Shown: positions 1 to 64,000 of the stretch, one piece after another | Layout: each line of letters opens with the position of its first letter | Numbering within the stretch: position 1 is the stretch's first letter | NCBI RefSeq assembly: GCF_030412785.1 | Contig: NZ_CP125295.1 | Location: 2,914,001-2,978,000, forward strand | DNA: 64,000 nucleotides | DNA from: Paraburkholderia sabiae | GTDB lineage: Bacteria > Pseudomonadota > Gammaproteobacteria > Burkholderiales > Burkholderiaceae | Direction: 5' to 3' | Program-made: the position numbers and the translations under genes | Notes under the pieces: generated by a model | What the model saw: the letters and a program-made list of their open reading frames with translations, nothing else | What the model was told of the DNA's origin: nothing | The model's database searches: none

Positions 1-1
1 C

Positions 2-508
2 GCGGTCAAGCTCGGCATTTTCGGCACCAAGATGCGCTCGGTCATCGAGCAGAATTCGCCTGCGGGGATTGCCGCTGTCGTCAAGCAGCAGTTCGAATAC
101 GGCGCGCAAATCGACGCGGGCGGCCTCATGCCGATCCTCGAACCCGAAGTGTCGATCAAGACGCCGGATAAAGCCGGCGCAGAAAAGGCGCTGCGCGACG
201 AGATCCTCAAAGGTCTGGACGCCCTCCCCGCCGACAAGCAGGTCATGCTCAAGCTGACCATCCCCGATGTCGCCGATTTCTACAAGCCGCTGATCGATCA
301 TCCGCGCGTGCTGCGCGTCGTGGCGCTATCGGGCGGCTATACGCGCACGGAAGCCTGCAAACTGCTCGCGAAGAATCACGGCATGATCGCGAGCTTTTCG
401 CGCGCGCTGATCAACGACCTGAAGAAGCCGATGAGCGACAGCGAGTTCGATGCGAAGCTGGCTGAAGCGATCGACGAGATTTACGACGCGTCTGCCGTCA
501 AGGTCTAA
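2..508 (+). CDS. Class I fructose-bisphosphate aldolase, 3' part
   Basis: The open frame runs in from the window edge (codons from base 2, AVKLGIFGTKM before the first internal Met at 32), so the 5' end is missing. The visible 168 residues resemble the C-terminal half of bacterial class I aldolases, which use a Schiff-base lysine to split fructose 1,6-bisphosphate into two triose phosphates. Family-like stretches are EYGAQIDAGGLMPILEPEV, VMLKLTIP, ALSGGYTRTEAC and NGMIASFSRAL-like NHGMIASFSRAL. The MLKLTIP strand is where the family has one of its active-site lysines. The gene is followed directly by a strong hairpin terminator, so it ends its transcription unit. Enzyme class is fairly sure; whether it serves glycolysis or gluconeogenesis cannot be told here. 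Confidence 0.88.
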   Translation, partial: AVKLGIFGTKMRSVIEQNSPAGIAAVVKQQFEYGAQIDAGGLMPILEPEVSIKTPDKAGAEKALRDEILKGLDALPADKQVMLKLTIPDVADFYKPLIDHPRVLRVVALSGGYTRTEACKLLAKNHGMIASFSRALINDLKKPMSDSEFDAKLAEAIDEIYDASAVKV

Positions 509-522
509 ACAGTTGTTTTCAT

Positions 523-560
523 GAAGCCGCGCGCCTTCGGGGCGCGCGGCTTCGTCTTTT
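523..560 (+). terminator. Rho-independent terminator after the aldolase gene
   Basis: A perfect 13-bp stem (523-535 pairing with 541-553) with loop TTCGG is followed by GTCTTTT. It starts 15 bases after the aldolase stop codon. Confidence 0.9.
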
Positions 561-579
561 ATGCGGCCGATGCGCCGTG

Positions 580-1047
580 TCAATGCGCGGTTGGCGGAAC
601 GTCGGGATCGACGTAATCGCTACGCGACACCCAGTACGGATCGCGGTTGTAATACGTGTGCAGCGATTCGCCCCAGCGTGAATCGGCCATGCTCGGCCAG
701 TGATCCTTGTCGAAGCCCGGTTCGTCCTTCAGACGCTGCGCGCTGATATCGACGTGAAAACACTTCTGCTCCGTATCGAGCGTCAACGCGCTCCATGGAA
801 TCGCGTGCAGCTTCGCACCCATGCCGAGAAAACCGCCTTCGGACAGCACCGCGTAAGCGATACGTCCGCTTCGCACGTCTAGCATGATGTCGGAGATCTT
901 GCCGACATGTTCTGCGTCGGACGAATACACTTTGGTGCCGTCGAGCGTCGCCGCCGCCATCACTTCCGGCCCCGGACCTTCTCCGACACCGCCGCCAACG
1001 ATATCTGCACCACCCGTTCTGCGCGTTTGCGGATTGATTGAGCCCAT
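580..1047 (-). CDS. PRC-barrel domain protein
   Basis: A 155-residue soluble protein with a PRC-barrel-like core at about residues 35-100 (GTKVYSSDAEHVGKISDIML, GRIAYAVLSEGGFLGMG, KLHAIPWSAL). PRC-barrel proteins of this size in proteobacteria are small cytoplasmic proteins of poorly known, often stress-linked, role. I chose the ATG at 1047 because AAGGAGG lies seven bases upstream; a longer frame to 1143 has no such site. The N-terminal 30 residues are Gly-rich (GGADIVGGGVGEGPGPE) and probably disordered. It converges on the aldolase gene, with that gene's terminator between them. Confidence 0.8.
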   Translation of the reverse strand: MGSINPQTRRTGGADIVGGGVGEGPGPEVMAAATLDGTKVYSSDAEHVGKISDIMLDVRSGRIAYAVLSEGGFLGMGAKLHAIPWSALTLDTEQKCFHVDISAQRLKDEPGFDKDHWPSMADSRWGESLHTYYNRDPYWVSRSDYVDPDVPPTAH

Positions 1048-1322
1048 TGCTTGCCTCCTTGTGAAAGTGAGCGCAGGAGTGGCGCGCAATGGTCGTTCCT
1101 GTTCCTTGCAGCGCGGCAAATGGATATACGCGACTTTCAGCACGTTTTACTTATCGACACCGATATCACGTCATTTTTACCGTATATATCTTCGCTGTGC
1201 GGCAACCCGCCGCACCGCTGCTGCGCAGTAAACGACGACATCTGCTTCTTACGCCACCCGCCTTCCGCCCCTACGATTGACACATGAAACGCGCGACCCG
1301 CGCGCGTTGCAGGAGAACGAAA

Positions 1323-1511
1323 ATGGCCTTGCTGAACATGATGCGGATGGTGTTGTGGAGTTTCTTCGGCGTACGGCGCGGCGCCGGACATGAAGCCGAT
1401 CTTGCCACCGTCAAACTGCCGCTCGTGCCCGTGATGGCAGTCGTGCTCGCGCTGTGCTTCGGCGGGCTGCTGTTCGCGTTTGCCAGGATCGCGGTGACGA
1501 TCGCGCACTGA
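1323..1511 (+). CDS. DUF2970 family small membrane protein
   Basis: A 62-residue protein with one predicted transmembrane helix at about residues 31-58 (LPLVPVMAVVLALCFGGLLF). The pattern of a short N-terminal FFGVRRG stretch and one C-terminal helix matches DUF2970, a family of unknown function common in beta-proteobacteria. The ATG at 1323 is preceded by AGGAG at 1311-1315; the frame is open 13 codons further but has no ribosome site there. It converges on the MocR gene with an 10-base gap and no visible terminator. Confidence 0.75.
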   Translation: MALLNMMRMVLWSFFGVRRGAGHEADLATVKLPLVPVMAVVLALCFGGLLFAFARIAVTIAH

Positions 1512-1521
1512 CGCGTGTGTT

Positions 1522-2943
1522 CTATTGCGGAGACGCTTGCGTAATCAATTCGCCCAGCACGCTAATCGAGCGATCGATATCCGCATTCCACGGATGCCCG
1601 AAGTTCAGACGCACGCAATGGCGGAAATTGCGCGAGGCCGAGAAGATCGGCCCGGGCGCGAGGCTCACGCCCTGTTCGATGGCCTGCCTGTGAAGCGTCA
1701 GCGCATCGACGTGTTCGGGCAATTCGAGCCACACGAAATAGCCGCCTGAAGGCAATGTCCATTTCACGCCTTTAGGCATTGCGCGACGTAGCGCGAGATT
1801 CATCGCATCGAGTTGCGCACGCAAGGCAGTGCGCAATTTGCGCAGATGCCGGTCATAGCCGCCATGCTGCAAATAATCGGCGATACCGGCTTGCACGGGA
1901 ATACTCGCCGATAGCGTCGTCATCAGTTTCGCCCGCTGTACCTTCTCCGCGAATCGTCCTGCCGCCGCCCAGCCGATCCGATAGCCTGGCGCAAGCGTCT
2001 TCGAGAAAGAACTGCAATGCATGACGAGCCCTTTACGGTCGAAGGCAATCGCAGGCAATGGATAATCCGCCTGAAAATGCAGTTCTCCGTACACGTCATC
2101 TTCGATCAACGGCACTTCATGGCGCGCGAGCAATTCGACGAGCGCCTTCTTCTTGTCGAGCGGCATCGTCGCGCCCGTCGGGTTCTGATAGTTCGTCATG
2201 AACCAGCACGCGCGAATGGGCTGCTTCTCCAGCGCTTGCGCTAGCGCTTCCAGATCGAGGCCGGTTTGCGGATCGACGGGTATTTCAACCGCGCGCAAAT
2301 CGAGTCTTTCGATCGCCTGTAGCGCGGCATAAAAGCCGGGCGACTCGACAGCCACGACGTCGCCGGGCCGCGTCACTGCCATCAGGCAAAGATTCAGTGC
2401 TTCCAGTGCGCCATTGGTGACGACGATTTCATCGAGCGGTTGCGACAGGCCCATGCCCAGATAACGCAGCGCGATCTGCTGACGCAAGGCCTCGTTGCCC
2501 GGGGGCAAATCGACAACCGTGCTCCAAGGGTTCATCGTGCGCGACGTTTGCGCCAGCGACTTCGCGAGACGCGGCAGCGGAAACAGCACAGGCGAAGGAA
2601 AGGCCGAGCCCAGCGGCACGACGCCCGTATGTTTCGCCGCTTCGAGCACGCTGAAAACGAGTTCGCTGATATCGACTTTTGCGGATTCCGCCAGCGCACG
2701 TTTCGCACTCGCCTCGCGCTTGTCGCGAACGGCCGCACCGGGCGCGACGTAGTAGCCTGAACGCTCCTGCGCGCGTATGAGCCCCCACTCTTCGAGCAGA
2801 TAGTAAGCACGAAACGCCGTCGACTGACTCACGCCATGTTGCGCGATGACCTGCCGCAACGAGGGCATGCGCGCGCCGACTGCGAGGCTGCCCGAGCGGA
2901 TTTCGGCGGCCATCGTATTGGCGAGTGCTTCATATCGGTTCAT
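1522..2943 (-). CDS. MocR-type GntR/aminotransferase-fold transcription factor
   Basis: A 473-residue two-domain regulator. Residues 1-70 form a GntR winged helix (RMPSLRQVIAQHGVSQSTAF) and residues 100-470 form a fold type I aminotransferase domain, with the pyridoxal phosphate lysine at K315 in SSFSK, NPTG at 254-257 and the ring-binding aspartate in EDDVYGE. MocR proteins usually bind PLP or an amino-acid adduct and act as regulators rather than enzymes. The ATG at 2943 is the only good start; the frame upstream opens with TTG at 3012. It is transcribed in the same direction as, and 78 bases downstream of, the DHA2 transporter gene, so it may regulate or be co-expressed with it. Ligand unknown. 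Confidence 0.88.
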   Translation of the reverse strand: MNRYEALANTMAAEIRSGSLAVGARMPSLRQVIAQHGVSQSTAFRAYYLLEEWGLIRAQERSGYYVAPGAAVRDKREASAKRALAESAKVDISELVFSVLEAAKHTGVVPLGSAFPSPVLFPLPRLAKSLAQTSRTMNPWSTVVDLPPGNEALRQQIALRYLGMGLSQPLDEIVVTNGALEALNLCLMAVTRPGDVVAVESPGFYAALQAIERLDLRAVEIPVDPQTGLDLEALAQALEKQPIRACWFMTNYQNPTGATMPLDKKKALVELLARHEVPLIEDDVYGELHFQADYPLPAIAFDRKGLVMHCSSFSKTLAPGYRIGWAAAGRFAEKVQRAKLMTTLSASIPVQAGIADYLQHGGYDRHLRKLRTALRAQLDAMNLALRRAMPKGVKWTLPSGGYFVWLELPEHVDALTLHRQAIEQGVSLAPGPIFSASRNFRHCVRLNFGHPWNADIDRSISVLGELITQASPQ

Positions 2944-3021
2944 TGAAAATTGCGCGTAGCCGTGCGCTCGTAACGGAGAGCTTTTTATACTAATCGGTAC
3001 ACGCCTGCGCAATCAACTCAA

Positions 3022-4554
3022 TCAGCGCTTCTTGTGTTTCATCGACAGAAAGACGATCACTGCGCAGACACCCGCCACGATTGCCGCCGCAGTGAACGCG
3101 CGAGCAAAACCCTCGCCGTAGCTCGAGTGTGCAACGTGCACGAGCGTATCGAGCGATGCAGGCGGATACAGTGCGAATGCGCGAGCAAAGTCGCCCGCCA
3201 TCACGCGCTCGGCAAAGCCCTGCACGAAGGGCAGATGCGTGTCCGCCATCCGTGCCGACAACGCCGAACGCACGCCTTCGGCAAGCACTGCGCCCAGTCC
3301 GGAGAAGCCGAGCAGAATGCCCGTGAAGCGCGACGTCGTGCTGATGCCCGACGCCATGCCGGCACGTTCGCGCGGCACCGTGCCCATGATCGCCTTCTGC
3401 GTTTCGCCGTTCAGCAAGCCGCCGCCGCTGCCGAGCAAAGCCATCGCGACGATCAGCCACGCGTGATCGGTACTGCGCGCGGCGAGCATCATCGCGAGAT
3501 TGCCGCACGCAACGACCGCGAGGCCGAGCGTCAGGATCTGGCACGAATCCATCCAGGCCGCGAGCTTGCGCCCTAACTGCGGCAGGATCAGCATGGCCAG
3601 CGCAAAAGGCAGCATGCCCGCGCCAGCCGTCAACGCACTCTCGCCGCGCGCATTCTGCAGGAATAGCGGCAATAGCGAGGCCATCACCTGTGCCGACGAC
3701 GCATAGGCAAACATCGCGACGATCGCGCCGACAAAAGGCAGCGAGCGGAATAGCGCAAGATCGAGCATCGGGTGCGCGCGCCGGCTCTCCACCCACGCAA
3801 ACAGCGCAAACAACGCGACGCCTGCGCACGCGCGCAACGCGACGGCTTCGCTGAACCAGCCATGATCGGGGCCGAGAATCAGCGCCCATGTCAGGGCAAA
3901 CATCGCGGATGCAAACAATGCGATGCCGGGCAGATCGAGCGCGCGCGGCGTCGGATCGCGCGATTCGTCGACGATGCGCACCACGCCCGTCGCCAGCAGC
4001 GCGCAGATGGGTACATTGATCGCGAATGCCCAGCGCCAGCCGAGCCATGCGGAGATCACGCCGCCGATCAGCGGCGACAGCACCATCGTCAGCCCCATGA
4101 TGCCGCCCCACACAGCCCACGCCCGCGCGCGCTCATGCTCGTCATGAAACGCGTGGCCGATGATCGCGAGTGCCGGTGCCAGCAAAAACGCGGCGCCGAC
4201 GCCCTGTGCTGCACGCGCGACGTACAGCAGCCTTGCGCTCGGCGCGATGCCGCAAGCCAGTGAAGCTGCGGCGAACAGCGCAATGCCCGTCAGAAACACG
4301 CGCTTGCGTCCATAGCGGTCGGCAAGCGAACCGGCCGGCAACAGCAGCGCCGCGAAACACAGCACGTATGCGCTGATCACCCATTCGATATCGGCGAACG
4401 AAGCATTCAGATCGCGCGCGATGGTGGGCAGCACAATGCCGACCACATTGGTATCGAGCACGGTCATCGCGCAGCCCATCGACGCAATGAGCAGCAGCGG
4501 CGTGCCGCGCGAAGCAGAACGGGAAGCGGAGCGGTCAGCGGAAATCGAACTCAT
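3022..4554 (-). CDS. MFS transporter of the DHA2 (EmrB/QacA, 14-helix) type
   Basis: A 510-residue polytopic inner-membrane protein. The first helix carries the family pattern LDTNVVGIVLPTIA (residues 33-46) and the loop between helices 2 and 3 has MFS motif A, GSLADRYGRKR (76-86). Length and hydrophobic profile fit 14-helix proton-driven exporters of drugs or other toxic compounds. Start at 4554 (MSSISADRS) is preferred over an upstream in-frame Met at 4602 because the latter adds an atypical charged extension over the divergent promoter. It is divergent from the LysR gene at 4685, a common arrangement for a LysR-controlled exporter. Substrate cannot be read from sequence. Confidence 0.88.
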   Translation of the reverse strand: MSSISADRSASRSASRGTPLLLIASMGCAMTVLDTNVVGIVLPTIARDLNASFADIEWVISAYVLCFAALLLPAGSLADRYGRKRVFLTGIALFAAASLACGIAPSARLLYVARAAQGVGAAFLLAPALAIIGHAFHDEHERARAWAVWGGIMGLTMVLSPLIGGVISAWLGWRWAFAINVPICALLATGVVRIVDESRDPTPRALDLPGIALFASAMFALTWALILGPDHGWFSEAVALRACAGVALFALFAWVESRRAHPMLDLALFRSLPFVGAIVAMFAYASSAQVMASLLPLFLQNARGESALTAGAGMLPFALAMLILPQLGRKLAAWMDSCQILTLGLAVVACGNLAMMLAARSTDHAWLIVAMALLGSGGGLLNGETQKAIMGTVPRERAGMASGISTTSRFTGILLGFSGLGAVLAEGVRSALSARMADTHLPFVQGFAERVMAGDFARAFALYPPASLDTLVHVAHSSYGEGFARAFTAAAIVAGVCAVIVFLSMKHKKR

Positions 4555-4644
4555 CGGATAGTTCCGGCGAAAATGTGCGCAAAAAGCAAGGCTGTATTCC
4601 ACCAGTTTTCTCTATTCCTTTCATTGCCCGCTTCGACCAATATA

Positions 4645-4661
4645 ATTAGGCTGAACCTAAT
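4645..4661. promoter_or_regulatory. Candidate LysR operator (ATTAGG-N5-CCTAAT)
   Basis: A perfect 6-bp inverted repeat, ATTAGGCTGAACCTAAT, lies between the divergent exporter and LysR genes, 24 bases before the LysR start. It contains the T-N11-A spacing typical of LysR boxes. Role as the binding site of the adjacent regulator is inference from position. Confidence 0.6.
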
Positions 4662-4684
4662 AGACTGGCTCGACATCTCCGCTC

Positions 4685-5563
4685 ATGGAACTGAGGCATC
4701 TGCGTTACTTCATCGCTGTCGCTGAAAGGCTGCATTTCGCGCAGGCCGCGGAAGCACTCGGTATTGCACCGCCCACGCTGACCGTGCAGATTCAGGAAAT
4801 GGAGCGCGCGCTGCAGGCCCAGCTATTTCGGCGCACCCGGCGCTCGGTTGCATTGACCCCTGCGGGCGAAGCGTTTCTCGTCGAGGCCCGCGAAACCATC
4901 GCCCAGTTCGAACGAACGCTAAATGTCGGCCAGCGCGCGGGACGCGGCGAGCTGGGGCGCATTCATATCGGCTACGTCGGCTCGGCAGCTTTTTCAGGCA
5001 TCTTGCAAAAACAGCTTCGTGCATTCCGCAAGTCGCGACCGCACGTGCTCGTGCAGGCAACCGAGCATCCAATGGGCGAACTCCCTGCGCTGCTCGAAGA
5101 AGGCCGGGTCGATGTCGCCTTCGTTCGGCTGCCCGTCGATCTGCCTTCGTCGCTGCGCGCGCATGTGCTCGTGCGAGATGCATTCTGCGTGGCCTTGCCC
5201 GCCGAGCATCCGCTGGCGGCAGTGTCGGGATCGGTCAAGGCCCGCTCGCTTGCAGGCGAGAACTTCGTCGTGCCGGAACAGGATCTGGGCACGCGTGAGG
5301 TCGCGCGGCGCGGGCGGTTCAGTCCGCGCATCGTCAGCGCACCCGGCACGCTGCTGGCCGTGTTGACGCAGGTTTCCGTCGGCGTGGGCGTCGCTATCGT
5401 GCCGAATCTGCTGACGCGGGTCGTCAACCTGCCGAACGTGGTCTTCAAGACGCTCGCGGGCGAGCCGATCGTTTCGGAGGTCGCAGCCGTCTACCGGAAA
5501 TTCGAGCATTCGCCTGCCACGAAGAAGCTGATCGCGCAGATCACGGGTGCGCCGGATCAGTAG
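4685..5563 (+). CDS. LysR-family transcriptional regulator
   Basis: A 292-residue protein with the N-terminal winged helix at residues 1-60 (MELRHLRYFIAVAERLHFAQ, then APPTLTVQIQEMERAL) and a periplasmic-binding-protein-like effector domain at about 90-290 (LGRIHIGYVGSAAFSGIL). It begins 131 bases from the divergent DHA2 exporter, with a palindromic LysR-type box between them, so it probably controls that exporter and itself. Effector unknown. Confidence 0.92.
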   Translation: MELRHLRYFIAVAERLHFAQAAEALGIAPPTLTVQIQEMERALQAQLFRRTRRSVALTPAGEAFLVEARETIAQFERTLNVGQRAGRGELGRIHIGYVGSAAFSGILQKQLRAFRKSRPHVLVQATEHPMGELPALLEEGRVDVAFVRLPVDLPSSLRAHVLVRDAFCVALPAEHPLAAVSGSVKARSLAGENFVVPEQDLGTREVARRGRFSPRIVSAPGTLLAVLTQVSVGVGVAIVPNLLTRVVNLPNVVFKTLAGEPIVSEVAAVYRKFEHSPATKKLIAQITGAPDQ

Positions 5564-5782
5564 TTTCCCGGGCTTTTGCACCGTCCACGGCCTATCATGA
5601 GAGAACGGTCTCATCGCTCCCGGCGCGTTTCGCCGGGAGCGGACTGGACCGTTCCTTGCTCCACAGCACCGAAGCGAACGCCCCAACCGGCCCGCCTGTC
5701 CCAGGACCGCGAGACCCATCGCCCGGAAGGCCGGCGCCAGCGGGCGTTCGTGAATTTCATCTGGCACTCACGGAGAAATCAA

Positions 5783-6043
5783 ATGACCATCGAATTCACC
5801 AGCCGCCGGCACGTCGTGGCCGCATCGCGAGTCGCATTCGAAGCGACCGTCGAAGGAAAAGAGGTATGGTGCAGCGTATCAATTGACGCCCTGAACGACC
5901 ATTTCGGCAATACGGGCACGTCGTCGCATGATCTGATCACTGCGTTCGAAGGGAATCGGCGGAAAATCGAAGATGCAGCACGCCGCGTGCTGCAGCGAAA
6001 TGGGGGACAGTCGGTCGAGCTGGAGACTCGCGACTTTCATTGA
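5783..6043 (+). CDS. DUF1488 family protein
   Basis: An 86-residue protein matching small DUF1488 proteins (function unknown): a conserved VAFEATVEGKEVWCSVSIDAL stretch and a C-terminal helix with FEGNRRKIEDAARRVL. The start at 5783 follows CGGAG at 5771-5775; the frame is open upstream to 5576 but that part reads as an unstructured Arg/Pro-rich artefact. About 220 bases separate it from the LysR gene, so it is probably its own unit. Confidence 0.7.
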   Translation: MTIEFTSRRHVVAASRVAFEATVEGKEVWCSVSIDALNDHFGNTGTSSHDLITAFEGNRRKIEDAARRVLQRNGGQSVELETRDFH

Positions 6044-6218
6044 GAGAACTAGCAGGCGGCGTGCGCCGGATGGCAAGGACGGCGCGCGCGATGCCGCAAT
6101 CGCATTGACGAACACACCGAGTCATTCGTTCAATTGCCTGGCTGCGTTAGCCGCAGAGCAAGGGAACACAGGTAATTGCCGACCACTCTCTGCAAGGCAA
6201 AAAGCTCAAAGACACCAG

Positions 6219-6253
6219 CAATAAAAGAGGCGAGGAAACATTCTCGCCTCTTT
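6219..6253 (-). terminator. Terminator of the H-NS gene
   Basis: The 11-bp inverted repeat AAAGAGGCGAG / CTCGCCTCTTT (6224-6234 and 6243-6253) with an 8-base loop ends in a T run when read on the minus strand. It lies 20 bases downstream of the H-NS stop codon. Confidence 0.8.
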
Positions 6254-6272
6254 CCTGATTGCACTGGCCGCT

Positions 6273-6848
6273 TTACGCGCGTGCCTTTCTTCCTGCCTTT
6301 TTGGCCGCCGCCTTCGTGCGCGCGACGCCGTTCATGCCCGCAGCATGCGCGCCCGCGACGAGAAACTTATTGCGGTCTTTCTCGCCTGCGAGCCATGCGG
6401 GTGCCGGACCACGGCCGCTCCACGTCGCGCCCGTTTCAGGATGACGGTACTTCGCGGGTTGCGGACCCTTGGGCTGGCCATTGCCCGTGCCGTGCTTGAC
6501 GGCAATGTGTGTCACAGCGGCTTCCGATGCGCCGGCAACCAGGTACTTCGAACGGTCTTTCACACTCGCGATCCAGGCCGGCGCACGGCCATGTCCCGTC
6601 CACGTCGCACCCGTCTTCGGATCAAGATACTTCGCTACGCCTTTCTTCTGCACGCCTGCCGATTTCAGCGAAGGACGGCCACGCTTCTTATGGCCGAGAT
6701 GCGCGTCGATATCAGCAGTTGTCAGATCGTGCTTTGCCATCAGCGCGCGAATACTTTCGAGCGCTGCCGTCGACTTTTTCGACACGATGGCTTCCGCCTC
6801 GGCCTGAAGCTTTTTTATCTTTGCCTGAAGTGCTTCGAGTGTAGCCAT
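6273..6848 (-). CDS. H-NS family nucleoid protein with two C-terminal DNA-binding domains
   Basis: A 191-residue basic protein. Residues 1-48 form the coiled-coil oligomerisation region (MATLEALQAKIKKLQAEAE). KKRGRPS at 54-60 resembles an AT-hook. Two copies of the H-NS DNA-binding domain follow at about 72-105 (TGATWTGHGRAPAWI) and 132-165 (TGATWSGRGPAPAWL), spaced 60 residues apart; H-NS itself has one. It should bind and bridge AT-rich DNA and silence it. The ATG at 6848 is preceded by AGGAG; the frame upstream is not used. The terminator at 6219-6253 closes the gene. The Lys/Ala-rich tail (AAAKKAGRKARA) resembles histone-like tails. Confidence 0.9.
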   Translation of the reverse strand: MATLEALQAKIKKLQAEAEAIVSKKSTAALESIRALMAKHDLTTADIDAHLGHKKRGRPSLKSAGVQKKGVAKYLDPKTGATWTGHGRAPAWIASVKDRSKYLVAGASEAAVTHIAVKHGTGNGQPKGPQPAKYRHPETGATWSGRGPAPAWLAGEKDRNKFLVAGAHAAGMNGVARTKAAAKKAGRKARA

Positions 6849-7263
6849 ATTGAAACTCCTGATTGAAGATACCGGCACTATGCCATGGACCGGTCATATA
6901 TGGCTAGAGTTCAACTATTACATGAAAAGACAGGCGCTATCCGTTGTCCAGAGGGGACGGCGGGTTTCCGGCCCAGGCGGGTTTTCATATCGGATACCGC
7001 GAATGTCAAAAGGCTTGCATCGGTGCCGATAATCCAACTACTCACGCTATCCATAAGACTTTTTCGCTTTCACCGTCAGAAAGCGCTGCCTATTACAAGA
7101 ATAGAGTACTCGGCTTCTCTTTCCAGATAGTCGATGGCAAAAAAGAAGCGGAGGATAAAAATTCATACTCACTGCTTCTTTTCCCAAATAGAGGCGCGCT
7201 TATGGACATCCATGCGATTCATGTCGCATGAGCAGTGAAGAGCCGCACTTCGCACATCACGTC
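6849..7263. other. Intergenic stretch without a recognisable gene
   Basis: About 415 bases between the H-NS start and the DUF4148 terminator. It is visibly more AT-rich than its surroundings, especially 7020-7200, which would suit H-NS autoregulation, but I see no defined site. Short frames present here have no ribosome site and no family resemblance. Confidence 0.5.
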
Positions 7264-7304
7264 AAAAAAGAAAGAGCCGGGCTGCGTAGAACAGCACCCG
7301 GCTC
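7264..7304 (-). terminator. Terminator of the first DUF4148 gene
   Basis: GAGCCGGG (7274-7281) pairs with CCCGGCTC (7297-7304), and on the minus strand the stem is followed by TTTCTTTTTT. It lies 45 bases after the DUF4148 stop. Confidence 0.85.
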
Positions 7305-7348
7305 CCGACTCACTTATTACCGCTTTCCGTCAGCTCAAACGAAGGCTC

Positions 7349-7657
7349 TCAATGATGCGCGAACGTCATGCCGTTCGCATCGGCGCGCATGCCCGACTGC
7401 GACACACTATTGGCCGCACCGCCATATCCGCTTTGCGGTTCGGACGCCGCCTGTTGCGCGGCTAGCCGCGCTTCCGCGGCCTGGATATGTGTCGGGTAGC
7501 TATTGCGGTCGTCGAGCGGGTTATAACCGGCGTTATGCAACTGCACGAGTTCTTCGCGGACCTGAGCACGCGTCACTGGCTGGTTACTCTGAGCAAATGC
7601 GTCGAAAGGAGCGCCAAGCAGCGCAGCAACGACGACGAATCGACCAAGGGATTTCAT
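7349..7657 (-). CDS. DUF4148 secreted small protein
   Basis: A 102-residue protein with a signal peptide (MKSLGRFVVVAALLGAPFDAFAQ) and the DUF4148 core TRAQVREELVQLHNAGYNPL followed by YPTHIQAAEARLAAQ. DUF4148 proteins are small periplasmic proteins frequent and multicopy in Burkholderia relatives; function unknown. The ATG at 7657 has GGAGG upstream. A paralogue lies at 34650-34952. Confidence 0.85.
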   Translation of the reverse strand: MKSLGRFVVVAALLGAPFDAFAQSNQPVTRAQVREELVQLHNAGYNPLDDRNSYPTHIQAAEARLAAQQAASEPQSGYGGAANSVSQSGMRADANGMTFAHH

Positions 7658-7859
7658 GGCAACTACCTCCGTATCTGTCCATTGGGTTGCGCGAGAACCT
7701 GTGTTCTGCAACCGTTGAACAAAGTGTAGAGGCGTGGCCGCCGCCGATAAACAGGCGAGGCTCGAATAGATCTCTCAGGGAATCGTTACAATCCCCAGAA
7801 GCAAACCGGGCTGCCGCGCCCCCCGACGCGACAGCCCGGCCATGACCGCGCACCGCCTT

Positions 7860-8225
7860 TTAGCTCGCCAGCTTGCGGAACGTTTCGAGCACTGCGTCGC
7901 CCTTGAAAGGCTTCACGATCCAGCCTTTCACGCCGGCTGCCTTGCCGCGCTCCTTCATCGCGGGGCTGCTTTCCGTCGTCAGCATGATGATGTTGACGCT
8001 TGCGTTGGCCAGTTCGCCGCGAATCTTCTCGGCCATCGTCAGGCCGTCCATGTTCGGCATGTTGACGTCGCTGACCACCAGACGGATGCCGGGCGATGCC
8101 TTCAGCTTCGCCAGACCGTCCTTGCCGTCGACAGCCGTATCGACGTCGAGCCCGTTCTTCCTCAGAAAGCCCGCGACTTCATCGCGAACCGTGCTCGAAT
8201 CGTCCACTACCAGAACCTTTGCCAT
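7860..8225 (-). CDS. CheY-like single-domain response regulator
   Basis: A 121-residue receiver domain with no output domain: acidic pair D8/D9, phospho-acceptor D53 (VVSDVNMPNMDG), T83/T84 and K105 (VKPF). Such proteins carry a phosphoryl group from a CheA-type kinase to a motor or other target. It is the last gene of the chemosensory operon that starts at 11990, 81 bases after the CheX-like gene. The kinase at 9600-11990 is the obvious donor and the CheX-like protein a possible phosphatase; both are inferences from context. Confidence 0.9.
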   Translation of the reverse strand: MAKVLVVDDSSTVRDEVAGFLRKNGLDVDTAVDGKDGLAKLKASPGIRLVVSDVNMPNMDGLTMAEKIRGELANASVNIIMLTTESSPAMKERGKAAGVKGWIVKPFKGDAVLETFRKLAS

Positions 8226-8306
8226 TGCTTACCCCGTCGCGCCTCGAAACGGCGCATTGATTGAAAATAGCCTCTTCGCGCGTTGCGTCGGAAGAGTTCT
8301 AAAACA

Positions 8307-8846
8307 TTAAAAGAGTTCGAGTTCGCCCGTGCTCTCTTCGGCCTCGTTGATGTGCGCGACGAAATCGACGGGCGAGCTTGCACACACGCAAAGCGTCGCA
8401 CCGAGTTGTACGTTTGCGCCGATGCCGATGCGAAAGGCTGCCAGATAGTCCGGCTTCAACTCCGTCAGATAAGGCACGCACGCGCCGCTAAGCTGATATG
8501 GCGTCGACATGCCGAGGTCCGGAAAGAACTCGACCATCTTCTGGTTGATCGCGCCACAGCACAGATTGCCGACTTCCATCAAGGCTTCCCCCAGCGACCG
8601 CTCTTCCGACTCGCGCAGGTAATAGTCGCGCGTGGTCTGATCGTCGTCGAAATGCAGCACGAGCAAGAAGCGGAATGCGATCGACGATATCGTCAGAACA
8701 ACGATATGCGCCGCGAGCGCCTGATTGGCCTGCTGCGCATCGAGCGGCGCGATATCGCACGCGTCGGCGGAATCGATCGGCAAACGCGTGCGCGCGGAAT
8801 GAAAAAAGATCCGCTCGATACTTTCTTTCGCTTGCTGACTGATCAC
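8307..8846 (-). CDS. CheX/CheC-like chemotaxis protein (putative CheY-P phosphatase)
   Basis: A 179-residue protein whose central helix reads LGEALMEVGNLCCGAIN, with E91 and N94 in the ExxN spacing that CheC, CheX and FliY use to dephosphorylate CheY. Only one such motif is visible, as in CheX. It starts with GTG at 8846, and GTGA overlaps the stop of the receptor-tip gene by four bases, so the two are translationally coupled. A CheY gene follows. The assignment rests on the motif and context; the rest of the sequence diverges from classical CheX. Confidence 0.7.
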   Translation of the reverse strand: MISQQAKESIERIFFHSARTRLPIDSADACDIAPLDAQQANQALAAHIVVLTISSIAFRFLLVLHFDDDQTTRDYYLRESEERSLGEALMEVGNLCCGAINQKMVEFFPDLGMSTPYQLSGACVPYLTELKPDYLAAFRIGIGANVQLGATLCVCASSPVDFVAHINEAEESTGELELF

Positions 8847-9583
8847 GTCGTCGCCTGCTCTAACCGGGATTGAATCTGACCGGCGAGCGACTCCACGCTC
8901 GCCAGCGATGCAGCGATCATCTTGCCGCCCGCCTGAATGTCCTGAAACGTCGCGGTCGTGATAAGGTCGTTGCGGTTCAGGCTGTCGTGATAGCTCTTCG
9001 ACAATTCCTGCGAGCGCGCCGCCAGCGTGCGCACTTCGCTCGCCACGATCGAGAACCCGCGCCCCGCCGCGCCCGCACGCGCGGCTTCGATCGATGCATT
9101 CAACGACACGATCAGCACATGACGCACGATCGACGACAACTCATTGTTCTTCGAGTGCATGTCGTGGTTCTGCGCCATCAGCGAGATCATCTGCTCGTGC
9201 CAGCGCTCGAACGTCGCCGACAGATGGCGCAGACGCCCCGCTTCCGTCGCAAGACGCGTGGCCTGCTGCAGCCATTCGTCCTTCTGCGCTTGCAACGCAT
9301 TCAATGCGGCTCGCGCGTCTTCCGCGGAAACGGACTGCTCGGCGACATCGTCGCGCAACGTCTCGACGAGCGCGTGCAGTTCGCGCGCCTGCTGTTCGTG
9401 CTGGCGAATCTCGGCCGCATGACGTTCTTCTGCCTGCTCGAGCGCCTTGTTTTGCGAATCGAGCGCCGTCGCCTGCTGCGCGACGGCCTTTCGCCCATAC
9501 CACCACCGATGGGCGAACACAGCCGCCAGCGCGCCTACCGCGCTGCCCGCCACTGCTGCCGCAATCACATACTGATCGACCAC
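8843..9583 (-). CDS. MCP signalling-tip protein with one membrane anchor
   Basis: A 246-residue protein: transmembrane helix at about 5-25, coiled coil at about 35-120, and the receptor hairpin tip at 160-191 (SLNASIEAARAGAAGRGFSI followed by VASEVRTLAARS), the region that binds CheA and CheW in chemoreceptors. It has no ligand-binding domain, no HAMP domain, and only about 55 residues after the tip, so no room for the full adaptation helix. GTG start at 9583, 16 bases after the kinase gene; its end overlaps the CheX-like gene. It may scaffold the neighbouring kinase. Confidence 0.8.
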   Translation of the reverse strand: MVDQYVIAAAVAGSAVGALAAVFAHRWWYGRKAVAQQATALDSQNKALEQAEERHAAEIRQHEQQARELHALVETLRDDVAEQSVSAEDARAALNALQAQKDEWLQQATRLATEAGRLRHLSATFERWHEQMISLMAQNHDMHSKNNELSSIVRHVLIVSLNASIEAARAGAAGRGFSIVASEVRTLAARSQELSKSYHDSLNRNDLITTATFQDIQAGGKMIAASLASVESLAGQIQSRLEQATT

Positions 9584-9599
9584 AACGTTCCCCGTCCTG

Positions 9600-11990
9600 C
9601 TATTCGAAGTGTGCGTTCGCCTGAATCGAACTCACGGTTTTCGCGGCATCTTCCATCGACGTACCGACGCTGTCGACCGCGCAGTGTTCCGGCAGATAGA
9701 CGATCGTCTGGAACTGGCGGAAGTCCGCGCCCGCGTGATCGTCCGTGAAGCGCAATTCGATGCGGCCGCCTTCGCGCTTGATGAAATCGCGCACTGCGTC
9801 CATACCGACGCCGCGTCCCGAGACTTCCGTCACGTTTTGCGCCGTCGAAAAGCCCGGACGGAAAATGAATTCCGCCACGGCTTCGTCGCTCACTTGCGAA
9901 TCGGGTTGCAGCCAGCCGCGATCGGCTGCAATGCCGCGAATGCGCGACAGCGCGAGACCGCGACCATCGTCGCTCAGCGTGATCTGCAGCGCGCCTTCCG
10001 CCACACCCACTTCGATATCGATCACGCCCGCTTCCGGCTTGCCGAGTTCAACGCGCTGTTCGATCGACTCGATGCCGTGATCGACGGAATTGCGCAGCAG
10101 GTGCATGAATACATTCTTGAGCGTCGTGCCCGCTTGCGTGCGAACGCGATAGCCGTTGTCGTCGATACGTACGGCAGGCGCCGCCTTGCCGAGTTCTGTA
10201 GCAAGCGACGGCAGCGATTGCAGCACGCCTGCAAGCGCATCTTCGACCTTCTCCGTGCCGAGCAGACGCAAGGTTCTGCGTACCGAATCGCGTGCCGTCA
10301 GCAGATCGCGCACGTCAGCAGGATTCGCTGCATCGAGCAGACGCAGGCTTTCCTGAATGTGCTCGCGATCCACCACCAGATAGCGTTCCGCGCTGTCGAC
10401 ACGACCCGCCTTGCGCCGGCCGAGGCTCACTTCGTTGATCGTCGCGTAGTGCTGCAGCGCTTCTTTCACGCGCTCGAGTTCGGCCATCAACTGTTCCTGA
10501 TCCCACTCGTGCGCCGACTCCGGTTGACGCAGCGCGTCGTAACGCTGCTCGGTTTCGTGAACGATGCTGGTCAGATGCTGAAGGCTATACGTGCGCGCAT
10601 TGCCCTTGATCGTGTGCATGTTGCGGAACAGTTCGGCAACGGCCGAGCCATCGGCATGCGTGTGCTGACGAATGATGCGTTCGTTCTCGTTGATGAAGCC
10701 CGTCGCGCTGTCCACGAAATGATGGAACTTCTCTTCGTTCACCGCGAGAATTTCGCCGATCATTTCGAGGCGACGCTTCTGCTCGCCCGCTTCCGCGGCA
10801 AGCTGGCGCAACTCCGTCACGTCGCGCACGCACAGCATCAGGCGCATCACGGTGTCGCTTTCGTCGGTGATCGCGGACCAGCTCAAATCGAGCGTCTTCT
10901 CGCGGCCATCGGGCATCTTGCGCGTCAATTCGTTGACGAGCAGATGCTGGTTGAATTCGAAGTTGATGCTGTCCTCACCGATGCACGCAAACACGGCAGC
11001 TTCGACTTGCGACACGACATCCGAACCCAGGTCGCAGTCTGCGAACACGAGATCCATCAACGGACGATTGGCAATGTCCTTCGTTTCGAAGATCGCTTCC
11101 AGATAAGCCGAGTACTCGGAGTGAATCACCGCGCCGTCGACCACAGTCAGAATGCCCTGCTGCATGTTTTGCAACATCGCCTGAATGTCGGCCGTCTTCT
11201 GCTTGAGTTGCGCGGAGCTTTGCTGGATCTTCTCGATCATGCCGTTGAACGCGACGATCGAATGACCGATTTCATCCATGCGGCCAACCGGCACGCGGCG
11301 CGTGAAATCCTGGCTCGATGCGATCTCGCTCATCATTACCTGCATGCGCGAAAGCGGTCGCGTGATCTGGCGATACAGCAGCAAGCCGATCGCGATCAGC
11401 ACGAGAATTGCAGCACCCGATGCGCTGCCGATTGCCGTCGTCGTCGTCGCAAGGCCGGTGTTGAGCGCGTCGATAGCTTCGTCTTTCTGGCGGTTCTTTT
11501 CGATGCGCAGCGTTTCGACGATGCCTTCCAGTTCGTCGCGGTACTGCGCGACGTTCGCGAACAGATAGGCTTGCGCAAGGTCGTTCTTGCCTTCGGCCTT
11601 CATCTTCGCGGTGTCGTTGATCGCGGAGAAGTAGTTCGCGAGGCTGTCGCGCGCCTGCGTGACGAGTCCTTCCTGCGCGTGGCTCGCGGCAGCTTTGGCC
11701 TGTACGTCGAGTGCTTCGCGTAGCGACTTTTCTTTCGTGCCGAGTTCTTTTTGCGCCTGCTCGACCATGTTGGCGTCGGGCGCGTACACGAGCGTCATGG
11801 TCGCGAGCTGCACGTCCTTGACTTGCGAGACGAGGTCGGCGGAAGCCAGCGCGCTCGGCACGACGCCCTGCGTAACCTGCCTGACGTCGGCAGCGCTGCC
11901 GCGAGTTTGGTAGACAGCGTATCCGCCGATCGCCGACAAGGCGACCAGCATCAACACCACCAGTAAAGTGATGCGGTGACGGATGGTCAT
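9600..11990 (-). CDS. Membrane CheA-like hybrid histidine kinase (sensor, HAMP, PAS, Hpt, ATPase; no CheW domain)
   Basis: A 796-residue protein. Two transmembrane helices (about 8-27 and 188-206) enclose a four-helix-bundle-like periplasmic domain. A HAMP domain (207-259) and a PAS-like domain (270-395) follow. The Hpt-like domain has H459 in NMHTIKGNAR, as in CheA P1. The ATPase domain is of the CheA type: N-box LLRNSVDHGI (N634), DDGRG at 674-678 and GRGVGMDAVR at 725-734. The CheW-like P5 domain that normally ends CheA is absent. It is the first gene of a four-gene operon. The ATG at 11990 is preferred over an upstream extension to 12149 because the first helix follows it directly. Confidence 0.88.
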   Translation of the reverse strand: MTIRHRITLLVVLMLVALSAIGGYAVYQTRGSAADVRQVTQGVVPSALASADLVSQVKDVQLATMTLVYAPDANMVEQAQKELGTKEKSLREALDVQAKAAASHAQEGLVTQARDSLANYFSAINDTAKMKAEGKNDLAQAYLFANVAQYRDELEGIVETLRIEKNRQKDEAIDALNTGLATTTTAIGSASGAAILVLIAIGLLLYRQITRPLSRMQVMMSEIASSQDFTRRVPVGRMDEIGHSIVAFNGMIEKIQQSSAQLKQKTADIQAMLQNMQQGILTVVDGAVIHSEYSAYLEAIFETKDIANRPLMDLVFADCDLGSDVVSQVEAAVFACIGEDSINFEFNQHLLVNELTRKMPDGREKTLDLSWSAITDESDTVMRLMLCVRDVTELRQLAAEAGEQKRRLEMIGEILAVNEEKFHHFVDSATGFINENERIIRQHTHADGSAVAELFRNMHTIKGNARTYSLQHLTSIVHETEQRYDALRQPESAHEWDQEQLMAELERVKEALQHYATINEVSLGRRKAGRVDSAERYLVVDREHIQESLRLLDAANPADVRDLLTARDSVRRTLRLLGTEKVEDALAGVLQSLPSLATELGKAAPAVRIDDNGYRVRTQAGTTLKNVFMHLLRNSVDHGIESIEQRVELGKPEAGVIDIEVGVAEGALQITLSDDGRGLALSRIRGIAADRGWLQPDSQVSDEAVAEFIFRPGFSTAQNVTEVSGRGVGMDAVRDFIKREGGRIELRFTDDHAGADFRQFQTIVYLPEHCAVDSVGTSMEDAAKTVSSIQANAHFE

Positions 11991-12234
11991 GTGGTATTCC
12001 CCGTGGTCTGTCACTGCACTGCGGCAGTGCTGCCCGCTCTGATTGGTCCATTTGGCGGGCGACGGGATTATCGTCGGCGGGTCATGACGAAGCTGTGACC
12101 ATTGCGCATTCTTCTGCTGAATAAAACGCACAATAGAACATGTCTGCAAACGACGCTAAAGTTTTCGCAACGACTGCCGTTAACCGGCGCGCATTCGTTC
12201 CGATGCGGCCCCAACATGTTCTTTCATTTCATTT

Positions 12235-13164
12235 CTAGTTCGTCACGAAGGGCTTCGCGGCAGGTTCTTTCGGATTGACATTGAGGCGCTCGTATTCGGC
12301 GATCAATTGCGCGCCGAACAACATCAGCGTGGCCAGTGCTTCGAGGCTGAACAGAACGATGATGGCCGTTGTCAGCGAGCCATACACCACACTCACTTGC
12401 GACAGCGTCGCAAAGTACCACACGAGCACGCGCCGCGTGATTTCCCATAGCACTGCCGCCGCGACTGCACCAAAGAGCGCGTGCCACAACGTCGTACGCC
12501 CTGCGGGTATCACGAGATAGATTGCAGTGAGCACGAAGATCTCACCCGCAAGACCGAACAGATAAAGCACGACGCGCGTTGCGCCGGTGAGTGGAATTGC
12601 GTGGCCGAAGAGCACGACGCTATCGCTTGCAATCGCCTGCAAACTGCTCGACACGAGCGTCACCAGCAACACGCCAATACCAAGCGACAGACTGAACAGA
12701 TAAGGCAATATCGCCGACAGAAGAAAATGCCTGCGCCGGATCGCTACGCGGTGCACGAAGATAATCGACAGTGCATTCTCGAGTACCGTGAATGCGAGCG
12801 AACTGAAGAAGATCATCGTCACGACGAGAAACCAGCCGATCACCGAGCGATGCGCAAGAAAGTTCGCCAACTCATTGACGATCGCTCGCGACTGTCCCGG
12901 CACGAGCCATTCGAGCAGACGCGCGAGCGTATCGAGCAACAGCTTCTCGCCGACGAAATGACTGAATGCAATCGCGACCAGAATCAGCAGCGGCACGATC
13001 GACAGCAACGCGTAGTAGGCGATCGCGCCCGCGAGCAGCAGCCCCTGGTTCTTGCGGAATGCCTTGATCACCTGCAACGCAAATCGCGCGGGATGCGTGG
13101 CGACGAAAACCAGCGCGCGATTCTGTGCCCTCTTCACGCGCTTCACACTTTTCACGCTCTCCAC
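12235..13164 (-). CDS. YihY/BrkB family membrane protein
   Basis: A 309-residue inner-membrane protein of the YihY (virulence factor BrkB) family, with about six transmembrane helices and family-like stretches GAIAYYALLSIVPLLIL, AIYLVIPAGRTTLWHALFG and YGSLTTAIIVLFSLEA. The start is decided by GGAGG five bases before the GTG at 13164; an upstream ATG at 13284 gives a 40-residue extension with three cysteines and no ribosome site. No substrate is established for the family; earlier names as a ribonuclease or virulence factor are doubtful. It stands alone, head-to-head with the sugar ABC operon. Confidence 0.82.
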   Translation of the reverse strand: MESVKSVKRVKRAQNRALVFVATHPARFALQVIKAFRKNQGLLLAGAIAYYALLSIVPLLILVAIAFSHFVGEKLLLDTLARLLEWLVPGQSRAIVNELANFLAHRSVIGWFLVVTMIFFSSLAFTVLENALSIIFVHRVAIRRRHFLLSAILPYLFSLSLGIGVLLVTLVSSSLQAIASDSVVLFGHAIPLTGATRVVLYLFGLAGEIFVLTAIYLVIPAGRTTLWHALFGAVAAAVLWEITRRVLVWYFATLSQVSVVYGSLTTAIIVLFSLEALATLMLFGAQLIAEYERLNVNPKEPAAKPFVTN

Positions 13165-13623
13165 GTCGACCTCCGCTCGCGTCGTTGCGCTCGGACCCTC
13201 GACAACGAACAGAGCAAGCAGCAGTCCTGATCCGCACCGCCAATACTGAAAGCAAAAATTCAAATTGGGCGAACATTTGCTCATTGCTAGATCAAAAGAA
13301 CTTAATCGGCGGTCCGACGCGCTCCTGATTTACCCCAATCTCACGAACCGGCGACACACTGGAATTGATGGCTCAAACCCTTATCCAGCAAAGGCTTCAG
13401 CGCAATCCGGATGTATCACCCGGCACGCGCCGCATCAAAACTCCACCTTGATTTTCGGAAGCGTCGCTGCTGTACTAACTAAAACAACTTGATTTAGTAA
13501 GGCCCGCATCGCCGGCAGTCAAATGTCCGGCGAATGCGCAAGAAGGCGCGATCAGCGCACGAATCAGCCGCTGAATCGACCGCTGATCACAACGTCGTTG
13601 TCAATCATCCGGAGGAGCGTCCC
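13165..13623. other. Divergent intergenic region, YihY gene to sugar ABC operon
   Basis: About 460 bases hold the promoters of both directions. The only defined element I see is the TACTAA...TTAGTA inverted repeat at 13473-13499, described separately. No gene of its own is supported. Confidence 0.5.
13473..13499. promoter_or_regulatory. Candidate operator of the ROK-regulated ABC operon
   Basis: An imperfect inverted repeat, TACTAACTAAA facing TTGATTTAGTA, sits about 125 bases before the substrate-binding-protein start. It is AT-rich against the background. Binding by the ROK protein at 16600 is inference from position. Confidence 0.4.
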
Positions 13624-14652
13624 ATGAACCCGATTTCCCGCAGGCCGCAGCGCCGCGCGTCCCACATTCAGCCCGTCGTCAAGGGCATCGCCGCTGCGTG
13701 TATTGCGGCGTCCGCGCTGTGGTGCGCGGGCACGAGTCTCGCCGCCGATCAACCGATCGTCGGCCTCATCACGAAGACGGACACCAATCCGTTCTTCGTC
13801 AAGATGAAGCAAGGCGCGGAAGCCGCCGCGCAGAAAGACGGCGCGAAGCTGCTGTCGGCGGCCGGCAAGTTCGACGGCGACAACGCCGCGCAGGTCACGG
13901 CCATCGAAAACATGATCACGGCAGGCGCGAAAGCGATTCTGATCACGCCGAGCGACACAAAGGCGATCGTGCCGAGCATCAAGAAAGCGCGCGCGGCGGG
14001 TGCACTCGTGATTGCGCTCGACACGCCGACTGAGCCGCAGGATGCAACCGACGCCCTCTTCGCCACCGACAACTTCAAGGCGGGCGTATTGATCGGCCAG
14101 TACGCGAAAGCGGCGCTCGGCGGCAAGCCCGCGAAGATCGCGACGCTAGACCTCGCGCCTGGTGTCTCCGTCGGCGTGTTGCGTCATAACGGCTTTCTGC
14201 AGGGCTTCGGCGTGAAGGAAGGCGATCCGTCGATCGTGTGCAGCCAGGACACGCGCGGCGATCAGGCGAAGGGTCAGACGGCGATGGAAAACTGCCTGCA
14301 GAAATCGCCCGACATCAACGTCGTCTACACGATCAACGAACCGGCAGCGGCAGGCGCGTATCGCGCGCTGAAGAGCGCGGGCAAGGACAAGAGCGTGATG
14401 ATCGTATCGATCGACGGCGGCTGCGAAGGCGTGCGCAACGTGAAGGCTGGTGCGATCGCCGCGACGTCGCAGCAGTATCCGCTAAAGATGGCTTCGCTGG
14501 GCGTCGAGGCCGGCGTCGAGTACGCGAAGACGGGTAAGAAGGCCACCGGCTATCACGACACGGGCGTCACGCTGATCACCGACAAGCCGCAAAACGGCGT
14601 CGACAGCAAGGACACGAAGTTCGGCCTCGACAACTGTTGGGGCAACAAGTAA
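13624..14652 (+). CDS. Sugar ABC transporter substrate-binding protein (fructose/ribose type)
   Basis: A 342-residue periplasmic protein of the peripla_BP_4 type. A signal peptide ends near [13 protein letters not shown] (about residue 39), and the mature part starts [20 protein letters not shown], typical for RbsB/FrcB-like proteins. Two cysteines of the mature C-terminal lobe (SIDGGCEG and DNCWGNK) may pair. GGAGGAG lies just before the ATG at 13624; the frame is open upstream without a site. It heads the operon with permease, ATPase and ROK regulator. The closest known pattern is the FrcB fructose importer, but ribose or another sugar is possible. Confidence 0.88.
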
Positions 14653-14773
14653 GGCAGTCACCACGCAGTGAAGGAGATGCGCATGGCGTGCATCTCCGCC
14701 AGTTCTCCCGCGTGAACACAGCGGTATTGCATCTGCCGCACGCGCATCACGCAATGCTTCGAGGAAACACATC

Positions 14774-15763
14774 ATGTCGACTCCCACCGTTCCCGCTCAC
14801 AATCAACGGCGGTTCGCCGATCATCTGCCGACGCTTGCTGAAGCGGGTCCGTTGATAGCACTCGTGCTCGCGTGCATCTTCTTTATTTCGCAGAGCAACC
14901 GCTTTCTTTCGTTCCAGAACCTGTCGCTGATTTTGCAGCAGACGATGGTCGTCGCCGTCATCGCAATCGGTCAGACGCTGATCGTGCTGACGGGCGGCAT
15001 CGATCTGTCATGCGGGATGGTGATGGCGCTCGGCTCCATCGTGATGACGAAGTTCGCCGTCGTGCTGGGCGTGCCGCCCGCCATCGCGATCCTATGCGGC
15101 GTCGGCGCGAGCACGCTGTTCGGCCTGCTCAACGGCGTGCTCATCACGCGTATCAAGCTGCCGGCGTTCATCGTTACGTTGGGCACCTTGAACATCGCAT
15201 TCGCCGTCACGCAGATCTATTCGAATGCCGAGAGCGTATCGAATCTGCCCGACGCGATCATGTTCTTCGGCAACACGTTCAATCTCGGACCGGCGACCGT
15301 CACATACGGCACCGTGCTCACGCTGCTGATGTATCTCGCGACGTGGTTCGTGTTGCGCGACACCGTGCCCGGCCGTCACCTCTACGCGCTCGGCAACAAT
15401 CCGGAAGCCGCGCGTTTGATGGGTCTTTCCGCACAACGCATTCTGATCACGGTCTACACGCTGTCGGGCGCGATCTACGGTATTGCTGCGCTGCTGTCGG
15501 TGTCACGTACGGGTGTCGGCGATCCGCAAGCAGGTCAGACGGAGAACCTCGACAGCATCACGGCTGTGGTGCTCGGCGGTACGAGTCTGTTCGGCGGACG
15601 CGGCTCGATTGCGGGCACGCTTCTGGGCGCATTGATCGTCGGCGTGTTCCGCAATGGCTTGACGTTGATGGGTGTGTCGTCGGTGTACCAGGTGCTGATC
15701 ACCGGCATTCTCGTGATTCTCGCAGTCGCCGCCGACAAGCTGTCGCGCCGTGGCGCACGTTGA
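14774..15763 (+). CDS. Sugar ABC transporter permease (RbsC/FrcC type)
   Basis: A 329-residue inner-membrane protein with 8-10 hydrophobic helices and RbsC-family stretches GQTLIVLTGGIDLSCGMVMA, RIKLPAFIVTLGTLNI, GRHLYALGNNPEAARLMGLS and TAVVLGGTSLFGGRGS. One permease gene, used as a homodimer, is the rule in this family. It follows the binding-protein gene by 121 bases and precedes the ATPase by 23, in one operon. Confidence 0.92.
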   Translation: MSTPTVPAHNQRRFADHLPTLAEAGPLIALVLACIFFISQSNRFLSFQNLSLILQQTMVVAVIAIGQTLIVLTGGIDLSCGMVMALGSIVMTKFAVVLGVPPAIAILCGVGASTLFGLLNGVLITRIKLPAFIVTLGTLNIAFAVTQIYSNAESVSNLPDAIMFFGNTFNLGPATVTYGTVLTLLMYLATWFVLRDTVPGRHLYALGNNPEAARLMGLSAQRILITVYTLSGAIYGIAALLSVSRTGVGDPQAGQTENLDSITAVVLGGTSLFGGRGSIAGTLLGALIVGVFRNGLTLMGVSSVYQVLITGILVILAVAADKLSRRGAR

Positions 15764-15786
15764 ACAGATATTCGAAGGAGCCTGTC

Positions 15787-16596
15787 ATGTCGACATCCCC
15801 CTCTTCCGCCAACAGCGCTAACGGCAAGACAGCCGTTCTGCAGGCACGCGGACTCATCAAGCGTTATGGCCAGGTCACCGCACTCGACGGCTGCGACTTC
15901 GAAGTGATGCCCGGCGAAATCATGGCCGTGATCGGCGACAACGGCGCGGGCAAGTCGTCGTTGATCAAGGCGCTCTCCGGCGCGCTCGTGCCCGATGAAG
16001 GCGAACTGCTGCTGGATGGCAAGGCGGTCAAATTCCGCAGCCCGATCGACGCGCGCCAGCAAGGCATCGAAACCGTCTATCAGGATCTCGCCGTCGCACC
16101 TGCGATGAGCATCGCGGAGAACCTGTTCCTCGCACGCGAACTCGTGAAGCCGGGCTGGCGCGGCAAGATCTTCAAGATGATCGACAAACGCCGCATGCTC
16201 GACGAAGCGACCAACGCGATGAAGGACTTGCAGATCGGCATCCGCTCGATGCGCCAGGCCGTCGAAACGTTGTCAGGCGGCCAGCGACAGGGCGTCGCCG
16301 TGGCGCGTAGCGCGGCGTTTGCGCGGCACGTCGTGATTCTCGACGAACCGACTGCGGCGCTCGGCGTGAAGGAAGGCAACATGGTGCTGGAACTGATTCG
16401 TCGCGTGCGCGACCGCGGCCTGCCCGTGATTCTGATCAGTCACAACATGCCACATGTGTTCGAGATCGCGGATCGCATTCACATCCAGCGGCTTGGACGA
16501 CGCGCGGCGCTTGTGAACAAGAACGACATCCACATGTCCGATGCCGTTGCCATCATGACGGGCGCGAAGCAGGCCGATGTTCGCGCGATTGCCTGA
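15787..16596 (+). CDS. Sugar ABC transporter ATP-binding protein (single-domain, FrcA type)
   Basis: A 269-residue ATPase with one nucleotide-binding domain: Walker A GDNGAGKSS (50-58), signature LSGGQRQG (162-169) and Walker B VVILDEPTA (182-190). Ribose-type importers usually have a fused double ATPase of about 500 residues; the single-domain form is that of FrcA-like systems. The ATG at 15787 is preceded by GAAGGAG. The frame is open far upstream but overlaps the permease out of frame. The ROK gene starts three bases after its stop. Confidence 0.92.
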   Translation: MSTSPSSANSANGKTAVLQARGLIKRYGQVTALDGCDFEVMPGEIMAVIGDNGAGKSSLIKALSGALVPDEGELLLDGKAVKFRSPIDARQQGIETVYQDLAVAPAMSIAENLFLARELVKPGWRGKIFKMIDKRRMLDEATNAMKDLQIGIRSMRQAVETLSGGQRQGVAVARSAAFARHVVILDEPTAALGVKEGNMVLELIRRVRDRGLPVILISHNMPHVFEIADRIHIQRLGRRAALVNKNDIHMSDAVAIMTGAKQADVRAIA

Positions 16597-16599
16597 TGC

Positions 16600-17844
16600 A
16601 TGAGCACCACTAGCCAGAAAACGTCGATGGATACGGGCACACGCTCACCGCTAAAACGCACGGTCGGCTCGAACCAGGTCGGCATGCGGCAGTTCAACGA
16701 ACGTATCGTGCTGCAGGCGATCCGTCTGCATGGACCGTTGCCGAAGGCCGACGTGGGACGGCTCACGCGCCTGTCGATGCAGACCGTGTCGATGATCGTC
16801 GAACGGCTGATCGATGATGGTCTGCTCGAAAAACAGGCGCGCGTGCGCGGGCGCATCGGGCAGCCTTCCGTGCCCATCGCGTTGCGTGCGGAAGGCGCGT
16901 ATACGATCGGCGTGAAAGTCGGGCGGCGCAGCCTGGATGTACTCGCGATGGATTTTCTAGGCCGCGTGTGTTGTCGTGAAGTGCAGGAATATGCGTATCC
17001 CGATCCGCGCACGCTGTTCGCATCGCTCGACAGCAAGCTTGCGCGCATCAACGACGAGCTTGGCGCGCGGCGCGAGAAAGTAGTTGGCGTGGGTGTGGCG
17101 GCGCCGCTGTGGCTCGGCGGATGGCGCGATTTTCTCGGCGCACCGCCTGAGGCGCTCGACGCATGGAACGACATCGACATCCGCGCGCGCATTGCGTCGA
17201 TGACGGGCTTGCCCGTCGAGTTCGCCAAAGACACGACGGCTGCGTGCGCCGCGGAACTCGTGATGGGCCAGGGGCGTGGCATTCACAACTTTCTGTATCT
17301 GTTCGTTGGAACGTTCATCGGTGGCGGCCTGGTGATCGATGGGCGTTTGCATGGCGGGCCGCATGACAACGCCGGCGCGGTCGGCTCGATACCGATCATG
17401 AGCGGCAATGCGCGGCAGCCTGCGCGACAGTTGCTGCATGCGGCGTCGGGTTTTGTGCTCGAGAAGCTTTTCGTCGATGCGGGCGCGGATACAGCAGCCG
17501 CGCATGATCATCGTGCGTTGTCGGCCGATTTGTGGCGGATTACTGAGCAGTGGCTCGATAGTGCTTGCCCCGCGATTGCTGGGGCATTGACGAATGCCGC
17601 TGCTTTGCTTGATCTTGAGGCTGTTGTGATCGATGGGGAAGTTGATCGGCAACTCGTGCGGGAGATTATTCGGCGCACCGAACGTGTGCTCGATAAGTTT
17701 GAATGGGAAGGGCTTGTGAGGCCGCAATTGCTGGAAGGGACTATTGGCGCTGATGCGCGGGCTATGGGAGGCGCTATTTTGCCGTTGTATGCGCATTTTG
17801 CGCCTGTGCATGAGCTTTTTTTGAAGCCTGCCGTTGAATATTAG
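16600..17844 (+). CDS. ROK family regulator with N-terminal HTH
   Basis: A 414-residue protein: winged helix at about 28-85 (NERIVLQAIRLHGPLPKADV, SMQTVSMIVERLIDDGLL) followed by a ROK actin-like domain (GVGVAAP, TTAACAAELVMGQGRG, YLFVGTFIGGGLVIDGRL, HDNAGAVGSIPI). The ROK zinc-binding cysteine cluster is not visible. It is the last gene of the sugar ABC operon and probably its sugar-responsive repressor. Its 3' end has changed base use: of the last 67 sense codons (17641-17841) only seven end in C, against a C-rich wobble in the rest of the gene. This tail abuts the repeat at 17851. Confidence 0.88.
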   Translation: MSTTSQKTSMDTGTRSPLKRTVGSNQVGMRQFNERIVLQAIRLHGPLPKADVGRLTRLSMQTVSMIVERLIDDGLLEKQARVRGRIGQPSVPIALRAEGAYTIGVKVGRRSLDVLAMDFLGRVCCREVQEYAYPDPRTLFASLDSKLARINDELGARREKVVGVGVAAPLWLGGWRDFLGAPPEALDAWNDIDIRARIASMTGLPVEFAKDTTAACAAELVMGQGRGIHNFLYLFVGTFIGGGLVIDGRLHGGPHDNAGAVGSIPIMSGNARQPARQLLHAASGFVLEKLFVDAGADTAAAHDHRALSADLWRITEQWLDSACPAIAGALTNAAALLDLEAVVIDGEVDRQLVREIIRRTERVLDKFEWEGLVRPQLLEGTIGADARAMGGAILPLYAHFAPVHELFLKPAVEY

Positions 17845-17850
17845 GTTTTT

Positions 17851-18469
17851 GTCTGCGACGCTAGTCGCCATTTTTTGGTTTTTCGTTTTTGCTTTTTTGC
17901 GCTGGCATCCGCGTTTTCGTATAGGTACTTCTTGCGTTGCCCCTGTGCGGGGCGGCACCTACTTTTCTTTGCAGCGGCAAAGAAAAGTAGGCAAAAGAAA
18001 GCCGCTTCAAACCTCCGGTGCCCGCCAGGATAACGCCACGGCACACGGTGTTTGAGCTGTCGCGCAGCGACGCAAACACTTCGTAGAAAGCCCGCAGTCA
18101 GGCGCGCGCGGCGCGAAAGATGACATCCACCTGGGGCACATTCGGTCGGCGTGGTCTTGTCCGTTTGCCGTCGGCCCAATTGCGGCGGTATGTGCTCCAG
18201 ACTGTGTGTGGGGTTTTCGCGCAGTGCGCGGTTGACTACGGGCTTTCTACGGAGTGCGGACGTCGCTGCGCGACGGCTCAACTGCGGCATGGCGCGGCGC
18301 TATCCTGGCGGGCACCGGAGGTACAAAAGCGGCTTTCTTTTGCCTACTTTTCTTTGCCGCTGCAAAGAAAAGTAGGTGCCGCCCCGCACAGGGGCGACGC
18401 GTGAAGCACCAAAACGAAATCGCGGATGCCAGCGCAGCAAAAACCAAAAAAAGCAAAAAAGCAAAAAAA
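17851..18469. repeat. Composite palindromic element 1 (class A centre)
   Basis: A large inverted repeat filling the gap between two convergent stop codons. Left arm: GTCTGCGACGCTAGTCGCCA, a T-rich spacer, GCCCCTGTGCGGGGC, then a 15-bp stem with loop AGCG (17958-17991). The right arm repeats the stem in inverse (18343-18376, loop CGCT) and the GC-rich hairpin. Between them lie further inverted pairs (CCGGTGCCCGCCAGGAT; TAGAAAGCCCGCAGTCA) and a unique centre of about 120 bases (18113-18230). That centre is in the opposite orientation to elements 2 and 3. The right outer end lacks the GTCTGCGACG motif found at the left. Confidence 0.9.
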
Positions 18470-21400
18470 TCACCGCGCTACGGCAGTAGCACTAGAACCA
18501 TCGTCGGCAGACAACAACGGCTGCAACTCAGCAGCCATCGACTTGAGCAATTGCACAGCTAAAGCACTAGTAAAATCATACCGCTTGGCATAAGGCTCAT
18601 GCACCACCGCCGTCAGGGTGCCAAAAAACCGATCTCCGATAACAAAAACAAACGTCGCGGTGCGATTAACCTTCCGCGATTCGATGAGCCGACGCCCTTT
18701 GGCATAGATATTCAACCGCTGATCGCCAGTCCCGGTCTTGCCATAGACCTCAAGAGTCTGCCCGTTAGGAAACGTCATCCCACCAGCGAGCCGCCGGGCA
18801 GTCCCACCAGCAACAACATCCCGCAAAAGCATCTGCGTAACCCGCGCAATCTCCGGAGAAACAGCCTCGCTAGGCTGCGGCGTAGCACGCACGAACCGCG
18901 TTTCATACGGCGTCCCCTTCGCGAATTCGAGTTCAGAAAGACTCTGCGTCGGCGCCTGATTTCCCTTATTCGCAATCACCCCAATCAACTGCGCAAGCGC
19001 CGCAGGCCGATCACCCGATGCACCAATCGCTGCCGCATAAGAAGGCGTCAAATGCGCAAACGGATAGCCAAGCGCCTGCCACGAGCGAGCGATCGCATCG
19101 TAAGCATGCTGCTCGACCATGCGCCGAATACGACGATCCTGCGTCGCGTGATAGCGCGTCTTGAAGAGCCACTTGTACGAATCGGCACGCACGTCGCGGC
19201 TCGCGTCCATCACGTCGTTCGCACTTGCATCGGGATGCTCGCGCAGATAATCGACCAGCCACAATTCCAAAGGATGCACACTCGAAATGTACGCGCGGTC
19301 GTTCAAGTTAAATTTGTCGATGCCATATTTCGTGTAAAGCTGCGCGAGCGCATCGTCGGGTGGATTCGCTTTCGGCGTGTTCTTCAACGCGGCGCGCATC
19401 TGCTCGTTGAACCACGTCTGCGATCCATCTGGCCGCACGCTGCGTAATACGGTCGCCACTTTCGGCGGCGACTTGCGCACGCCGCGCAGCAGAATCGCGA
19501 GCATCTCATCCTGCGTCTTGCCGTGATATTTCGTGTAGAAACGATTCATGTACACACGGCTTTCCTGATCGGCGAAGCGCGTCAGGTACATCTTGCGCGT
19601 GTCGGGATCGTCGAGCCATTGCGACGACGGCCCCGAAGTCTTGATCGTTTCGTAGTGAACGATGTCGCGCATCATCCGCACGAACACGAGATTCACCGAA
19701 TGCTGGAAAGCCTGATGCACAGTGAGAATGCGCGAATTCTCGTCAGCTTCGAAGTTCGTGAAGGTCTGCGCGCCGCCACCCGTGAAGAACGTTTCGCCTG
19801 CATTCGCCGAGTACTTGCGCTCGACCGCTGCATCGAGCATCGCCGGAAGCGAGTGGTCTTTCGTGTGCATGAAGTAATCGACGGCCCAGCGTGTCAATGC
19901 ATCTTCGCGTTCGGGCTTCACGGCGCGCAGTTCATCGACGCTCATTTGCCCATAGCGTGCATGCAGTTCCGACATGATCTGCAGATACGTGATGATCGTA
20001 CGCAGCTTCGCCGTCGAGCCGAGATTCAAACGCGCACCCGAATTGATGTCGAATGGACGGTTGACGCTGTCCGTCTGCACACGCAAGAGGTTCGCGCCGT
20101 CGCGCTTCTCGAACAGCGTGAAGCTGAAAGCGATCTTCGACGGATCGTCTTTCGGTTGCAGCATATTGAAGCCATAAAGGCCCGCTGCCTGCGCGCCCTC
20201 TTTCGTCGTTGCGGCTGCCAGCCGGTCGCTGATGTCCTGCTGAACCTTGTTGTTCATCGTCGACGTGACGCGCAGATCGAGCCGGTCGAGGTCGTACAGA
20301 TTCGATACGCCAAGCGACGACAGCAGATGCGTGCGCAATGACGTCACCGCCTTGCGTTCGATAAACGAGCCTTCGGGCGGCGCGAGCTTCGAGCGCGTCA
20401 GCACGAGTTGTTGCGCGAGCCCGGCATCGCGCAGTTCCGGCGTGATCACGCCGTTCGCCGCCAGCAGCCGCAGATAGCTTTCCGTCAGAGCATTGAGTTC
20501 GTTGTTCTTGCGCAGCAGGAAATGCGACGGCCCGCGCTGCGCGATCATCAGCGACAGCACCTGACGGAACGCGAGGCCTTGTTCGGGGAGATTCTCGGGC
20601 GTCGGCGGCGCTTTCAGCACGCGGTTCGCTTCGGCGAAATCGCGGCCATACCACGCCGCCAGTCCGTCGCCGATACCGTTGACCTCGCCGATGCCCGGCT
20701 GCGCGGCGAGTGGCACCGAATTCAGATAGCGCACGACGATCTGCTCGCGCGCGGGCATCGTGCGCGGACCGTCGAGATACGCGCGCACCGACGCCGACGC
20801 GATCTGCCGCAGCTTTTCTTTCGGCGTCGCGGTGCGGCCGCCGGGCGAATGGCGGAACTTCTCGATCTGCGTCGCGAGCGTGCTGCCGCCGGGTTGCGCC
20901 TGGTTGTGGTTGAACACGCGCAGTCCCTGATCCATCAGCGCGCGGCTGAAACGCCCCCAGTCGATCGCGGGATTGCGGTTCGGCTCGTCCGTGTCGAGCA
21001 GATGACGGTCTTCGATAAACAGCAGCGCCGACACGACCAGCGGCGGCACCGACTCGAAATCGTCATACACGCGTGCGGGATATTGCCCGCCGAACAGGCG
21101 TGTGCCCGTCGAGTCGTACAGCATCAGGCCCGCCTGATCCTTTTCTTCGTAGGGAATGAAAAGGCCATCGTCAGCGAGCGACGCCATGCGTTCTGAATCG
21201 CGCGCCTGCGACGCCACGGCAAAACCGCGCTCTTTCAGGCGGCGCTCGAAGGCAGGCAGCAATGCGTAGCCGAGGCGGATGTCGTAGGGGCCGTCGGTGG
21301 GAAAGCGGATGTTGTCGCTCGGGCCTTCGGAAACGGTAAAGCCGACGTCGCGCGTGAGTTCGGACAGGTAGCGCGCCTGCAATCGCGACGTGTCCATTTC

Positions 21401-21526
21401 GATCTGGACGAAGCGCACACCGAGCGCGACAGCGACGAGGAACGCGGCGAAAAAGAGCCACTTGAACCACTTCCAGACGGGCGTGGTGCCGATTGCGCGT
21501 AGCGGAAACCGTAGTGGCCGATTCAT
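18470..21526 (-). CDS. Class A penicillin-binding protein (transglycosylase plus transpeptidase), enlarged
   Basis: A 1018-residue membrane-anchored periplasmic enzyme. Transmembrane helix at about 21-40. The GT51 glycan polymerase domain has E172 in IEDRH and GGSTLATQIEK (213-223). The penicillin-binding domain has SxxK at S504-K507 (GSTAK), SxN at S610-N612 (HSVN) and KTG at 930-932 (YGKTGTG). Spacings of 106 and 318 residues between the three motifs are far larger than the roughly 55 and 150-170 of ordinary class A proteins, so the transpeptidase domain carries insertions. The ATG at 21526 has AAGGAG upstream. The 3' end, next to element 1, uses T/G-ending and rare codons (TTA, ACT, AGT). 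Confidence 0.85.
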   Translation of the reverse strand: MNRPLRFPLRAIGTTPVWKWFKWLFFAAFLVAVALGVRFVQIEMDTSRLQARYLSELTRDVGFTVSEGPSDNIRFPTDGPYDIRLGYALLPAFERRLKERGFAVASQARDSERMASLADDGLFIPYEEKDQAGLMLYDSTGTRLFGGQYPARVYDDFESVPPLVVSALLFIEDRHLLDTDEPNRNPAIDWGRFSRALMDQGLRVFNHNQAQPGGSTLATQIEKFRHSPGGRTATPKEKLRQIASASVRAYLDGPRTMPAREQIVVRYLNSVPLAAQPGIGEVNGIGDGLAAWYGRDFAEANRVLKAPPTPENLPEQGLAFRQVLSLMIAQRGPSHFLLRKNNELNALTESYLRLLAANGVITPELRDAGLAQQLVLTRSKLAPPEGSFIERKAVTSLRTHLLSSLGVSNLYDLDRLDLRVTSTMNNKVQQDISDRLAAATTKEGAQAAGLYGFNMLQPKDDPSKIAFSFTLFEKRDGANLLRVQTDSVNRPFDINSGARLNLGSTAKLRTIITYLQIMSELHARYGQMSVDELRAVKPEREDALTRWAVDYFMHTKDHSLPAMLDAAVERKYSANAGETFFTGGGAQTFTNFEADENSRILTVHQAFQHSVNLVFVRMMRDIVHYETIKTSGPSSQWLDDPDTRKMYLTRFADQESRVYMNRFYTKYHGKTQDEMLAILLRGVRKSPPKVATVLRSVRPDGSQTWFNEQMRAALKNTPKANPPDDALAQLYTKYGIDKFNLNDRAYISSVHPLELWLVDYLREHPDASANDVMDASRDVRADSYKWLFKTRYHATQDRRIRRMVEQHAYDAIARSWQALGYPFAHLTPSYAAAIGASGDRPAALAQLIGVIANKGNQAPTQSLSELEFAKGTPYETRFVRATPQPSEAVSPEIARVTQMLLRDVVAGGTARRLAGGMTFPNGQTLEVYGKTGTGDQRLNIYAKGRRLIESRKVNRTATFVFVIGDRFFGTLTAVVHEPYAKRYDFTSALAVQLLKSMAAELQPLLSADDGSSATAVAR

Positions 21527-21877
21527 GGCGGCGTCTCCTTGCAGATGCCTAACCACCTTAACCTCGACTGATGTCAGTCTAGCGCGGAACGCAGGTTTGC
21601 GAGGGTCGGAAACGACGCGAGTTCATCGGGTGAGTACGCCACGCAACACAGCTGTCACCGCGAAGCGACAAGAGTCCATCGTTTGCCGCCTTTTCCGGCG
21701 CTGTGCCATGCAATCGGATCGCGCGGACCGCGACTTCGATGCCGATGCAACCTGCGGTGCGCCGTTGCCGTACCCGCCGATACCCTGGAATACCGAATAC
21801 GACGCGCACGCGAACTTGAGTAACATAGCCGCCATCCCAGCCACGGCGAGCCACTGCGCGCCCTTGTGCCGAACCTT
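21527..21877. other. Divergent intergenic region without a supported gene
   Basis: About 350 bases between the penicillin-binding protein and the oxidase gene. A minus-strand frame (21623-21883) begins with a hydrophobic stretch but has no ribosome site and overlaps the start of the oxidase; I do not annotate it. No clear operator or terminator seen. Confidence 0.45.
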
Positions 21878-23155
21878 ATGCATAGCTACTACGAAGCGAC
21901 CGTCGAGCGGCCCGAGCGCCCTGCACTGGCCGGACAACTGAGCGCGAACGTCTGCATCGTCGGCGGCGGACTGGCGGGCCTGTCGACGGCGCTCGGACTA
22001 GCCGAACGCGGCGTGCGCGACATCGTGGTGATCGAAGCGAACCAGGTTGGCTACGGCGCGTCGGGGCGCAACGGCGGCTTCGTATTCGGCGGCTACAGCC
22101 TCGATTGCGCGGATCTGCTGCGGATTCTCGGCCCGACGCGGGCGCGCGAGCTGTACGCGCTGACCATCGAGGCCGTCGACCTGATGCGCGCGCGGATCCA
22201 GCGCTACGCGATCGCCTGCGACGCGACGGATGCGGGCGTGATCCTCGCGAACTGGTTCGACGATCCGGCGCGGCTGGACACCCAGCGCCGGCTGATGAAG
22301 GACGGGTTCGGCGTCGACTGGGAACCGCTCAGTGCCTCCGAGCTGCGTGCGCGCCTGAAGACCGCGCGCTATCACGGCGGACTCTTCGAGCGCAACGCGT
22401 TTCACTTTCATCCTTTGAAGTACGTGCTCGGTGTCGCACGCGCCGCCGAAGCGGCCGGCGTGCGGATCGTCGAACAGTCGCCTGTGACGTCGCTGCGCCG
22501 GCAAGGCGAAGGCTTCGTCGTCGGCACGGCGCGCGGGAAGGTCGAAGCCCGCCATGTCGTGATGGCGGGCGGCGGCTATGCGCGCAACGTGTATCCGCGC
22601 GTCGAACGTGCCGTGCTGCCCATCGCGACTTACGTGATGGCAACCGAGCCGCTCGGCGCGCGGCTCGCCGATGCGATCGACTGCCCTTCCGCCGTCTACG
22701 ACACGCGTTTCGCGTTCGACTACTACAGGCCGCTGCCCGACACGCGCATTCTGTGGGGCGGACGTATTTCGATTCTCGAGCGCGAGCCCGACGTGATAGC
22801 GCGGCTATTGCACCGGGATCTGCTGAAGGTGTATCCGCAATTGCGCGACGTGCGCATCGAGCACGCGTGGGGCGGCCTGATGAGTTACGCGCGGCACAAG
22901 ATGCCGCAGATCGGACAGAGCGCGGACGGCGTCTGGTACGCGGTCGGATTCGGCGGCCACGGCATGGCGCCGACGACCGTGTCGGGCGAACTGCTGGCGG
23001 CCGCGATCGCGGGCGAGCGCCCTGTGCCCGAAGCATTCGCGTCGTTCGGTCTCACGCACACGTTCGGCGCGCTGGGGCTCGCGGCCGCGCAGTTGACGTA
23101 CACCGCGATGCAGACGCGCGACGCACTCGCGGACCGTCCGCGGCGCACGGACTGA
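21878..23155 (+). CDS. FAD-dependent oxidoreductase, PuuB-like (gamma-glutamylputrescine oxidase type)
   Basis: A 425-residue DAO-family flavoprotein. The Rossmann motif is VCIVGGGLAGLSTALGLAE (about 25-43), followed by EANQVGYGASGRNGG, and the C-terminal FAD contact GFGGHGMAPTTVSGELLA. The N-terminal SYYEAT pattern and GASGRNGG resemble PuuB and related amine oxidases, which oxidise gamma-glutamylputrescine or similar amines. No other putrescine genes are adjacent, so the substrate is open. I use ATG 21878; a GTG at 21866 would add four residues, and neither has a good ribosome site. A TetR gene follows by 117 bases. Confidence 0.8.
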   Translation: MHSYYEATVERPERPALAGQLSANVCIVGGGLAGLSTALGLAERGVRDIVVIEANQVGYGASGRNGGFVFGGYSLDCADLLRILGPTRARELYALTIEAVDLMRARIQRYAIACDATDAGVILANWFDDPARLDTQRRLMKDGFGVDWEPLSASELRARLKTARYHGGLFERNAFHFHPLKYVLGVARAAEAAGVRIVEQSPVTSLRRQGEGFVVGTARGKVEARHVVMAGGGYARNVYPRVERAVLPIATYVMATEPLGARLADAIDCPSAVYDTRFAFDYYRPLPDTRILWGGRISILEREPDVIARLLHRDLLKVYPQLRDVRIEHAWGGLMSYARHKMPQIGQSADGVWYAVGFGGHGMAPTTVSGELLAAAIAGERPVPEAFASFGLTHTFGALGLAAAQLTYTAMQTRDALADRPRRTD

Positions 23156-23272
23156 ACGCATCGGATGGCCTGTGTGCAAGGTCCGCGCAACCATGCCGGA
23201 CGTGCCGCCAGGCCGCGCCGGCTGGGGATTTCGGCGTGCTAGAATGAACCGTCATCGCCGCCGGAATACACA

Positions 23273-23956
23273 ATGAAAAAGGGAAGCCGAGCAACCGTGC
23301 CCGAGCATATCGAGACCCCGAACGAGACCTCCGAACCACGGCGCAAATACGATCCCGAAGAAACGAAGCGCAACATCCTCGAGGTGGCTACGCAGGAGTT
23401 TTCGTCGATGGGATTGACGGGCGCGCGCGTCGACGCGATCGCTGAGCGCACCAATACCACGAAGCGCATGCTGTACTACTACTTCGGCAGCAAGGAGGGG
23501 TTGTACGAGGCCGTGCTCGAGAAGGTGTACGGCGACATTCGCGCGCTGGAACAGGACCTGAAGGTCAGTGACATGAGCCCGATCGATGGGCTGCGCAGTC
23601 TGGTCGAGTTTACGTTCGACTACCACGACAAGCATCGCGATTTCGTGCGGCTCGTGACGATTGAGAACATTCACGGCGCCAGGTACATCGAGCAGGTCAA
23701 GACCTTCAAGAACCGCAATGCGACGGTGATTCACACGATTGAAGATCTGCTAGCGAGGGGTGTTGCTTCGGGGGATTTTCGCGAGGATATCGATGCGATT
23801 GATCTGCACTTGCTGATCAGTTCGATGTGCTTTCACCGGATCGCGAACCGGCATACGTTTGGGACTGCGTTTGGGCGAGATCCTTCGCATTCGCGGTTGC
23901 GCGCGCGGCATCGCGCTATGATTGTTGATGCTACTTTGAGGTTTGTTAAGAAGTAG
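23273..23956 (+). CDS. TetR family transcriptional regulator
   Basis: A 227-residue regulator. HTH at about 30-80: RNILEVATQEFSSMGLTGAR, VDAIAERTNTTKRMLYYYFG. The C-terminal part resembles the TetR_C domain of RutR-like proteins. It lies downstream of, and may be co-transcribed with, the PuuB-like oxidase. The last 70 or so codons shift to T- and G-ending codons (TTT, GTT, ATT, GCT), as at the other genes that end at a composite repeat; element 2 starts seven bases after the stop. Confidence 0.88.
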   Translation: MKKGSRATVPEHIETPNETSEPRRKYDPEETKRNILEVATQEFSSMGLTGARVDAIAERTNTTKRMLYYYFGSKEGLYEAVLEKVYGDIRALEQDLKVSDMSPIDGLRSLVEFTFDYHDKHRDFVRLVTIENIHGARYIEQVKTFKNRNATVIHTIEDLLARGVASGDFREDIDAIDLHLLISSMCFHRIANRHTFGTAFGRDPSHSRLRARHRAMIVDATLRFVKK

Positions 23957-23962
23957 TTTTTT

Positions 23963-24586
23963 GTCTGCGACGCTAGTCGCCATTTTTTGTTTTTTTTGGT
24001 TTTTGCTGCGCTGGCATCCGCGATTTCGTTTTGGTGCTTCACGCGTTGCCCCTGTGCGGGGCGGCACCTACTTTTCTTTGCAGCGGCAAAGAAAAGTAGG
24101 CAAAAGAAAGCCGCTTTTGAACCTCCAGTGCCCGCCAGTATAGCGCCGCGCCATGCCGCAGTTGAGCTATCGCGCAGCGACGTCCGCACTCTGTAGAAAG
24201 CCCGCAGTCAACCGCGCACGGCGCGAAAACCCTACATAGTCCGGAACACATACCGCCGCAATCTGCCGACGGCAAATGCAAGAAAACGTGCTGACCTAAT
24301 GTGCCCGAAGTGAATGTCATCTTTCGCGCTGCGCGCGCGTGACTGCGGGCTTTCTACGGAGTGTTTGCGTCGCTGCGCGACAGCTCAAAGAACACATGCC
24401 GTGCCGTTATTCTGGCAGGCACCGGAGGTTTGAAGCGGCTTTCTTTTGCCTACTTTTCTTTGCCGCTGCAAAGAAAAGTAGGTGCCGCCCCGCACAGGGG
24501 CAACGCGTGAAGCACCGATACGAAATCGCGGATGCCAGCCAAAAGCCAAAAACAAAAAACGAAGAATGGCGACTAGCGTCGCAGAC
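23963..24586. repeat. Composite palindromic element 2 (class A centre, complete arms)
   Basis: The most complete copy. The outermost 22 bases are perfect inverted repeats: GTCTGCGACGCTAGTCGCCA... at 23963 and ...TGGCGACTAGCGTCGCAGAC ending at 24586. Arms are about 150-165 bases, with T-rich spacer on the left and A-rich on the right, the GC hairpin GCCCCTGTGCGGGGC, and the 15-bp stems at 24067-24100 and 24449-24482. The centre matches element 3 in orientation. The element occupies exactly the gap between two convergent stop codons. Confidence 0.92.
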
Positions 24587-24595
24587 AAAAAAACG

Positions 24596-27430
24596 CTACT
24601 GCTCAAGCGCCCTGAGCCGAGGCGCCAAAGCCGACGACAACAAAGCCTCCAACGACATAGGCCGCGCAAGATGATACCCCTGCCCATGCGCAGCACCAAT
24701 AGTGCGCAACAACTCAAGAGTAGCCTGATCCTCGATCCCTTCAGCGACGACCGTCAATTCCAGCGACTCCGCCATCCGCACAATGGCCCGCACAATCGCG
24801 CGACTCCGCGCACTCTGCGTCAACTCGAACACGAACGACTTATCGATCTTCAGCCCGCTAAACCGATACTGATGCACATAACTCAACGACGAAAACCCGG
24901 TGCCAAAATCGTCGAGCACCACGCACATGCCATTGTCGGCGAGACTCTGCATCGTATTGCGCGCCAAATCAGGCTCAGCCACAAGCGCACCCTCAGTCAG
25001 TTCAAGCGAGATGCGCGACGGATGCACGCCATAACGCTTCAACAATTCGAGTAGCTCATCCGCGAACTCGGGCCGGGTAATACTGTAGCTAGAGAGATTG
25101 ACCTGCACGGGCGGCCAGTCGACATGCTCCGGCTGCGCAAGAATCTCCGCCACGCGCGTCAGCATGTACATATCGAGCCGCCCAATCAGCTTCAAACCCT
25201 CCACGGCAGGCAGAAAACGCCCCGGCGCCCACACTTCGCCATTCGGCTGCTGCCAGCGAATCAACGCTTCCAGTGCAACAAGCTCGCCACTCGCAATATC
25301 GACGATAGGCTGAAAATACGGCACCAGTTCATCGTTGCGCTTGAGCGCATTGCGCAGCGCACCTTCCGTTTCGATCTGGTCCGACAGCTCGCGGCGCATC
25401 TGCTGGTTGAACACAGCAAAGCTGTCGCGCCCACGGTTCTTCACGCGATACATCGCGGCATCGGCATCACGCAACAAGTCAGCGGGCTCACGATGATGCG
25501 CACTGTCGGCGCTCACCACGCCGACGCTGCATGACGTGAACACGGTCTGCTCGCCGATGCTGAACGGTGTGTCGAACGCGGCCAGAATGCGCTCCGCCAG
25601 CGACAACACCGTTTGCAAGCTCGCGCCCGGCACGACCACGGCGAACTCGTCGCCGCCCAGTCGCGCAAGCAGATCGTCGCGCCGCAAACATTCGCGCAGT
25701 CGCCCCGCCACTTCGACGAGCAATGCATCGCCGAACAGATGGCCCAGGCTGTCGTTGACGACCTTGAAACGATCGAGGTCGATGAACAACACAGAAAGCG
25801 GCGCGCCGCGCCTGCTAAAACCCAGCCACGCTGCTTCGAGGCGCTCGTACAGATGCGAACGGTTCGGCAAGCCCGTCAGCGCATCGTGATAGTTCTCGTG
25901 CAACAAACGTGCGTTGGCGGCATCGAGTTCCTGCGTACGCGCCAGCACGCGCGCTTCGAGTTCGAGATTCGCCGCATGCTGCGCTTCGGCAACGCGCCGC
26001 CGCGACAACGCCGTATCGATGTGGCGCGACACGAAAGTCAGCAGTTCCTGATCGCGCCGGTCGTAACGCACGCTCGACGAATAGCTCTGCACGACAAGCA
26101 CGCCACGCACCACGCTGCCGTCGAAGAGCGGCACGCCGAGCCACGAGCGCAAGAGGATGTTCTCCGTGTCCAGCTTGATCTCGCCGGCTTCGACGAGTCG
26201 CACGGCATCGCGCGTATCGAGCAGACAGGGCACGCGCCGACGGATCACATACTCGGTGAGCCCTCGCTCGCCGCGGCGCGGCGCAGGTACTTCCTGCTGC
26301 GTTTCGTCGATGTAATACGGGAACGACACTTCCTCAGTCGCGGGGTCGAACAGCGCGACGTAGAAGTTCTTCGCATACAGCAGCCCGCCGACGATCTCGT
26401 GCAGGCTGCGAAAGAACTTGCCGATTTCGACCGATTGACTCGACAGCTCCGCGATTTCGAACAGCGCCGCCTGCAAATGCTGCGCGCGCTCGCGCTCTGC
26501 AATCTCCGCGCGCAACGTGTCGTTCAGGTGCGATAGCTCGGCCGTGCGGCGCGCGACTTCCGCTTCGAGTCCGACGCGGTGCAGAATGCGGTCGAGCGCC
26601 ATCGCCACGTGCCGCGCGACGACGAGAAAGAGCGCGCGATCCTCGGCGCTATAGATGCGCGACGAATCGTAGACCTGCATCGTCACCATGCCGAACACTT
26701 CGTCCGATGCGTTCTTCAGCGGTGCGCCCATCCAGAACTTCGGCCGGTGCCCGACGCAGTAAAAACGCCCCGTCGCGGCTGCTTCGATGATGCCCTTCTC
26801 GTCGATCAGCAGCGGTTGGCCCGTCGTCAGCACGTAACCCGTTAGCGACAGCCGCTCCGGGTTGACCATGTCCATGTGATTCGTATCGACGGCCTCGGTG
26901 TCGATCAGATCGATGTAATACGGATACGTCACCGCGCCCGTTTCGCGGTCGTAGAGTGCGAGGTAAAAGTTCTCAGCGTCGATCAGCGTGCCGAGCCGCT
27001 CGTGAATCGCCTGCAGGAATTCGCCGCGCTCGCTGATCGAGCTGGCGAGATACGCGATGTCGTACAGCACGCGTTGCACATTTTGCGCACGCATCAGCGC
27101 GTCGGCCTGCATCTGTTCGCCGATCACGCGGGCCAGCGCGGCGAAAGCGGGGTCCGACGCGCAGGAAGCCGGCGCGAGCAGCCAGCCGAGCGCGAGGTCG
27201 CTGCGGCCCGTCGGCCACGCGAACCAGCCGTATTCGACACACGCGTCGTGCAGCATGGCGGGCACGATCGAACGCGGCCAGTCGAACTGCGTCGCGCCTT
27301 CGCGTACGAGTTCGAGGTGCTGGCCCGCGCGATACCACGCCCAGGGCACGCCGGCAGCCTCCACCGCACGCGCCGCCCGGTCGATCGACTGCGCTCCCGT
27401 ACCGTCTGCCGACAGATCGGCATTCCACAT
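24596..27430 (-). CDS. GAF-GAF-GGDEF-EAL cyclic-di-GMP protein
   Basis: A 944-residue cytoplasmic protein with no transmembrane segment. Two GAF-like sensory domains (about 115-285 and 318-478), each containing a near-identical NFYLALYD / NFYVALFD strand and PYYID, then GGDEF (506-680) and EAL (690-935). The cyclase motif GGDEF is intact at 592-596 with a product-inhibition site RxxD (583-586) five residues before it. The phosphodiesterase motif EAL is intact at 721-723, with DDFGTGFSSL and AEGIED later. Both activities are possible; which dominates cannot be told. The C-terminal codons next to element 2 are T/G-ending. No adjacent partner gene. Confidence 0.9.
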   Translation of the reverse strand: MWNADLSADGTGAQSIDRAARAVEAAGVPWAWYRAGQHLELVREGATQFDWPRSIVPAMLHDACVEYGWFAWPTGRSDLALGWLLAPASCASDPAFAALARVIGEQMQADALMRAQNVQRVLYDIAYLASSISERGEFLQAIHERLGTLIDAENFYLALYDRETGAVTYPYYIDLIDTEAVDTNHMDMVNPERLSLTGYVLTTGQPLLIDEKGIIEAAATGRFYCVGHRPKFWMGAPLKNASDEVFGMVTMQVYDSSRIYSAEDRALFLVVARHVAMALDRILHRVGLEAEVARRTAELSHLNDTLRAEIAERERAQHLQAALFEIAELSSQSVEIGKFFRSLHEIVGGLLYAKNFYVALFDPATEEVSFPYYIDETQQEVPAPRRGERGLTEYVIRRRVPCLLDTRDAVRLVEAGEIKLDTENILLRSWLGVPLFDGSVVRGVLVVQSYSSSVRYDRRDQELLTFVSRHIDTALSRRRVAEAQHAANLELEARVLARTQELDAANARLLHENYHDALTGLPNRSHLYERLEAAWLGFSRRGAPLSVLFIDLDRFKVVNDSLGHLFGDALLVEVAGRLRECLRRDDLLARLGGDEFAVVVPGASLQTVLSLAERILAAFDTPFSIGEQTVFTSCSVGVVSADSAHHREPADLLRDADAAMYRVKNRGRDSFAVFNQQMRRELSDQIETEGALRNALKRNDELVPYFQPIVDIASGELVALEALIRWQQPNGEVWAPGRFLPAVEGLKLIGRLDMYMLTRVAEILAQPEHVDWPPVQVNLSSYSITRPEFADELLELLKRYGVHPSRISLELTEGALVAEPDLARNTMQSLADNGMCVVLDDFGTGFSSLSYVHQYRFSGLKIDKSFVFELTQSARSRAIVRAIVRMAESLELTVVAEGIEDQATLELLRTIGAAHGQGYHLARPMSLEALLSSALAPRLRALEQ

Positions 27431-27714
27431 AAATCAGCCCCCGCGCTGTCTCATGGTTGTTTTCACCCTCGATCCGTTATATCGACGTAAGCGAGAGCAA
27501 ACTTAATGTATCTGGCCCGCAAAAAAAATACCTCGAATGCGGCGAAAACGTTTGCCTGAGGATTTTCTCCATTCGCTTGTGCCTGGGTTTTGCCCTGATT
27601 GCTGCGGAACGGCACTTGCTGTTCAGCTAACGTCCGCGCCGCTCACGCGATGCCGTCTTTCGCCTCGCTTGCGCAGCGCACAGCTCGAGGAGCCACACAG
27701 TTCGAGGAGCCAAT

Positions 27715-28257
27715 ATGCAAGCACATACGAGGGGCGCCGTGCACGCCGATATTTTCCGGCTCGGCCCACGCGACTGGGTGCCGAACAACGCGCATCTCCC
27801 CGTCATCCTGTATCGCGACGTGCTGGATCCGCATAGCACGGGCGACAGCGACAAACTTGCCGAAGCATTCGAGGCGATGTTCAGCCGCAATGGCTGGCCG
27901 CCGAAGTGGCGCAATGGAATCTTCGACTATCACCACTTTCACTCGTCGGCCCATGAGGTGCTGGGCATCGCCGCGGGCGCGGCGGATGTGATCGTGGGCG
28001 GCCCGGGCGGGCGCGTCGTGCATCTGGAAGCGGGCGACGTGATCCTGTTGCCTGCGGGCACGGGCCACTGCCTCGAATCGTCGAGCGGGCCGCTCGAAGT
28101 GGTCGGCGCCTATCCGCCGGGACAGCAGTGGGATATCCGGCGTGAAGCGCTCACGGAAACGGAACGCGCCGCGATGGAGGCGCTGCCGTTTCCCAACAGC
28201 GACCCGGTGCGCGGTGCGCAGGGGCCGTTGCTGGAGAACTGGTCGAAAGCGGCGTAG
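27715..28257 (+). CDS. Cupin protein of the YjlB type
   Basis: A 180-residue single-domain cupin. The metal-binding motifs are FDYHHFHSSAHEVLGIAAG (about 70-88) and GDVILLPAGTGH (about 107-118), giving the usual His/His/Glu/His set. A long N-terminal part (HLPVILYRDVLD, FSRNGWPPKWRNGIFDYHH) matches small cupins with an unknown role. CGAGGAG precedes the ATG. It converges on the ABC permease gene, so it is a separate unit. Confidence 0.82.
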   Translation: MQAHTRGAVHADIFRLGPRDWVPNNAHLPVILYRDVLDPHSTGDSDKLAEAFEAMFSRNGWPPKWRNGIFDYHHFHSSAHEVLGIAAGAADVIVGGPGGRVVHLEAGDVILLPAGTGHCLESSSGPLEVVGAYPPGQQWDIRREALTETERAAMEALPFPNSDPVRGAQGPLLENWSKAA

Positions 28258-28293
28258 CACTTATGCATCGCGCCGATTTATCGTGGTGCAGCG

Positions 28294-29172
28294 TCAGTGC
28301 TGCAAACCCCAGCGGCGCACCGTCACGCGCTCCAGCGTGTCGAACACCAGATGCTCGACGAGCAGGCCGATCGCAATGACGGCCGCCAGTCCCGCGAATA
28401 CGCGGTCCGTGTAAAGCTCGTTGCGATTCTGGAAGATGTACCAGCCGAGTCCGCCATTGCCGCTGCTCGCGCCGAACACGAGTTCGGCGGCGATCAGCGT
28501 GCGCCACGCGAAGGCCCAACCGACGCGCAGTCCCGCGAGAATCGACGGCAGCGCGGCGGGCACGAGAATCAGCACGACATGACGCAAACCGGTGAGTCCA
28601 TAGTTGCGCCCCGCCATCCGCAAGGTCGCGGGCACGGCGCGAAAACCCGCATACGTGTTGAGCGCGAGCGGCCATAGCACGGCATGCACGAGCACGAACA
28701 GCAGACTGCCCGTGCCAAGACCGAACCACAGCAACGCGAGCGGCAGCAATGCAATCGACGGCAAGGGATTGAACATCGCCGTCAGCATCGACAGCAGATC
28801 GCGACCGATTCGCGTCGACACTGCCAGCGACGTCAACAGAAATGCGAGCGCGACGCCTAGCAGATAACCACGCAACAGCACGGACATCGACACGGCCGTC
28901 TTTTGCAGCAGTTCGCCCGATGCGATGCCCTGCACGAAAGCCGTGAACGTCGCGCCGAATGTCGGCAGCAGCAGATCGTTGTCGATCGCGCGCGCGGCGA
29001 TTTCCCACGCGGCGATCAGCACGATAGCGATGATCGTCTTGCTGAGCCACGACTGGTTCGCGAGACGTCGCGCGAGTGGCAACGGCGCTTCGACGGCGAG
29101 ATCGCCCACAGGTTCGAGCGGCCGTTCGTATTCGGCGCGCACGGGCGGCAGCAGTGTGGAAGGCGTGCTCAT
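28294..29172 (-). CDS. ABC transporter permease, SsuC/TauC type
   Basis: A 292-residue inner-membrane protein with about six helices after an N-terminal cytoplasmic segment. The EAA loop LRMAGRNYGLTGLRHVVLIL and LPSILAGLRVGWAFAWRTLI are characteristic of nitrate/sulfonate/taurine importers. Its ATG overlaps the ATPase stop (ATGA at 29169-29172), so the two are coupled. It is the last gene of the unit that starts with the dioxygenase. Confidence 0.92.
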   Translation of the reverse strand: MSTPSTLLPPVRAEYERPLEPVGDLAVEAPLPLARRLANQSWLSKTIIAIVLIAAWEIAARAIDNDLLLPTFGATFTAFVQGIASGELLQKTAVSMSVLLRGYLLGVALAFLLTSLAVSTRIGRDLLSMLTAMFNPLPSIALLPLALLWFGLGTGSLLFVLVHAVLWPLALNTYAGFRAVPATLRMAGRNYGLTGLRHVVLILVPAALPSILAGLRVGWAFAWRTLIAAELVFGASSGNGGLGWYIFQNRNELYTDRVFAGLAAVIAIGLLVEHLVFDTLERVTVRRWGLQH

Positions 29173-29996
29173 CGGCTGGACTCCATTTCTTCGAACAGCA
29201 GGCGATGAATCTGCGCGACGCGATGCTGAAAATCGCTGCGGCCAAAGCTGTCCTGTGTGTATTGGTGACTGTTGAGTTCGGCGCGCACGCGTCCCGGATG
29301 CGGCGACAGCAGCAGAATGCGATTGCCGACGATCAACGCTTCTTCAATCGAATGCGTGACGAACAGCAGCGTGAACCTCACTTCTTCCCACAAGCGCAGC
29401 AACTCTTCCTGCATCTTGCGGCGCGTGAGTGCATCGAGCGCGGCGAACGGTTCGTCCATCAGCAGCACGCGCGGCTGCATCGCTAGCGCACGCGCAATCG
29501 CAACGCGCTGCTTCATGCCGCCCGACAGCGTGTGCGGATACGCATCGGCGAATTGCGCGAGTCCGACCTTGTCGAGATAATGCTGCGCGCGTTCTTTCGC
29601 TTCGGCTCGGCTCAGCTTCTTCGCAGCGCGCAACGGAAACGCGATGTTCTCCAGCACCGTCTTCCATGGCGGCAACTGATCGAACTCCTGGAACACAACG
29701 ATGCGATCCGCGCCCGGCTCGCGCACCGTTTCGCCGTCGAGCGTGATCGTGCCCGAGACGGGCTTGATGAATCCGCCAACGGCCTTCAGCAACGTCGACT
29801 TGCCGCAGCCCGAGGGTCCGAGCAGCACGAAACGGTCGCCGCCGTACACATCGAAGCTGACGTCATGCGTCGCGCGCACGACGCGTTCACGCGTGCGGTA
29901 TTCGAGGCTCACGCGATCGACGGCGAGCAGCCGGCTCGAGTGGGCTGCATCCGTCACGGCATGGTCGGGGAACAGCACGGAAGGATTCGCGACCAT
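29169..29996 (-). CDS. ABC transporter ATP-binding protein, SsuB/TauB type
   Basis: A 275-residue ATPase: Walker A LGPSGCGKST (59-68), signature LSGGMKQR and Walker B RVLLMDEPFAALD. GPSGCGKST and the EFDQLPPWKTVLEN Q-loop region match sulfonate/taurine ATPases. The ATG at 29996 has AGGAG upstream; the longer frame to 30089 does not. It is separated from the binding-protein gene by 268 bases that contain a terminator-like hairpin. Confidence 0.92.
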   Translation of the reverse strand: MVANPSVLFPDHAVTDAAHSSRLLAVDRVSLEYRTRERVVRATHDVSFDVYGGDRFVLLGPSGCGKSTLLKAVGGFIKPVSGTITLDGETVREPGADRIVVFQEFDQLPPWKTVLENIAFPLRAAKKLSRAEAKERAQHYLDKVGLAQFADAYPHTLSGGMKQRVAIARALAMQPRVLLMDEPFAALDALTRRKMQEELLRLWEEVRFTLLFVTHSIEEALIVGNRILLLSPHPGRVRAELNSHQYTQDSFGRSDFQHRVAQIHRLLFEEMESSR

Positions 29997-30215
29997 CAGC
30001 CCGCTCCTGTGTTTTGAATTGCGTGCGAAATGACTTTCACGATGAGACACCGGATAAGCAAAACGACAACATAAGATGTGCGTCTGCAAAGACCAACCAA
30101 TGAATGTGCATATTCAATGCTGTGTGATGCATAAGCGCCGTAAATCACGCTATGGCCTCGCTTGCGTCTCGTCTAGCGTCTGCATTTGCAATGCACGTTG
30201 CTTGCGCGTGAAAGC

Positions 30216-30243
30216 AAAAAACCCGCTGAAATAGCGGGTTTTC
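30216..30243 (-). terminator. Terminator-like hairpin inside the ABC unit
   Basis: ACCCGCT (30221-30227) pairs with AGCGGGT (30233-30239), flanked by an A run on one side and TTTTCTT on the other, so it can work in both directions. It lies 22 bases after the binding-protein stop and 220 bases before the ATPase start. Confidence 0.8.
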
Positions 30244-30264
30244 TTGTGCGACGGTACGCGTGGA

Positions 30265-31317
30265 TCAACTGCCCGATGCAGTCGCCGGGTCGTCGAAGAA
30301 GTAGTCCTTCCACGACTTTGGCTCATTGCGGATGGCGCCGACGCGATACATGAACTGCGCCAGCGCGAACGTGTTTTGCGGCGCGACCTTGAATTGCACC
30401 TGCGGATTGCGGATCACCGAGAGCAAGAGGTTGCGGTCCGTCTTCGCCTGATTCACGCGAATATAAATGTCGGCGGCGGCCTCGGGATTTGCGGTGACGA
30501 ATTGCGCCGCATCGGCAAGCCCATTCACGAACGCGCGATACGTCTTCGGATTCTCGTTGCGAAACTTCTCGGTTGCGTAGAGCACGGTTGCCGAACTCGG
30601 CCCGCCGAGCACGTCGTATGAATTCAGCACGATATGCGCCTTCGGATTCGCGGCCAGTTCCTGCTCCTGAAACGGCGGATTACCGAAATGCCCCGTGATT
30701 TCCGTGCCGCCTGCAATGATGGCTGCGGCTGCGTCGGGATGCGGCACGGCCTGCGTGATCTTGTCGAGACGGTTGTATTCCTTGTCGCCCCAGCGTTTCG
30801 CCGACGCGAACTGCAAGACGCGCGACTGCACCGACACCGACACAGCCGGCAACGCAATGCGGTCTTTATCGGTGAAGTCGGCGATCGTCTTCACACTCGG
30901 ATTGTTCGACACGAGGTAATACGGCAGATTGCCGAGCGACGCGACGCCCTTCACATTCTGCTTGCCGTGCGTGCGGTCCCAGATCGTGAGCAACGGACCG
31001 ACACCCGCGCCCGCGATATCGACGGAGCCCGACAGCAGCGCGTCGTTCACCGCAGACCCGCCCGACAGCTTGACCCAGTCCACCTTGATATCGAGCCCTT
31101 CCTTGCGTCCTTCTTTCTCGATGAACTGCTGATCGCGTGCGACGTTCAGCAGCAGATACACGATGCCGAACTGTTCGGCGACGCGAATATGCCCTTCAGC
31201 CTGTGCATCGAGCGACGCGCCGAGTCCTGTCGCGCCGAGCGACAACGCGAGCAGCGACGAAACAAAACGGCGAGCGAACGACGGCCGCGCCGCAGCCGGG
31301 CGAATGGAAAACAGCAT
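30265..31317 (-). CDS. ABC transporter substrate-binding protein, NitT/TauT (sulfonate-type) family
   Basis: A 350-residue periplasmic protein. Signal peptide MLFSIRPAAARPSFARRFVS... ending near SLDAQAEG (about 41). The mature protein has FGIVYLLLNVARDQQFIEKE, KLSGGSAVNDALLSGSVDIAGAGVGP and NLPYYLVSNNPSVKTI, patterns of sulfonate/taurine/nitrate binding proteins (NMT1/THI5-like fold). It follows the dioxygenase gene by 45 bases. The ligand is probably a small sulfonate or carboxylate acted on by that enzyme; this is inference. Confidence 0.9.
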   Translation of the reverse strand: MLFSIRPAAARPSFARRFVSSLLALSLGATGLGASLDAQAEGHIRVAEQFGIVYLLLNVARDQQFIEKEGRKEGLDIKVDWVKLSGGSAVNDALLSGSVDIAGAGVGPLLTIWDRTHGKQNVKGVASLGNLPYYLVSNNPSVKTIADFTDKDRIALPAVSVSVQSRVLQFASAKRWGDKEYNRLDKITQAVPHPDAAAAIIAGGTEITGHFGNPPFQEQELAANPKAHIVLNSYDVLGGPSSATVLYATEKFRNENPKTYRAFVNGLADAAQFVTANPEAAADIYIRVNQAKTDRNLLLSVIRNPQVQFKVAPQNTFALAQFMYRVGAIRNEPKSWKDYFFDDPATASGS

Positions 31318-31362
31318 GGGAACCCCGTGAGTTCTAAAACGGAAATAAAGAGTGCGTGCGGC

Positions 31363-32241
31363 TCAGAACGGCGCGTCGCCTTCGATCGTGGTGCGATACA
31401 GCTTGCGGCGCAGATGATCGGGCGTACCGGCTGCGAGGTGCATCAGCGAGCGGTTGTCCCAGAACACGAGATCGTGCCCGGCCCACCGATGACGATAGAT
31501 ATGTTCGTCGCGCACGCTGTGCGCAAAGAGTGCTTCGAGCAGATCGCGGCTTTCGTCCTCGGGCAGACCGACAATATGCGTCGTGAAGTGCTCGCTGACG
31601 AAGAGCGCCTTGCGTCCCGTTTCCGGATGCGTGCGCACGATGGGATGCACGACCGCCTTCACTTCTGCAATCTGTTCAGCCGAGAGGTTCGGCCGCCACG
31701 GACTGCGTTTTTGCAGTTCCGCATATTTCGCAAGGTATGTGTGCTCTGCCGTGCGTCCTTCGACGGCTTTGCGCAGATGCTCGGGCAATGTGTCCCACGC
31801 GAGATGCATGTTCGCGAACAATGTGTCTCCGCCTTCCGAAGGCAACTCCTGCGCATGCAGCAGCGAGCCTAGACTCGGCTTTTCCTTGTATGAAAGATCC
31901 GAATGCCAGAAGTGGCCTGCGTCGCCGAGGCCGATCGGCTGCCCGTTCTCGCGGATGTTCGACACGATCAGCACTTCGGGATGGCCGGGTAACTGGAACT
32001 GATGCAGCACGTGAATCTGCAGCGGCCCGAAGCGCCGGCTGAACGCTATATGCTGGTCAGGCGTGATTCGCTGATCGCGGAACACGAGCACGTGATGATC
32101 GAGATGCGCACGATGAATACGCGCGAAGTCGTCGGCGGAAAGCGGCGCGTTCAGATCGAGGCCGAGCACTTCGGCGCCGACGGGTGCGTCGAACGGAACG
32201 ATGTCGAGTGTCTGCTGTTGGGACGAAACGGTGGTTGTCAC
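31363..32241 (-). CDS. TauD/TfdA family Fe(II)/2-oxoglutarate dioxygenase
   Basis: A 292-residue non-heme iron oxygenase. The facial triad is visible: H113 and D115 in FWHSDLSY and H268 in NRSLMHLA; R283 (LYRTT) would bind 2-oxoglutarate. Enzymes of this family hydroxylate taurine, alkylsulfonates, 2,4-D and similar acids, releasing sulfite, glyoxal or phenol. With the downstream NitT/TauT importer, release of sulfite from an organosulfonate is the likeliest role. It starts with GTG at 32241 and is the first gene of the unit. Confidence 0.9.
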   Translation of the reverse strand: MTTTVSSQQQTLDIVPFDAPVGAEVLGLDLNAPLSADDFARIHRAHLDHHVLVFRDQRITPDQHIAFSRRFGPLQIHVLHQFQLPGHPEVLIVSNIRENGQPIGLGDAGHFWHSDLSYKEKPSLGSLLHAQELPSEGGDTLFANMHLAWDTLPEHLRKAVEGRTAEHTYLAKYAELQKRSPWRPNLSAEQIAEVKAVVHPIVRTHPETGRKALFVSEHFTTHIVGLPEDESRDLLEALFAHSVRDEHIYRHRWAGHDLVFWDNRSLMHLAAGTPDHLRRKLYRTTIEGDAPF

Positions 32242-32542
32242 GCTGAATGTTCTTTGTAGGTTGCAACGATAGAAACAATCTACGGCTGGCGTACAGGAGC
32301 GTCAACGAAGCAAATCCCATACTCATATCTGCTTTAACGATAAACGCCCCGCTAGCCTGGACAACATGAATCACGCGCGCATGTTATTTGCTAATGCCAT
32401 CTGTGCGCCGCGCCTGCGCGGCGGCATCGCTCGCTAACGTACAGACGCGCACAGACGTTCGCTGACGCGCGTGACAAGTTCGGGCTAACATCGGGTTGCG
32501 GCGTTTGCCACTTCACGGGTCTCGCAGTCTCGCGCCAGTGCC
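32242..32542. other. Divergent promoter region
   Basis: About 300 bases between the dioxygenase and the secreted protein gene. The part at 32262-32360 is AT-richer and probably holds the dioxygenase promoter. No gene or clear operator recognised. Confidence 0.4.
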
Positions 32543-32989
32543 ATGACAAAGGACTTCATCCACTCGATTGCCGTGCTGGGCGCCGTGGGAGCAGGACTCT
32601 GTTGCAGCCCTGCGTTTGCGCTCGAACTCGACGGACAGCTCGTCTGCAAGACCGACGCGCACGCCTTCATTCAGCCGCTGCTCGACGATCAGTACATCGA
32701 TCCCAATCCGATGCGCGTCGAGGCCAATTCGGTGAACGCATTCCGACCCAAGCGCGGCCGCGATCTCACTGCATTCGGATTTCATGTCTATGCAGTACTC
32801 GGTTATCAGCGCGACGACGCGATCTTCCGGCAAGGCAGCGGCAAGGCCGAGTCCGATTCGATTTACGGCGTAGTCGTCTCGGGTCCTTCGGAGTCGGTGC
32901 GCGTTCGTGTGCAACAGGCGGGCAGCGAAGCGACCGTCAAACAGGTTCTTCCTTTCGTACTGACAGCTATCGTGTGCAGCGCAAGTTAG
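32543..32989 (+). CDS. Secreted protein of unknown function
   Basis: A 148-residue protein with a clear signal peptide (MTKDFIHSIAVLGAVGAGLC ... FALELDG, cleavage near residue 27). The mature part has two cysteines, near its start (LVCKTD) and near its end (AIVCSAS), that could form a disulfide. I do not recognise the family. It is followed by 300 bases without a gene and then the first porin. Confidence 0.65.
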   Translation: MTKDFIHSIAVLGAVGAGLCCSPAFALELDGQLVCKTDAHAFIQPLLDDQYIDPNPMRVEANSVNAFRPKRGRDLTAFGFHVYAVLGYQRDDAIFRQGSGKAESDSIYGVVVSGPSESVRVRVQQAGSEATVKQVLPFVLTAIVCSAS

Positions 32990-33292
32990 GCCTGTTTTGC
33001 AGGGCTTTTATGCAAACAGTCCGTGAGTGTTGTTATTCGCCCAATTGGTGCACGCTGCCATCAAACAGAAATCCCCCTCCAGGTAATCTCTTCCGCGCAG
33101 TTCATGCGTAGCGGGTTCGTCGCGCGCCGCACCATGGCGAACTTTCCGGCGATTGTTTCGATTTGATGACGTATTCATGCCGCAGCCCGCAAGAGTCTGC
33201 TGCAGCAACACCGCGTTCAATCGGACCCCGCGTTTTCCTATACTCGCCAGGCTGTTTTTTCACTCACTGTCTGGACTAGCTGGAGCTTAACC
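32990..33292. other. Intergenic region upstream of the first porin
   Basis: About 300 bases, AT-richer than coding DNA here, presumably the porin promoter and leader. I see no RNA gene or terminator in it. Confidence 0.4.
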
Positions 33293-34444
33293 ATGAAAAG
33301 AATTCCCGCCGCCATTGCGGTGCTCGGCGCGCTTGCCGCATCGACCGCACATGCGCAAAGCTCGGTCACGTTGTACGGCATCATCGACGCAGGCCTCATG
33401 TACACCAACAACGTGCAGAAGAGCGGCACGAGCGGCGCGCTGTGGCAAGCGACGAGCGGCACCATCAACGGCAGCCGCTTCGGCCTGCGCGGCGCCGAAG
33501 ATCTGGGCGGTGGCTACAAGGCGATCTTCGTGCTCGAAAACGGCTTCAACGTGCAGAACGGCAACCTCGGCCAGCACAGCCGTCTGTTCGGCCGCCAGGC
33601 ATATGTGGGTCTCGCCAGCGCCAACTACGGTCAGATCACGCTGGGCCGCCAGTACGACTCGCTCGTCGACTTCGTCGCGCCGCTGTCGGGCACGGCAGGC
33701 ACGTTCGGCGACACGGGCTTCGCTCACCCGTTCGACAACGACAACCTCAACCACTCGGTACGGATGAGCAACGCCGTCAAGTACACGAGCACCAACTACG
33801 CCGGCTTCAAGTTCGGCGCGTTGTACGCGTTCTCGAACAGCACCGACTTCGCGATCAACCGTGCGTACAGCGCGGGCGCGAGCTACCAGTGGGGTCCGTT
33901 GAACGTCGCGGCCGGCTATTTGCAGATCAATGGCTCGAACAGCACGACGAACACGGGCGGTGCCGTGGATACGGCTGAATCGTCGGCGAACGGCATCGGC
34001 GGCTTCCAGGTCGGCGCGGGCGTCGAGCGCGTGTTCGGCGCGGGCATCAACTACGCGTTCGGTCCGGCAGTGGTCGGCTTCGTCTATACGAACAGCCACT
34101 ATCAGCAATCGGCTGCATTCGGCATGACGAACGGCTCGATGCACTTCGACAACTACGAACTGAACGCCAAGTACGCGTTCACGCCGGCGATCTCGTTCGG
34201 CATCACGGACACGTACACGAACGGCCACACGAGCGGCTCGCGCACGTTCGGCTCGGATCCGAAGTTCAATCAGGTCAATGCGCAGGCTGTCTACGCGTTC
34301 TCGAAGCGCACGGACGTCTACGCCGAAGCGATGTATCAGCACGCGATCGGCCAAGGCTACGTCGCATTCATCAATACGTCGGGCGGCGCGTCGTCGACGG
34401 CCAACCAGGTCGTGGCGACGATCGGCATGCGTCACCGCTTCTAA
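33293..34444 (+). CDS. Gram-negative porin (Burkholderia OpcP/OmpC-like)
   Basis: A 383-residue outer-membrane porin. Signal peptide MKRIPAAIAVLGALAASTAHAQ, then the family start SSVTLYGIIDAGLMYTNN, the RFGLRGAEDLGGGYKAIF strand, LGRQYDSLVDF, and the C-terminal beta-strand ending VVATIGMRHRF, with the terminal Phe needed for BamA recognition. It should form trimers of 16-stranded barrels for small hydrophilic solutes. TGGAGC precedes the ATG, and a strong terminator follows at 34481. Confidence 0.95.
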   Translation: MKRIPAAIAVLGALAASTAHAQSSVTLYGIIDAGLMYTNNVQKSGTSGALWQATSGTINGSRFGLRGAEDLGGGYKAIFVLENGFNVQNGNLGQHSRLFGRQAYVGLASANYGQITLGRQYDSLVDFVAPLSGTAGTFGDTGFAHPFDNDNLNHSVRMSNAVKYTSTNYAGFKFGALYAFSNSTDFAINRAYSAGASYQWGPLNVAAGYLQINGSNSTTNTGGAVDTAESSANGIGGFQVGAGVERVFGAGINYAFGPAVVGFVYTNSHYQQSAAFGMTNGSMHFDNYELNAKYAFTPAISFGITDTYTNGHTSGSRTFGSDPKFNQVNAQAVYAFSKRTDVYAEAMYQHAIGQGYVAFINTSGGASSTANQVVATIGMRHRF

Positions 34445-34480
34445 GCGATACCGCTGCACACTTCCGGGACTTGCTGCGAG

Positions 34481-34513
34481 AGCCCGCCGCATTGTTTGCG
34501 GCGGGCTTTTTTC
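34481..34513 (+). terminator. Terminator after the first porin gene
   Basis: AGCCCGCCGC (34481-34490) pairs with GCGGCGGGCT (34498-34507), loop ATTGTTT, then TTTTTT. It lies 36 bases after the porin stop. Confidence 0.95.
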
Positions 34514-34649
34514 TGCGCATCTTTCCATGACGAGGAACGCTGCCTTCCTGACTCGACGGTTTTTCCCCCTTCGCGCGCTCCGTAGACTTCTCTTTGCCGG
34601 CTCATGCAATACACCGCCGGCGATCATCGGAATGTCATTGGAGAACGTC

Positions 34650-34952
34650 TTGAAGTCCACCGTTGCCGCCGCCGTCGCTACGCTGACCGCGGCCTTGTTC
34701 GCCGCCGCGCCCGCGCTCGTGCACGCGCAGGAATCCAGCACGCGCCTCACGCGCGCACAGGTACGCCAGGAACTCGCCGATCTCGCTTCCGTCGGCTATA
34801 GCGCCGGGGGCGGCGAAGATCCCACTTATCCATCGAAAGTGCAGGACGCGATGCAGCGCCTCGCCGCCAAACGCGCGACGCAGTCGGCCTATGGCGCGGG
34901 CACGTCGGGTTCGTCGCAGGCGGGCTCAGGGCATTCCGCTGCCGCGCATTGA
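34650..34952 (+). CDS. DUF4148 secreted small protein, second copy
   Basis: A 100-residue protein with signal peptide KSTVAAAVATLTAALFAAAP... (cleavage near VHAQ) and the DUF4148 core TRAQVRQELADLASVGYSAG, YPSKVQDAMQRLAAK. I favour a TTG start at 34650: GGAG stands six bases before it and the resulting N-terminus (MKS...) matches the paralogue at 7349-7657. An ATG at 34632 in frame would add six residues but has no ribosome site. Function unknown. Confidence 0.8.
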   Translation: MKSTVAAAVATLTAALFAAAPALVHAQESSTRLTRAQVRQELADLASVGYSAGGGEDPTYPSKVQDAMQRLAAKRATQSAYGAGTSGSSQAGSGHSAAAH

Positions 34953-35335
34953 TGTGTGCAACGCGACGGCGAAAGTCGTCGTGTCATGTAATCTGCACAC
35001 GAATGGCCGTGCGCCGCCTGAAATGGGCAACCGCACGGCCATCGCACGAAAGTCCCATGCAACTCGCGCCTATTCGTCTGCAACGGCACGTATCTTCTCC
35101 CTGACGTGTAGCGCTTAATCACGCTTCGGCACGCGGCGTTGACCTCAAAACAACGATTAGACCTCGATCTCGATCCGGCTTTGTGCATCGCACCATGATT
35201 TTGACTATAGTGGTGGGTGGACACGTCTTTCGCGTCGGCGAAAGCGCTAACTATTGACGGATAGTCCGCCCCGAAGCGGACACCAGCCCGCCGCGTCCCA
35301 CAAGGCGCGCGGCGCTCAGGCGAGGAGAAATCACG
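34953..35335. other. Intergenic stretch with no recognised gene
   Basis: About 380 bases before the small gene at 35336. The part at 35140-35260 (AT-rich, with TTTTGACTATAGTGG) could hold its promoter. Frames here show no family resemblance. Confidence 0.4.
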
Positions 35336-35674
35336 ATGTTCGATGCCGAAATCGCCGCAACACTGCTGAACCGGTGGACGGTCAAGCCGCCCGCCGCGCA
35401 CCGCGACAGCTATCTGGATCTGCTGCGCGAGGGGAATCTGAACTTCACCCATCAAATGGGCAGCGTGACGCCGGGCGGCGTCACATCGACGAGTCTCTTC
35501 GAACTCGAGGCGCTCGAATTCGTCGACGGCTCGCGCGCGCTGCGTCTGAAAACGCCCGGCGCGACGCCCGACTGGACACAATGGGCCGCGTTCGAGCCGC
35601 CCGTTCGAAACACAGCCAGCGCGTCAGAGCCACTATCCGACGAGTCGTATTCACTCGAAGCGCCCGAACGCTGA
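35336..35674 (+). CDS. Small protein of unknown function
   Basis: A 112-residue acidic protein, supported by GAGGAGAAATCACG directly before the ATG and by ordinary high-GC codon use. Stretches such as RDSYLDLLREGNLNFTHQMG and DWTQWAAFEPP suggest a soluble fold, with no signal peptide or membrane segment. I do not recognise the family. It converges on the DUF72 gene with a 23-base gap. Confidence 0.6.
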   Translation: MFDAEIAATLLNRWTVKPPAAHRDSYLDLLREGNLNFTHQMGSVTPGGVTSTSLFELEALEFVDGSRALRLKTPGATPDWTQWAAFEPPVRNTASASEPLSDESYSLEAPER

Positions 35675-35697
35675 ACGGCACGGCACAGCTTCGATCG

Positions 35698-36516
35698 TTA
35701 CGTGTCGATGCGCTCGATCAACGCCATCGCGGCGGCGGGATTGTGCGCCTTGTGTCCGCTGATCACGAAGAGATACACGTCGCGCGCCTTCTTCGGTGCG
35801 GCGCGGCCGTAGCTGTCGAGATCGTCGGGCGTGCCGCCTGACGCCCATGTCTGTGCGCGTTCGATCCATTGATCGAGCGACTTCTTTGCGTAGCCGAGCG
35901 GATGCGCCTCTTCCGTGCCCATGATGCGCGCATACACGAATGGCGCGGTCGGGTCGGCGATCTGCGGATATTTCGAGTCGCCCGCCACGACGATCGCCAC
36001 GTTGTGCTTGCGCGCCAACGCGACGAATGTCTCGTTGCAGAAGCTCTCGTGGCGCACTTCGACGGCATGTCGCAAGGCACGTCCATCGGCCTCGGCGGGC
36101 AGCAGTTCGAGGAAGCTGCCGAAGTCCTCGGCATCGAACTGTTTGGTCGGCGGGAATTGCCAGTTGATCGGACCGAGCTTGTCCTTGAGTTCGAGCACGC
36201 CGCTCGCGACGAAGCGATCGATCGAATCGCGCGCCTCCGCTAGCACCCGCCGATGCGTCGCGAAACGCGGCGCCTTGAGCGCGAAAACAAAGTTGTCGGG
36301 TGTTTCGTCGTGCCACTTCGCGAACGTCGCCGGCTTTTGCGAGCCGTAGAACGTGCCGTTGATCTCGATCGTCGTGAGATGCTGGCTCGCGTATTCGAGT
36401 TCGCGTTTCTGCGTGAGTCCTTTCGGATAGAACACGCCGCGCCACGGCTCGAACGTCCAGCCGCCGATACCGACACGAATCCTCGTTGCTTTTGCCGTCG
36501 TTTTTCGAGTGGTCAT
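35698..36516 (-). CDS. DUF72 (YecE-like) protein
   Basis: A 272-residue protein of the DUF72 family, TIM-barrel-like proteins of unknown activity. Family stretches: VGIGGWTFEPWRGVFYPKGL, EYASQHLTTIEINGTFYG, FAKWHDETPDNFVFALKAPR, LGPINWQFPP and AVEVRHESF, and the C-terminal YLFVISGHKAHNPAAAMAL. Length is normal. It is monocistronic between an SDR gene and a small unknown gene. Confidence 0.88.
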   Translation of the reverse strand: MTTRKTTAKATRIRVGIGGWTFEPWRGVFYPKGLTQKRELEYASQHLTTIEINGTFYGSQKPATFAKWHDETPDNFVFALKAPRFATHRRVLAEARDSIDRFVASGVLELKDKLGPINWQFPPTKQFDAEDFGSFLELLPAEADGRALRHAVEVRHESFCNETFVALARKHNVAIVVAGDSKYPQIADPTAPFVYARIMGTEEAHPLGYAKKSLDQWIERAQTWASGGTPDDLDSYGRAAPKKARDVYLFVISGHKAHNPAAAMALIERIDT

Positions 36517-36626
36517 GATTCACGCCTTCGCGCGCCGCGCGGGCGCAATGATGCACAGAATAGCCGATCAAAGCCGCTATTTCCGCAACGTCACATCATT
36601 GCTGCCACGCGTCGACCCGCGAACGC

Positions 36627-37415
36627 TCAGAACACCGAGCGCACGACCCCGCCATCCGCGCGCAACGCCGCGCCGTTAGTCGCCGACGACAGTTCGGAGC
36701 ACACGTACACGACCATGTTCGCGATTTCCTCCGGCGTCGTGAAGCGCTTGAGGATCGAACTGGGCCGCGCCTCTTCGAAGAACTGCTTCTCGAAGCTCTC
36801 GAAGCTCGCGCCGCCCGACAGCTTCTCGACGAATTCCTCGACGCCGTCCGAACTCGTCGGCCCCGGCAACACCGAGTTGACGGTCACGGCCGTGCCCGTG
36901 CAGGTTTCGGCGAGACCGCGCGACAACGCGAGTTGCGCGGTCTTGGTCAAGCCGTAGTGAATCATCTCGGTCGGAATCTGGATGCCGCTTTCGCTGCTGA
37001 TGAATACGACACGCCCCCAGTTCTTCTGCTTCATTCCGGGCAGATATGCGCGCGACAGTTGCACGCCCGACATCACGTTCACATTGAAGAAACGCAGCCA
37101 CTCTTCGTTGGAGATCTCTTCGAACGGCTTGGGATCGAAGATGCCCATGTTGTTGACGAGCATGTCGACGTGCGGGAACTGTTCGACGAGCCGTGCTACC
37201 TGCGCGGGATCCGATACGTCGCCCGCGAATCCTTGCACGGTCGCATTGGGTACCTGGTCACGCAGCGTCGTGATGGCCTGATCGACCGATTGCTGCGAAC
37301 GTCCGTTGACGATCACGTGTACGCCTTCGCGCGCGAGTCCAACGGCGATTGCATGGCCGATGCCCTTGGTCGAGCCGGTTACGAGTGCGAGCTTGTCCTT
37401 GATCTTGAGATCCAT
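36627..37415 (-). CDS. SDR family NAD(P)-dependent oxidoreductase
   Basis: A 262-residue classical short-chain dehydrogenase: cofactor motif TGSTKGIG (13-20), NN of VNNMG (88-89), catalytic S140/S141, Y154 and K158 (YGLTK). The substrate cannot be deduced. Start at 37415 follows AAGGAA; the frame extends to 37538 without a site. It is divergent from the second porin gene. Confidence 0.9.
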   Translation of the reverse strand: MDLKIKDKLALVTGSTKGIGHAIAVGLAREGVHVIVNGRSQQSVDQAITTLRDQVPNATVQGFAGDVSDPAQVARLVEQFPHVDMLVNNMGIFDPKPFEEISNEEWLRFFNVNVMSGVQLSRAYLPGMKQKNWGRVVFISSESGIQIPTEMIHYGLTKTAQLALSRGLAETCTGTAVTVNSVLPGPTSSDGVEEFVEKLSGGASFESFEKQFFEEARPSSILKRFTTPEEIANMVVYVCSELSSATNGAALRADGGVVRSVF

Positions 37416-37725
37416 CTGGGTTCCTTTGAAATCAGAGGTTGCCGACGAGACGTGCGCACCCGCGCAATCGTCCGCATTGCGAGGCTGCATTCGCGAGTGT
37501 AGAACCGGGCGAGAAATGTTGCAGTCGTTGGGTCGCAAAGTCGATGCCTGTTGTCAATTGCACTGGGACGCCGCATGCACACTTGCCAGCAGGATTTTTC
37601 AAACGGTACTAGCATCCGACAAACATTCGCCGCGTGCACAACAACATGCCGATGCAAAACGCTTAGCGTGCCGCGTCATGTTCATAACGAGTTATCCACC
37701 CCAACGAGGATACGAAGAGACGCTC

Positions 37726-38850
37726 ATGAAAGCCCGCACCCCGCTCGCCGCGCTATACGCCGCATCGCTCGCGCTCGCCTGCCCTCCCGCATTCGCGCAA
37801 AACAGCGTCACGCTCTATGGCCGCATCGATGGCGGCGTGCAGTACCTGAATCACATCGCGACGCCCTCGGGCGGCAGCACCTCCAGCTGGACCGCGGAAG
37901 GCGGCGACTGGGGCACCAGCATGCTGGGCTTCAAAGGATCGGAAGATCTCGGCGGCGGATTGTCGTCGGTGTTCGATCTGGAAACGGCGTTGCAGATCAT
38001 GAACGGCACGACGGGCGGCGGCCGGCTGTTCTCGCGCCGCGCCTATGTCGGACTCGCCGACAAGCGCTTCGGCCAGATTCAGGCGGGCCGCAATCTGTTC
38101 ATCGACAGCGACGGCGTGTGGGAATTCGATCCCTTCGTGCAGCAGGCGTTTTCATCGGCCTCGCTCGTGCGCGGCCGCAACTGGCAGCAGACGAGCAACA
38201 ACGTCGAGTATCACAGCCCCGTGTTTTATGGCTTCGACGTGCAGGGACAATATGCATTCGGCAATCAGGCGGACGGCTTCAATCGCGGCGCCCCAGGCGA
38301 ATTCGGACGCTCGGACGGCATCATGCTCACGTATCACTCGGACCTCTTCGACGTGCGCGGCATCTACGACGAACTGCGCGATGTGAACGGTCGCATGGAC
38401 AACATCTTCACGAGTTCGCGCGAGTACTTCGTCGGTGCGAACGTGCGCGTGTCGAGTGTGAAGATTCAGGGCGCTTATACGCACCTCTCCGCGCCCGATA
38501 CACCCGCAGGTCAGTCCGACAGCGCCGACTATTACTGGCTAGGCGCGACGTGGGACGCAACGCATCAGCTTGCGATCACTGCAGCAGCCTTCTATGTGCA
38601 CCTGAACGAAGGCGCAGGCGATGCCTCGCACGATCCCGGCGGCCACGCGACGATGTTCGTGCTCGGCTCCACCTATCACCTGAGCCAGCGCACGTTTCTG
38701 TACTGCACCGTCGCGTATCTGCGCAACAGCAGCCAGTCGAATTTCTCGCTGCTCGCGAATGCGCGCGATGCGACGGGCAACGCGAACACGAATCCGCTGC
38801 CGGGCGAATCGCAGACGGGTGCGTACGTCGGCGTGATGCACGTGTTCTGA
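37726..38850 (+). CDS. Gram-negative porin, second copy
   Basis: A 374-residue outer-membrane porin with signal peptide MKARTPLAALYAASLALACP ... AFAQ, then NSVTLYGRIDGGVQYLNH, FKGSEDLGGGLSSVFDLE, RRAYVGLADKRFGQIQAGRN and terminal QTGAYVGVMHVF. It is only distantly similar to the porin at 33293, so it is not a recent duplicate. The frame is open back to 37306 but that part overlaps the SDR gene promoter and has no signal peptide. Confidence 0.93.
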   Translation: MKARTPLAALYAASLALACPPAFAQNSVTLYGRIDGGVQYLNHIATPSGGSTSSWTAEGGDWGTSMLGFKGSEDLGGGLSSVFDLETALQIMNGTTGGGRLFSRRAYVGLADKRFGQIQAGRNLFIDSDGVWEFDPFVQQAFSSASLVRGRNWQQTSNNVEYHSPVFYGFDVQGQYAFGNQADGFNRGAPGEFGRSDGIMLTYHSDLFDVRGIYDELRDVNGRMDNIFTSSREYFVGANVRVSSVKIQGAYTHLSAPDTPAGQSDSADYYWLGATWDATHQLAITAAAFYVHLNEGAGDASHDPGGHATMFVLGSTYHLSQRTFLYCTVAYLRNSSQSNFSLLANARDATGNANTNPLPGESQTGAYVGVMHVF

Positions 38851-39208
38851 TATCCATCTGAACAATGGCGGCGCACATTCCACTTTGGCATCGACTCGAT
38901 GCCATTGCCGGAATGCGAGGTAATGTCACGCCATTCGAGTAGTACTTCAATATGCGGCGCTACACCACGCGCGTCGCGGCACGCACTTCCTTAACATTGA
39001 AATTGCACACTGATTCAACCTGAGACGGAAGCCAGAGATCAACACGCGCAGATCATCTCGCGCGCACATCGCATCTCTCCAGGTCGATTTCGATCGCAGC
39101 ACGCGCGCTCTTGCCGCTGACAGGCCTGCTTCCGGGCCTCGTTCAGAGTTCAACCGGCAACGAGCAGACAAAGGCTGTCACGGCGATTTCAACCTTGAAG
39201 GAGGTGCC
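38851..39208. other. Intergenic stretch with no recognised gene
   Basis: About 360 bases after the second porin. No terminator-like hairpin with a T run is evident. The last 20 bases carry GAAGGAGG, the ribosome site of the small gene that follows. Confidence 0.4.
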
Positions 39209-39394
39209 ATGAAAAACCGCATCCACGAAGAGCGTCTCGAACTGCTTGGCTTGATCGCACGCGAAACGCTCGGCATCGACGATCTGGATGAGCACCCGGG
39301 CGTGCTCGCTGCGCTGGAAGCGGCCTACGACGCCGGGCTGTGGGTCGGCCACAGCGTCGGCCGGGGTGAAGAAGCCTATCTCGCGGAGAATTAA
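39209..39394 (+). CDS. Small acidic protein of unknown function
   Basis: A 61-residue protein with a very strong ribosome site (GAAGGAGG seven bases before ATG). The sequence ELLGLIARETLGIDDLDEHP then ALEAAYDAGLWVGHSVG resembles small Burkholderia proteins with an LGI-x-DLD and ALEAAYxAG pattern, tentatively the DUF6900 group. Function unknown. It converges on the PanE-like gene. Confidence 0.6.
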   Translation: MKNRIHEERLELLGLIARETLGIDDLDEHPGVLAALEAAYDAGLWVGHSVGRGEEAYLAEN

Positions 39395-39455
39395 ACGGCG
39401 CGCGCCGTGCTTCGAATCATCGATGAAGCAGCGGTCGCGCGCTTTTACATCTACG

Positions 39456-40484
39456 TTATGCGGCCTTTGCGCTGTGCGCGGCCTGTTCGGTTTTTGCTGC
39501 CGGTGCATCGTCCTTCTGTTGCGCAATCTGCTCGCGCAATTTGATCAGTGCGAGCACGGTGTCGATAGTCGGCGTTTCATGTCCGACGAGACGCCCCATC
39601 TCCTGCACGACCGTCAGCAGCGGATCGATTTCCATCGGACGTCCCGCTTCGAGATCCTGCAGCATCGAGGTCTTGTGCGCGCCCACTGCGCCCGCGCCAT
39701 CGATACGCCGCTCGACATCCACGCGGAAATGCACACCGAAACGATCGGCAACCGACTTCGCTTCGAGCATCATCGTCTTCGCGACGGCACGCGTGCCGAC
39801 GTGACTCGTGATGACGTCGAGCGTCGCATGCGTCAATGCGCTGATCGGGTTGAAGCAGAGATTGCCCCACAATTTCAGCCAGATTTCATCGCGGATGTTG
39901 TCGCGAATGGGCGCTTCGAGTCCGGCCGCCACCATGATCTCCGACAGCGCTTCGACCCGCGGAGTGCGCGTGCCATCCGGTTCGCCGATGGGAAACTTCT
40001 TGCCGTACACATGCTTGATGACGCCCGGCTCGACGATTTCGGCTGCGGGATACACGACACAGCCGATCGCGCGCTCCGGTCCGAGCTTCTTCCATTGCGT
40101 GCCGCCGGGATCGATGCTTTCGAGCGTCGAATTCGCGAACTCGCCGCCATGCTTGTAGAAGTACCAGTACGGAATGCCGTTGACGGCCGTAACGATCGCC
40201 GTCTCCGGTCCGAGCAACGGCTGCATCGCATCGACGACGCCCGGCACCGAGTGCGCCTTCAACGCGATGATCACGTAGTCCTGCGGTCCCAGCTCGCGCG
40301 GGTCCGACGAACAGCGTACGTTGACGAGACGTTCCGTATCGTCGATCAGCAGACGAACGCCGTTACGCTGCATCGCGGCCAGATGCGGCCCACGCGCGAC
40401 GAAACTGACATCCGCACCCGCAAGCGCCATTTGCGCGCCGACATAAGCGCCGATCGCGCCCGCTCCATAAACACAGATCTTCAT
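39456..40484 (-). CDS. 2-dehydropantoate 2-reductase family protein (PanE-like)
   Basis: A 342-residue NADPH-dependent reductase with the dinucleotide motif CVYGAGAIGAYVGAQMALAG (4-23) and the ApbA/PanE C-terminal domain (EIWLKLWGNLCFNPISALTH). True PanE reduces ketopantoate for pantothenate, but many paralogues of this size reduce other 2-oxo acids. It lies at the end of a same-strand run frc2nd copy - FAH family - PanE-like, so a catabolic 2-oxo acid role is plausible. The Ala/Lys-rich C-terminal 20 residues are an extension. Confidence 0.8.
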   Translation of the reverse strand: MKICVYGAGAIGAYVGAQMALAGADVSFVARGPHLAAMQRNGVRLLIDDTERLVNVRCSSDPRELGPQDYVIIALKAHSVPGVVDAMQPLLGPETAIVTAVNGIPYWYFYKHGGEFANSTLESIDPGGTQWKKLGPERAIGCVVYPAAEIVEPGVIKHVYGKKFPIGEPDGTRTPRVEALSEIMVAAGLEAPIRDNIRDEIWLKLWGNLCFNPISALTHATLDVITSHVGTRAVAKTMMLEAKSVADRFGVHFRVDVERRIDGAGAVGAHKTSMLQDLEAGRPMEIDPLLTVVQEMGRLVGHETPTIDTVLALIKLREQIAQQKDDAPAAKTEQAAHSAKAA

Positions 40485-40657
40485 CTATCTGCTCCCATTC
40501 TCAAGAAGTGATCAGTGAGATCGAGCCGGGCGTCCCGCGACGCAGCGCGTAATCGTCATTGTCGATGCATGGTCGACTCATTGGCGATGACGCGTCCGGC
40601 TCTCATTTGCATGCTCAGTGCGTGTTCTTTTCGCGTGTGTTTGCTAACGCGTTTCCA

Positions 40658-41455
40658 TCAGGCGGCCGGTTCGAGTTGCCGCGCTGCCGCAAGCTGGTTC
40701 GGCAATGCGCCGATGCCGTCGATCGATACCACGACCGTCGAGCCGTCCTTGATCGAACCGACGCCGATCGACGTGCCGCACGCGATCACGTCGCCGGGCA
40801 TCAGCGTCATGTCGTGCGAGATCATGCTGACCTGTTCCGCCGGCGTGAAGATCATGTCGGAGAGCGGATAGTTCTGCCGCTCGACATCGTCGAGACGCGT
40901 GACGACGCTCGCATTGCGCCAGTCGAAATTCCGTTCGATCGCGGGCCCGATGCAGCTGAACGTATCGAAGCCTTTCGAGCGGCACCATTGCGCGAAATTC
41001 GGATCTTCGTTCAGCAGATCGACGGCCGTGACGTCGTTGATACAGGTATAGCCGAAGATGTAATCGTCTGCTTCTTCGGGCGAAACGTTCGTGCAGCGCT
41101 TGCCGATCACGATGCCGAGTTCGCCTTCATAGGCAATCTTGCCGCTATAGCCTTTGGGACGGCGAATGGGCGCGCCCGGACCGATGACCGACATCGGCGG
41201 CTTGATCAGAAACAGCGGATGCGACGGCGCGGCCTTGCCGAGCTTCTGCGACAGCGCATGAAAGTTGTTCCAGAGCGCGACGACCTTGCTCGGCATGCAG
41301 GGGCTCAGCAACTCGACGTCGTCGAGTTTCCATTGTCTGCCGCTTGCTTTGGCGTCGCCGAACATGTCGCCTTCGAATTCCTCGATGCTGCCGTTACCGA
41401 GCACGCCGAAACCGATATGACCTTGAGGCTGCCGAAAGCGTATCCACGATGTCAT
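40658..41455 (-). CDS. Fumarylacetoacetate hydrolase (FAH) family protein
   Basis: A 265-residue protein of the FAH superfamily: KVVALWNNFHAL, YEGELGIVIGKR, EEADDYIFGYTCINDVTAVD, MIFTPAEQVSMISHDMTLMP and GDVIACGTSIGVG match the metal-binding core (E-x-E...D). The family includes hydrolases, decarboxylases and isomerases of dicarboxylic and 2-oxo acids. The ATG at 41455 has GGAG upstream; the extension to 41512 is not used. Gap to the upstream frc gene is 69 bases, so the two are probably co-transcribed. Confidence 0.85.
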   Translation of the reverse strand: MTSWIRFRQPQGHIGFGVLGNGSIEEFEGDMFGDAKASGRQWKLDDVELLSPCMPSKVVALWNNFHALSQKLGKAAPSHPLFLIKPPMSVIGPGAPIRRPKGYSGKIAYEGELGIVIGKRCTNVSPEEADDYIFGYTCINDVTAVDLLNEDPNFAQWCRSKGFDTFSCIGPAIERNFDWRNASVVTRLDDVERQNYPLSDMIFTPAEQVSMISHDMTLMPGDVIACGTSIGVGSIKDGSTVVVSIDGIGALPNQLAAARQLEPAA

Positions 41456-41524
41456 CGAACCTGTCTCCACAATGTTTTTTATCGACCGACACGGTGAATA
41501 CGCCCGCGTCACGAGTTTGAATCT

Positions 41525-42772
41525 TCAGATGGCGCCGACTGTCCTCAGCGCTTCGATCTGTGCCGGCGAGTAGCCGAGTTCGGCCATCACTTCGTCGGTG
41601 TGTTCGCCGAGCAGCGGCGAACGTGTGACTTCGGTCGGGCTGTCCGAGAGCTTGATCGGGTTGCCCACTGTCAGATATTTGCCGCGCACCGGGTGATCGA
41701 CTTCGACAATCGTGCCTGTTTTACGCAGCGATTCGTCTTCCGCGATTTCCTTCATCGAAAGGATCGGGCCGCACGGAATGTCGTACTTGTTGAGGATTTC
41801 CATCGCCTCGAACTTGGTCTTCGTCATCGTCCAGCGTTCGACTTCCGCGAAGATTTCTTTCAGACGCGGCAGACGTGCATTCGGCGTCGCGTACTCAGGG
41901 TCCGTCGCCCACTCTTCCTTGCCGATCACGTTGCAGATCTTTACCCACACAGGGGCCTGCGTAATGAAGTAGATGTACGCGTTCGGATCGTGCTCCCAAC
42001 CCTTGCACTTGAGAATCCAGCCCGGCTGTCCGCCGCCCGATGCATTACCTGCACGCGGCACCGCTTCACCAAAGGTGCCGTTCGGATACTGCGGGTATTC
42101 CTTCATCACACCCGTGCGTTCCAGACGTTGCTGGTCGCGCAGCTTCACGCGGCAGAGATTCAGCACGCCGTCCTGCATTGCGGCGAGTACTTTCTGGCCG
42201 CGGCCCGTCATCGTGCGCTGATAGAGCGCCGTGACGATGCCGAGTGCGAGATGCAGACCCGTGCCGCTATCGCCAATCTGTGCGCCCGTCACGACGGGCG
42301 GGCCGTCATCGAAACCCGTCGTCGAAGCCGCGCCGCCCACGCATTGCGCGACATTTTCGTAGACCTTGCAGTCCTCATAAGGACCGGGACCGAAGCCTTT
42401 CACGGAGGCCACGATCATCTTCGGATTGAGTTCCTGGATGCGCTCCCACGTGAAGCCCATGCGATCGAGCGCGCCCGGCGCGAAGTTCTCGACCATCACG
42501 TCGCACTTCTGGATCAGCGCCTCGAGCACGAGCTTGCCCTCGGGATTCTTCGTATCGATGGTCACCGAGCGCTTGTTGTGGTTGAGCATCGTGAAGTAGA
42601 GGCTGTCCGCGTCGGGTACGTCGCGCAGCTGTTCGCGCGTGATGTCGCCAGCGCCTGCGCGCTCCACCTTGATCACGTCCGCGCCGAACCACGCGAGCAA
42701 CTGCGTGCAGGTCGGCCCCGATTGCACATGTGTGAAATCGAGAATGCGCACACCGTCGAGTGCTTTGCCCAT
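41525..42772 (-). CDS. frc: Formyl-CoA:oxalate CoA-transferase, copy 1
   Basis: A 415-residue class III CoA-transferase. The catalytic aspartate is D168 in [11 protein letters not shown] (D169 in the Oxalobacter enzyme), and GGGQPGW, the glycine-rich lid, is present. It moves CoA from formyl-CoA to oxalate. It is about three-quarters identical by eye to copy 2 (44543-45793) over long stretches. It has its own likely promoter with a candidate GntR site at 42830-42848, and heads a run with FAH-family and PanE-like genes. Preference for oxalate over another acid is not proven for this copy. Confidence 0.9.
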
Positions 42773-42829
42773 GCTACGTCTCCATCATCGTTGAATGCTG
42801 TTGGGTCTCTGCCCGCTTCGAACCCGTCT

Positions 42830-42848
42830 GATATGTGATATATCGTAT
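42830..42848 (-). promoter_or_regulatory. Candidate oxalate-regulon operator, frc copy 1
   Basis: On the minus strand it reads ATACGATATATCACATATC, 17 of 19 bases identical to the site before the GntR gene at 48494. It lies 58-76 bases before the frc start. Confidence 0.55.
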
Positions 42849-42879
42849 TTACAGGCCGCTATTTGGGCAAGTTTTTTCG

Positions 42880-43664
42880 CGGTTTTTTTGGCGGGGATAA
42901 ACCCCAGGGTCTTTTTGGCTCCTTGCGTCGCGGTTTTTCGCTTGCGTTTTGCTGGATGGTTTCGTGGCTGTTTTTCGCTGGCATCCGCGTGGCGCCTAGG
43001 CGGCGCGGGCGTTGCCCCTGTGCGGGGCGGCACCTACTTTTCTTTGCAGCGGCAAAGAAAAGTAGGCAAAAGAAAGCCGCTCAAACCGCCAATCCTTGTT
43101 TTTTCCAGCGGATTACGAGCGTCCCCACGCTTCACACGACACCTCGCGACACGATCTCCGTTGCAGTCTCGCCGATCCAGCGCCCCACCGATTTCATGCA
43201 CCGACGTCAAAGCCCACAATATGGAAAGTCAAGGCCGCTATACGGCAGATTCCAAAAACCGAAGATGAAGCAAACGCAGAGATCGGTTGTAGTCCGTGCC
43301 GCGACGCAAATGGCGCGACAACCTACACACCGTTTGCCACCTGGGCGGCGGTGGACGTCTGGTAGCGCAACAGGTAACGCGGGCATGCGAAGTGGGTGAT
43401 GCGTGCAGATAGCACGCTGGCAGCGGGCGCGAAAAAGAGTGTTACCGCAGGAAGGACGGGGACGTAGAGGGCCCCTGGGCGACTACAAGAGCTGGCGGTG
43501 TGAGCGGCTTTCTTTTGCCTACTTTTCTTTGCCGCTGCAAAGAAAAGTAGGTGCCGCCCCGCACAGGGGCAACGCTGGCAAACCGCCACGAAATCGCGGA
43601 CGCCAGCAAAAGCCAAAAAGCAAAAAAGCAAAAAGCAAAAAGCAAAAAGCAAAAAAGCAAAAAA
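42880..43664. repeat. Composite palindromic element 4 (class B centre, degenerate)
   Basis: T-rich left part, GC hairpin GCCCCTGTGCGGGGC at about 43014, 15-bp stems at 43033-43066 and 43518-43551, and an A-rich right part of tandem GCAAAAA units (43616-43662). The centre differs from elements 1-3: it starts CCGCCAATCCTTG and contains one copy of CCTACACACCGTTTGCCACC (about 43323), which is paired in element 5. Boundaries are approximate. It lies between two same-strand genes, not convergent ones. Confidence 0.8.
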
Positions 43665-43666
43665 AC

Positions 43667-43894
43667 CTAAACCGGAATCATGGCAACAACAGCGCCACGC
43701 GCAGCAGCAATAGCCGCCGCCTCGGTAGCAAACACAGTGTGATCAACAACCTGTTGAAAAGGCAGCACAGGAACGGCTGCCTCAGCCCCATCATCAAGCT
43801 TCCGAACGGAAGCAAAAGCCGCCCACCCACCGTTATGAATAAACTGCATGGCAGACAATTCGAGCTGATAAGGTCCAAAGTTTTCTACACGCAT
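43667..43894 (-). CDS. Small protein of unknown function
   Basis: A 75-residue protein, MRVENFGPYQLELSAMQFIH at its N-terminus, then FASVRKLDDGAE and an Ala-rich C-terminal helix (TEAAAIAAARGAVVAM). The ATG at 43894 follows GGAGAATATCG; the frame upstream is not used. It is same-strand and downstream of the PAS gene. The reading strand is T/G-rich throughout, consistent with its place beside element 4. I do not recognise the family. Confidence 0.6.
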   Translation of the reverse strand: MRVENFGPYQLELSAMQFIHNGGWAAFASVRKLDDGAEAAVPVLPFQQVVDHTVFATEAAAIAAARGAVVAMIPV

Positions 43895-43989
43895 CGATAT
43901 TCTCCGTGCGATCGCCAGAAAGGCGATGAACACTGCGCGAAGCGCAAGGCGGTCGCTACATAACCGCCTTCTGGCAAAGAAACGCTGAA

Positions 43990-44421
43990 TCAGGCGCCAA
44001 CCCGCGCCTCAAGCTCCGCGATGCGCTTGCGCAGACTGCGGTCTTCCTGGAAGCGCGCGGTTTCATCACGGATCACCGCAACGATGCCCGTCAATTCGCG
44101 CTCAGGCGAATACAGCAATGCAACAGTAAAAGCGATGGACAGCGCACGGCCATCCTTGTGAACGGAAGGCACGCGTAAAAGATCGTGACCGTAGCGCGTC
44201 TGTCCCGTCGCCATGGTCTTTTCATAACCTTCCCAATGACGCCCGCGCAGGCGCTCGGGAATGATCAGATCGAGCGATTTGCCGAGTGCTTCTTCCTCGG
44301 TGAAACCGAACATGCGCTCCGCGGCGGGATTCCACAGCGTAATCGCGCCGCTCTTGTCGGAGATCACGACGGCATCGCCGATCGCGTGCACCAGTTGTTC
44401 ATAGTCGATGGCTGCTTGCAT
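43990..44421 (-). CDS. PAS-domain-only protein
   Basis: A 143-residue protein made of one PAS fold (YEQLVHAIGDAVVISDKSGA, ITLWNPAAERMFGFTEEEAL, then GIVAVIRDETARFQEDRSL) and a short C-terminal coiled coil (RIAELEARVGA). No kinase, cyclase or DNA-binding output. Start at 44421 is chosen because the PAS fold begins there; an extension to 44529 overlaps the intergenic region. It sits 121 bases after frc copy 2, possibly in the oxc-frc unit. It could be a heme- or redox-binding sensor, but no diagnostic residue is evident. Confidence 0.78.
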   Translation of the reverse strand: MQAAIDYEQLVHAIGDAVVISDKSGAITLWNPAAERMFGFTEEEALGKSLDLIIPERLRGRHWEGYEKTMATGQTRYGHDLLRVPSVHKDGRALSIAFTVALLYSPERELTGIVAVIRDETARFQEDRSLRKRIAELEARVGA

Positions 44422-44542
44422 ATAGGGGCTCGTGTGTATTTGGGCTTCGCTGCCGCTCAGTTGAAAACAGCGCCACGCGGGCGCTGTTCTGCGGACTGCG
44501 CTGCTCTCCAGGCAGCGCAGTCCGGTCAAACGCCTGCTTCGA

Positions 44543-45793
44543 TTACACCACCTTCGCTTCCTTCATGTTCGCGATCTGGTCGAAGCTGTAGCCGAGGCCT
44601 GCAAGCACTTCTTCCGTGTGCTCGCCGAGCAGCGGCGAACCCGTGATTTCCGGCTTCATGTCCGAGAACTTGATCGGGCTGCCGACCGTCAGGTACTTGC
44701 CGCGTGCCTTGTGGTCCACTTCGACGATCGTGCCGCTCTTGCGCAGCGATTCATCGTTCGCGATTTCCTTCATCGACAGAACCGGCGAGCAAGGAATGTC
44801 GAACTTGCGAAGAATGTCGACAGCTTCGAACTTCGTCTTGTCGGCGAGCCACTGTTCGATCGTGTTGAAGATATCGAAGATGTGCGGCTGACGTGCCTGC
44901 GCCGTCTTGTACGCCGGATCGTCGATCCATTCCGGCTTGCCGATTGCGCGGCAGATCGGCTCCCATGCGTGGCCCTGAACCGTGAAGTAGATGTACGCGT
45001 TCGGATCCGTTTCCCAGCCCTTGCACTTCAGCACCCAGCCCGGCTGACCGCCGCCGCCCGCATTGCCGCCGCGCGGCACGACATCGGTGAATTCGCCGTG
45101 CGGATACTGCGGATACTCTTCGAGGTAGCCGACGCGGTCCAGACGCTGCTGGTCGCGCAGCTTCACGCGGCACAGGTTGATCACGCTGTCCTGCATCGAC
45201 ACGGCCACCTTCTGGCCCTTGCCCGTCTTGTCGCGGCCGATCAGCGCCGTGAGAATGCCGATCGCGAGGTGCATACCCGTGTTGCTGTCGCCGAGCGCTG
45301 CTGCGCTGACGGTCGGCGGGCCGTCCCAGAAGCCCGTCGTCGATGCCGCGCCGCCTGCGCACTGCGCGACGTTTTCATAGACCTTCAGGTCGTCGTAGTG
45401 GTGGCCGTCGCTGAAGCCCTTGACGGAGGCGACGATCATCTTCGGGTTCAGTTCGTTGATGCGCTCCCACGTGAAGCCCATGCGGTCCAGCGCGCCCGGT
45501 GCGAAGTTTTCGACCAGCACGTCCGATTCCTTGATCAGACGTTCGAGCACTTCCTTGCCGTCCTGCGTCTTCGTGTCGAGCGTCAGCGAACGCTTGTTGC
45601 TGTTGAGCATCGTGAAGTACAGCGCGTCGGCTTCGGGAATGTCGCGCAACTGGTTGCGCGTCACGTCGCCGGCACCGGGACGTTCGACCTTGATCACATC
45701 CGCGCCGAACCAGGCAAGCAACTGGGTGCACGCCGGACCTGCCTGGACGTGCGTGAAGTCGATGATCTTGACGCCTTCGAGTGGTTTGCTCAC
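44543..45793 (-). CDS. frc: Formyl-CoA:oxalate CoA-transferase, copy 2
   Basis: A 416-residue class III CoA-transferase. Catalytic D169 ([11 protein letters not shown]) is at the same number as in the Oxalobacter formigenes enzyme, and [12 protein letters not shown] gives the glycine-rich loop. Position 48 is Gln where Oxalobacter has Trp. It starts with GTG at 45793, preceded by GGAG, 26 bases after the oxc stop, so it is the second gene of the oxc-frc operon and probably the main oxalate transferase. Confidence 0.93.
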
Positions 45794-45819
45794 TTTTGTA
45801 TCTCCGTGATGGGCTGCTA

Positions 45820-47559
45820 TTACTTTTTCATTGCCGCGCTTTGCGGGTTCAGATTGGTCAGGCGTCCGCTTTCCGTGCCCGCCGCTTCGTCGATCACTGC
45901 GTTGATGAGCGTCGGCTTGCCGGAAGCGATCGATTCCTTCACGGCCTTCTCCAGCTCTTCGGGCGTCGTCACGTTGTAGCCGATGCCGCCGAATGCCTCG
46001 ATCATCTTGTCGTAGCGTGCGTCCTTGACGAACACCGTCGGCGCAACGTCCTTGCCGCCCGTCGGATTCACGTCGGTGCCGCGATACACGCCGTTGTTGT
46101 TGAAGATGATCGTGCAGACAGGCAGGTCGTAACGGCAGATCGTTTCGAGTTCCATGCCGCTGAAGCCGAACGCGCTATCGCCTTCGATCGCGAGCACCTG
46201 CTTGCCGCTCGTCACGGCTGCGCCGATCGCGAAGCCCATGCCGATGCCCATCACGCCCCACGTACCCGAGTCGAAGCGCTTGCGCGGCTGGTACATGTCG
46301 ATGATGGCGCGTGCGTAGTCGAGCGTGTTCGCGCCTTCGTTCACGACGTTGATATCCGGGTTCGCCTTGACGATGTCGCGCAGCACGCGCAGCGCGCTGT
46401 GGAAGTTCATCGGCGACGGATTCTTCGCGAGCGTCGCGGCCATCTTTTGCAGGTTCGTGTTCTTCTTCTCGTTGACCGCGTCGATCCACTCCTTCGGCGG
46501 CTGCGGGAAGTCGTCGCCAACCTGATCGAGCAGCGAGGCGACGCACGAACCGATGTCACCGACGAGCGGCGCCGCGATCGCGACGTTGCTGTCCATTTCC
46601 TGCGCCGAGATGTCGATCTGCACGAACTGCTTCGGCTTGCCCCACGTCTTGCCCTTACCGTGCGACAGCAGCCAGTTCAGACGCGCGCCGACCAGCACGA
46701 CGACGTCCGACTCAGCCAGCACGAACGAACGCGCAGCCGAAGCCGATTGTTCGTGCGTGTCGGGCAGCAGGCCCTTGGCCATCGACATCGGCAGATACGG
46801 AATGCCCGTCTTCTCGATGAATGCGCGGATTTCCTTGTCGGCCTGCGAATACGATGCGCCCTTGCCGAGCAGCACCAGCGGACGCTTCGCGCCCTTCAGC
46901 AGATCGATTGCGCGCTTCACCGAATCCGGCGCCGGCAGCTGGCGCGGCGCAGCGTCGATCACACGGACGATCGACTGCTTTGCCTTCACGGCGTCGATGG
47001 TTTGCGACAGCAGCTTTGCGGGCAGGTCGAGATACACGCCGCCCGGACGGCCCGACACGGCAGCGCGAATGGCGCGTGCGAGGCCGATGCCGATGTCTTC
47101 AGCGTGCAGCACGCGGTACGCAGCCTTCGCGTACGGCTTCGCTGCGTTCAGCTGATCCATTTCTTCGTAGTCGCCTTGCTGCAGGTCGACGATTTCGCGT
47201 TCGCTCGATCCGCTGATCAGGATCATCGGGAAGCAGTTCGTCGTGGCGTTGGCGAGCGCCGTGAGACCGTTCAGGAAGCCAGGTGCCGACACCGTGAGAC
47301 AGATCCCGGGCTTTTGCGTCATGTAGCCCGCGATTGCGGCTGCGTGACCTGCGTGCTGCTCGTGACGGAAACCGATAAAGCGCATTCCTTCCGCTTGCGC
47401 GAGGCGCGCGAGGTCGGTGATAGGAATGCCGACCAGACCAAAAATCGTGTCGATATCGTTCGCTTTCAGCGCATCGATGACGAGGTGGAAACCGTCCGTC
47501 AATTGTTGTGCGTTCTCTTCAGCGGATTCTTGCGGTCTGATCTCAAGTACATCTGCCAT
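45820..47559 (-). CDS. oxc: Oxalyl-CoA decarboxylase
   Basis: A 579-residue thiamine-diphosphate enzyme that splits oxalyl-CoA into formyl-CoA and CO2, consuming a cytoplasmic proton. The ThDP-activating glutamate is E67 ([10 protein letters not shown]), the magnesium/ThDP motif runs from GDS (460-462) to NN (487-488), and GVYRGTDVN follows as in known Oxc. AAGGAGG precedes the ATG. A candidate GntR site lies 37-51 bases upstream. Together with frc it forms the core of formyl-CoA-cycled oxalate degradation. Confidence 0.96.
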
Positions 47560-47595
47560 GACGTCTCCTCCTTGGCCGGGTGTTGTGTGCGTCTC

Positions 47596-47610
47596 GTGAT
47601 ATACAATATT
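47596..47610 (-). promoter_or_regulatory. Candidate oxalate-regulon operator, oxc
   Basis: On the minus strand AATATTGTATATCAC, 14 of 15 bases identical to the site before the GntR gene at 48494. It is close enough to the start to overlap the core promoter. Confidence 0.55.
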
Positions 47611-47774
47611 CCAAACACAATATTAGTCAACGGATTTTTGCAGGTGCGTTTCAGGTTGTTGCGTTGCAAAAATTGGCTAGAGCTTTGTGTCTGAAGGGTC
47701 TGGGCGCCTGAATCGTGCGGTGCATCAAGCGCCCGTACGGGATAGTCCTGGGGTCGATTCGTGTCGCTTCGGCC

Positions 47775-48494
47775 TCAGTCCAGAAAATCGCAATGCGCTT
47801 CGACGTACAGCGCGAGGTCGAGCGAGTGCTGACGCACGAGCGTTTCGACGCGCTCTGTGTCGCGCGCTTCGAGCGCCTCGATGATGCGCATGTGGTCTTC
47901 GATCGAACGCGAAGCTCGATCGCTCTGCGCGATCGTCATGCGGCGTATCGCGCGCACGTGCATGAAGATGTTCTTGATCGTGTCGAGGATGATCTGTGAC
48001 CCCGACAACTCGACGAGCGCCTGGTGAAACGCGATGTTCACCTCGGAGTACTCCTCGATGTGATCGGTCGGCATCGCCGAGTGGAAATCGTCGAACATGC
48101 CGCGCAGCTTCGCGATGTCCTCGTTCGACGCCCGCAGGGTCGCGAGCCGCGCCGCCACGCTTTCCAGCGCGGCCCACATGCAGATCATCTCGACGATCTC
48201 TTTCTTCGTCTTGCGCAGGATATAGACGCCGCGGCGCGGCACCGTGCGCAGGAAGCCTTCCTGTTCGAGCAGCGTCATCGCCTCGCGCACGGGCGTGCGA
48301 CTCACGCCGAGCGCTTCCGTCAGTTCCTTTTCATCCAGACGCACTTCTTCACGCGAGTGATAGATGTCGGTGTTCGCGATCGCCTGTTTGAGCCGCGCGT
48401 ACGCCTGATCGCGCAGCGACGCCGTCGCGTTGATCGGCGTGAGGTTCAGGCTCAATGGGACCGCGCGGACATTCTCTTGCGTGTCGGTGGACAT
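47775..48494 (-). CDS. FadR-type GntR regulator, oxalate copy 1
   Basis: A 239-residue regulator: GntR winged helix at about 25-90 (DEKELTEALGVSRTPVREAM, TLLEQEGFLRTVPRRGVYIL) and an FCD all-alpha ligand domain (MWAALESVAARLATL, NIAFHQALVELSG, DRASRSIEDHMRIIEALEAR), where the family binds a metal and a carboxylic acid. It lies directly upstream of oxc on the same strand. Paralogous to the gene at 51512 over its whole length. Oxalate, formate or a CoA thioester may be the signal; this is inference. Confidence 0.92.
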   Translation of the reverse strand: MSTDTQENVRAVPLSLNLTPINATASLRDQAYARLKQAIANTDIYHSREEVRLDEKELTEALGVSRTPVREAMTLLEQEGFLRTVPRRGVYILRKTKKEIVEMICMWAALESVAARLATLRASNEDIAKLRGMFDDFHSAMPTDHIEEYSEVNIAFHQALVELSGSQIILDTIKNIFMHVRAIRRMTIAQSDRASRSIEDHMRIIEALEARDTERVETLVRQHSLDLALYVEAHCDFLD

Positions 48495-48611
48495 GATCGA
48501 CGTGTCTCCTCGATGTCGAAAACGGTGGTGGCCCGCTCGACGGACGCGCCGGATACGGCGTGGTCGTTCGGCCTTTCTGCGTGTCTGCAAATACCGCTTT
48601 GCATATGTGCA

Positions 48612-48630
48612 ATACTGTATATCACATATC
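48612..48630. promoter_or_regulatory. Candidate oxalate-regulon operator, GntR copy 1
   Basis: ATACTGTATATCACATATC, 118-136 bases before the GntR start. Shares the core GTATATC with sites before oxc, frc copy 1 (there GATATATC) and GntR copy 2. Confidence 0.55.
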
Positions 48631-48777
48631 TTATCGTCACCAATTCTCCTGCACCCTAGGTTTGCAGCGTTCTTTTCATAAATGATGATGAATAGTTTTC
48701 AAAGAAAACTTTAACTATCGTGAATTGATCGGTGCGCCTAAGCTGTCTTTACGCAACCGATTGAACTGGAGGGGATG

Positions 48778-49155
48778 ATGCGCAACGCACACGATCAACA
48801 CCGGACCGACTACGACCGCGCCGTCGAGACGCAGCTGTGCGCGTTCAATAGCGCATTCGCCGATCTTGGTTTGCGGTTCCGCTGGGACGCGGAGATGCTG
48901 ACGTCGCTCGCGACGATTGATGGCGAGCATGCTCGCGTTGTGGCTTATCTGAAGGCGCATCAGGCGCATTTGCTGAATGCGTATAGCGCTGAGTTTTTGT
49001 GTGCTGCGATTCTGGCCGGGAAAAGTGCGCGTACTTCTGATGTGCTGCCTACTCGGGTTGTTGCATCTGGCGATGCGCGTTCTTCTTCTGGTTCGGTGTT
49101 CTCTCTTTCGCAGTACTTTTCTGATGATGCAGTGCCTGCACTTGCAGGTGCCTGA
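48778..49155 (+). CDS. Small protein of unknown function
   Basis: A 125-residue soluble protein (TDYDRAVETQLCAFNSAFAD, LRFRWDAEMLTSLATIDGEH, ARVVAYLKAHQAHLLNAYSA). I use the second of two adjacent ATGs (48778) because GGAGGGG is only two bases before the first. Helical and probably cytoplasmic; family not recognised. The last 60 codons are strongly T/G-ending (GTT, TCT, GCT), and the Ser-rich tail may be a product of that drift. Element 3 starts nine bases after its stop. Confidence 0.6.
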   Translation: MRNAHDQHRTDYDRAVETQLCAFNSAFADLGLRFRWDAEMLTSLATIDGEHARVVAYLKAHQAHLLNAYSAEFLCAAILAGKSARTSDVLPTRVVASGDARSSSGSVFSLSQYFSDDAVPALAGA

Positions 49156-49163
49156 CGGTTTTT

Positions 49164-49745
49164 TCTACGACGCTAGTCGCCATTCTGGTCTTTTGGCTTT
49201 TTGCTGCGCTGGCGTCCGCGATTTCGTATTGGTGCTTCACGCGTCGCCCCTGTGCGGGGCGGCACCTACTTTTCTTTGCAGCGGCAAAGAAAAGTAGGCA
49301 AAAGAAAGCCGCTTTTGTACCTCCGGTGCCCGCCAGGATAGCGCTTCGGCATGCCGCAGTTGAGCCGTCGCGCAGCGACGTCCGCACTCCGTAGAAAGCC
49401 CGCAGTCAACCGCGCATTGCGCGAAAACCCCACACACAGTCTGGAACACATAACGCCGCAATTGGGCCGACGGCAAACGGACAAGACCAAGCCGACCGAA
49501 TGTGCCCCAGGTGGATGTCATCTTTCGCGCTGCGCGCGCCTGACTGCGGGCTTTCTACGGAGTGTTGGCGTCGCTGCGCGACAGCTCAAGGAACGTGCGC
49601 CGTGGCGTTATTCTGGCGGGCACCGGAGGTTTGAAGCGGCTTTCTTTTGCCTACTTTTCTTTGCCGCTGCAAAGAAAAGTAGGTGCCGCCCCGCACAGGG
49701 GCGACGCATGAAGTACAGATACGAAATCGCGGATGCCAGCAAAAA
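49164..49745. repeat. Composite palindromic element 3 (class A centre)
   Basis: Begins TCTACGACGCTAGTCGCCAT, has the 15-bp stems at 49265-49298 and 49650-49683 with the GC hairpins outside them, the inner inverted pairs TAGAAAGCCCGCAGTCA and GGTGCCCGCCAGGAT, and the same centre as element 2. It ends at GATGCCAGCAAAAAG without the outermost right motif. It fills the gap between the convergent small gene and oxlT. Confidence 0.9.
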
Positions 49746-49751
49746 GAACTA

Positions 49752-51083
49752 TTACTCGCCAGAACTGGCACTAAGCCCAGAAGCACGAGCCGAGGAAGAA
49801 GCGGCGCTTGCCGACGCCCCCTCCTCGATCCACCTAGCCCGCATCGGCGCAAGCACGAACTTGGCCGAAACACCGGCCGCAATCGTAATCACAGCCGACA
49901 CGATAAACACGAGATTCCACCCGCCGGCGGCGGACAAAACCGAAGCCAGCGGCACGAGCAAAGCAGCCGTCCCCTTAGCGGTATACAAAGTCCCGGCATT
50001 AGAAGCAGCAAACTTGCTACCGAACGTATCGGCACAAATCGCCGGAAAGATCGAAAAGATCTCACCCCAGAACAGGAAGATCAAAGCGGCGAACGTCATG
50101 AACGCATAAGGGTTCTGCCCATACTGCATCATGCCCAGCAGTGCGAGCCCTTCGCCGATAAAAATCGCGAACATCGTATTCTCGCGGCCGATCTTGTCCG
50201 AGATGAAGCCGCACAGCGGACGCGTAAAGCCGTTGCAGATGTTGTCGATCGACAGCGTCATTGTCAGCAGCGGCAGCGTCATGCCGAACATCGTCATCGG
50301 CAACTTGGCGAGGCCCCAGTCCTTCGCGATCGGACCGATTTGCGCCGTCGCCATCAGGCCGCCCGCCGCAACCGCGACGAACGACACATAGATCACCCAG
50401 AAGACGGGCGTCTTGATCATCTGCCCCGGCGTGTAGTCGACCTTGCTCACCGCGAACTTGCGCTTTACGCCCGCAGTCGAGCGCGCCACCGGCTTGTGCA
50501 GCAACAGCGCCAGCACGAAGATAGCGACGCCCTGCAGAATGCCGAAGAACAGGAACGTATGCTCATAACCCGTGCGCGTAATCATGTTCGCGATCGGAAT
50601 CACCGTCACGGCTGCGCCCGCGCCGAAGCCCGCAGCTGTCAGGCCTGCGGCAAGACCGCGCTTGTCCGGGAACCACTTCAGCGCGTTGCCCACGCACGTG
50701 CCGTACACGCCGCCCGCGCCAATGCCCGCCACGACAGAGCCGATGTACAGCTCGGGCAACGTCGTCGCATGCGAGAACATCATCCACGCGAGACCCGCGC
50801 AGATCGCGCCGCCCGCCACGACAGGACGCGGACCGAAACGGTCGACGAGCCATCCTTCGATCGGGACCAGCCATGTCTCCGTGAGAATGAAGATCGAGAA
50901 CGCAAGCTGAATCGATGCTTCGCCCCAGTGATGCCGCGCGTTCATCGGCGCGACGAAGAGCGTCCAGGCGTATTGCAGGTTAGCGACCAGCGCCATGCAC
51001 AGCATGCCGATCACCAGCTGACACCAACGGTTTGAGAGCATGCCGCTCCCCGTCGCCTGTCGGGTGTTTCCATTCATGAGCAT
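49752..51083 (-). CDS. oxlT: Oxalate/formate antiporter
   Basis: A 443-residue 12-helix MFS protein of the OxlT family, which exchanges external oxalate for internal formate in the inner membrane. The two basic residues of the OxlT substrate pocket have clear counterparts: R288 (NGFTRPLCGF) and K370 (TAKGTAALLVP). Other family stretches are LQYAWTLFVAPM and GVYGTCVGNALKWFPDKRGL. Translation may start at the ATG 51083 or two codons later at 51077, where GGAG is nine bases away. The Ser/Ala-rich C-terminal 30 residues are T/G-codon-rich and abut element 3. Confidence 0.92.
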   Translation of the reverse strand: MLMNGNTRQATGSGMLSNRWCQLVIGMLCMALVANLQYAWTLFVAPMNARHHWGEASIQLAFSIFILTETWLVPIEGWLVDRFGPRPVVAGGAICAGLAWMMFSHATTLPELYIGSVVAGIGAGGVYGTCVGNALKWFPDKRGLAAGLTAAGFGAGAAVTVIPIANMITRTGYEHTFLFFGILQGVAIFVLALLLHKPVARSTAGVKRKFAVSKVDYTPGQMIKTPVFWVIYVSFVAVAAGGLMATAQIGPIAKDWGLAKLPMTMFGMTLPLLTMTLSIDNICNGFTRPLCGFISDKIGRENTMFAIFIGEGLALLGMMQYGQNPYAFMTFAALIFLFWGEIFSIFPAICADTFGSKFAASNAGTLYTAKGTAALLVPLASVLSAAGGWNLVFIVSAVITIAAGVSAKFVLAPMRARWIEEGASASAASSSARASGLSASSGE

Positions 51084-51511
51084 CGTCTCCGCTTTCTATA
51101 TTGTCTCGATGCTGGCCGCGCCATTCGTGATGACGCCGCTGCATCCGCCTTACTGATTTTCTTCTACCCGGCGTTGGGGACTTGTCGACAGACCTGCGTA
51201 GTTAACCATTCAAACAGGCTGTGAGTCTTTACATTTTTATTCCAATGGCCTGCGGATTTTCCCCAATGCGATGCACATAAAAGTCCATTCGCACGCGTTA
51301 ACCCTTATCGCAAGCCACTTACCGGGCGAACCCATCGTAAGGGCCCGCGCCGGATTGCGAATAATTAAAGAAAGTTATCGAATCTATTCGCGATCGTTTA
51401 TAGATGCGATGGCGCGGTACGCGCAGGGGAGGATGCCGGTTGGCAATGAGGGAAGATGCGGACATCCGGAAAAGGATGCCCGCGATAGGTCAATGACGTA
51501 CCAAGCCGTGC
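51084..51511. other. Intergenic region between GntR copy 2 and oxlT
   Basis: About 430 bases. It should contain the oxlT promoter (AT-rich at 51200-51260 and 51355-51400). I could not find a convincing copy of the GTATATC site here, only CTATATTGTCT at about 51097. No gene supported. Confidence 0.45.
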
Positions 51512-52231
51512 TCAGTCGAGGAAGTCGCAATTCGCCTCGATGAATGCCGCAAGATCCAGCGAGTGCTGGCGCGCCAGACGTTCGGCGAGTTCGGTGTCGC
51601 GCTTCTCGAGCGCTTCGATGATGCGCAGGTGATCGACGATCGAACGCGACGCGCGGTCGCTCTGCGAAATCGTCATGCGACGAATCGCGCGCACGTGGAT
51701 GAAGATGTTCTTGATCGTGTCGAGAATGATCTGCGACTTCGACAACTCGACAATCGCCTGATGGAACGCAATGTTCGCATCCGAGTACTCGGCGATATGT
51801 TCCGCCGGCGTCGAATCGCGGAACTGGTCGAACATGTGGCGCAGCCGCGCGATTTCTTCGTCCGTCGCATTCAAGGTGGCAAGACGCGCGGCCATGCTTT
51901 CGAGCGCGGCCCACATCTGCACCATCTCGACGATCTCGCGTTTGCTCTTGCGCACGATGTAGATGCCGCGACGCGGTATCGTGCGTACGAAGCCTTCCTG
52001 TTCGAGCAGCGTCATCGCCTCGCGCACGGGCGTGCGGCTCACGCCCAGCGATTCACTGAGCGCGCGGTCATCGAGACGAATTTCTTCGCGCGACGCGTAG
52101 ATGTCGGCGTCGGCAATCGCCTGACGCAACATCGCATACGCGCGGTCGCGCAGGCTGGCGCTGGTGCCGATGGGTTGCAATGACAGTGTGAACGGCGTGG
52201 CCGCTGGCTGGCTGTCGAGTTCTGACGACAT
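51512..52231 (-). CDS. FadR-type GntR regulator, oxalate copy 2
   Basis: A 239-residue paralogue of the regulator at 47775, same length, with HTH DDRALSESLGVSRTPVREAM and FCD stretches MWAALESMAARLATL, NIAFHQAIVELSKSQIILDT and SDRASRSIVDHLRIIEALEK. It is upstream of oxlT on the same strand, as copy 1 is upstream of oxc, so the two transport and metabolic units each have a regulator. Recognition helices are nearly identical, so they may bind the same sites. Confidence 0.92.
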   Translation of the reverse strand: MSSELDSQPAATPFTLSLQPIGTSASLRDRAYAMLRQAIADADIYASREEIRLDDRALSESLGVSRTPVREAMTLLEQEGFVRTIPRRGIYIVRKSKREIVEMVQMWAALESMAARLATLNATDEEIARLRHMFDQFRDSTPAEHIAEYSDANIAFHQAIVELSKSQIILDTIKNIFIHVRAIRRMTISQSDRASRSIVDHLRIIEALEKRDTELAERLARQHSLDLAAFIEANCDFLD

Positions 52232-52351
52232 GCATCGCCTCTGATCCGGTCGGTGCGAATGAACACCGTAGGTTGGTTCAAGCGGCGTGCTTCGCCGCCC
52301 CCGTATCGCGCGTGTCTCCTGTTGCCGTCGTCGTCACGCGGACTCTGAATG

Positions 52352-52366
52352 TATTTAGTATATCAG
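52352..52366. promoter_or_regulatory. Candidate oxalate-regulon operator, GntR copy 2
   Basis: TATTTAGTATATCAG, sharing the eight-base core GTATATCA with the site of GntR copy 1 and at nearly the same distance (121-135 bases) from the start. Flanks are less conserved. Confidence 0.4.
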
Positions 52367-52442
52367 CGTGTGAGGTATTGTCGACGGGAAGCCGCATGCA
52401 CGCTGGCCCGGCGCAGCGTTCGGTCGAGGATCAGACCGACGA

Positions 52443-52742
52443 TCAGGGATTCGGAACGGTCGTCGCGGCGCCTGTCACGGCCGCCGCTGTCAAAGCCTCG
52501 GGCGCCGACGCTTCGTGCGGCGCTTCATGCGCAATCGGGCCGCACTGAAGCCGGCCGCTGTCGCTGGATTCGAGCTCGGCGGCATTCAGGTTCGCGCAGG
52601 CCGCATCGACGATCGTGCCGATGTCGTGCCGGTTGCGCTCACGCGCGGCGTGCTTCATTTCATCGTGCAGCCAGCCGCTGAAACTGCAGACTGCGAACAC
52701 GGCAACGGCGGAAAGGACGGACTCGGTCTTGGTCAAACGCAT
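52443..52742 (-). CDS. Small single-helix protein of unknown function
   Basis: A 99-residue protein: hydrophobic N-terminal segment (TESVLSAVAVFAVCSFSGWL) that may be a membrane anchor or signal, then a charged helix (HDEMKHAARERNRHDIGTIV) with Cys and Ala-rich tail. ATG 52742 has no strong ribosome site; a Met at 52775 in frame is an alternative. Family not recognised; the gene is plausible but not certain. Confidence 0.45.
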   Translation of the reverse strand: MRLTKTESVLSAVAVFAVCSFSGWLHDEMKHAARERNRHDIGTIVDAACANLNAAELESSDSGRLQCGPIAHEAPHEASAPEALTAAAVTGAATTVPNP

Positions 52743-52812
52743 CTTTTGTTCTGGCTTTGCATGAAGGACGGCCATCCACGTTATCGGCAGCGGCGCGAAA
52801 AGCTTGAATGAA

Positions 52813-53535
52813 TCAGCGCGCGCGGTAGAAGCCGTCGAACAGCGCAATGGGCGCATCGACGGCCAGCGCACGCAAAGGAAAGCACTGCGCTAGGTCGTGC
52901 AAGCGCGTTTGCCGCGCGACACGTTCGAGCAATATCGCCTTCATGTCCGGCCGCACGTCGCCGCGCCGGTCGAGAAACTGGCCCCACAGCGGCATATTCT
53001 GAAAGCGCGCGGACGATTCGCGCGCCGTTTCCACATAGCCCGATGGAAAGAGCCTGCGATAAGCGGTCAGATTGTAGAGCCACGAGGTGCCCAATACGCG
53101 CTGTACAGGCAAATGCGTTTGACGCACGTAATCGAATAACGCGCGCAATTCGGCACGCCTTTCTTCAACACGCTCGCAACTCAACGGTGAATAATTGCCA
53201 GATTCCGCATTGGCGAAATGCAGGCGAATGGCATCATTGCCCGCATTCGAGTATGAAAAACAGCCGAATGCCGCAACCAGCGACGGCGGCGGCACAGACG
53301 GCCGCGTGAGAAAGAAACGCCAGGTCCAATCCACCGCGTCCGATGCGTTTTGCAACCCGTCGATATAAATCCGCCACACAGCATCGTTAGCATCGAATTC
53401 GCGGCCCAGGCCAAAACGGATATAGAAATTCGTGTAGTGCAACAGCGCCTGTTCGCGCGACATGCCGGAAATAGCCGCGACGCGTTCGGCGAATTGCCAT
53501 TGCAGTTCGAAAAATGCCCGGCTATATCTGGTCAC
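52813..53535 (-). CDS. Protein of unknown function, about 240 residues
   Basis: A soluble 240-residue protein: SRAFFELQWQFAERVAAISG, LHYTNFYIRFGLG, VLGTSWLYNLTAYRRLFPSG, FQNMPLWGQFLDRRGDVRPD. The aromatic-rich, conserved-looking sequence and regular codon use support a real gene. I start it at GTG 53535 (GAAGGGCGATGC before it); the frame reaches TTG 53553. No family recognised, no membrane segment. It is divergent from the metallophosphoesterase gene. Confidence 0.65.
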   Translation of the reverse strand: MTRYSRAFFELQWQFAERVAAISGMSREQALLHYTNFYIRFGLGREFDANDAVWRIYIDGLQNASDAVDWTWRFFLTRPSVPPPSLVAAFGCFSYSNAGNDAIRLHFANAESGNYSPLSCERVEERRAELRALFDYVRQTHLPVQRVLGTSWLYNLTAYRRLFPSGYVETARESSARFQNMPLWGQFLDRRGDVRPDMKAILLERVARQTRLHDLAQCFPLRALAVDAPIALFDGFYRAR

Positions 53536-53702
53536 GCATCGCCCTTCATGCAAATTGTGTCGAATCGATCGTCTTGGTGTTAGCTGAAATGATCCTTTAG
53601 CTCGCCGATTGCTTCAATAGCACGAACATTACCGCCGGCTTTCGAAAATCGAATAAAGAGCCGCAAACGACAATAAACAGTCAACTTATTGGAGAGCGTC
53701 AC

Positions 53703-55055
53703 ATGGCCGTCGAACCCGAGAGTTTCCGCGATCAGTTTGTCTCGCTGTTTCAGTCGGCCGTCGATCAGGTGGTGCGCGGCAAGACGCCTGCTACGTCGCT
53801 CGCCTCGCGGCCCGGCACGGACAACGCGCTGGTCAATGCGGCGGCCGCGATCGGCGCGATGAAATCGCAAGGACAAGGACAGACGCCGTTGCCCGACGCC
53901 GCGCCAGGCGGCATCGCGCAGGACGCGTGGACGTGCGCGAAGATGGGCTTCGCGCTGCTGCAGGCGCGCGCCCGCGGCGATACGGCGAGCGCGGCCAGCA
54001 TCGAAGACGATCTGCGCTTCAATGTCTGCGATCCGGCCTGGATCGAGACCATCGGGAGCTACATGGCGTTTTTCGGACCCGACGGCAAGCGCGCATCGAT
54101 TCCCTACCGGCGCGCGCCGTCGATCGGCCCGGTCACGCTTCCGTTGAAAGCGGGCGCGACGGTCGCGCTGATCGCCGACTGGGGCACGGGCACGCAGGTC
54201 GCCGTCGATCTGCTGAAGCAGGCCGCGTTGCAAAACCCCGATGTGGTGATCCATCTCGGCGACATCTACTACTCGGGCACGCCGCAGGAGTGCGACGCGA
54301 ACTTCCGGAACATCGTCGACACGGTGCTCGAACGCAGCACGAAAGACATCCCTGTCTACACGCTCGCCGGGAATCACGACATGTACTCGGGCGGCGCCGG
54401 CTACTACGGCCTGATCGACACGCTCAACGATCACGCGCGCCGTCAGCCGGCGAGTTTCTTCTGTCTGCGCAACGACGACTGGCAGTTCGTCGCGATGGAC
54501 ACGGGACTGCACGACTACATTCCGATCGTCGGCAACGACATGCTGACCTTCCTCGAAAAAGACGAGGAAGACTGGATCACCGAACGCATCGCCGAATTCG
54601 ACGGCAAGACGATTTTGCTGTCGCACCATCAGCTGTTTTCCGCGCTGTCGGAGATCGGTCGGCTTCAGCCCGGCAACAAGCTGATTGCGCACAACCCGAA
54701 GCTGCTGCCGAGCTTCCAGCGTTTCGCGCAGGCCGCGAAGCAGCCGATCTCCGCCTGGTTCTGGGGCCACGAGCATAATCTGAGCATCTATCAACCGTAC
54801 CTCGGATTGAACCGCGGACGTTGCATCGGGCATGGCGCGGTGCCCGTGCTCATCGACGGCCCGGAGAACGCACCGGATGCGCGCATCGTCAATCCGCCCA
54901 CGCTGCAAAACGTATTGCTGAAGCAGGCGGACAAGGTCTACACGCACGGCTTCACGATCATCCGGCTCGGACAAGGCGCGCAGCATGCGCAGGCGTCGGC
55001 GGAGTACTACGAAAGCAGCGACGGCACGACGCCCATGTTCACGGAAACGCTCTAG
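53703..55055 (+). CDS. Calcineurin-like metallophosphoesterase
   Basis: A 450-residue protein. The two-metal active site is complete: D159 (IADWGTG), GD at 186-187 (HLGDIYY), GNHD at 223-226, SHHQ at 307-310 and GHEH at 355-358. An N-terminal domain of about 145 residues with no recognisable fold precedes it. No signal peptide, so probably cytoplasmic. Substrate (nucleotide, phosphoester or protein) unknown. It converges on the DUF1428 gene with a 16-base gap. Confidence 0.88.
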   Translation: MAVEPESFRDQFVSLFQSAVDQVVRGKTPATSLASRPGTDNALVNAAAAIGAMKSQGQGQTPLPDAAPGGIAQDAWTCAKMGFALLQARARGDTASAASIEDDLRFNVCDPAWIETIGSYMAFFGPDGKRASIPYRRAPSIGPVTLPLKAGATVALIADWGTGTQVAVDLLKQAALQNPDVVIHLGDIYYSGTPQECDANFRNIVDTVLERSTKDIPVYTLAGNHDMYSGGAGYYGLIDTLNDHARRQPASFFCLRNDDWQFVAMDTGLHDYIPIVGNDMLTFLEKDEEDWITERIAEFDGKTILLSHHQLFSALSEIGRLQPGNKLIAHNPKLLPSFQRFAQAAKQPISAWFWGHEHNLSIYQPYLGLNRGRCIGHGAVPVLIDGPENAPDARIVNPPTLQNVLLKQADKVYTHGFTIIRLGQGAQHAQASAEYYESSDGTTPMFTETL

Positions 55056-55071
55056 CGCTTCGTCGACGCCT

Positions 55072-55425
55072 TCACACGTCGACGATCACTTCGAAGCCTC
55101 CGTAGATCAGCCGCTTGCCGTCGAACGGCATCGGCATGGTCTCGGGCTGAAGGCGCGGATCGGCCATGACCTTTTTCATGCCTTCGTCGCGCACCGCGCG
55201 CGAAGGCCACGCGACCCACGAGAACACCACCACTTCGTCCGGCTCGCGCTTCACGGCCATCGGAAACGACGTGAGCTTGCCTTCGGGCACGTCGTCGCCC
55301 CAGCATTCGACGACCTTCAGCGCGCCATATTCCTTGAAGACGCCTGCTGCCGTCGTCGCGCACTGGCGATACAGCTCGCGATTCTCCGCCTTGACTGCCA
55401 CCACGAATCCATCCACGTAGTTCAT
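55072..55425 (-). CDS. DUF1428 (YbaA-like) protein
   Basis: A 117-residue protein of the DUF1428 family, ferredoxin-like alpha/beta barrels of unknown function: NYVDGFVVAVKAENRELYRQ, EYGALKVVECWGDDVPEGKL, EVVVFSWVAWPSRAVRDEGM and MPFDGKRLIYGGFE are typical. ATG 55425 is preceded by AGGAG. Single-gene unit. Confidence 0.88.
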   Translation of the reverse strand: MNYVDGFVVAVKAENRELYRQCATTAAGVFKEYGALKVVECWGDDVPEGKLTSFPMAVKREPDEVVVFSWVAWPSRAVRDEGMKKVMADPRLQPETMPMPFDGKRLIYGGFEVIVDV

Positions 55426-55635
55426 TGCCACGCTCCTGTGCGAGGTTGTCGGAAGCCGGGCATAAAAAGCGTCGCTGCCCGGTTCTATACAGACGACGAT
55501 CGGGACGACGGCAAATCGACAGCATTCCGACAATTTTCACGTTCGAGTGCGCGCGGCTGCACGCATCGCGGGCCGCACCGGTGTCATAATTCCGCGCAGC
55601 GTCCAGCAGACATTTCCAGCCATGGTTTGAACAAC

Positions 55636-56022
55636 ATGTCGAGCGTGTTCCATCGGAAGATTGGCAGCATTCTCGGATTGCTCGCAATCCTGATGGCGAC
55701 GCTCGCGCCCACGGTCTCGCAGGCCATTGCGGCGAGCCGCGGCGCCTACGATCCCGCCGCCGCACTCTGCTCGGCGCAAACGGCCAGTCCCGCCGATACA
55801 CAGGAAGACAATCCCACCGACACTCACACACTGGCCTCGCACTGGCATGCATGCGGCTATTGCAGCCTGCTCACGCACGTGCCCGTGCTGCCCGCGTCGC
55901 CGTCTACCTTCGCCCTGACCGTCGCTGCCGTCGCGCAGCGTGTCGCGACGCGCTTCGAAAGCGTCGCGCTGATCGCACCGTTCGAAGCCGCGCAGCCGCG
56001 CGCGCCGCCCGTTTCCGTCTGA
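55636..56022 (+). CDS. DUF2946 family protein, copper-linked context
   Basis: A 128-residue protein with an N-terminal membrane segment or signal (IGSILGLLAILMATLAPTVS) and the DUF2946 motif SHWHACGYCSLLTHVP (about residues 68-83), rich in His and Cys and so likely metal-binding. DUF2946 genes often occur beside copper-transport genes. It is the first of three same-strand genes that end with copC. Confidence 0.8.
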   Translation: MSSVFHRKIGSILGLLAILMATLAPTVSQAIAASRGAYDPAAALCSAQTASPADTQEDNPTDTHTLASHWHACGYCSLLTHVPVLPASPSTFALTVAAVAQRVATRFESVALIAPFEAAQPRAPPVSV

Positions 56023-56126
56023 GCCGATGTTGCGTTGCGGCCGCGCCGTCATGGCGCAGCCGTTTTCGCGCGTGCCGCTGCGCCCCGCGCAAGCGGTCCG
56101 TGCGCGCTTCCACTCAGGATGAAACG

Positions 56127-57020
56127 ATGAACACCCGACACGACGGGCGCGGCACATTGCCGTTCGCCTGCTGCATGCTTGCAGCCCTGCTTTTCCCTTC
56201 CCTCTTCCCGTCCATTTCGCATGCGCACGCGATTGCGGGCGACCGCGTCTTCCCCGCCACGATGGCCATCGACGACCCCGGCGTCGGCGATGAACTGAAT
56301 CTGCAATACGGACATCAGCGCGTACCCGGCGACGACGGCGACCAGAGCGTCAACACGTTCAGCTTCGAATACGACAAGCTGATCACGCCGCGGCTCGCGG
56401 TGTCGATCGGCGGCGCCTACGTCGGACAGAACAATCCGACTGCGCATGGCTTCGACAACTTCAGCGTCGGGCTCAAATATCTGCTGTACGTGAACGAGGC
56501 GCACGAGTTCATGACGTCGATCGGCGTCGATGCTGACCTGGGCGGCACGGGCAGTCATGCGATCGGCGAGAGCTTCTCGACCATCTCGCCGACGATCTTC
56601 GCCGGCAAGGGCTTCGGCGACCTGCCCGATTCGCTTGCGTATTTGCGGCCTGTCGCGATCACGGGCGAAGCAGGACCGGCGCTCACGACGGGCGCGGGCC
56701 AGCCGAACGCGTTCAACTACGGCGTGACCGTGCAATACAGCCTGCCTTATCTGCAGCAGCATGTGCGCGACGTCGGCTTGCCGCAGCCGCTCGCGAATCT
56801 GATACCCATCGTCGAGATTCCGTTGTCGCGCAGCCAGGGGCAAACCACGGGCACCGTGAACCCCGGCTTTATCTGGGTCAACCGCTACGGACAGTTCGGC
56901 ATCGAAGCGCAGATCCCCGTCAATCACGCGAGCGGTTCTCATGTCGGCGTGCTGGTGCAGGCGCATCTCTTCTTCGACGACATCGCGCCCACGACCATCG
57001 GCAAGCCGCTCTTCCACTAA
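56127..57020 (+). CDS. Outer-membrane-barrel-like protein in the copper cluster
   Basis: A 297-residue protein with signal peptide (FACCMLAALLFPSLFPSISH, cleavage near SHAHA) and a mature sequence of alternating strands (LNLQYGHQRV, FSFEYDKLITPRLAVSIGGA, FSVGLKYLLYVNEAHEFMTS, VGVLVQAHLFFDD), as in MetA/phenol-type channel-like beta-barrels. It has His-rich SHAHAIAGDRVFPAT at the mature N-terminus. It lies 104 bases after the DUF2946 gene and 13 bases before copC, so a role in copper handling is likely but unproven. Confidence 0.7.
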   Translation: MNTRHDGRGTLPFACCMLAALLFPSLFPSISHAHAIAGDRVFPATMAIDDPGVGDELNLQYGHQRVPGDDGDQSVNTFSFEYDKLITPRLAVSIGGAYVGQNNPTAHGFDNFSVGLKYLLYVNEAHEFMTSIGVDADLGGTGSHAIGESFSTISPTIFAGKGFGDLPDSLAYLRPVAITGEAGPALTTGAGQPNAFNYGVTVQYSLPYLQQHVRDVGLPQPLANLIPIVEIPLSRSQGQTTGTVNPGFIWVNRYGQFGIEAQIPVNHASGSHVGVLVQAHLFFDDIAPTTIGKPLFH

Positions 57021-57033
57021 CGAGGACACATCC

Positions 57034-57396
57034 ATGAAGCACTCGACACGACGCGTGACGACGCTCGCCCTTGCACTGGCACTGACACCGCTCGCCGCAT
57101 TCGCCCACGTTTTTCCGCAGAAACAGGAGCCCGGCGCGGGCACGACCGTCGAAGCGCCCGCGAAGGTGACGATCGCCTTCGACGGTCCGCTCGAACCGGC
57201 ATTCAGTTCGCTGACCGTGACGGATGCGTCGGGCAAGCAGGTGAACACCGCGAAATCGACGGTCGATGCGCAGCAGCCGGCCGTCGCGTCCGTCGCACTA
57301 CCGACGTTGGCGGCGGGCAAATACACGGTGCATTGGGTGGCCGTGGCATCGGACGGTCATCGCACGCACGGCGACTATTCGTTCAACGTGAAGTAA
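57034..57396 (+). CDS. copC: CopC periplasmic copper-binding protein
   Basis: A 120-residue protein: signal peptide to residue 24 (AAFA), mature N-terminal His at H25 (HVFPQ), which in CopC coordinates Cu(II) with its free amine, and the C-terminal HWVAVASDGHRTHGDYSFNV with the conserved Asp and His ligands. The Met-rich Cu(I) site of longer CopC is absent, so this is the Cu(II)-only type. CGAGGA precedes the ATG. Last gene of the cluster; no CopD follows. Confidence 0.9.
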   Translation: MKHSTRRVTTLALALALTPLAAFAHVFPQKQEPGAGTTVEAPAKVTIAFDGPLEPAFSSLTVTDASGKQVNTAKSTVDAQQPAVASVALPTLAAGKYTVHWVAVASDGHRTHGDYSFNVK

Positions 57397-57598
57397 CGTC
57401 TGGAGCACGGCCCCCTCTGCTGCAAGGCAATAAAAAATGTCGTAAAAACTGGGCTCGAACGTGCAGCGGCAGCGGCATGGCCGCGGTATGGCGCGGCCGT
57501 ACGCCGCATCGAGGGAGGCCGTGCTACTGTCGCGGCAAACGCATGGCACGTCCGGCATGCACGTCTCGTTGACCGTTCAACCCCGCTACGGAGTGTGC

Positions 57599-59062
57599 GT
57601 GAACAATCCGCTGATTTTCGGCTTTGCGCTCGTCGCATTCGATGTCGTGATCTGGCGTTGCGCTGTACCCACCAACGAAGTCGCGCGGCTGCTGGTGCGC
57701 CTGTGCATCTACGCCGCCTTTAGCGCGCTACTGTTCAGTTCCGGTCTGAGCCCCTTCTCGCAGGCGCCGTATGCGGATTCGAGGCCGCTGCATCTGCTCG
57801 GTCAGGTGCTGGAAATCATCTGGTGGCTGATGGGCTCGCGCCTGCTCAGCATGGCGCTCGACACGCTGCTGCTGCCGAAAAGGTGGCGTCGTCAACGGCT
57901 CTTTCAGGACGTGTTCGGCGCACTCGTGTTTCTCGCCGCCGTCGTCGCCGCGCTTGGCTTCGTGCTCGAATTGCCCGTGCGTGGACTCGTCGCGACATCG
58001 GGCGCGCTCGCAATCGTGCTCGGTCTCGCGATCCAGAGCACGCTGAGCGATGTGTTCGCCGGTATCGTGATCAACACGACGGAGCCGTATCACATCGGCA
58101 ACTGGGTCATCATCGACGGCGTCGAGGGCAAGGTGCTGGAGATGAACTGGCGCGCGACGCATCTGCTGACTTCGCAGGGCAACATCGTGATCGTGCCGAA
58201 CGCCGTCGCGGCGAAGGCGAAGATCACGAACACCAGCCGGCCGCCGGAGCTTCACGGCATCACGCTCATGCTCGAGATCACGCCCGAAGCGCGTCCGAGC
58301 ACGGTGATCGCCGCGCTCGAAGCAGCGCTCGCGGGCGTGCGAGCGGTGATCGCCGACCCTGCGCCGTATGCGATCGTGAAGCGGACCAGCGCCAACGCCG
58401 TGATCTACGAAGCGACGGCGTACGTCGACGATACGAGCAAGAAGCTCGCGGTCACCAACGAGCTCTATGACCTGTGCTACCGGCAGCTCGAGGCAGCGGG
58501 CGTTCCGCTGCGGCCGCTCGGCGCCGGCTATGCAGCGCCCGCGCCTGCGCTGGAAGCCGATCCGCGCATGAACCTGCTGCGGCGCGTGGACATCTTTGCT
58601 GCGTTGACGCCGGATGAGTTGAAGGGGCTTTCGCCGCTGCTATCGCGACGCGACTACGAACGCGGCGACACGGTGGTGACGCCGGACAAGGTGCTCGACC
58701 AGTTGACGATCGTCGATTCGGGCGCGCTGTCTGTCGTGGCAGAGGATGCATCCGGTCCTGTCGAGGTGACCCGGCTGGGTCCCGGTGATGCTCTTGGCGA
58801 AGCCGGTCTGCTGGCGGGTATGCCGGCGCGTGTGACCATTACCGCGCTGACCGCGGCGACTGTGTTTCAGTTGAAGAAGGATGATCTGACGCCGTTGTTG
58901 AAGGATAAGCCGGATGTGGCCCGGCTCATGTGCCAGATGTTGTCGAGGAGGAGCGATACGCTCAATAAGCTCGGGACGCCGACGCCTGTTGCTCAGTCGG
59001 AGCAGTCGGTGTTTCAATGGTTACTGGATGGGATGAAGAAGTTGCATGATTTGACGTTTTGA
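57599..59062 (+). CDS. MscS-family channel with C-terminal cyclic-nucleotide-binding-like domain
   Basis: A 487-residue inner-membrane protein. About four to five helices; the pore helix reads TSGALAIVLGLAIQSTLSDV, followed by the beta domain (VIIDGVEGKVLEMNWRATHL, NIVIVPNAV). A cNMP-binding fold follows at about 328-440 (LGPGDALGEAGLLAGMPARV), a fusion known in some MscS paralogues. GTG 57599 has GGAG five bases upstream; an ATG at 57557 would add 14 residues. The 3' end (58880-59062) shifts to T/G-ending codons beside element 5. Confidence 0.88.
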   Translation: MNNPLIFGFALVAFDVVIWRCAVPTNEVARLLVRLCIYAAFSALLFSSGLSPFSQAPYADSRPLHLLGQVLEIIWWLMGSRLLSMALDTLLLPKRWRRQRLFQDVFGALVFLAAVVAALGFVLELPVRGLVATSGALAIVLGLAIQSTLSDVFAGIVINTTEPYHIGNWVIIDGVEGKVLEMNWRATHLLTSQGNIVIVPNAVAAKAKITNTSRPPELHGITLMLEITPEARPSTVIAALEAALAGVRAVIADPAPYAIVKRTSANAVIYEATAYVDDTSKKLAVTNELYDLCYRQLEAAGVPLRPLGAGYAAPAPALEADPRMNLLRRVDIFAALTPDELKGLSPLLSRRDYERGDTVVTPDKVLDQLTIVDSGALSVVAEDASGPVEVTRLGPGDALGEAGLLAGMPARVTITALTAATVFQLKKDDLTPLLKDKPDVARLMCQMLSRRSDTLNKLGTPTPVAQSEQSVFQWLLDGMKKLHDLTF

Positions 59063-59070
59063 TTTTTTTT

Positions 59071-59757
59071 GTCTGCGACGCTAGTCGCCATGTTCGTTTT
59101 TTGTTTTTTGCTGCGCTGGCATCCGCGATTTCACGTCGGTATTCATGCGTCGCCCCTGTGCGGGGCGGCACCTACTTTTCTTTGCAGCGGCAAAGAAAAG
59201 TAGGCAAAAGAAAGCCGCTCACACCGCCAATCCTTGTGTTTGCCTGCGGGCCCCCAACCGGTCCCGCACTCCAAACGGCGCCGCACTTTTTCACGCCCGT
59301 TGCCAGCGCTGCTGGATTTGCATCCCCCACTTCACACTCCCGCGTCACGCGCCGCGTTACCCGGCAGTCCACGGCCGCCCAGGTGGCAAACTGTGTGTAG
59401 GCCGTCGCGCCGGAAATGCACCACTTCGGACTGAAAAGCAGGATCGGTGTCGTAGGATCGCGAACGCGTAAGGTGCGACAACCTACACACAGTTTGCCAC
59501 CTGGGCGGCGTGGGCCATTCGCTGCCGCTGGCTGCGCTACGGGTGACTGGAGTGGGTGATGCATTTGTTCGATGCGTTGGCAACGCGGGTAAGCTAGTGT
59601 GATGCCGTGTGGAGTGCGGGACCGGTTGAGGGCCCGCAGGCGATGACTAGCATTGGCGGTGTGAGCCGCTTTCTTTGCTTACTTTCTTTGCGGCGGCAAA
59701 GAAAGTAAGTGCCGCCCCGCACAGGGGCAACGCATGAACGACGAAGGCAAATCGCGG
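59071..59757. repeat. Composite palindromic element 5 (class B centre)
   Basis: Starts GTCTGCGACGCTAGTCGCCA. Left stem 59171-59204 is the standard one. The right stem (59678-59709) is a variant, CTTACTTTCTTTGC paired perfectly with GCAAAGAAAGTAAG. Inner inverted pairs: CCGCCAAT / ATTGGCGG, GCCTGCGGGCCC / GGGCCCGCAGGC, ACCGGTCCCGCACTCCA and its inverse, and a 23-bp perfect pair at about 59380-59402 and 59483-59505. The right end reads into the start of the ABC ATPase gene. Confidence 0.9.
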
Positions 59758-60471
59758 ATGCCAGCGAAGAACACACCAGTAAAACCACCATCACTAGAAT
59801 GCCGCTCGCTAAGCAAAAGATACCGGGCAAACAGAACAGTCATAGACAGACTGGACCTGAAGCTCGCCGCAGGCGAATTCATAGCCATCATGGGCGACTC
59901 AGGCGTCGGCAAATCGACGCTACTGAACCTGATAGCGGGCCTGGACCGCGCCGACTCAGGCGATGTCCTGATCGACGGCACGCCGATCTCCACCCTCGAT
60001 GACGACGCCGCAACGCGCCTGCGTCGCCAGAAGCTCGGCTTCGTGTTCCAGGCCTTCCACGTGCTCCCACATCTGACGCTCGCGCAAAACGTCGCGCTGC
60101 CGCTGCTGCTGAACGGCCTCGCGCCGCAACGCGCCCACGACATGCTCATGGCCGTCGGTCTCGAAGGCCGCGACGACGACTTGCCGCGTCAGTTGTCGGG
60201 CGGTGAACTGCAACGCGTCGCGATCGCCCGCGCGCTCGTGCATCGTCCGACGCTGATCCTCGCCGACGAGCCCACCGGCAATCTCGACCCCGACACCGCC
60301 CATGAAGTGCTCGCGCTGCTGCGCGAAGAAACCAAAGCGAACGGCGCGGCAACGATGATGGTCACGCACTCGGAAGCCGCCGCCGCCTTCGCCGATCGCG
60401 TGCTCGTGCTCAGCGACGGCAAGCTGCACGCCGCAGACATCTCGCATGCACTGCGCCCTTCGCATGAATGA
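59734..60471 (+). CDS. LolD/AttE-like ABC transporter ATP-binding protein
   Basis: A 245-residue ATPase: Walker A MGDSGVGKST (53-62), signature QLSGGELQRV, Walker B LILADEPTGNLD. These match the MacB/LolD/FtsE group that powers FtsX-like permeases. It is the first gene of a three-gene operon with a fused permease and a lipocalin-like protein, as in AttEFGH. The start codon lies inside the outer end of element 5; a second ATG at 59758 (MPAKNTP) may be the original start. None of the 48 codons from 59758 ends in T, and rare A-ending codons (AGA, CTA, ATA) are frequent. Confidence 0.88.
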   Translation: MNDEGKSRMPAKNTPVKPPSLECRSLSKRYRANRTVIDRLDLKLAAGEFIAIMGDSGVGKSTLLNLIAGLDRADSGDVLIDGTPISTLDDDAATRLRRQKLGFVFQAFHVLPHLTLAQNVALPLLLNGLAPQRAHDMLMAVGLEGRDDDLPRQLSGGELQRVAIARALVHRPTLILADEPTGNLDPDTAHEVLALLREETKANGAATMMVTHSEAAAAFADRVLVLSDGKLHAADISHALRPSHE

Positions 60472-63049
60472 CGCTGTCGTCAACGCAAAAGCGCAGCATG
60501 CGCAACACGCCCGCCACGGCCTGCGCACGCTCACCCGCTGGCTGCTCGCCGCCGAATGGCGGAGCCATAAAGGCCGCGCGCTGATCGCCATCGCGACGAT
60601 CGCGCTCGGCGTCGCGCTCGGCTATGCCGTGCAGCTGATCAACAGCGCCGCGTTCAACGAGTTCTCGGCAGCCGCGCGCAGTCTGTCGGGTCAAGCCGAC
60701 TTGCAGGTGCGCGGCGCACAGCCCGCGTTCGACGAACACGTCTATCCGCAACTCGCGACCCAACCCGGCGTCGCGCTCGCGAGCCCCGTGCTCGAACTCG
60801 ACGTCACCGTGCCGAGTCGCAATGCGCCGCTCAAAGTGCTCGGCATCGACGCGTTCCGAGCGAGCCGCATCGCGCCCGATCTGACGGGCGTGACCAGCAG
60901 CGACACGCCGCTCGACGCCCTCGCCGACGACGCGATCTTCCTCTCGCCCGCCGCGCAGCAATGGCTCGGCGTGCACATCGGCGACACGGTGACGCTGCGC
61001 AGCGGCACGTCCGATGTGCATCTGCGCGTCGCGGGCGGCATCGTCCGCGCGCGGCCCGGACAGCGCATCGCGGTGATGGATATCGCCGCCGCGCAATGGC
61101 GCTTCGGACGCGTCGGCAAGCTGTCGCGCGTCGATCTGCAACTCGAACGCGGCGTCGATCGCGAACGCTTCCGGCGCGCATTGCAGGAGCGGCTCGGCAG
61201 CCGCTTCGCGGTGGGCGAGACGCACGATATCGAAAGCCGCACCGACCGTCTGTCGCGTGCGTATCGGATCAACATGAACGTGCTCGCACTCGTCGCGCTC
61301 TTCACCGGCGCGTTTCTCGTGTTCTCGACGCAGGCGCTCGGCGTCGTGCGCCGCCGCGCGCAATTCGCGATGCTGCGCGTGCTCGGCATCACGCGTGCGC
61401 AGTTGCTGCGGCAAATCCTGCTCGAAGGCGCGTTGCTCGGCACGCTCGGTTCGATCGCGGGCATCGCGCTCGGCTTAGCGCTCGCTTCGGCCGTGCTGCG
61501 ATTTTTCGGCAGCGATCTGGGCGGCGGCTACTTCCCGGGCGTGCAGCCGACCGTCGGCTTCGAGCCCGTTGCGAGCGCGATCTTCGTCACGCTCGGCATC
61601 GGCGTGTCGCTGCTCGGCAGTCTCGTGCCCGCGCTCGAAGCAGCGCGCGCGCATCCCGCGCCCGCACTCAAGGCAGGCGGCGAAGAAGCCGCGCTCGGCA
61701 AGCTGTCGACGCCGTGGCCCGCGCTCGTCTGCCTCGTGGTCGGCGTCGCGCTGACGCAAGCGCCGCCCGTCTTCGACGTGCCGATTGCAGGGTATCTCGC
61801 CGTCGCGCTGCTGTTGATCGGCGGCATTGCATTGATGCCGCGCGTCACGTCAATGCTGTTCCGCGCGCTGAGCCGCGCGAGCAACGGACGACGACGCGCA
61901 CCCGTGATCGCGCTGGCGCTCGCGCGGCTCGCTAACGCGCCGGGCCAGGCGTCGATTGCGATGGGCGGCGTGCTGTCGAGTTTCACGTTGATCGTCGCGA
62001 TGGCGATCATGGTGGCGAGCTTCCGGGTTTCGGTGGAAGACTGGCTCGCGCATCTGCTATCCGCCGACGTCTACGTGCGCGTCGCGCCGAACGGCGACAC
62101 AGGCGGGCTGAATCCGCAGCAGCAAACGATGCTTGCCGCCACGCGCGGCATCCGCCACGCGGCGTTCGCGCGCACGTCGCAACTGACGCTCGATCCGTCA
62201 CGGCCGTCAGTCGCGCTGCTCGCGCGCGAAATCGATGCCGCCGATCCCGGCTCCAACTTGCAAATCACAGGCGCGACCTTTCCGCCGTCCGCGTTGCGCG
62301 AAGGCGAGACACCCGTGTGGGCGTCGGAGGCGATGGTCGATCTGTATGGTTATCACGTCGGTCAACGGCTGACGCTGCCGATCGGAGAACACGGCACGCG
62401 CGTCGTCGTGGCGGGCATCTGGCGCGACTATGTGCGGCAGACAGGCGCTCTGGAAATCCGTCTCGCCGACTACCGGCGCCTGACGGGCGACACCAGCGTC
62501 ACCGACGCCGCTCTCACGCTCGAACCCGGCGTCAGCGCCGCGCAGGCAATCGCCGCGATGCGCGCGCTGCCATTCGCGAGCGCGCTCGACTTCGCGCAAC
62601 CGGGCGATATCCGCGCGCGCACCTTGACCATCTTCGACCGCAGCTTTGCCGTCACGTATCTGCTGGAGGCCGTGGCCATCGTGATCGGACTGTTCGGCGT
62701 GGCCGCGACGTTTTCCGCGCAGACCCTGTCGCGTTCGCGCGAGTTCGGCATGCTGCGTCATGTAGGCGTGACGCGCGGACAGATCCTCACGCTGCTCGCG
62801 ACGGAAGGCGGCATGCTCACCGCGCTCGGCATCGCGATGGGTTGCGTGCTCGGCTTCGCGATCAGCCTGATTCTCGTGTTCGTCGTCAATCCGCAGTCGT
62901 TTCACTGGAGCATGTCGCTGCACGTGCCGTGGCTGCTGCTGTCGGTGCTCGCGCTCGTGATGCTCGCGTCGTCGTGTACGACGGCTGTCGCGGCGGGTCG
63001 CCGGGCCGTTTCCGTCGATGCCGTGCGCGCCGTCAGGGAGGACTGGTGA
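60464..63049 (+). CDS. FtsX-like permease, double-domain (AttFG-like)
   Basis: An 861-residue inner-membrane permease. An N-terminal helix (LIAIATIALGVALGYAVQL) is followed by a periplasmic domain, a first FtsX domain (NVLALVALFTGAFLVFSTQA, RRRAQFAMLRVLGITRAQLL), a second periplasmic domain and a second FtsX domain (YLLEAVAIVIGLFGVAATFS, SREFGMLRHVGVTRGQILTL). In AttEFGH systems these halves can be separate genes; here they are one. The ATG at 60464 overlaps the ATPase stop by eight bases. Such systems move lipids or lipoproteins, or act on the envelope. Confidence 0.88.
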   Translation: MNDAVVNAKAQHAQHARHGLRTLTRWLLAAEWRSHKGRALIAIATIALGVALGYAVQLINSAAFNEFSAAARSLSGQADLQVRGAQPAFDEHVYPQLATQPGVALASPVLELDVTVPSRNAPLKVLGIDAFRASRIAPDLTGVTSSDTPLDALADDAIFLSPAAQQWLGVHIGDTVTLRSGTSDVHLRVAGGIVRARPGQRIAVMDIAAAQWRFGRVGKLSRVDLQLERGVDRERFRRALQERLGSRFAVGETHDIESRTDRLSRAYRINMNVLALVALFTGAFLVFSTQALGVVRRRAQFAMLRVLGITRAQLLRQILLEGALLGTLGSIAGIALGLALASAVLRFFGSDLGGGYFPGVQPTVGFEPVASAIFVTLGIGVSLLGSLVPALEAARAHPAPALKAGGEEAALGKLSTPWPALVCLVVGVALTQAPPVFDVPIAGYLAVALLLIGGIALMPRVTSMLFRALSRASNGRRRAPVIALALARLANAPGQASIAMGGVLSSFTLIVAMAIMVASFRVSVEDWLAHLLSADVYVRVAPNGDTGGLNPQQQTMLAATRGIRHAAFARTSQLTLDPSRPSVALLAREIDAADPGSNLQITGATFPPSALREGETPVWASEAMVDLYGYHVGQRLTLPIGEHGTRVVVAGIWRDYVRQTGALEIRLADYRRLTGDTSVTDAALTLEPGVSAAQAIAAMRALPFASALDFAQPGDIRARTLTIFDRSFAVTYLLEAVAIVIGLFGVAATFSAQTLSRSREFGMLRHVGVTRGQILTLLATEGGMLTALGIAMGCVLGFAISLILVFVVNPQSFHWSMSLHVPWLLLSVLALVMLASSCTTAVAAGRRAVSVDAVRAVREDW

Positions 63050-64000
63050 TGCAGCGCCATTTCCTTCCGCTCGCGCTTGCCGCTTTGCTCGGCGTTTCCG
63101 CAGTGTTCGCGGCGCAACCTCAGTTCGCAACCGTCACGCCCGACAAGCGCGTCGAACTGCCCGGCGATACGGGCGCGCATCCGGAGTTTCGCACCGAATG
63201 GTGGTACGCGACGGGTTGGCTCGATACGCCCGATCATCAGCCGCTCGGTTTTCAGATCACGTTCTTCCGCTCCGCGACGGGCCATCCCGCCGACGATCCG
63301 AGCGCGTTCGCGCCGACACAGCTGATCATTGCGCACGCCGCGCTCAGCGATCCGAAGCTCGGCCGGCTCGTGCACGATCAGAAGATCGCGCGGCAAGGCT
63401 TCGGACTCGCCTACGCAAAGCCCGGCAATACCGACGTCCAGCTCGACACGTGGCGCATGGTCCGCGCGCCGGACGGCCATTACGACGTAACCGCCGATGC
63501 CGCCGGCTTCGCGCTGCATCTGACATTCACGCCGACGCAAGCGCCGCTGCTTCAGGGCGACAACGGCTACTCGCGCAAGGGGCCGCTGCCGGAACAGGCG
63601 AGCTACTACTACAGCGAGCCGCAGTTGCGCGTCACGGGCAGCGTCACGCGCCCCGCCGCCGATGGCGCGAGCCGCGCTGCCACGCCGACGCCCGTCACGG
63701 GCAGCGCGTGGCTCGATCACGAATGGTCGAGCACGCTGCTCGCAAGCGATGCCGTCGGCTGGGACTGGCTCGGCGCGAATCTGTCGGACGGCGCGGCTCT
63801 GATGGCGTTCAAGGTCCGCGCCGCCGACGGTCACGCCGTCTGGGCGCACGCCGCGCTGCGCAGCGCCGACGGTCAGGTGAAGCAATACGGCCCCGCCGAC
63901 GTCGACTTCACACCGACGCGCCAATGGCGCTCACCGCGCACGGGCACGCAATATCCCGTGGCGACTGTCGTCCGGACGGGCGATGTTCGCTGGCAACTTG
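63049..64000 (+). CDS. AttH-like lipocalin-fold protein (carotenoid 1,2-hydratase family), 5' part
   Basis: The frame starts at ATG 63049 (overlapping the permease stop, TGATG) with AGGGAGG upstream and stays open to the window end, so the 3' end is missing. The 317 visible residues have a signal peptide (MQRHFLPLALAALLGVSAVF) and the CrtC/AttH pattern HPEFRTEWWYATGWLDT, FQITFFRS, IIAHAALSDP, SYYYSEPQLRVTGSV, GSAWLDHEWSS and VGWDWLGANLSDG. These proteins have two lipocalin-like barrels and may bind a lipid handed over by the neighbouring ABC permease. Confidence 0.88.
   Translation, partial: MQRHFLPLALAALLGVSAVFAAQPQFATVTPDKRVELPGDTGAHPEFRTEWWYATGWLDTPDHQPLGFQITFFRSATGHPADDPSAFAPTQLIIAHAALSDPKLGRLVHDQKIARQGFGLAYAKPGNTDVQLDTWRMVRAPDGHYDVTADAAGFALHLTFTPTQAPLLQGDNGYSRKGPLPEQASYYYSEPQLRVTGSVTRPAADGASRAATPTPVTGSAWLDHEWSSTLLASDAVGWDWLGANLSDGAALMAFKVRAADGHAVWAHAALRSADGQVKQYGPADVDFTPTRQWRSPRTGTQYPVATVVRTGDVRWQL

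Follow-up and report, generated by a model that had tools for sequence, protein, structure and literature searches.

Strand-asymmetric composition halos flank long palindromic repeats in Paraburkholderia sabiae and may reflect recurrent two-ended breaks

The window, a 64,000-nt stretch of the Paraburkholderia sabiae genome, contains five copies of a long interrupted palindrome, numbered 1 to 5 by position along the sequence (Table 1). Each is bounded by two inverted copies of a conserved end that reads, by eye, as GTAG followed by a GCCCC-GCACA-GGGGC hairpin. We take these ends to be REP-sequence-like, following the GTAG rule. The stretch 17934-18400, which holds element 1, is predicted to fold as DNA into a single hairpin (-235 kcal/mol, z -26) whose basal stem has 74 pairs without interruption, one of them G-T. 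Most copies are long-armed and about 450-590 nt in length; the gap from end motif to end motif is mostly 411-419 nt in this genome and larger in most of the relatives examined. In all seven long copies an insertion sequence lies within the loop of one end hairpin, and in the one copy tested it belongs to the IS481 family. Rfam at gathering thresholds matched nothing in the window, and megablast found no match to the element in phage records.

Table 1. Elements and flanking halos, in window positions; base values are fractions on the strand reading outward from the element.
Feature	Positions	Strand	Description
Element 1	17939..18395	.	457 nt from outer end motif to outer end motif; motif pair
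Element 1 left halo	16940..17938	+	3' half of ROK-like gene; C>T on + strand
Element 1 right halo	18396..19395	-	G>A on + strand, equal to C>T on - strand
Element 2	24048..24501	.	454 nt; motif pair
Element 2 left halo	23048..24047	+	A 0.24, T 0.21, C 0.31, G 0.24 at 100-600 nt; weak
Element 2 right halo	24502..25501	-	A 0.27, T 0.16, C 0.34, G 0.23
Element 3	43014..43570	.	557 nt; motif pair
Element 3 left halo	42014..43013	+	A 0.25, T 0.17, C 0.29, G 0.29; partial
Element 3 right halo	43571..44570	-	A 0.28, T 0.16, C 0.31, G 0.25
Element 4	49246..49702	.	457 nt; motif pair
Element 4 left halo	48246..49245	+	A 0.29, T 0.18, C 0.28, G 0.25
Element 4 right halo	49703..50702	-	A 0.27, T 0.15, C 0.32, G 0.25
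Element 5	59152..59728	.	577 nt; motif pair; flanked by two + strand genes
Element 5 left halo	58152..59151	+	A 0.22, T 0.17, C 0.36, G 0.25
Element 5 right halo	59729..60728	-	A 0.19, T 0.16, C 0.37, G 0.29 at 100-600 nt

On the outward-reading strand, A+C was in excess at 100-600 nt on all ten sides of the five elements. An earlier note on this DNA had drawn attention to two gene ends, and our recounts agree with it: among the final 67 sense codons of the gene that it called ROK-like, 7 end in C, and the 48 codons that start at 59758 end 22 times in A, 17 times in C, 9 times in G and never in T. To the right of element 1, comparison of the genome with the element-free G083 and G042 gave 56 G>A and 3 A>G differences. 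On the left of element 3, where the called flanking gene points away, A exceeds T but C equals G. The right halo of element 5 includes the 5' end of a + strand gene, presumably ABC-transporter-like from its Walker A motif, and is weak past the first codons. For this gene a codon-usage caller predicted a start at 59890, skipping the in-frame ATGs at 59734 and 59758.

Exact end motifs number 103 + 100 in the genome. We sampled the first 100 of these places and took further copies from 40 scored matches, which yielded 81 motif pairs from 60 stretches (three of them controls) and the window. The elements favour gene 3' ends, and 38 of the 81 lie between convergent genes. Across the 81 copies, A rises and G falls on the outward-reading strand, equally on the left and the right; the gradient is symmetric over the 162 sides, and AT skew decays with a length of 403 ± 30 nt. 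Both skews were present on 151 of 161 flank sides compared to 402 of 1644 background windows; the right side of C1:5426583, whose flanking gene lies beyond the stretch analysed so that it has no gene class, was dropped from this count and from the decay fit. The A+C-G-T excess at 100-600 nt averaged 0.182 over the 81 elements (background window sd 0.062), and none of 20,000 resampled means exceeded 0.021. A 72-nt copy at C1:1708576 likewise has halos, and the footprint was seen again in six other genomes, one of them from another genus. The innermost ~100 nt of flank is partly derived from the element and is therefore no evidence of mutation in host DNA. These results confirm a real and strong strand-asymmetric composition shift centred on the element.

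Recurrent two-ended breaks at the palindrome, combined with damage on 3'-ended single strands, are the probable, though far from certain, explanation of these halos. The long interrupted palindrome would extrude as a giant hairpin or cruciform, and occasional cutting of the hairpin would produce a two-ended double-strand break. Resection of the 5' ends, convergence of repair forks on the break, or both, would leave the strands whose 3' ends point toward the element (top on the left, bottom on the right) single-stranded, most often close by. Damage to the exposed strand, chiefly deamination of cytosine accompanied by some G>T, C>G and A>G, would be fixed once the complement was resynthesised, and the long-term result would be a symmetric, C-depleted and T-rich gradient with an AT-skew decay of about 400 nt. 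Breakage, the nuclease responsible, resection and the damage chemistry are each our inference from the pattern. Because the break is two-ended, this model accounts for two-sided symmetry without a replication effect. Several observations count against it. RecBCD usually degrades kilobases as far as a Chi site, a tract usually longer than the 400-nt decay. The effect in coding sequence is about twofold weaker in genes that point away from the element, where the simplest form of the model predicts no difference. Halo strength on the left and right is uncorrelated between elements (rho 0.04, n=81), although two sides sharing one break rate or age would be expected to vary together. Four results given below also weigh against the model: the lack of an SbcD above the cut-off, the halo-less element C1:439689, the shared-branch bias at element 1 and the raised A>G and A>C near elements.

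The earlier note had proposed resection from palindromes cut by SbcCD. Its strand rule, the centring on the element and the predicted direction held, and the shift appears after insertion, but gene direction does matter in coding sequence and SbcCD as the cutter was not supported as stated. The best match in a profile search for SbcD (TIGR00619) fell below the cut-off in this genome, and a divergent SbcD-like protein adjoins an SMC/AAA-like ORF. SbcD scored above the cut-off in 10 of the 97 genus genomes searched; one of these, G015, has a similar footprint, and element copy number did not differ between genomes with and without it (10 versus 87, p=0.77), which together speak against dependence on SbcCD. 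RecB was above the cut-off in 8/8 genomes tested. It is unlikely, yet deserves real weight, that an enzyme dedicated to nicking or cutting, either a transposase or a REP-type transposase, acts at the end hairpins, that the damage then follows in the same way, and that the mutations are by-products of programmed mobility. The conserved GTAG and hairpin ends, the insertions in the end-hairpin loops of the seven long copies and the halos at the 72-nt copy would suit such an enzyme. However, the sole Y1-type protein found in the genome scored 51.9 bits, below the RAYT cut-off of 80, and lacks the HUH histidines by eye. The Y1 family was matched in 96 of 97 genomes whatever the copy number of the element, including genomes without the motif, which speaks against RAYT as the mover.

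Recurrent breakage was weighed against damage by transcription, in which genes running toward the element would stall at the hairpin and form R-loops, with deamination of the coding strand. The location of many elements between convergent genes fits this distinctly unlikely alternative, as does the roughly twofold stronger effect in the coding sequence of toward-pointing genes; moreover, the halo-less C1:439689, present in G000 and G020 and without a shift on either side against G083, lies between divergent genes. Against it, noncoding flanks shifted about equally beside toward- and away-pointing genes, and both skews were present on 40 of 47 away-pointing sides, so transcription is unlikely to be the sole cause. 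In away-pointing genes the shift keeps the same strand sense, although transcripts reading through from the element should, by inference, expose the opposite strand. The earlier claim that the shift follows DNA strand stands, with gene direction modulating its strength inside coding sequence. An equal skew at convergent gene ends that have no element, which the earlier note would have taken as refutation, was not seen. At four-fold sites in convergent genes lying more than 4 kb from any paired element, outward A over the final 100 nt was 0.10 (n=2209 sites), a minor rise over about 0.08 deeper in the gene. Near element end motifs it reached 0.42 at distances up to 100 nt (n=243) and 0.38 between 100 and 200 nt (n=1663).

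The halo strand pattern was independent of the sign of gene direction and of replication direction. Palindromes trouble replication forks, and arrest of a fork at the hairpin could expose the lagging-strand template on the arrival side, where the strand so predicted is indeed the correct one. This is nevertheless very unlikely to be the source of the halos, since AT skew did not differ between fork-arrival and exit sides (paired n=71, p=0.38; same gene class n=37, p=0.98). The arrival/exit difference of 0.05 in CG skew matched the background replication skew in sign and, roughly, in size.

The onset of the skew was examined by comparing occupied with empty sites in synteny, 12 sides at six sites. 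Outward differences within 1 kb numbered 287 G>A and 55 A>G, against 150 and 145 on the same sides from 1.5 kb onward. The confinement of the G>A excess to the vicinity of occupied sites indicates that the element precedes the skew. This count omits C1:2963246 R and C1:2957014 L, which align to a non-syntenic and possibly paralogous G020 stretch (84 and 93 per cent identity); with them, the 14 sides gave G>A 338 and A>G 69 near, and 152 and 149 far. Also omitted were C1:499466 L, where G083 has an insert between flank and element, and the lone approximate motif matches G083 173353 and G020 198614; 2 of 16 sides had no homologue. Two of these sites, G083 109609 and 117897, are not clean empty sites, since their empty allele carries several kilobases of other DNA between the flanks. 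Base composition at empty orthologous sites was ordinary at most sites compared, leaving out the misframed rows L095, L099 and L100, the apparently misframed row L114 and the motif matches G083 173353, G020 198614 and G020 196043. In a rooted test on the left halo of element 1, the polarised changes on the inward strand within 1.5 kb that were common to both element-bearing genomes, G000 and G020, were 21 C>T and 1 G>A; an element-free control pair gave 3:1. Changes private to G000 were 19 C>T and 6 G>A within 1.5 kb and 25 and 6 beyond, and those private to G020 were 12:4 and 11:3. As the G000-private changes have no near-specific asymmetry, the bias at element 1 lies mainly on the shared branch.

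Continuing bias was assessed on 19 of 60 sides, those of paired elements present in every one of the three or four genomes compared. Within 1 kb, outward G>A was raised 1.32x (p=0.0015) and outward C>A 2.60x (p=1.5e-10), whereas C>T (0.95x) and G>T (1.29x, p=0.28) showed no excess and T>C was 0.64x. A>G (1.77x) and A>C (2.82x) were also raised near elements, so that old flanks seem close to equilibrium (G>A 225, A>G 210); we provisionally attribute the raised A>N to a site-class effect. Besides the C>T expected from the cytosine deamination that had been proposed, further changes on that strand (G>T, C>G and A>G) contribute to the shift. The fraction of inward C>T by 5' neighbour was A 0.20, T 0.15, C 0.11 and G 0.075, with codon constraint still in and C1:2963246 R and C1:2957014 L included. 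The absence of a TC peak in these fractions speaks against a TC-specific deaminase of the APOBEC or DddA kind. A single episode of mutagenesis at insertion, through error-prone insertion or repair synthesis, would agree with the sharp difference between occupied and empty sites and with the shared-branch bias at element 1, but is highly improbable given that outward G>A and C>A are still in excess on the 19 all-carrier sides while C>T and G>T are not. Insertion into already skewed gene ends, or selection on flanking mRNA, would fit the preference for gene 3' ends, but has a negligible chance of being correct because empty sites are mostly ordinary, the differences run in one direction, and away-pointing and noncoding flanks shift too.

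Strand asymmetry on the element, its onset and continuation, its independence of replication and its recurrence elsewhere were all computed here. In mitochondrial deamination gradients and replication skew, C>T accompanies A>G on the longer-exposed strand in a gradient with distance. The element halo differs in being centred on a dispersed repeat, two-sided and, in its AT skew, independent of replication direction. Further likenesses are found in three other systems. In yeast break-resection clusters, the mutated bases of the top strand are C to the left of the break and G to its right (PMC6786661). The element flanks have the same arrangement, with C changes on the top strand left of one centre and G changes right of it: under bidirectional resection in yeast, too, the top strand is affected on the left and the bottom strand on the right, with a single C-to-G switch at the centre. 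The yeast clusters arose as a burst in one experiment, under a strong deaminase or mutagen, and span kilobases or more, whereas the element halos are evolutionary compositional gradients at natural bacterial repeats, decaying over about 400 nt. In Escherichia coli, cutting of a hairpin on the lagging-strand template produces a two-ended break (PMC4125073). That 246-bp site is likewise a long interrupted palindrome in a RecB-bearing background, but it is engineered and cut by canonical SbcCD, whereas the elements are natural copies in a genome with no SbcD above the cut-off, and their two-sided footprint suggests the break. REPIN/RAYT repeats (PMC8049555) are also non-coding, intergenic and of high copy number, with two inverted GTAG-hairpin ends, but have a short spacer, unlike the long-armed element with no convincing RAYT. 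No mutation halo at REPIN/RAYT, and no account of such a halo in general, was found in the literature searched, which excludes most subscription papers.

We regard it as an even bet that dispersed natural palindromes act as recurrent fragile sites through a route with no need for canonical SbcCD, each with a standing two-sided mutator halo of ~1 kb that recodes the ends of neighbouring genes, and that each genome thereby keeps a trace, at about a hundred sites, of how often breaks occur and how far resection runs. If so, ordinary genome sequences would hold a readable record of chromosome breakage, of its place, the strand exposed and the distance. The elements would provide a natural replicated system for break-associated mutagenesis in wild bacteria, with as many as about two hundred motif copies on each strand of a genome, scores of genomes, and occupied and empty alleles. 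The repeat would also bias how neighbouring genes evolve and use codons, with consequences for phylogenetics, selection tests and gene calling nearby.

The window (C1:2914001-2978000, replicon coordinates) lies within a 9.9 Mb genome containing 103 + 100 exact end motifs of the family that includes its five palindromes, and 81 elements were paired from 60 sequence stretches and the window. Most measured ~455 nt between outer end motifs, and the shortest copy was 72 nt. Seven exceeded 1.3 kb and carried a ~1.28 kb IS in an end-hairpin loop, in six cases at the same place in the right-end hairpin (418-422 nt from the left edge) and in the seventh within the sole remaining hairpin. In the one copy tested, the transposase matched the IS481 family over the cut-off. 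The recurrent placement suggests that IS insert preferentially in the palindrome. The DNA of element 1, located 3' of a ROK-like gene, folded as one hairpin at -235 kcal/mol, against a mean of -102 (sd 5) for shuffled sequence, with a basal stem of 74 uninterrupted pairs, one of them G-T. Beyond the end motif the sequence was A-rich and frequently included a further small hairpin (GCGACTAGCGTCGC or one-base variants), whose 51 occurrences in the 1.25 Mb examined were all ≤600 nt from an end motif. Part of the first ~100 nt outward is consequently element-derived, and this stretch is not readable as mutated host DNA. Of 97 genus genomes searched, 81 carried the end motif, with exact copies per strand ranging from 0 to 245 across the set; a sample of 150 family genomes covering 25 genera showed it in 3 of those genera; matching plasmid records came from Paraburkholderia (7) and Caballeronia (2).

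Coordinates of IS-bearing elements and other individual features
Feature	Position	Stretch	Strand
IS-bearing long element	C1:105543	L031:9044-10781	
IS-bearing long element	C1:217350		
IS-bearing long element	C1:434443		
IS-bearing long element	C1:965234		
IS-bearing long element	C1:1799348		
IS-bearing long element	C1:2414952		
IS-bearing long element	C1:5248456		
Site with no shift on either side	C1:439689		
Unpaired end motif	C1:736291		
Unpaired end motif	C1:1973724		
SbcD-like metallophosphoesterase adjoining SMC/AAA-like ORF	C1:2444501-2447385	L204:1-2885	-
REP-transposase-like protein	C1:6231433-6232140	L202:933-1640	-
A/C-rich 5' end of ABC-transporter-like gene	window 59734-59889		

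The base-composition shift flanking the elements (halo) is almost certainly real, element-caused, strand-symmetric and mutational. The codon counts of the earlier note at the flanking genes were exact on recount. On the outward strand, which reads away from the element, A fell from 0.46-0.50 at 50-75 nt to 0.19 at 1-1.5 kb and G rose from about 0.18 to 0.31, left and right alike; the AT-skew decay length was 403 ± 30 nt. At four-fold sites of toward-pointing genes, outward A was 0.42 at <100 nt from the element compared to 0.067 at 2-8 kb. AT and CG skews were both positive on 151 of 161 flank sides compared to 402 of 1644 background windows. Gene 3' ends had a mean A+C-G-T value of 0.201 beside elements (n=94) and 0.019 elsewhere (n=328, p=2e-43). 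The shift was tied to the element rather than to convergent gene ends per se: in the last 100 nt of genes >4 kb from a paired element, outward A at four-fold sites was 0.09 for all 3' ends and only 0.10 for convergent ones. Both skews were also found in other genomes (G020, 32/32 sides; G083, 35/36; G042, 17/18; G095, 14/14; G015, 14/14), including one of a different genus (G211, 15/16).

Element 1 is present in the source genome (G000) and G020 and absent from the readable-frame orthologues of G083, G042, G001, G043 and G087. In the ROK-like gene, the fraction of the final 100 codons that end in C was 0.12 and 0.16 with the element compared to 0.37-0.42 in these five, and 0.21-0.39 in more distant element-free relatives (misframed L114 set aside). 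Polarised against eight element-free relatives and 20 outgroups, the changes common to G000 and G020 on the inward (complementary) strand at <1.5 kb comprised 21 C>T and 1 G>A, compared to 3 and 1 in an element-free control pair. Occupied and empty states were compared at six syntenic sites (12 sides; outward strand, state without > state with, not rooted). At <1 kb, the counts were G>A:A>G 287:55, C>A:A>C 95:52, G>C:C>G 136:73, T>C:C>T 119:67 and G>T:T>G 18:31; from 1.5 kb outward they were 150:145, 38:42, 144:114, 156:142 and 43:36, respectively. With two further non-syntenic sides, G>A:A>G was 338:69 near and 152:149 far. These unrooted counts were one-directional near the element and balanced far off; one site showed no shift. 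On the inward strand, the pattern reads as mainly C>T, also G>T, C>G and A>G, suggestive of several damage kinds on one strand. Collectively, the sequence comparisons indicate that the element comes first and the halo after. Three ROK-like 3' ends (L113, L101, L112) showed partial T enrichment (0.26, 0.19 and 0.20 of the final 100 third positions); a scan tolerating up to 4 mismatches detected no end motif in the ~1.5 kb downstream, and these gene ends are possibly relics of lost elements.

The proposal that the effect follows DNA strand and not gene direction was upheld in noncoding flanks and only partly in coding sequence. The genes flanking the 81 elements were convergent at 38, tandem at 38 (one with its right-hand gene beyond the fetched stretch) and divergent at 5. 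Outward A in noncoding flanks was 0.376 (toward) and 0.341 (away) at 100-150 nt, and 0.296 and 0.290 at 150-200 nt; 40 of 47 away-pointing sides had both skews. In coding sequence at 200-300 nt, however, it was 0.13-0.16 (away) compared to 0.32 (toward), of the same sign and ~twofold weaker. PMC12725619 reports that mutation rates in E. coli are lower at the 5' ends of genes; this may contribute, and template-strand transcription-coupled repair may do so too. The position of dnaA (C1:547) and the GC skew of segments served to assign fork direction. In 71 paired comparisons, the side where the fork arrives did not differ in AT skew from the side where it exits (p=0.38); the CG-skew difference was 0.05, matching background replication skew in sign and rough size. 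The C1 block at 0.43-0.75 Mb corresponds to replicon C1 in G020, G083 and G042, and the 2.77-2.94 Mb block to a different replicon in each (C3, C2 and C2, respectively); together with GC-skew sign changes, this suggests that two replicons were fused in the source genome or its assembly.

Top-strand C changes on the left and bottom-strand C changes on the right, irrespective of fork direction, fit the geometry of a two-ended break at the element with 3'-ended single strands on both sides. Passages of a yeast study (PMC6786661) describe C-left, G-right order as a mark of bidirectional resection. In E. coli, a hairpin formed on the lagging-strand template is cleaved into a two-ended break (PMC4125073). 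We consider a break/resection origin the most likely one, with somewhat better than even confidence; the break itself, its resection and the underlying chemistry are inferences. Against it stand the weaker effect in away-pointing genes, a 400 nt decay that is short for RecBCD processing, one element without a halo, uncorrelated left and right strengths (rho 0.04, n=81), and private changes at element 1 that lack clear near-specific asymmetry (C>T:G>A near and far, 19:6 and 25:6 in G000; 12:4 and 11:3 in G020). RecB exceeded the cut-off in all 8 genomes tested. Repair forks converging on the break could alternatively give the same geometry. SbcCD, which the earlier note had named as cutter, is not supported in that form: SbcD exceeded the cut-off in 10 of 97 genomes, the source genome not among them, the footprint was similar in SbcD-bearing G015, and genomes with and without such an SbcD hit were alike in element copy number (p=0.77). 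In the source genome, a divergent SbcD-like metallophosphoesterase adjoins an SMC/AAA-like ORF, judged by eye and extending beyond the fetched stretch; they are a candidate divergent Mre11-Rad50-like pair. A single-copy REP-transposase-like protein fell under the RAYT cut-off and had no HUH histidines visible in its sequence. Matches to the Y1 family occurred in 96 of 97 genus genomes, element-bearing or not.

The bias continues, as assessed on 19 sides with the element in all of three or four compared genomes. Private outward G>A was enriched 1.32-fold (p=0.0015) at <1 kb relative to >1.5 kb, and C>A 2.60-fold (p=1.5e-10). Neither C>T (0.95) nor G>T (1.29, p=0.28) was raised, and T>C was reduced to 0.64 (p=0.0045). 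Increases were also seen for A>G (1.77) and A>C (2.82), so that the numbers of G>A (225) and A>G (210) changes have come into balance. Since A near elements should be mostly at synonymous sites, the raised A>N could reflect site class plus approach to equilibrium. In well-aligned columns, the total private substitution rate increased from ~0.024 to 0.037 per site approaching the element.

Because the 5' end of the ABC-transporter-like gene is A/C-rich, a codon-usage gene caller placed its start at 59890, and gene annotation beside elements may be systematically off. Of two unpaired end motifs, one marks an element shrunk to a small GC-rich hairpin whose halo is still moderate. The other belongs to an element whose left end is gone; its right halo remains strong and its left flank is not T-rich. 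Such relic elements could reveal which part of the element is needed.
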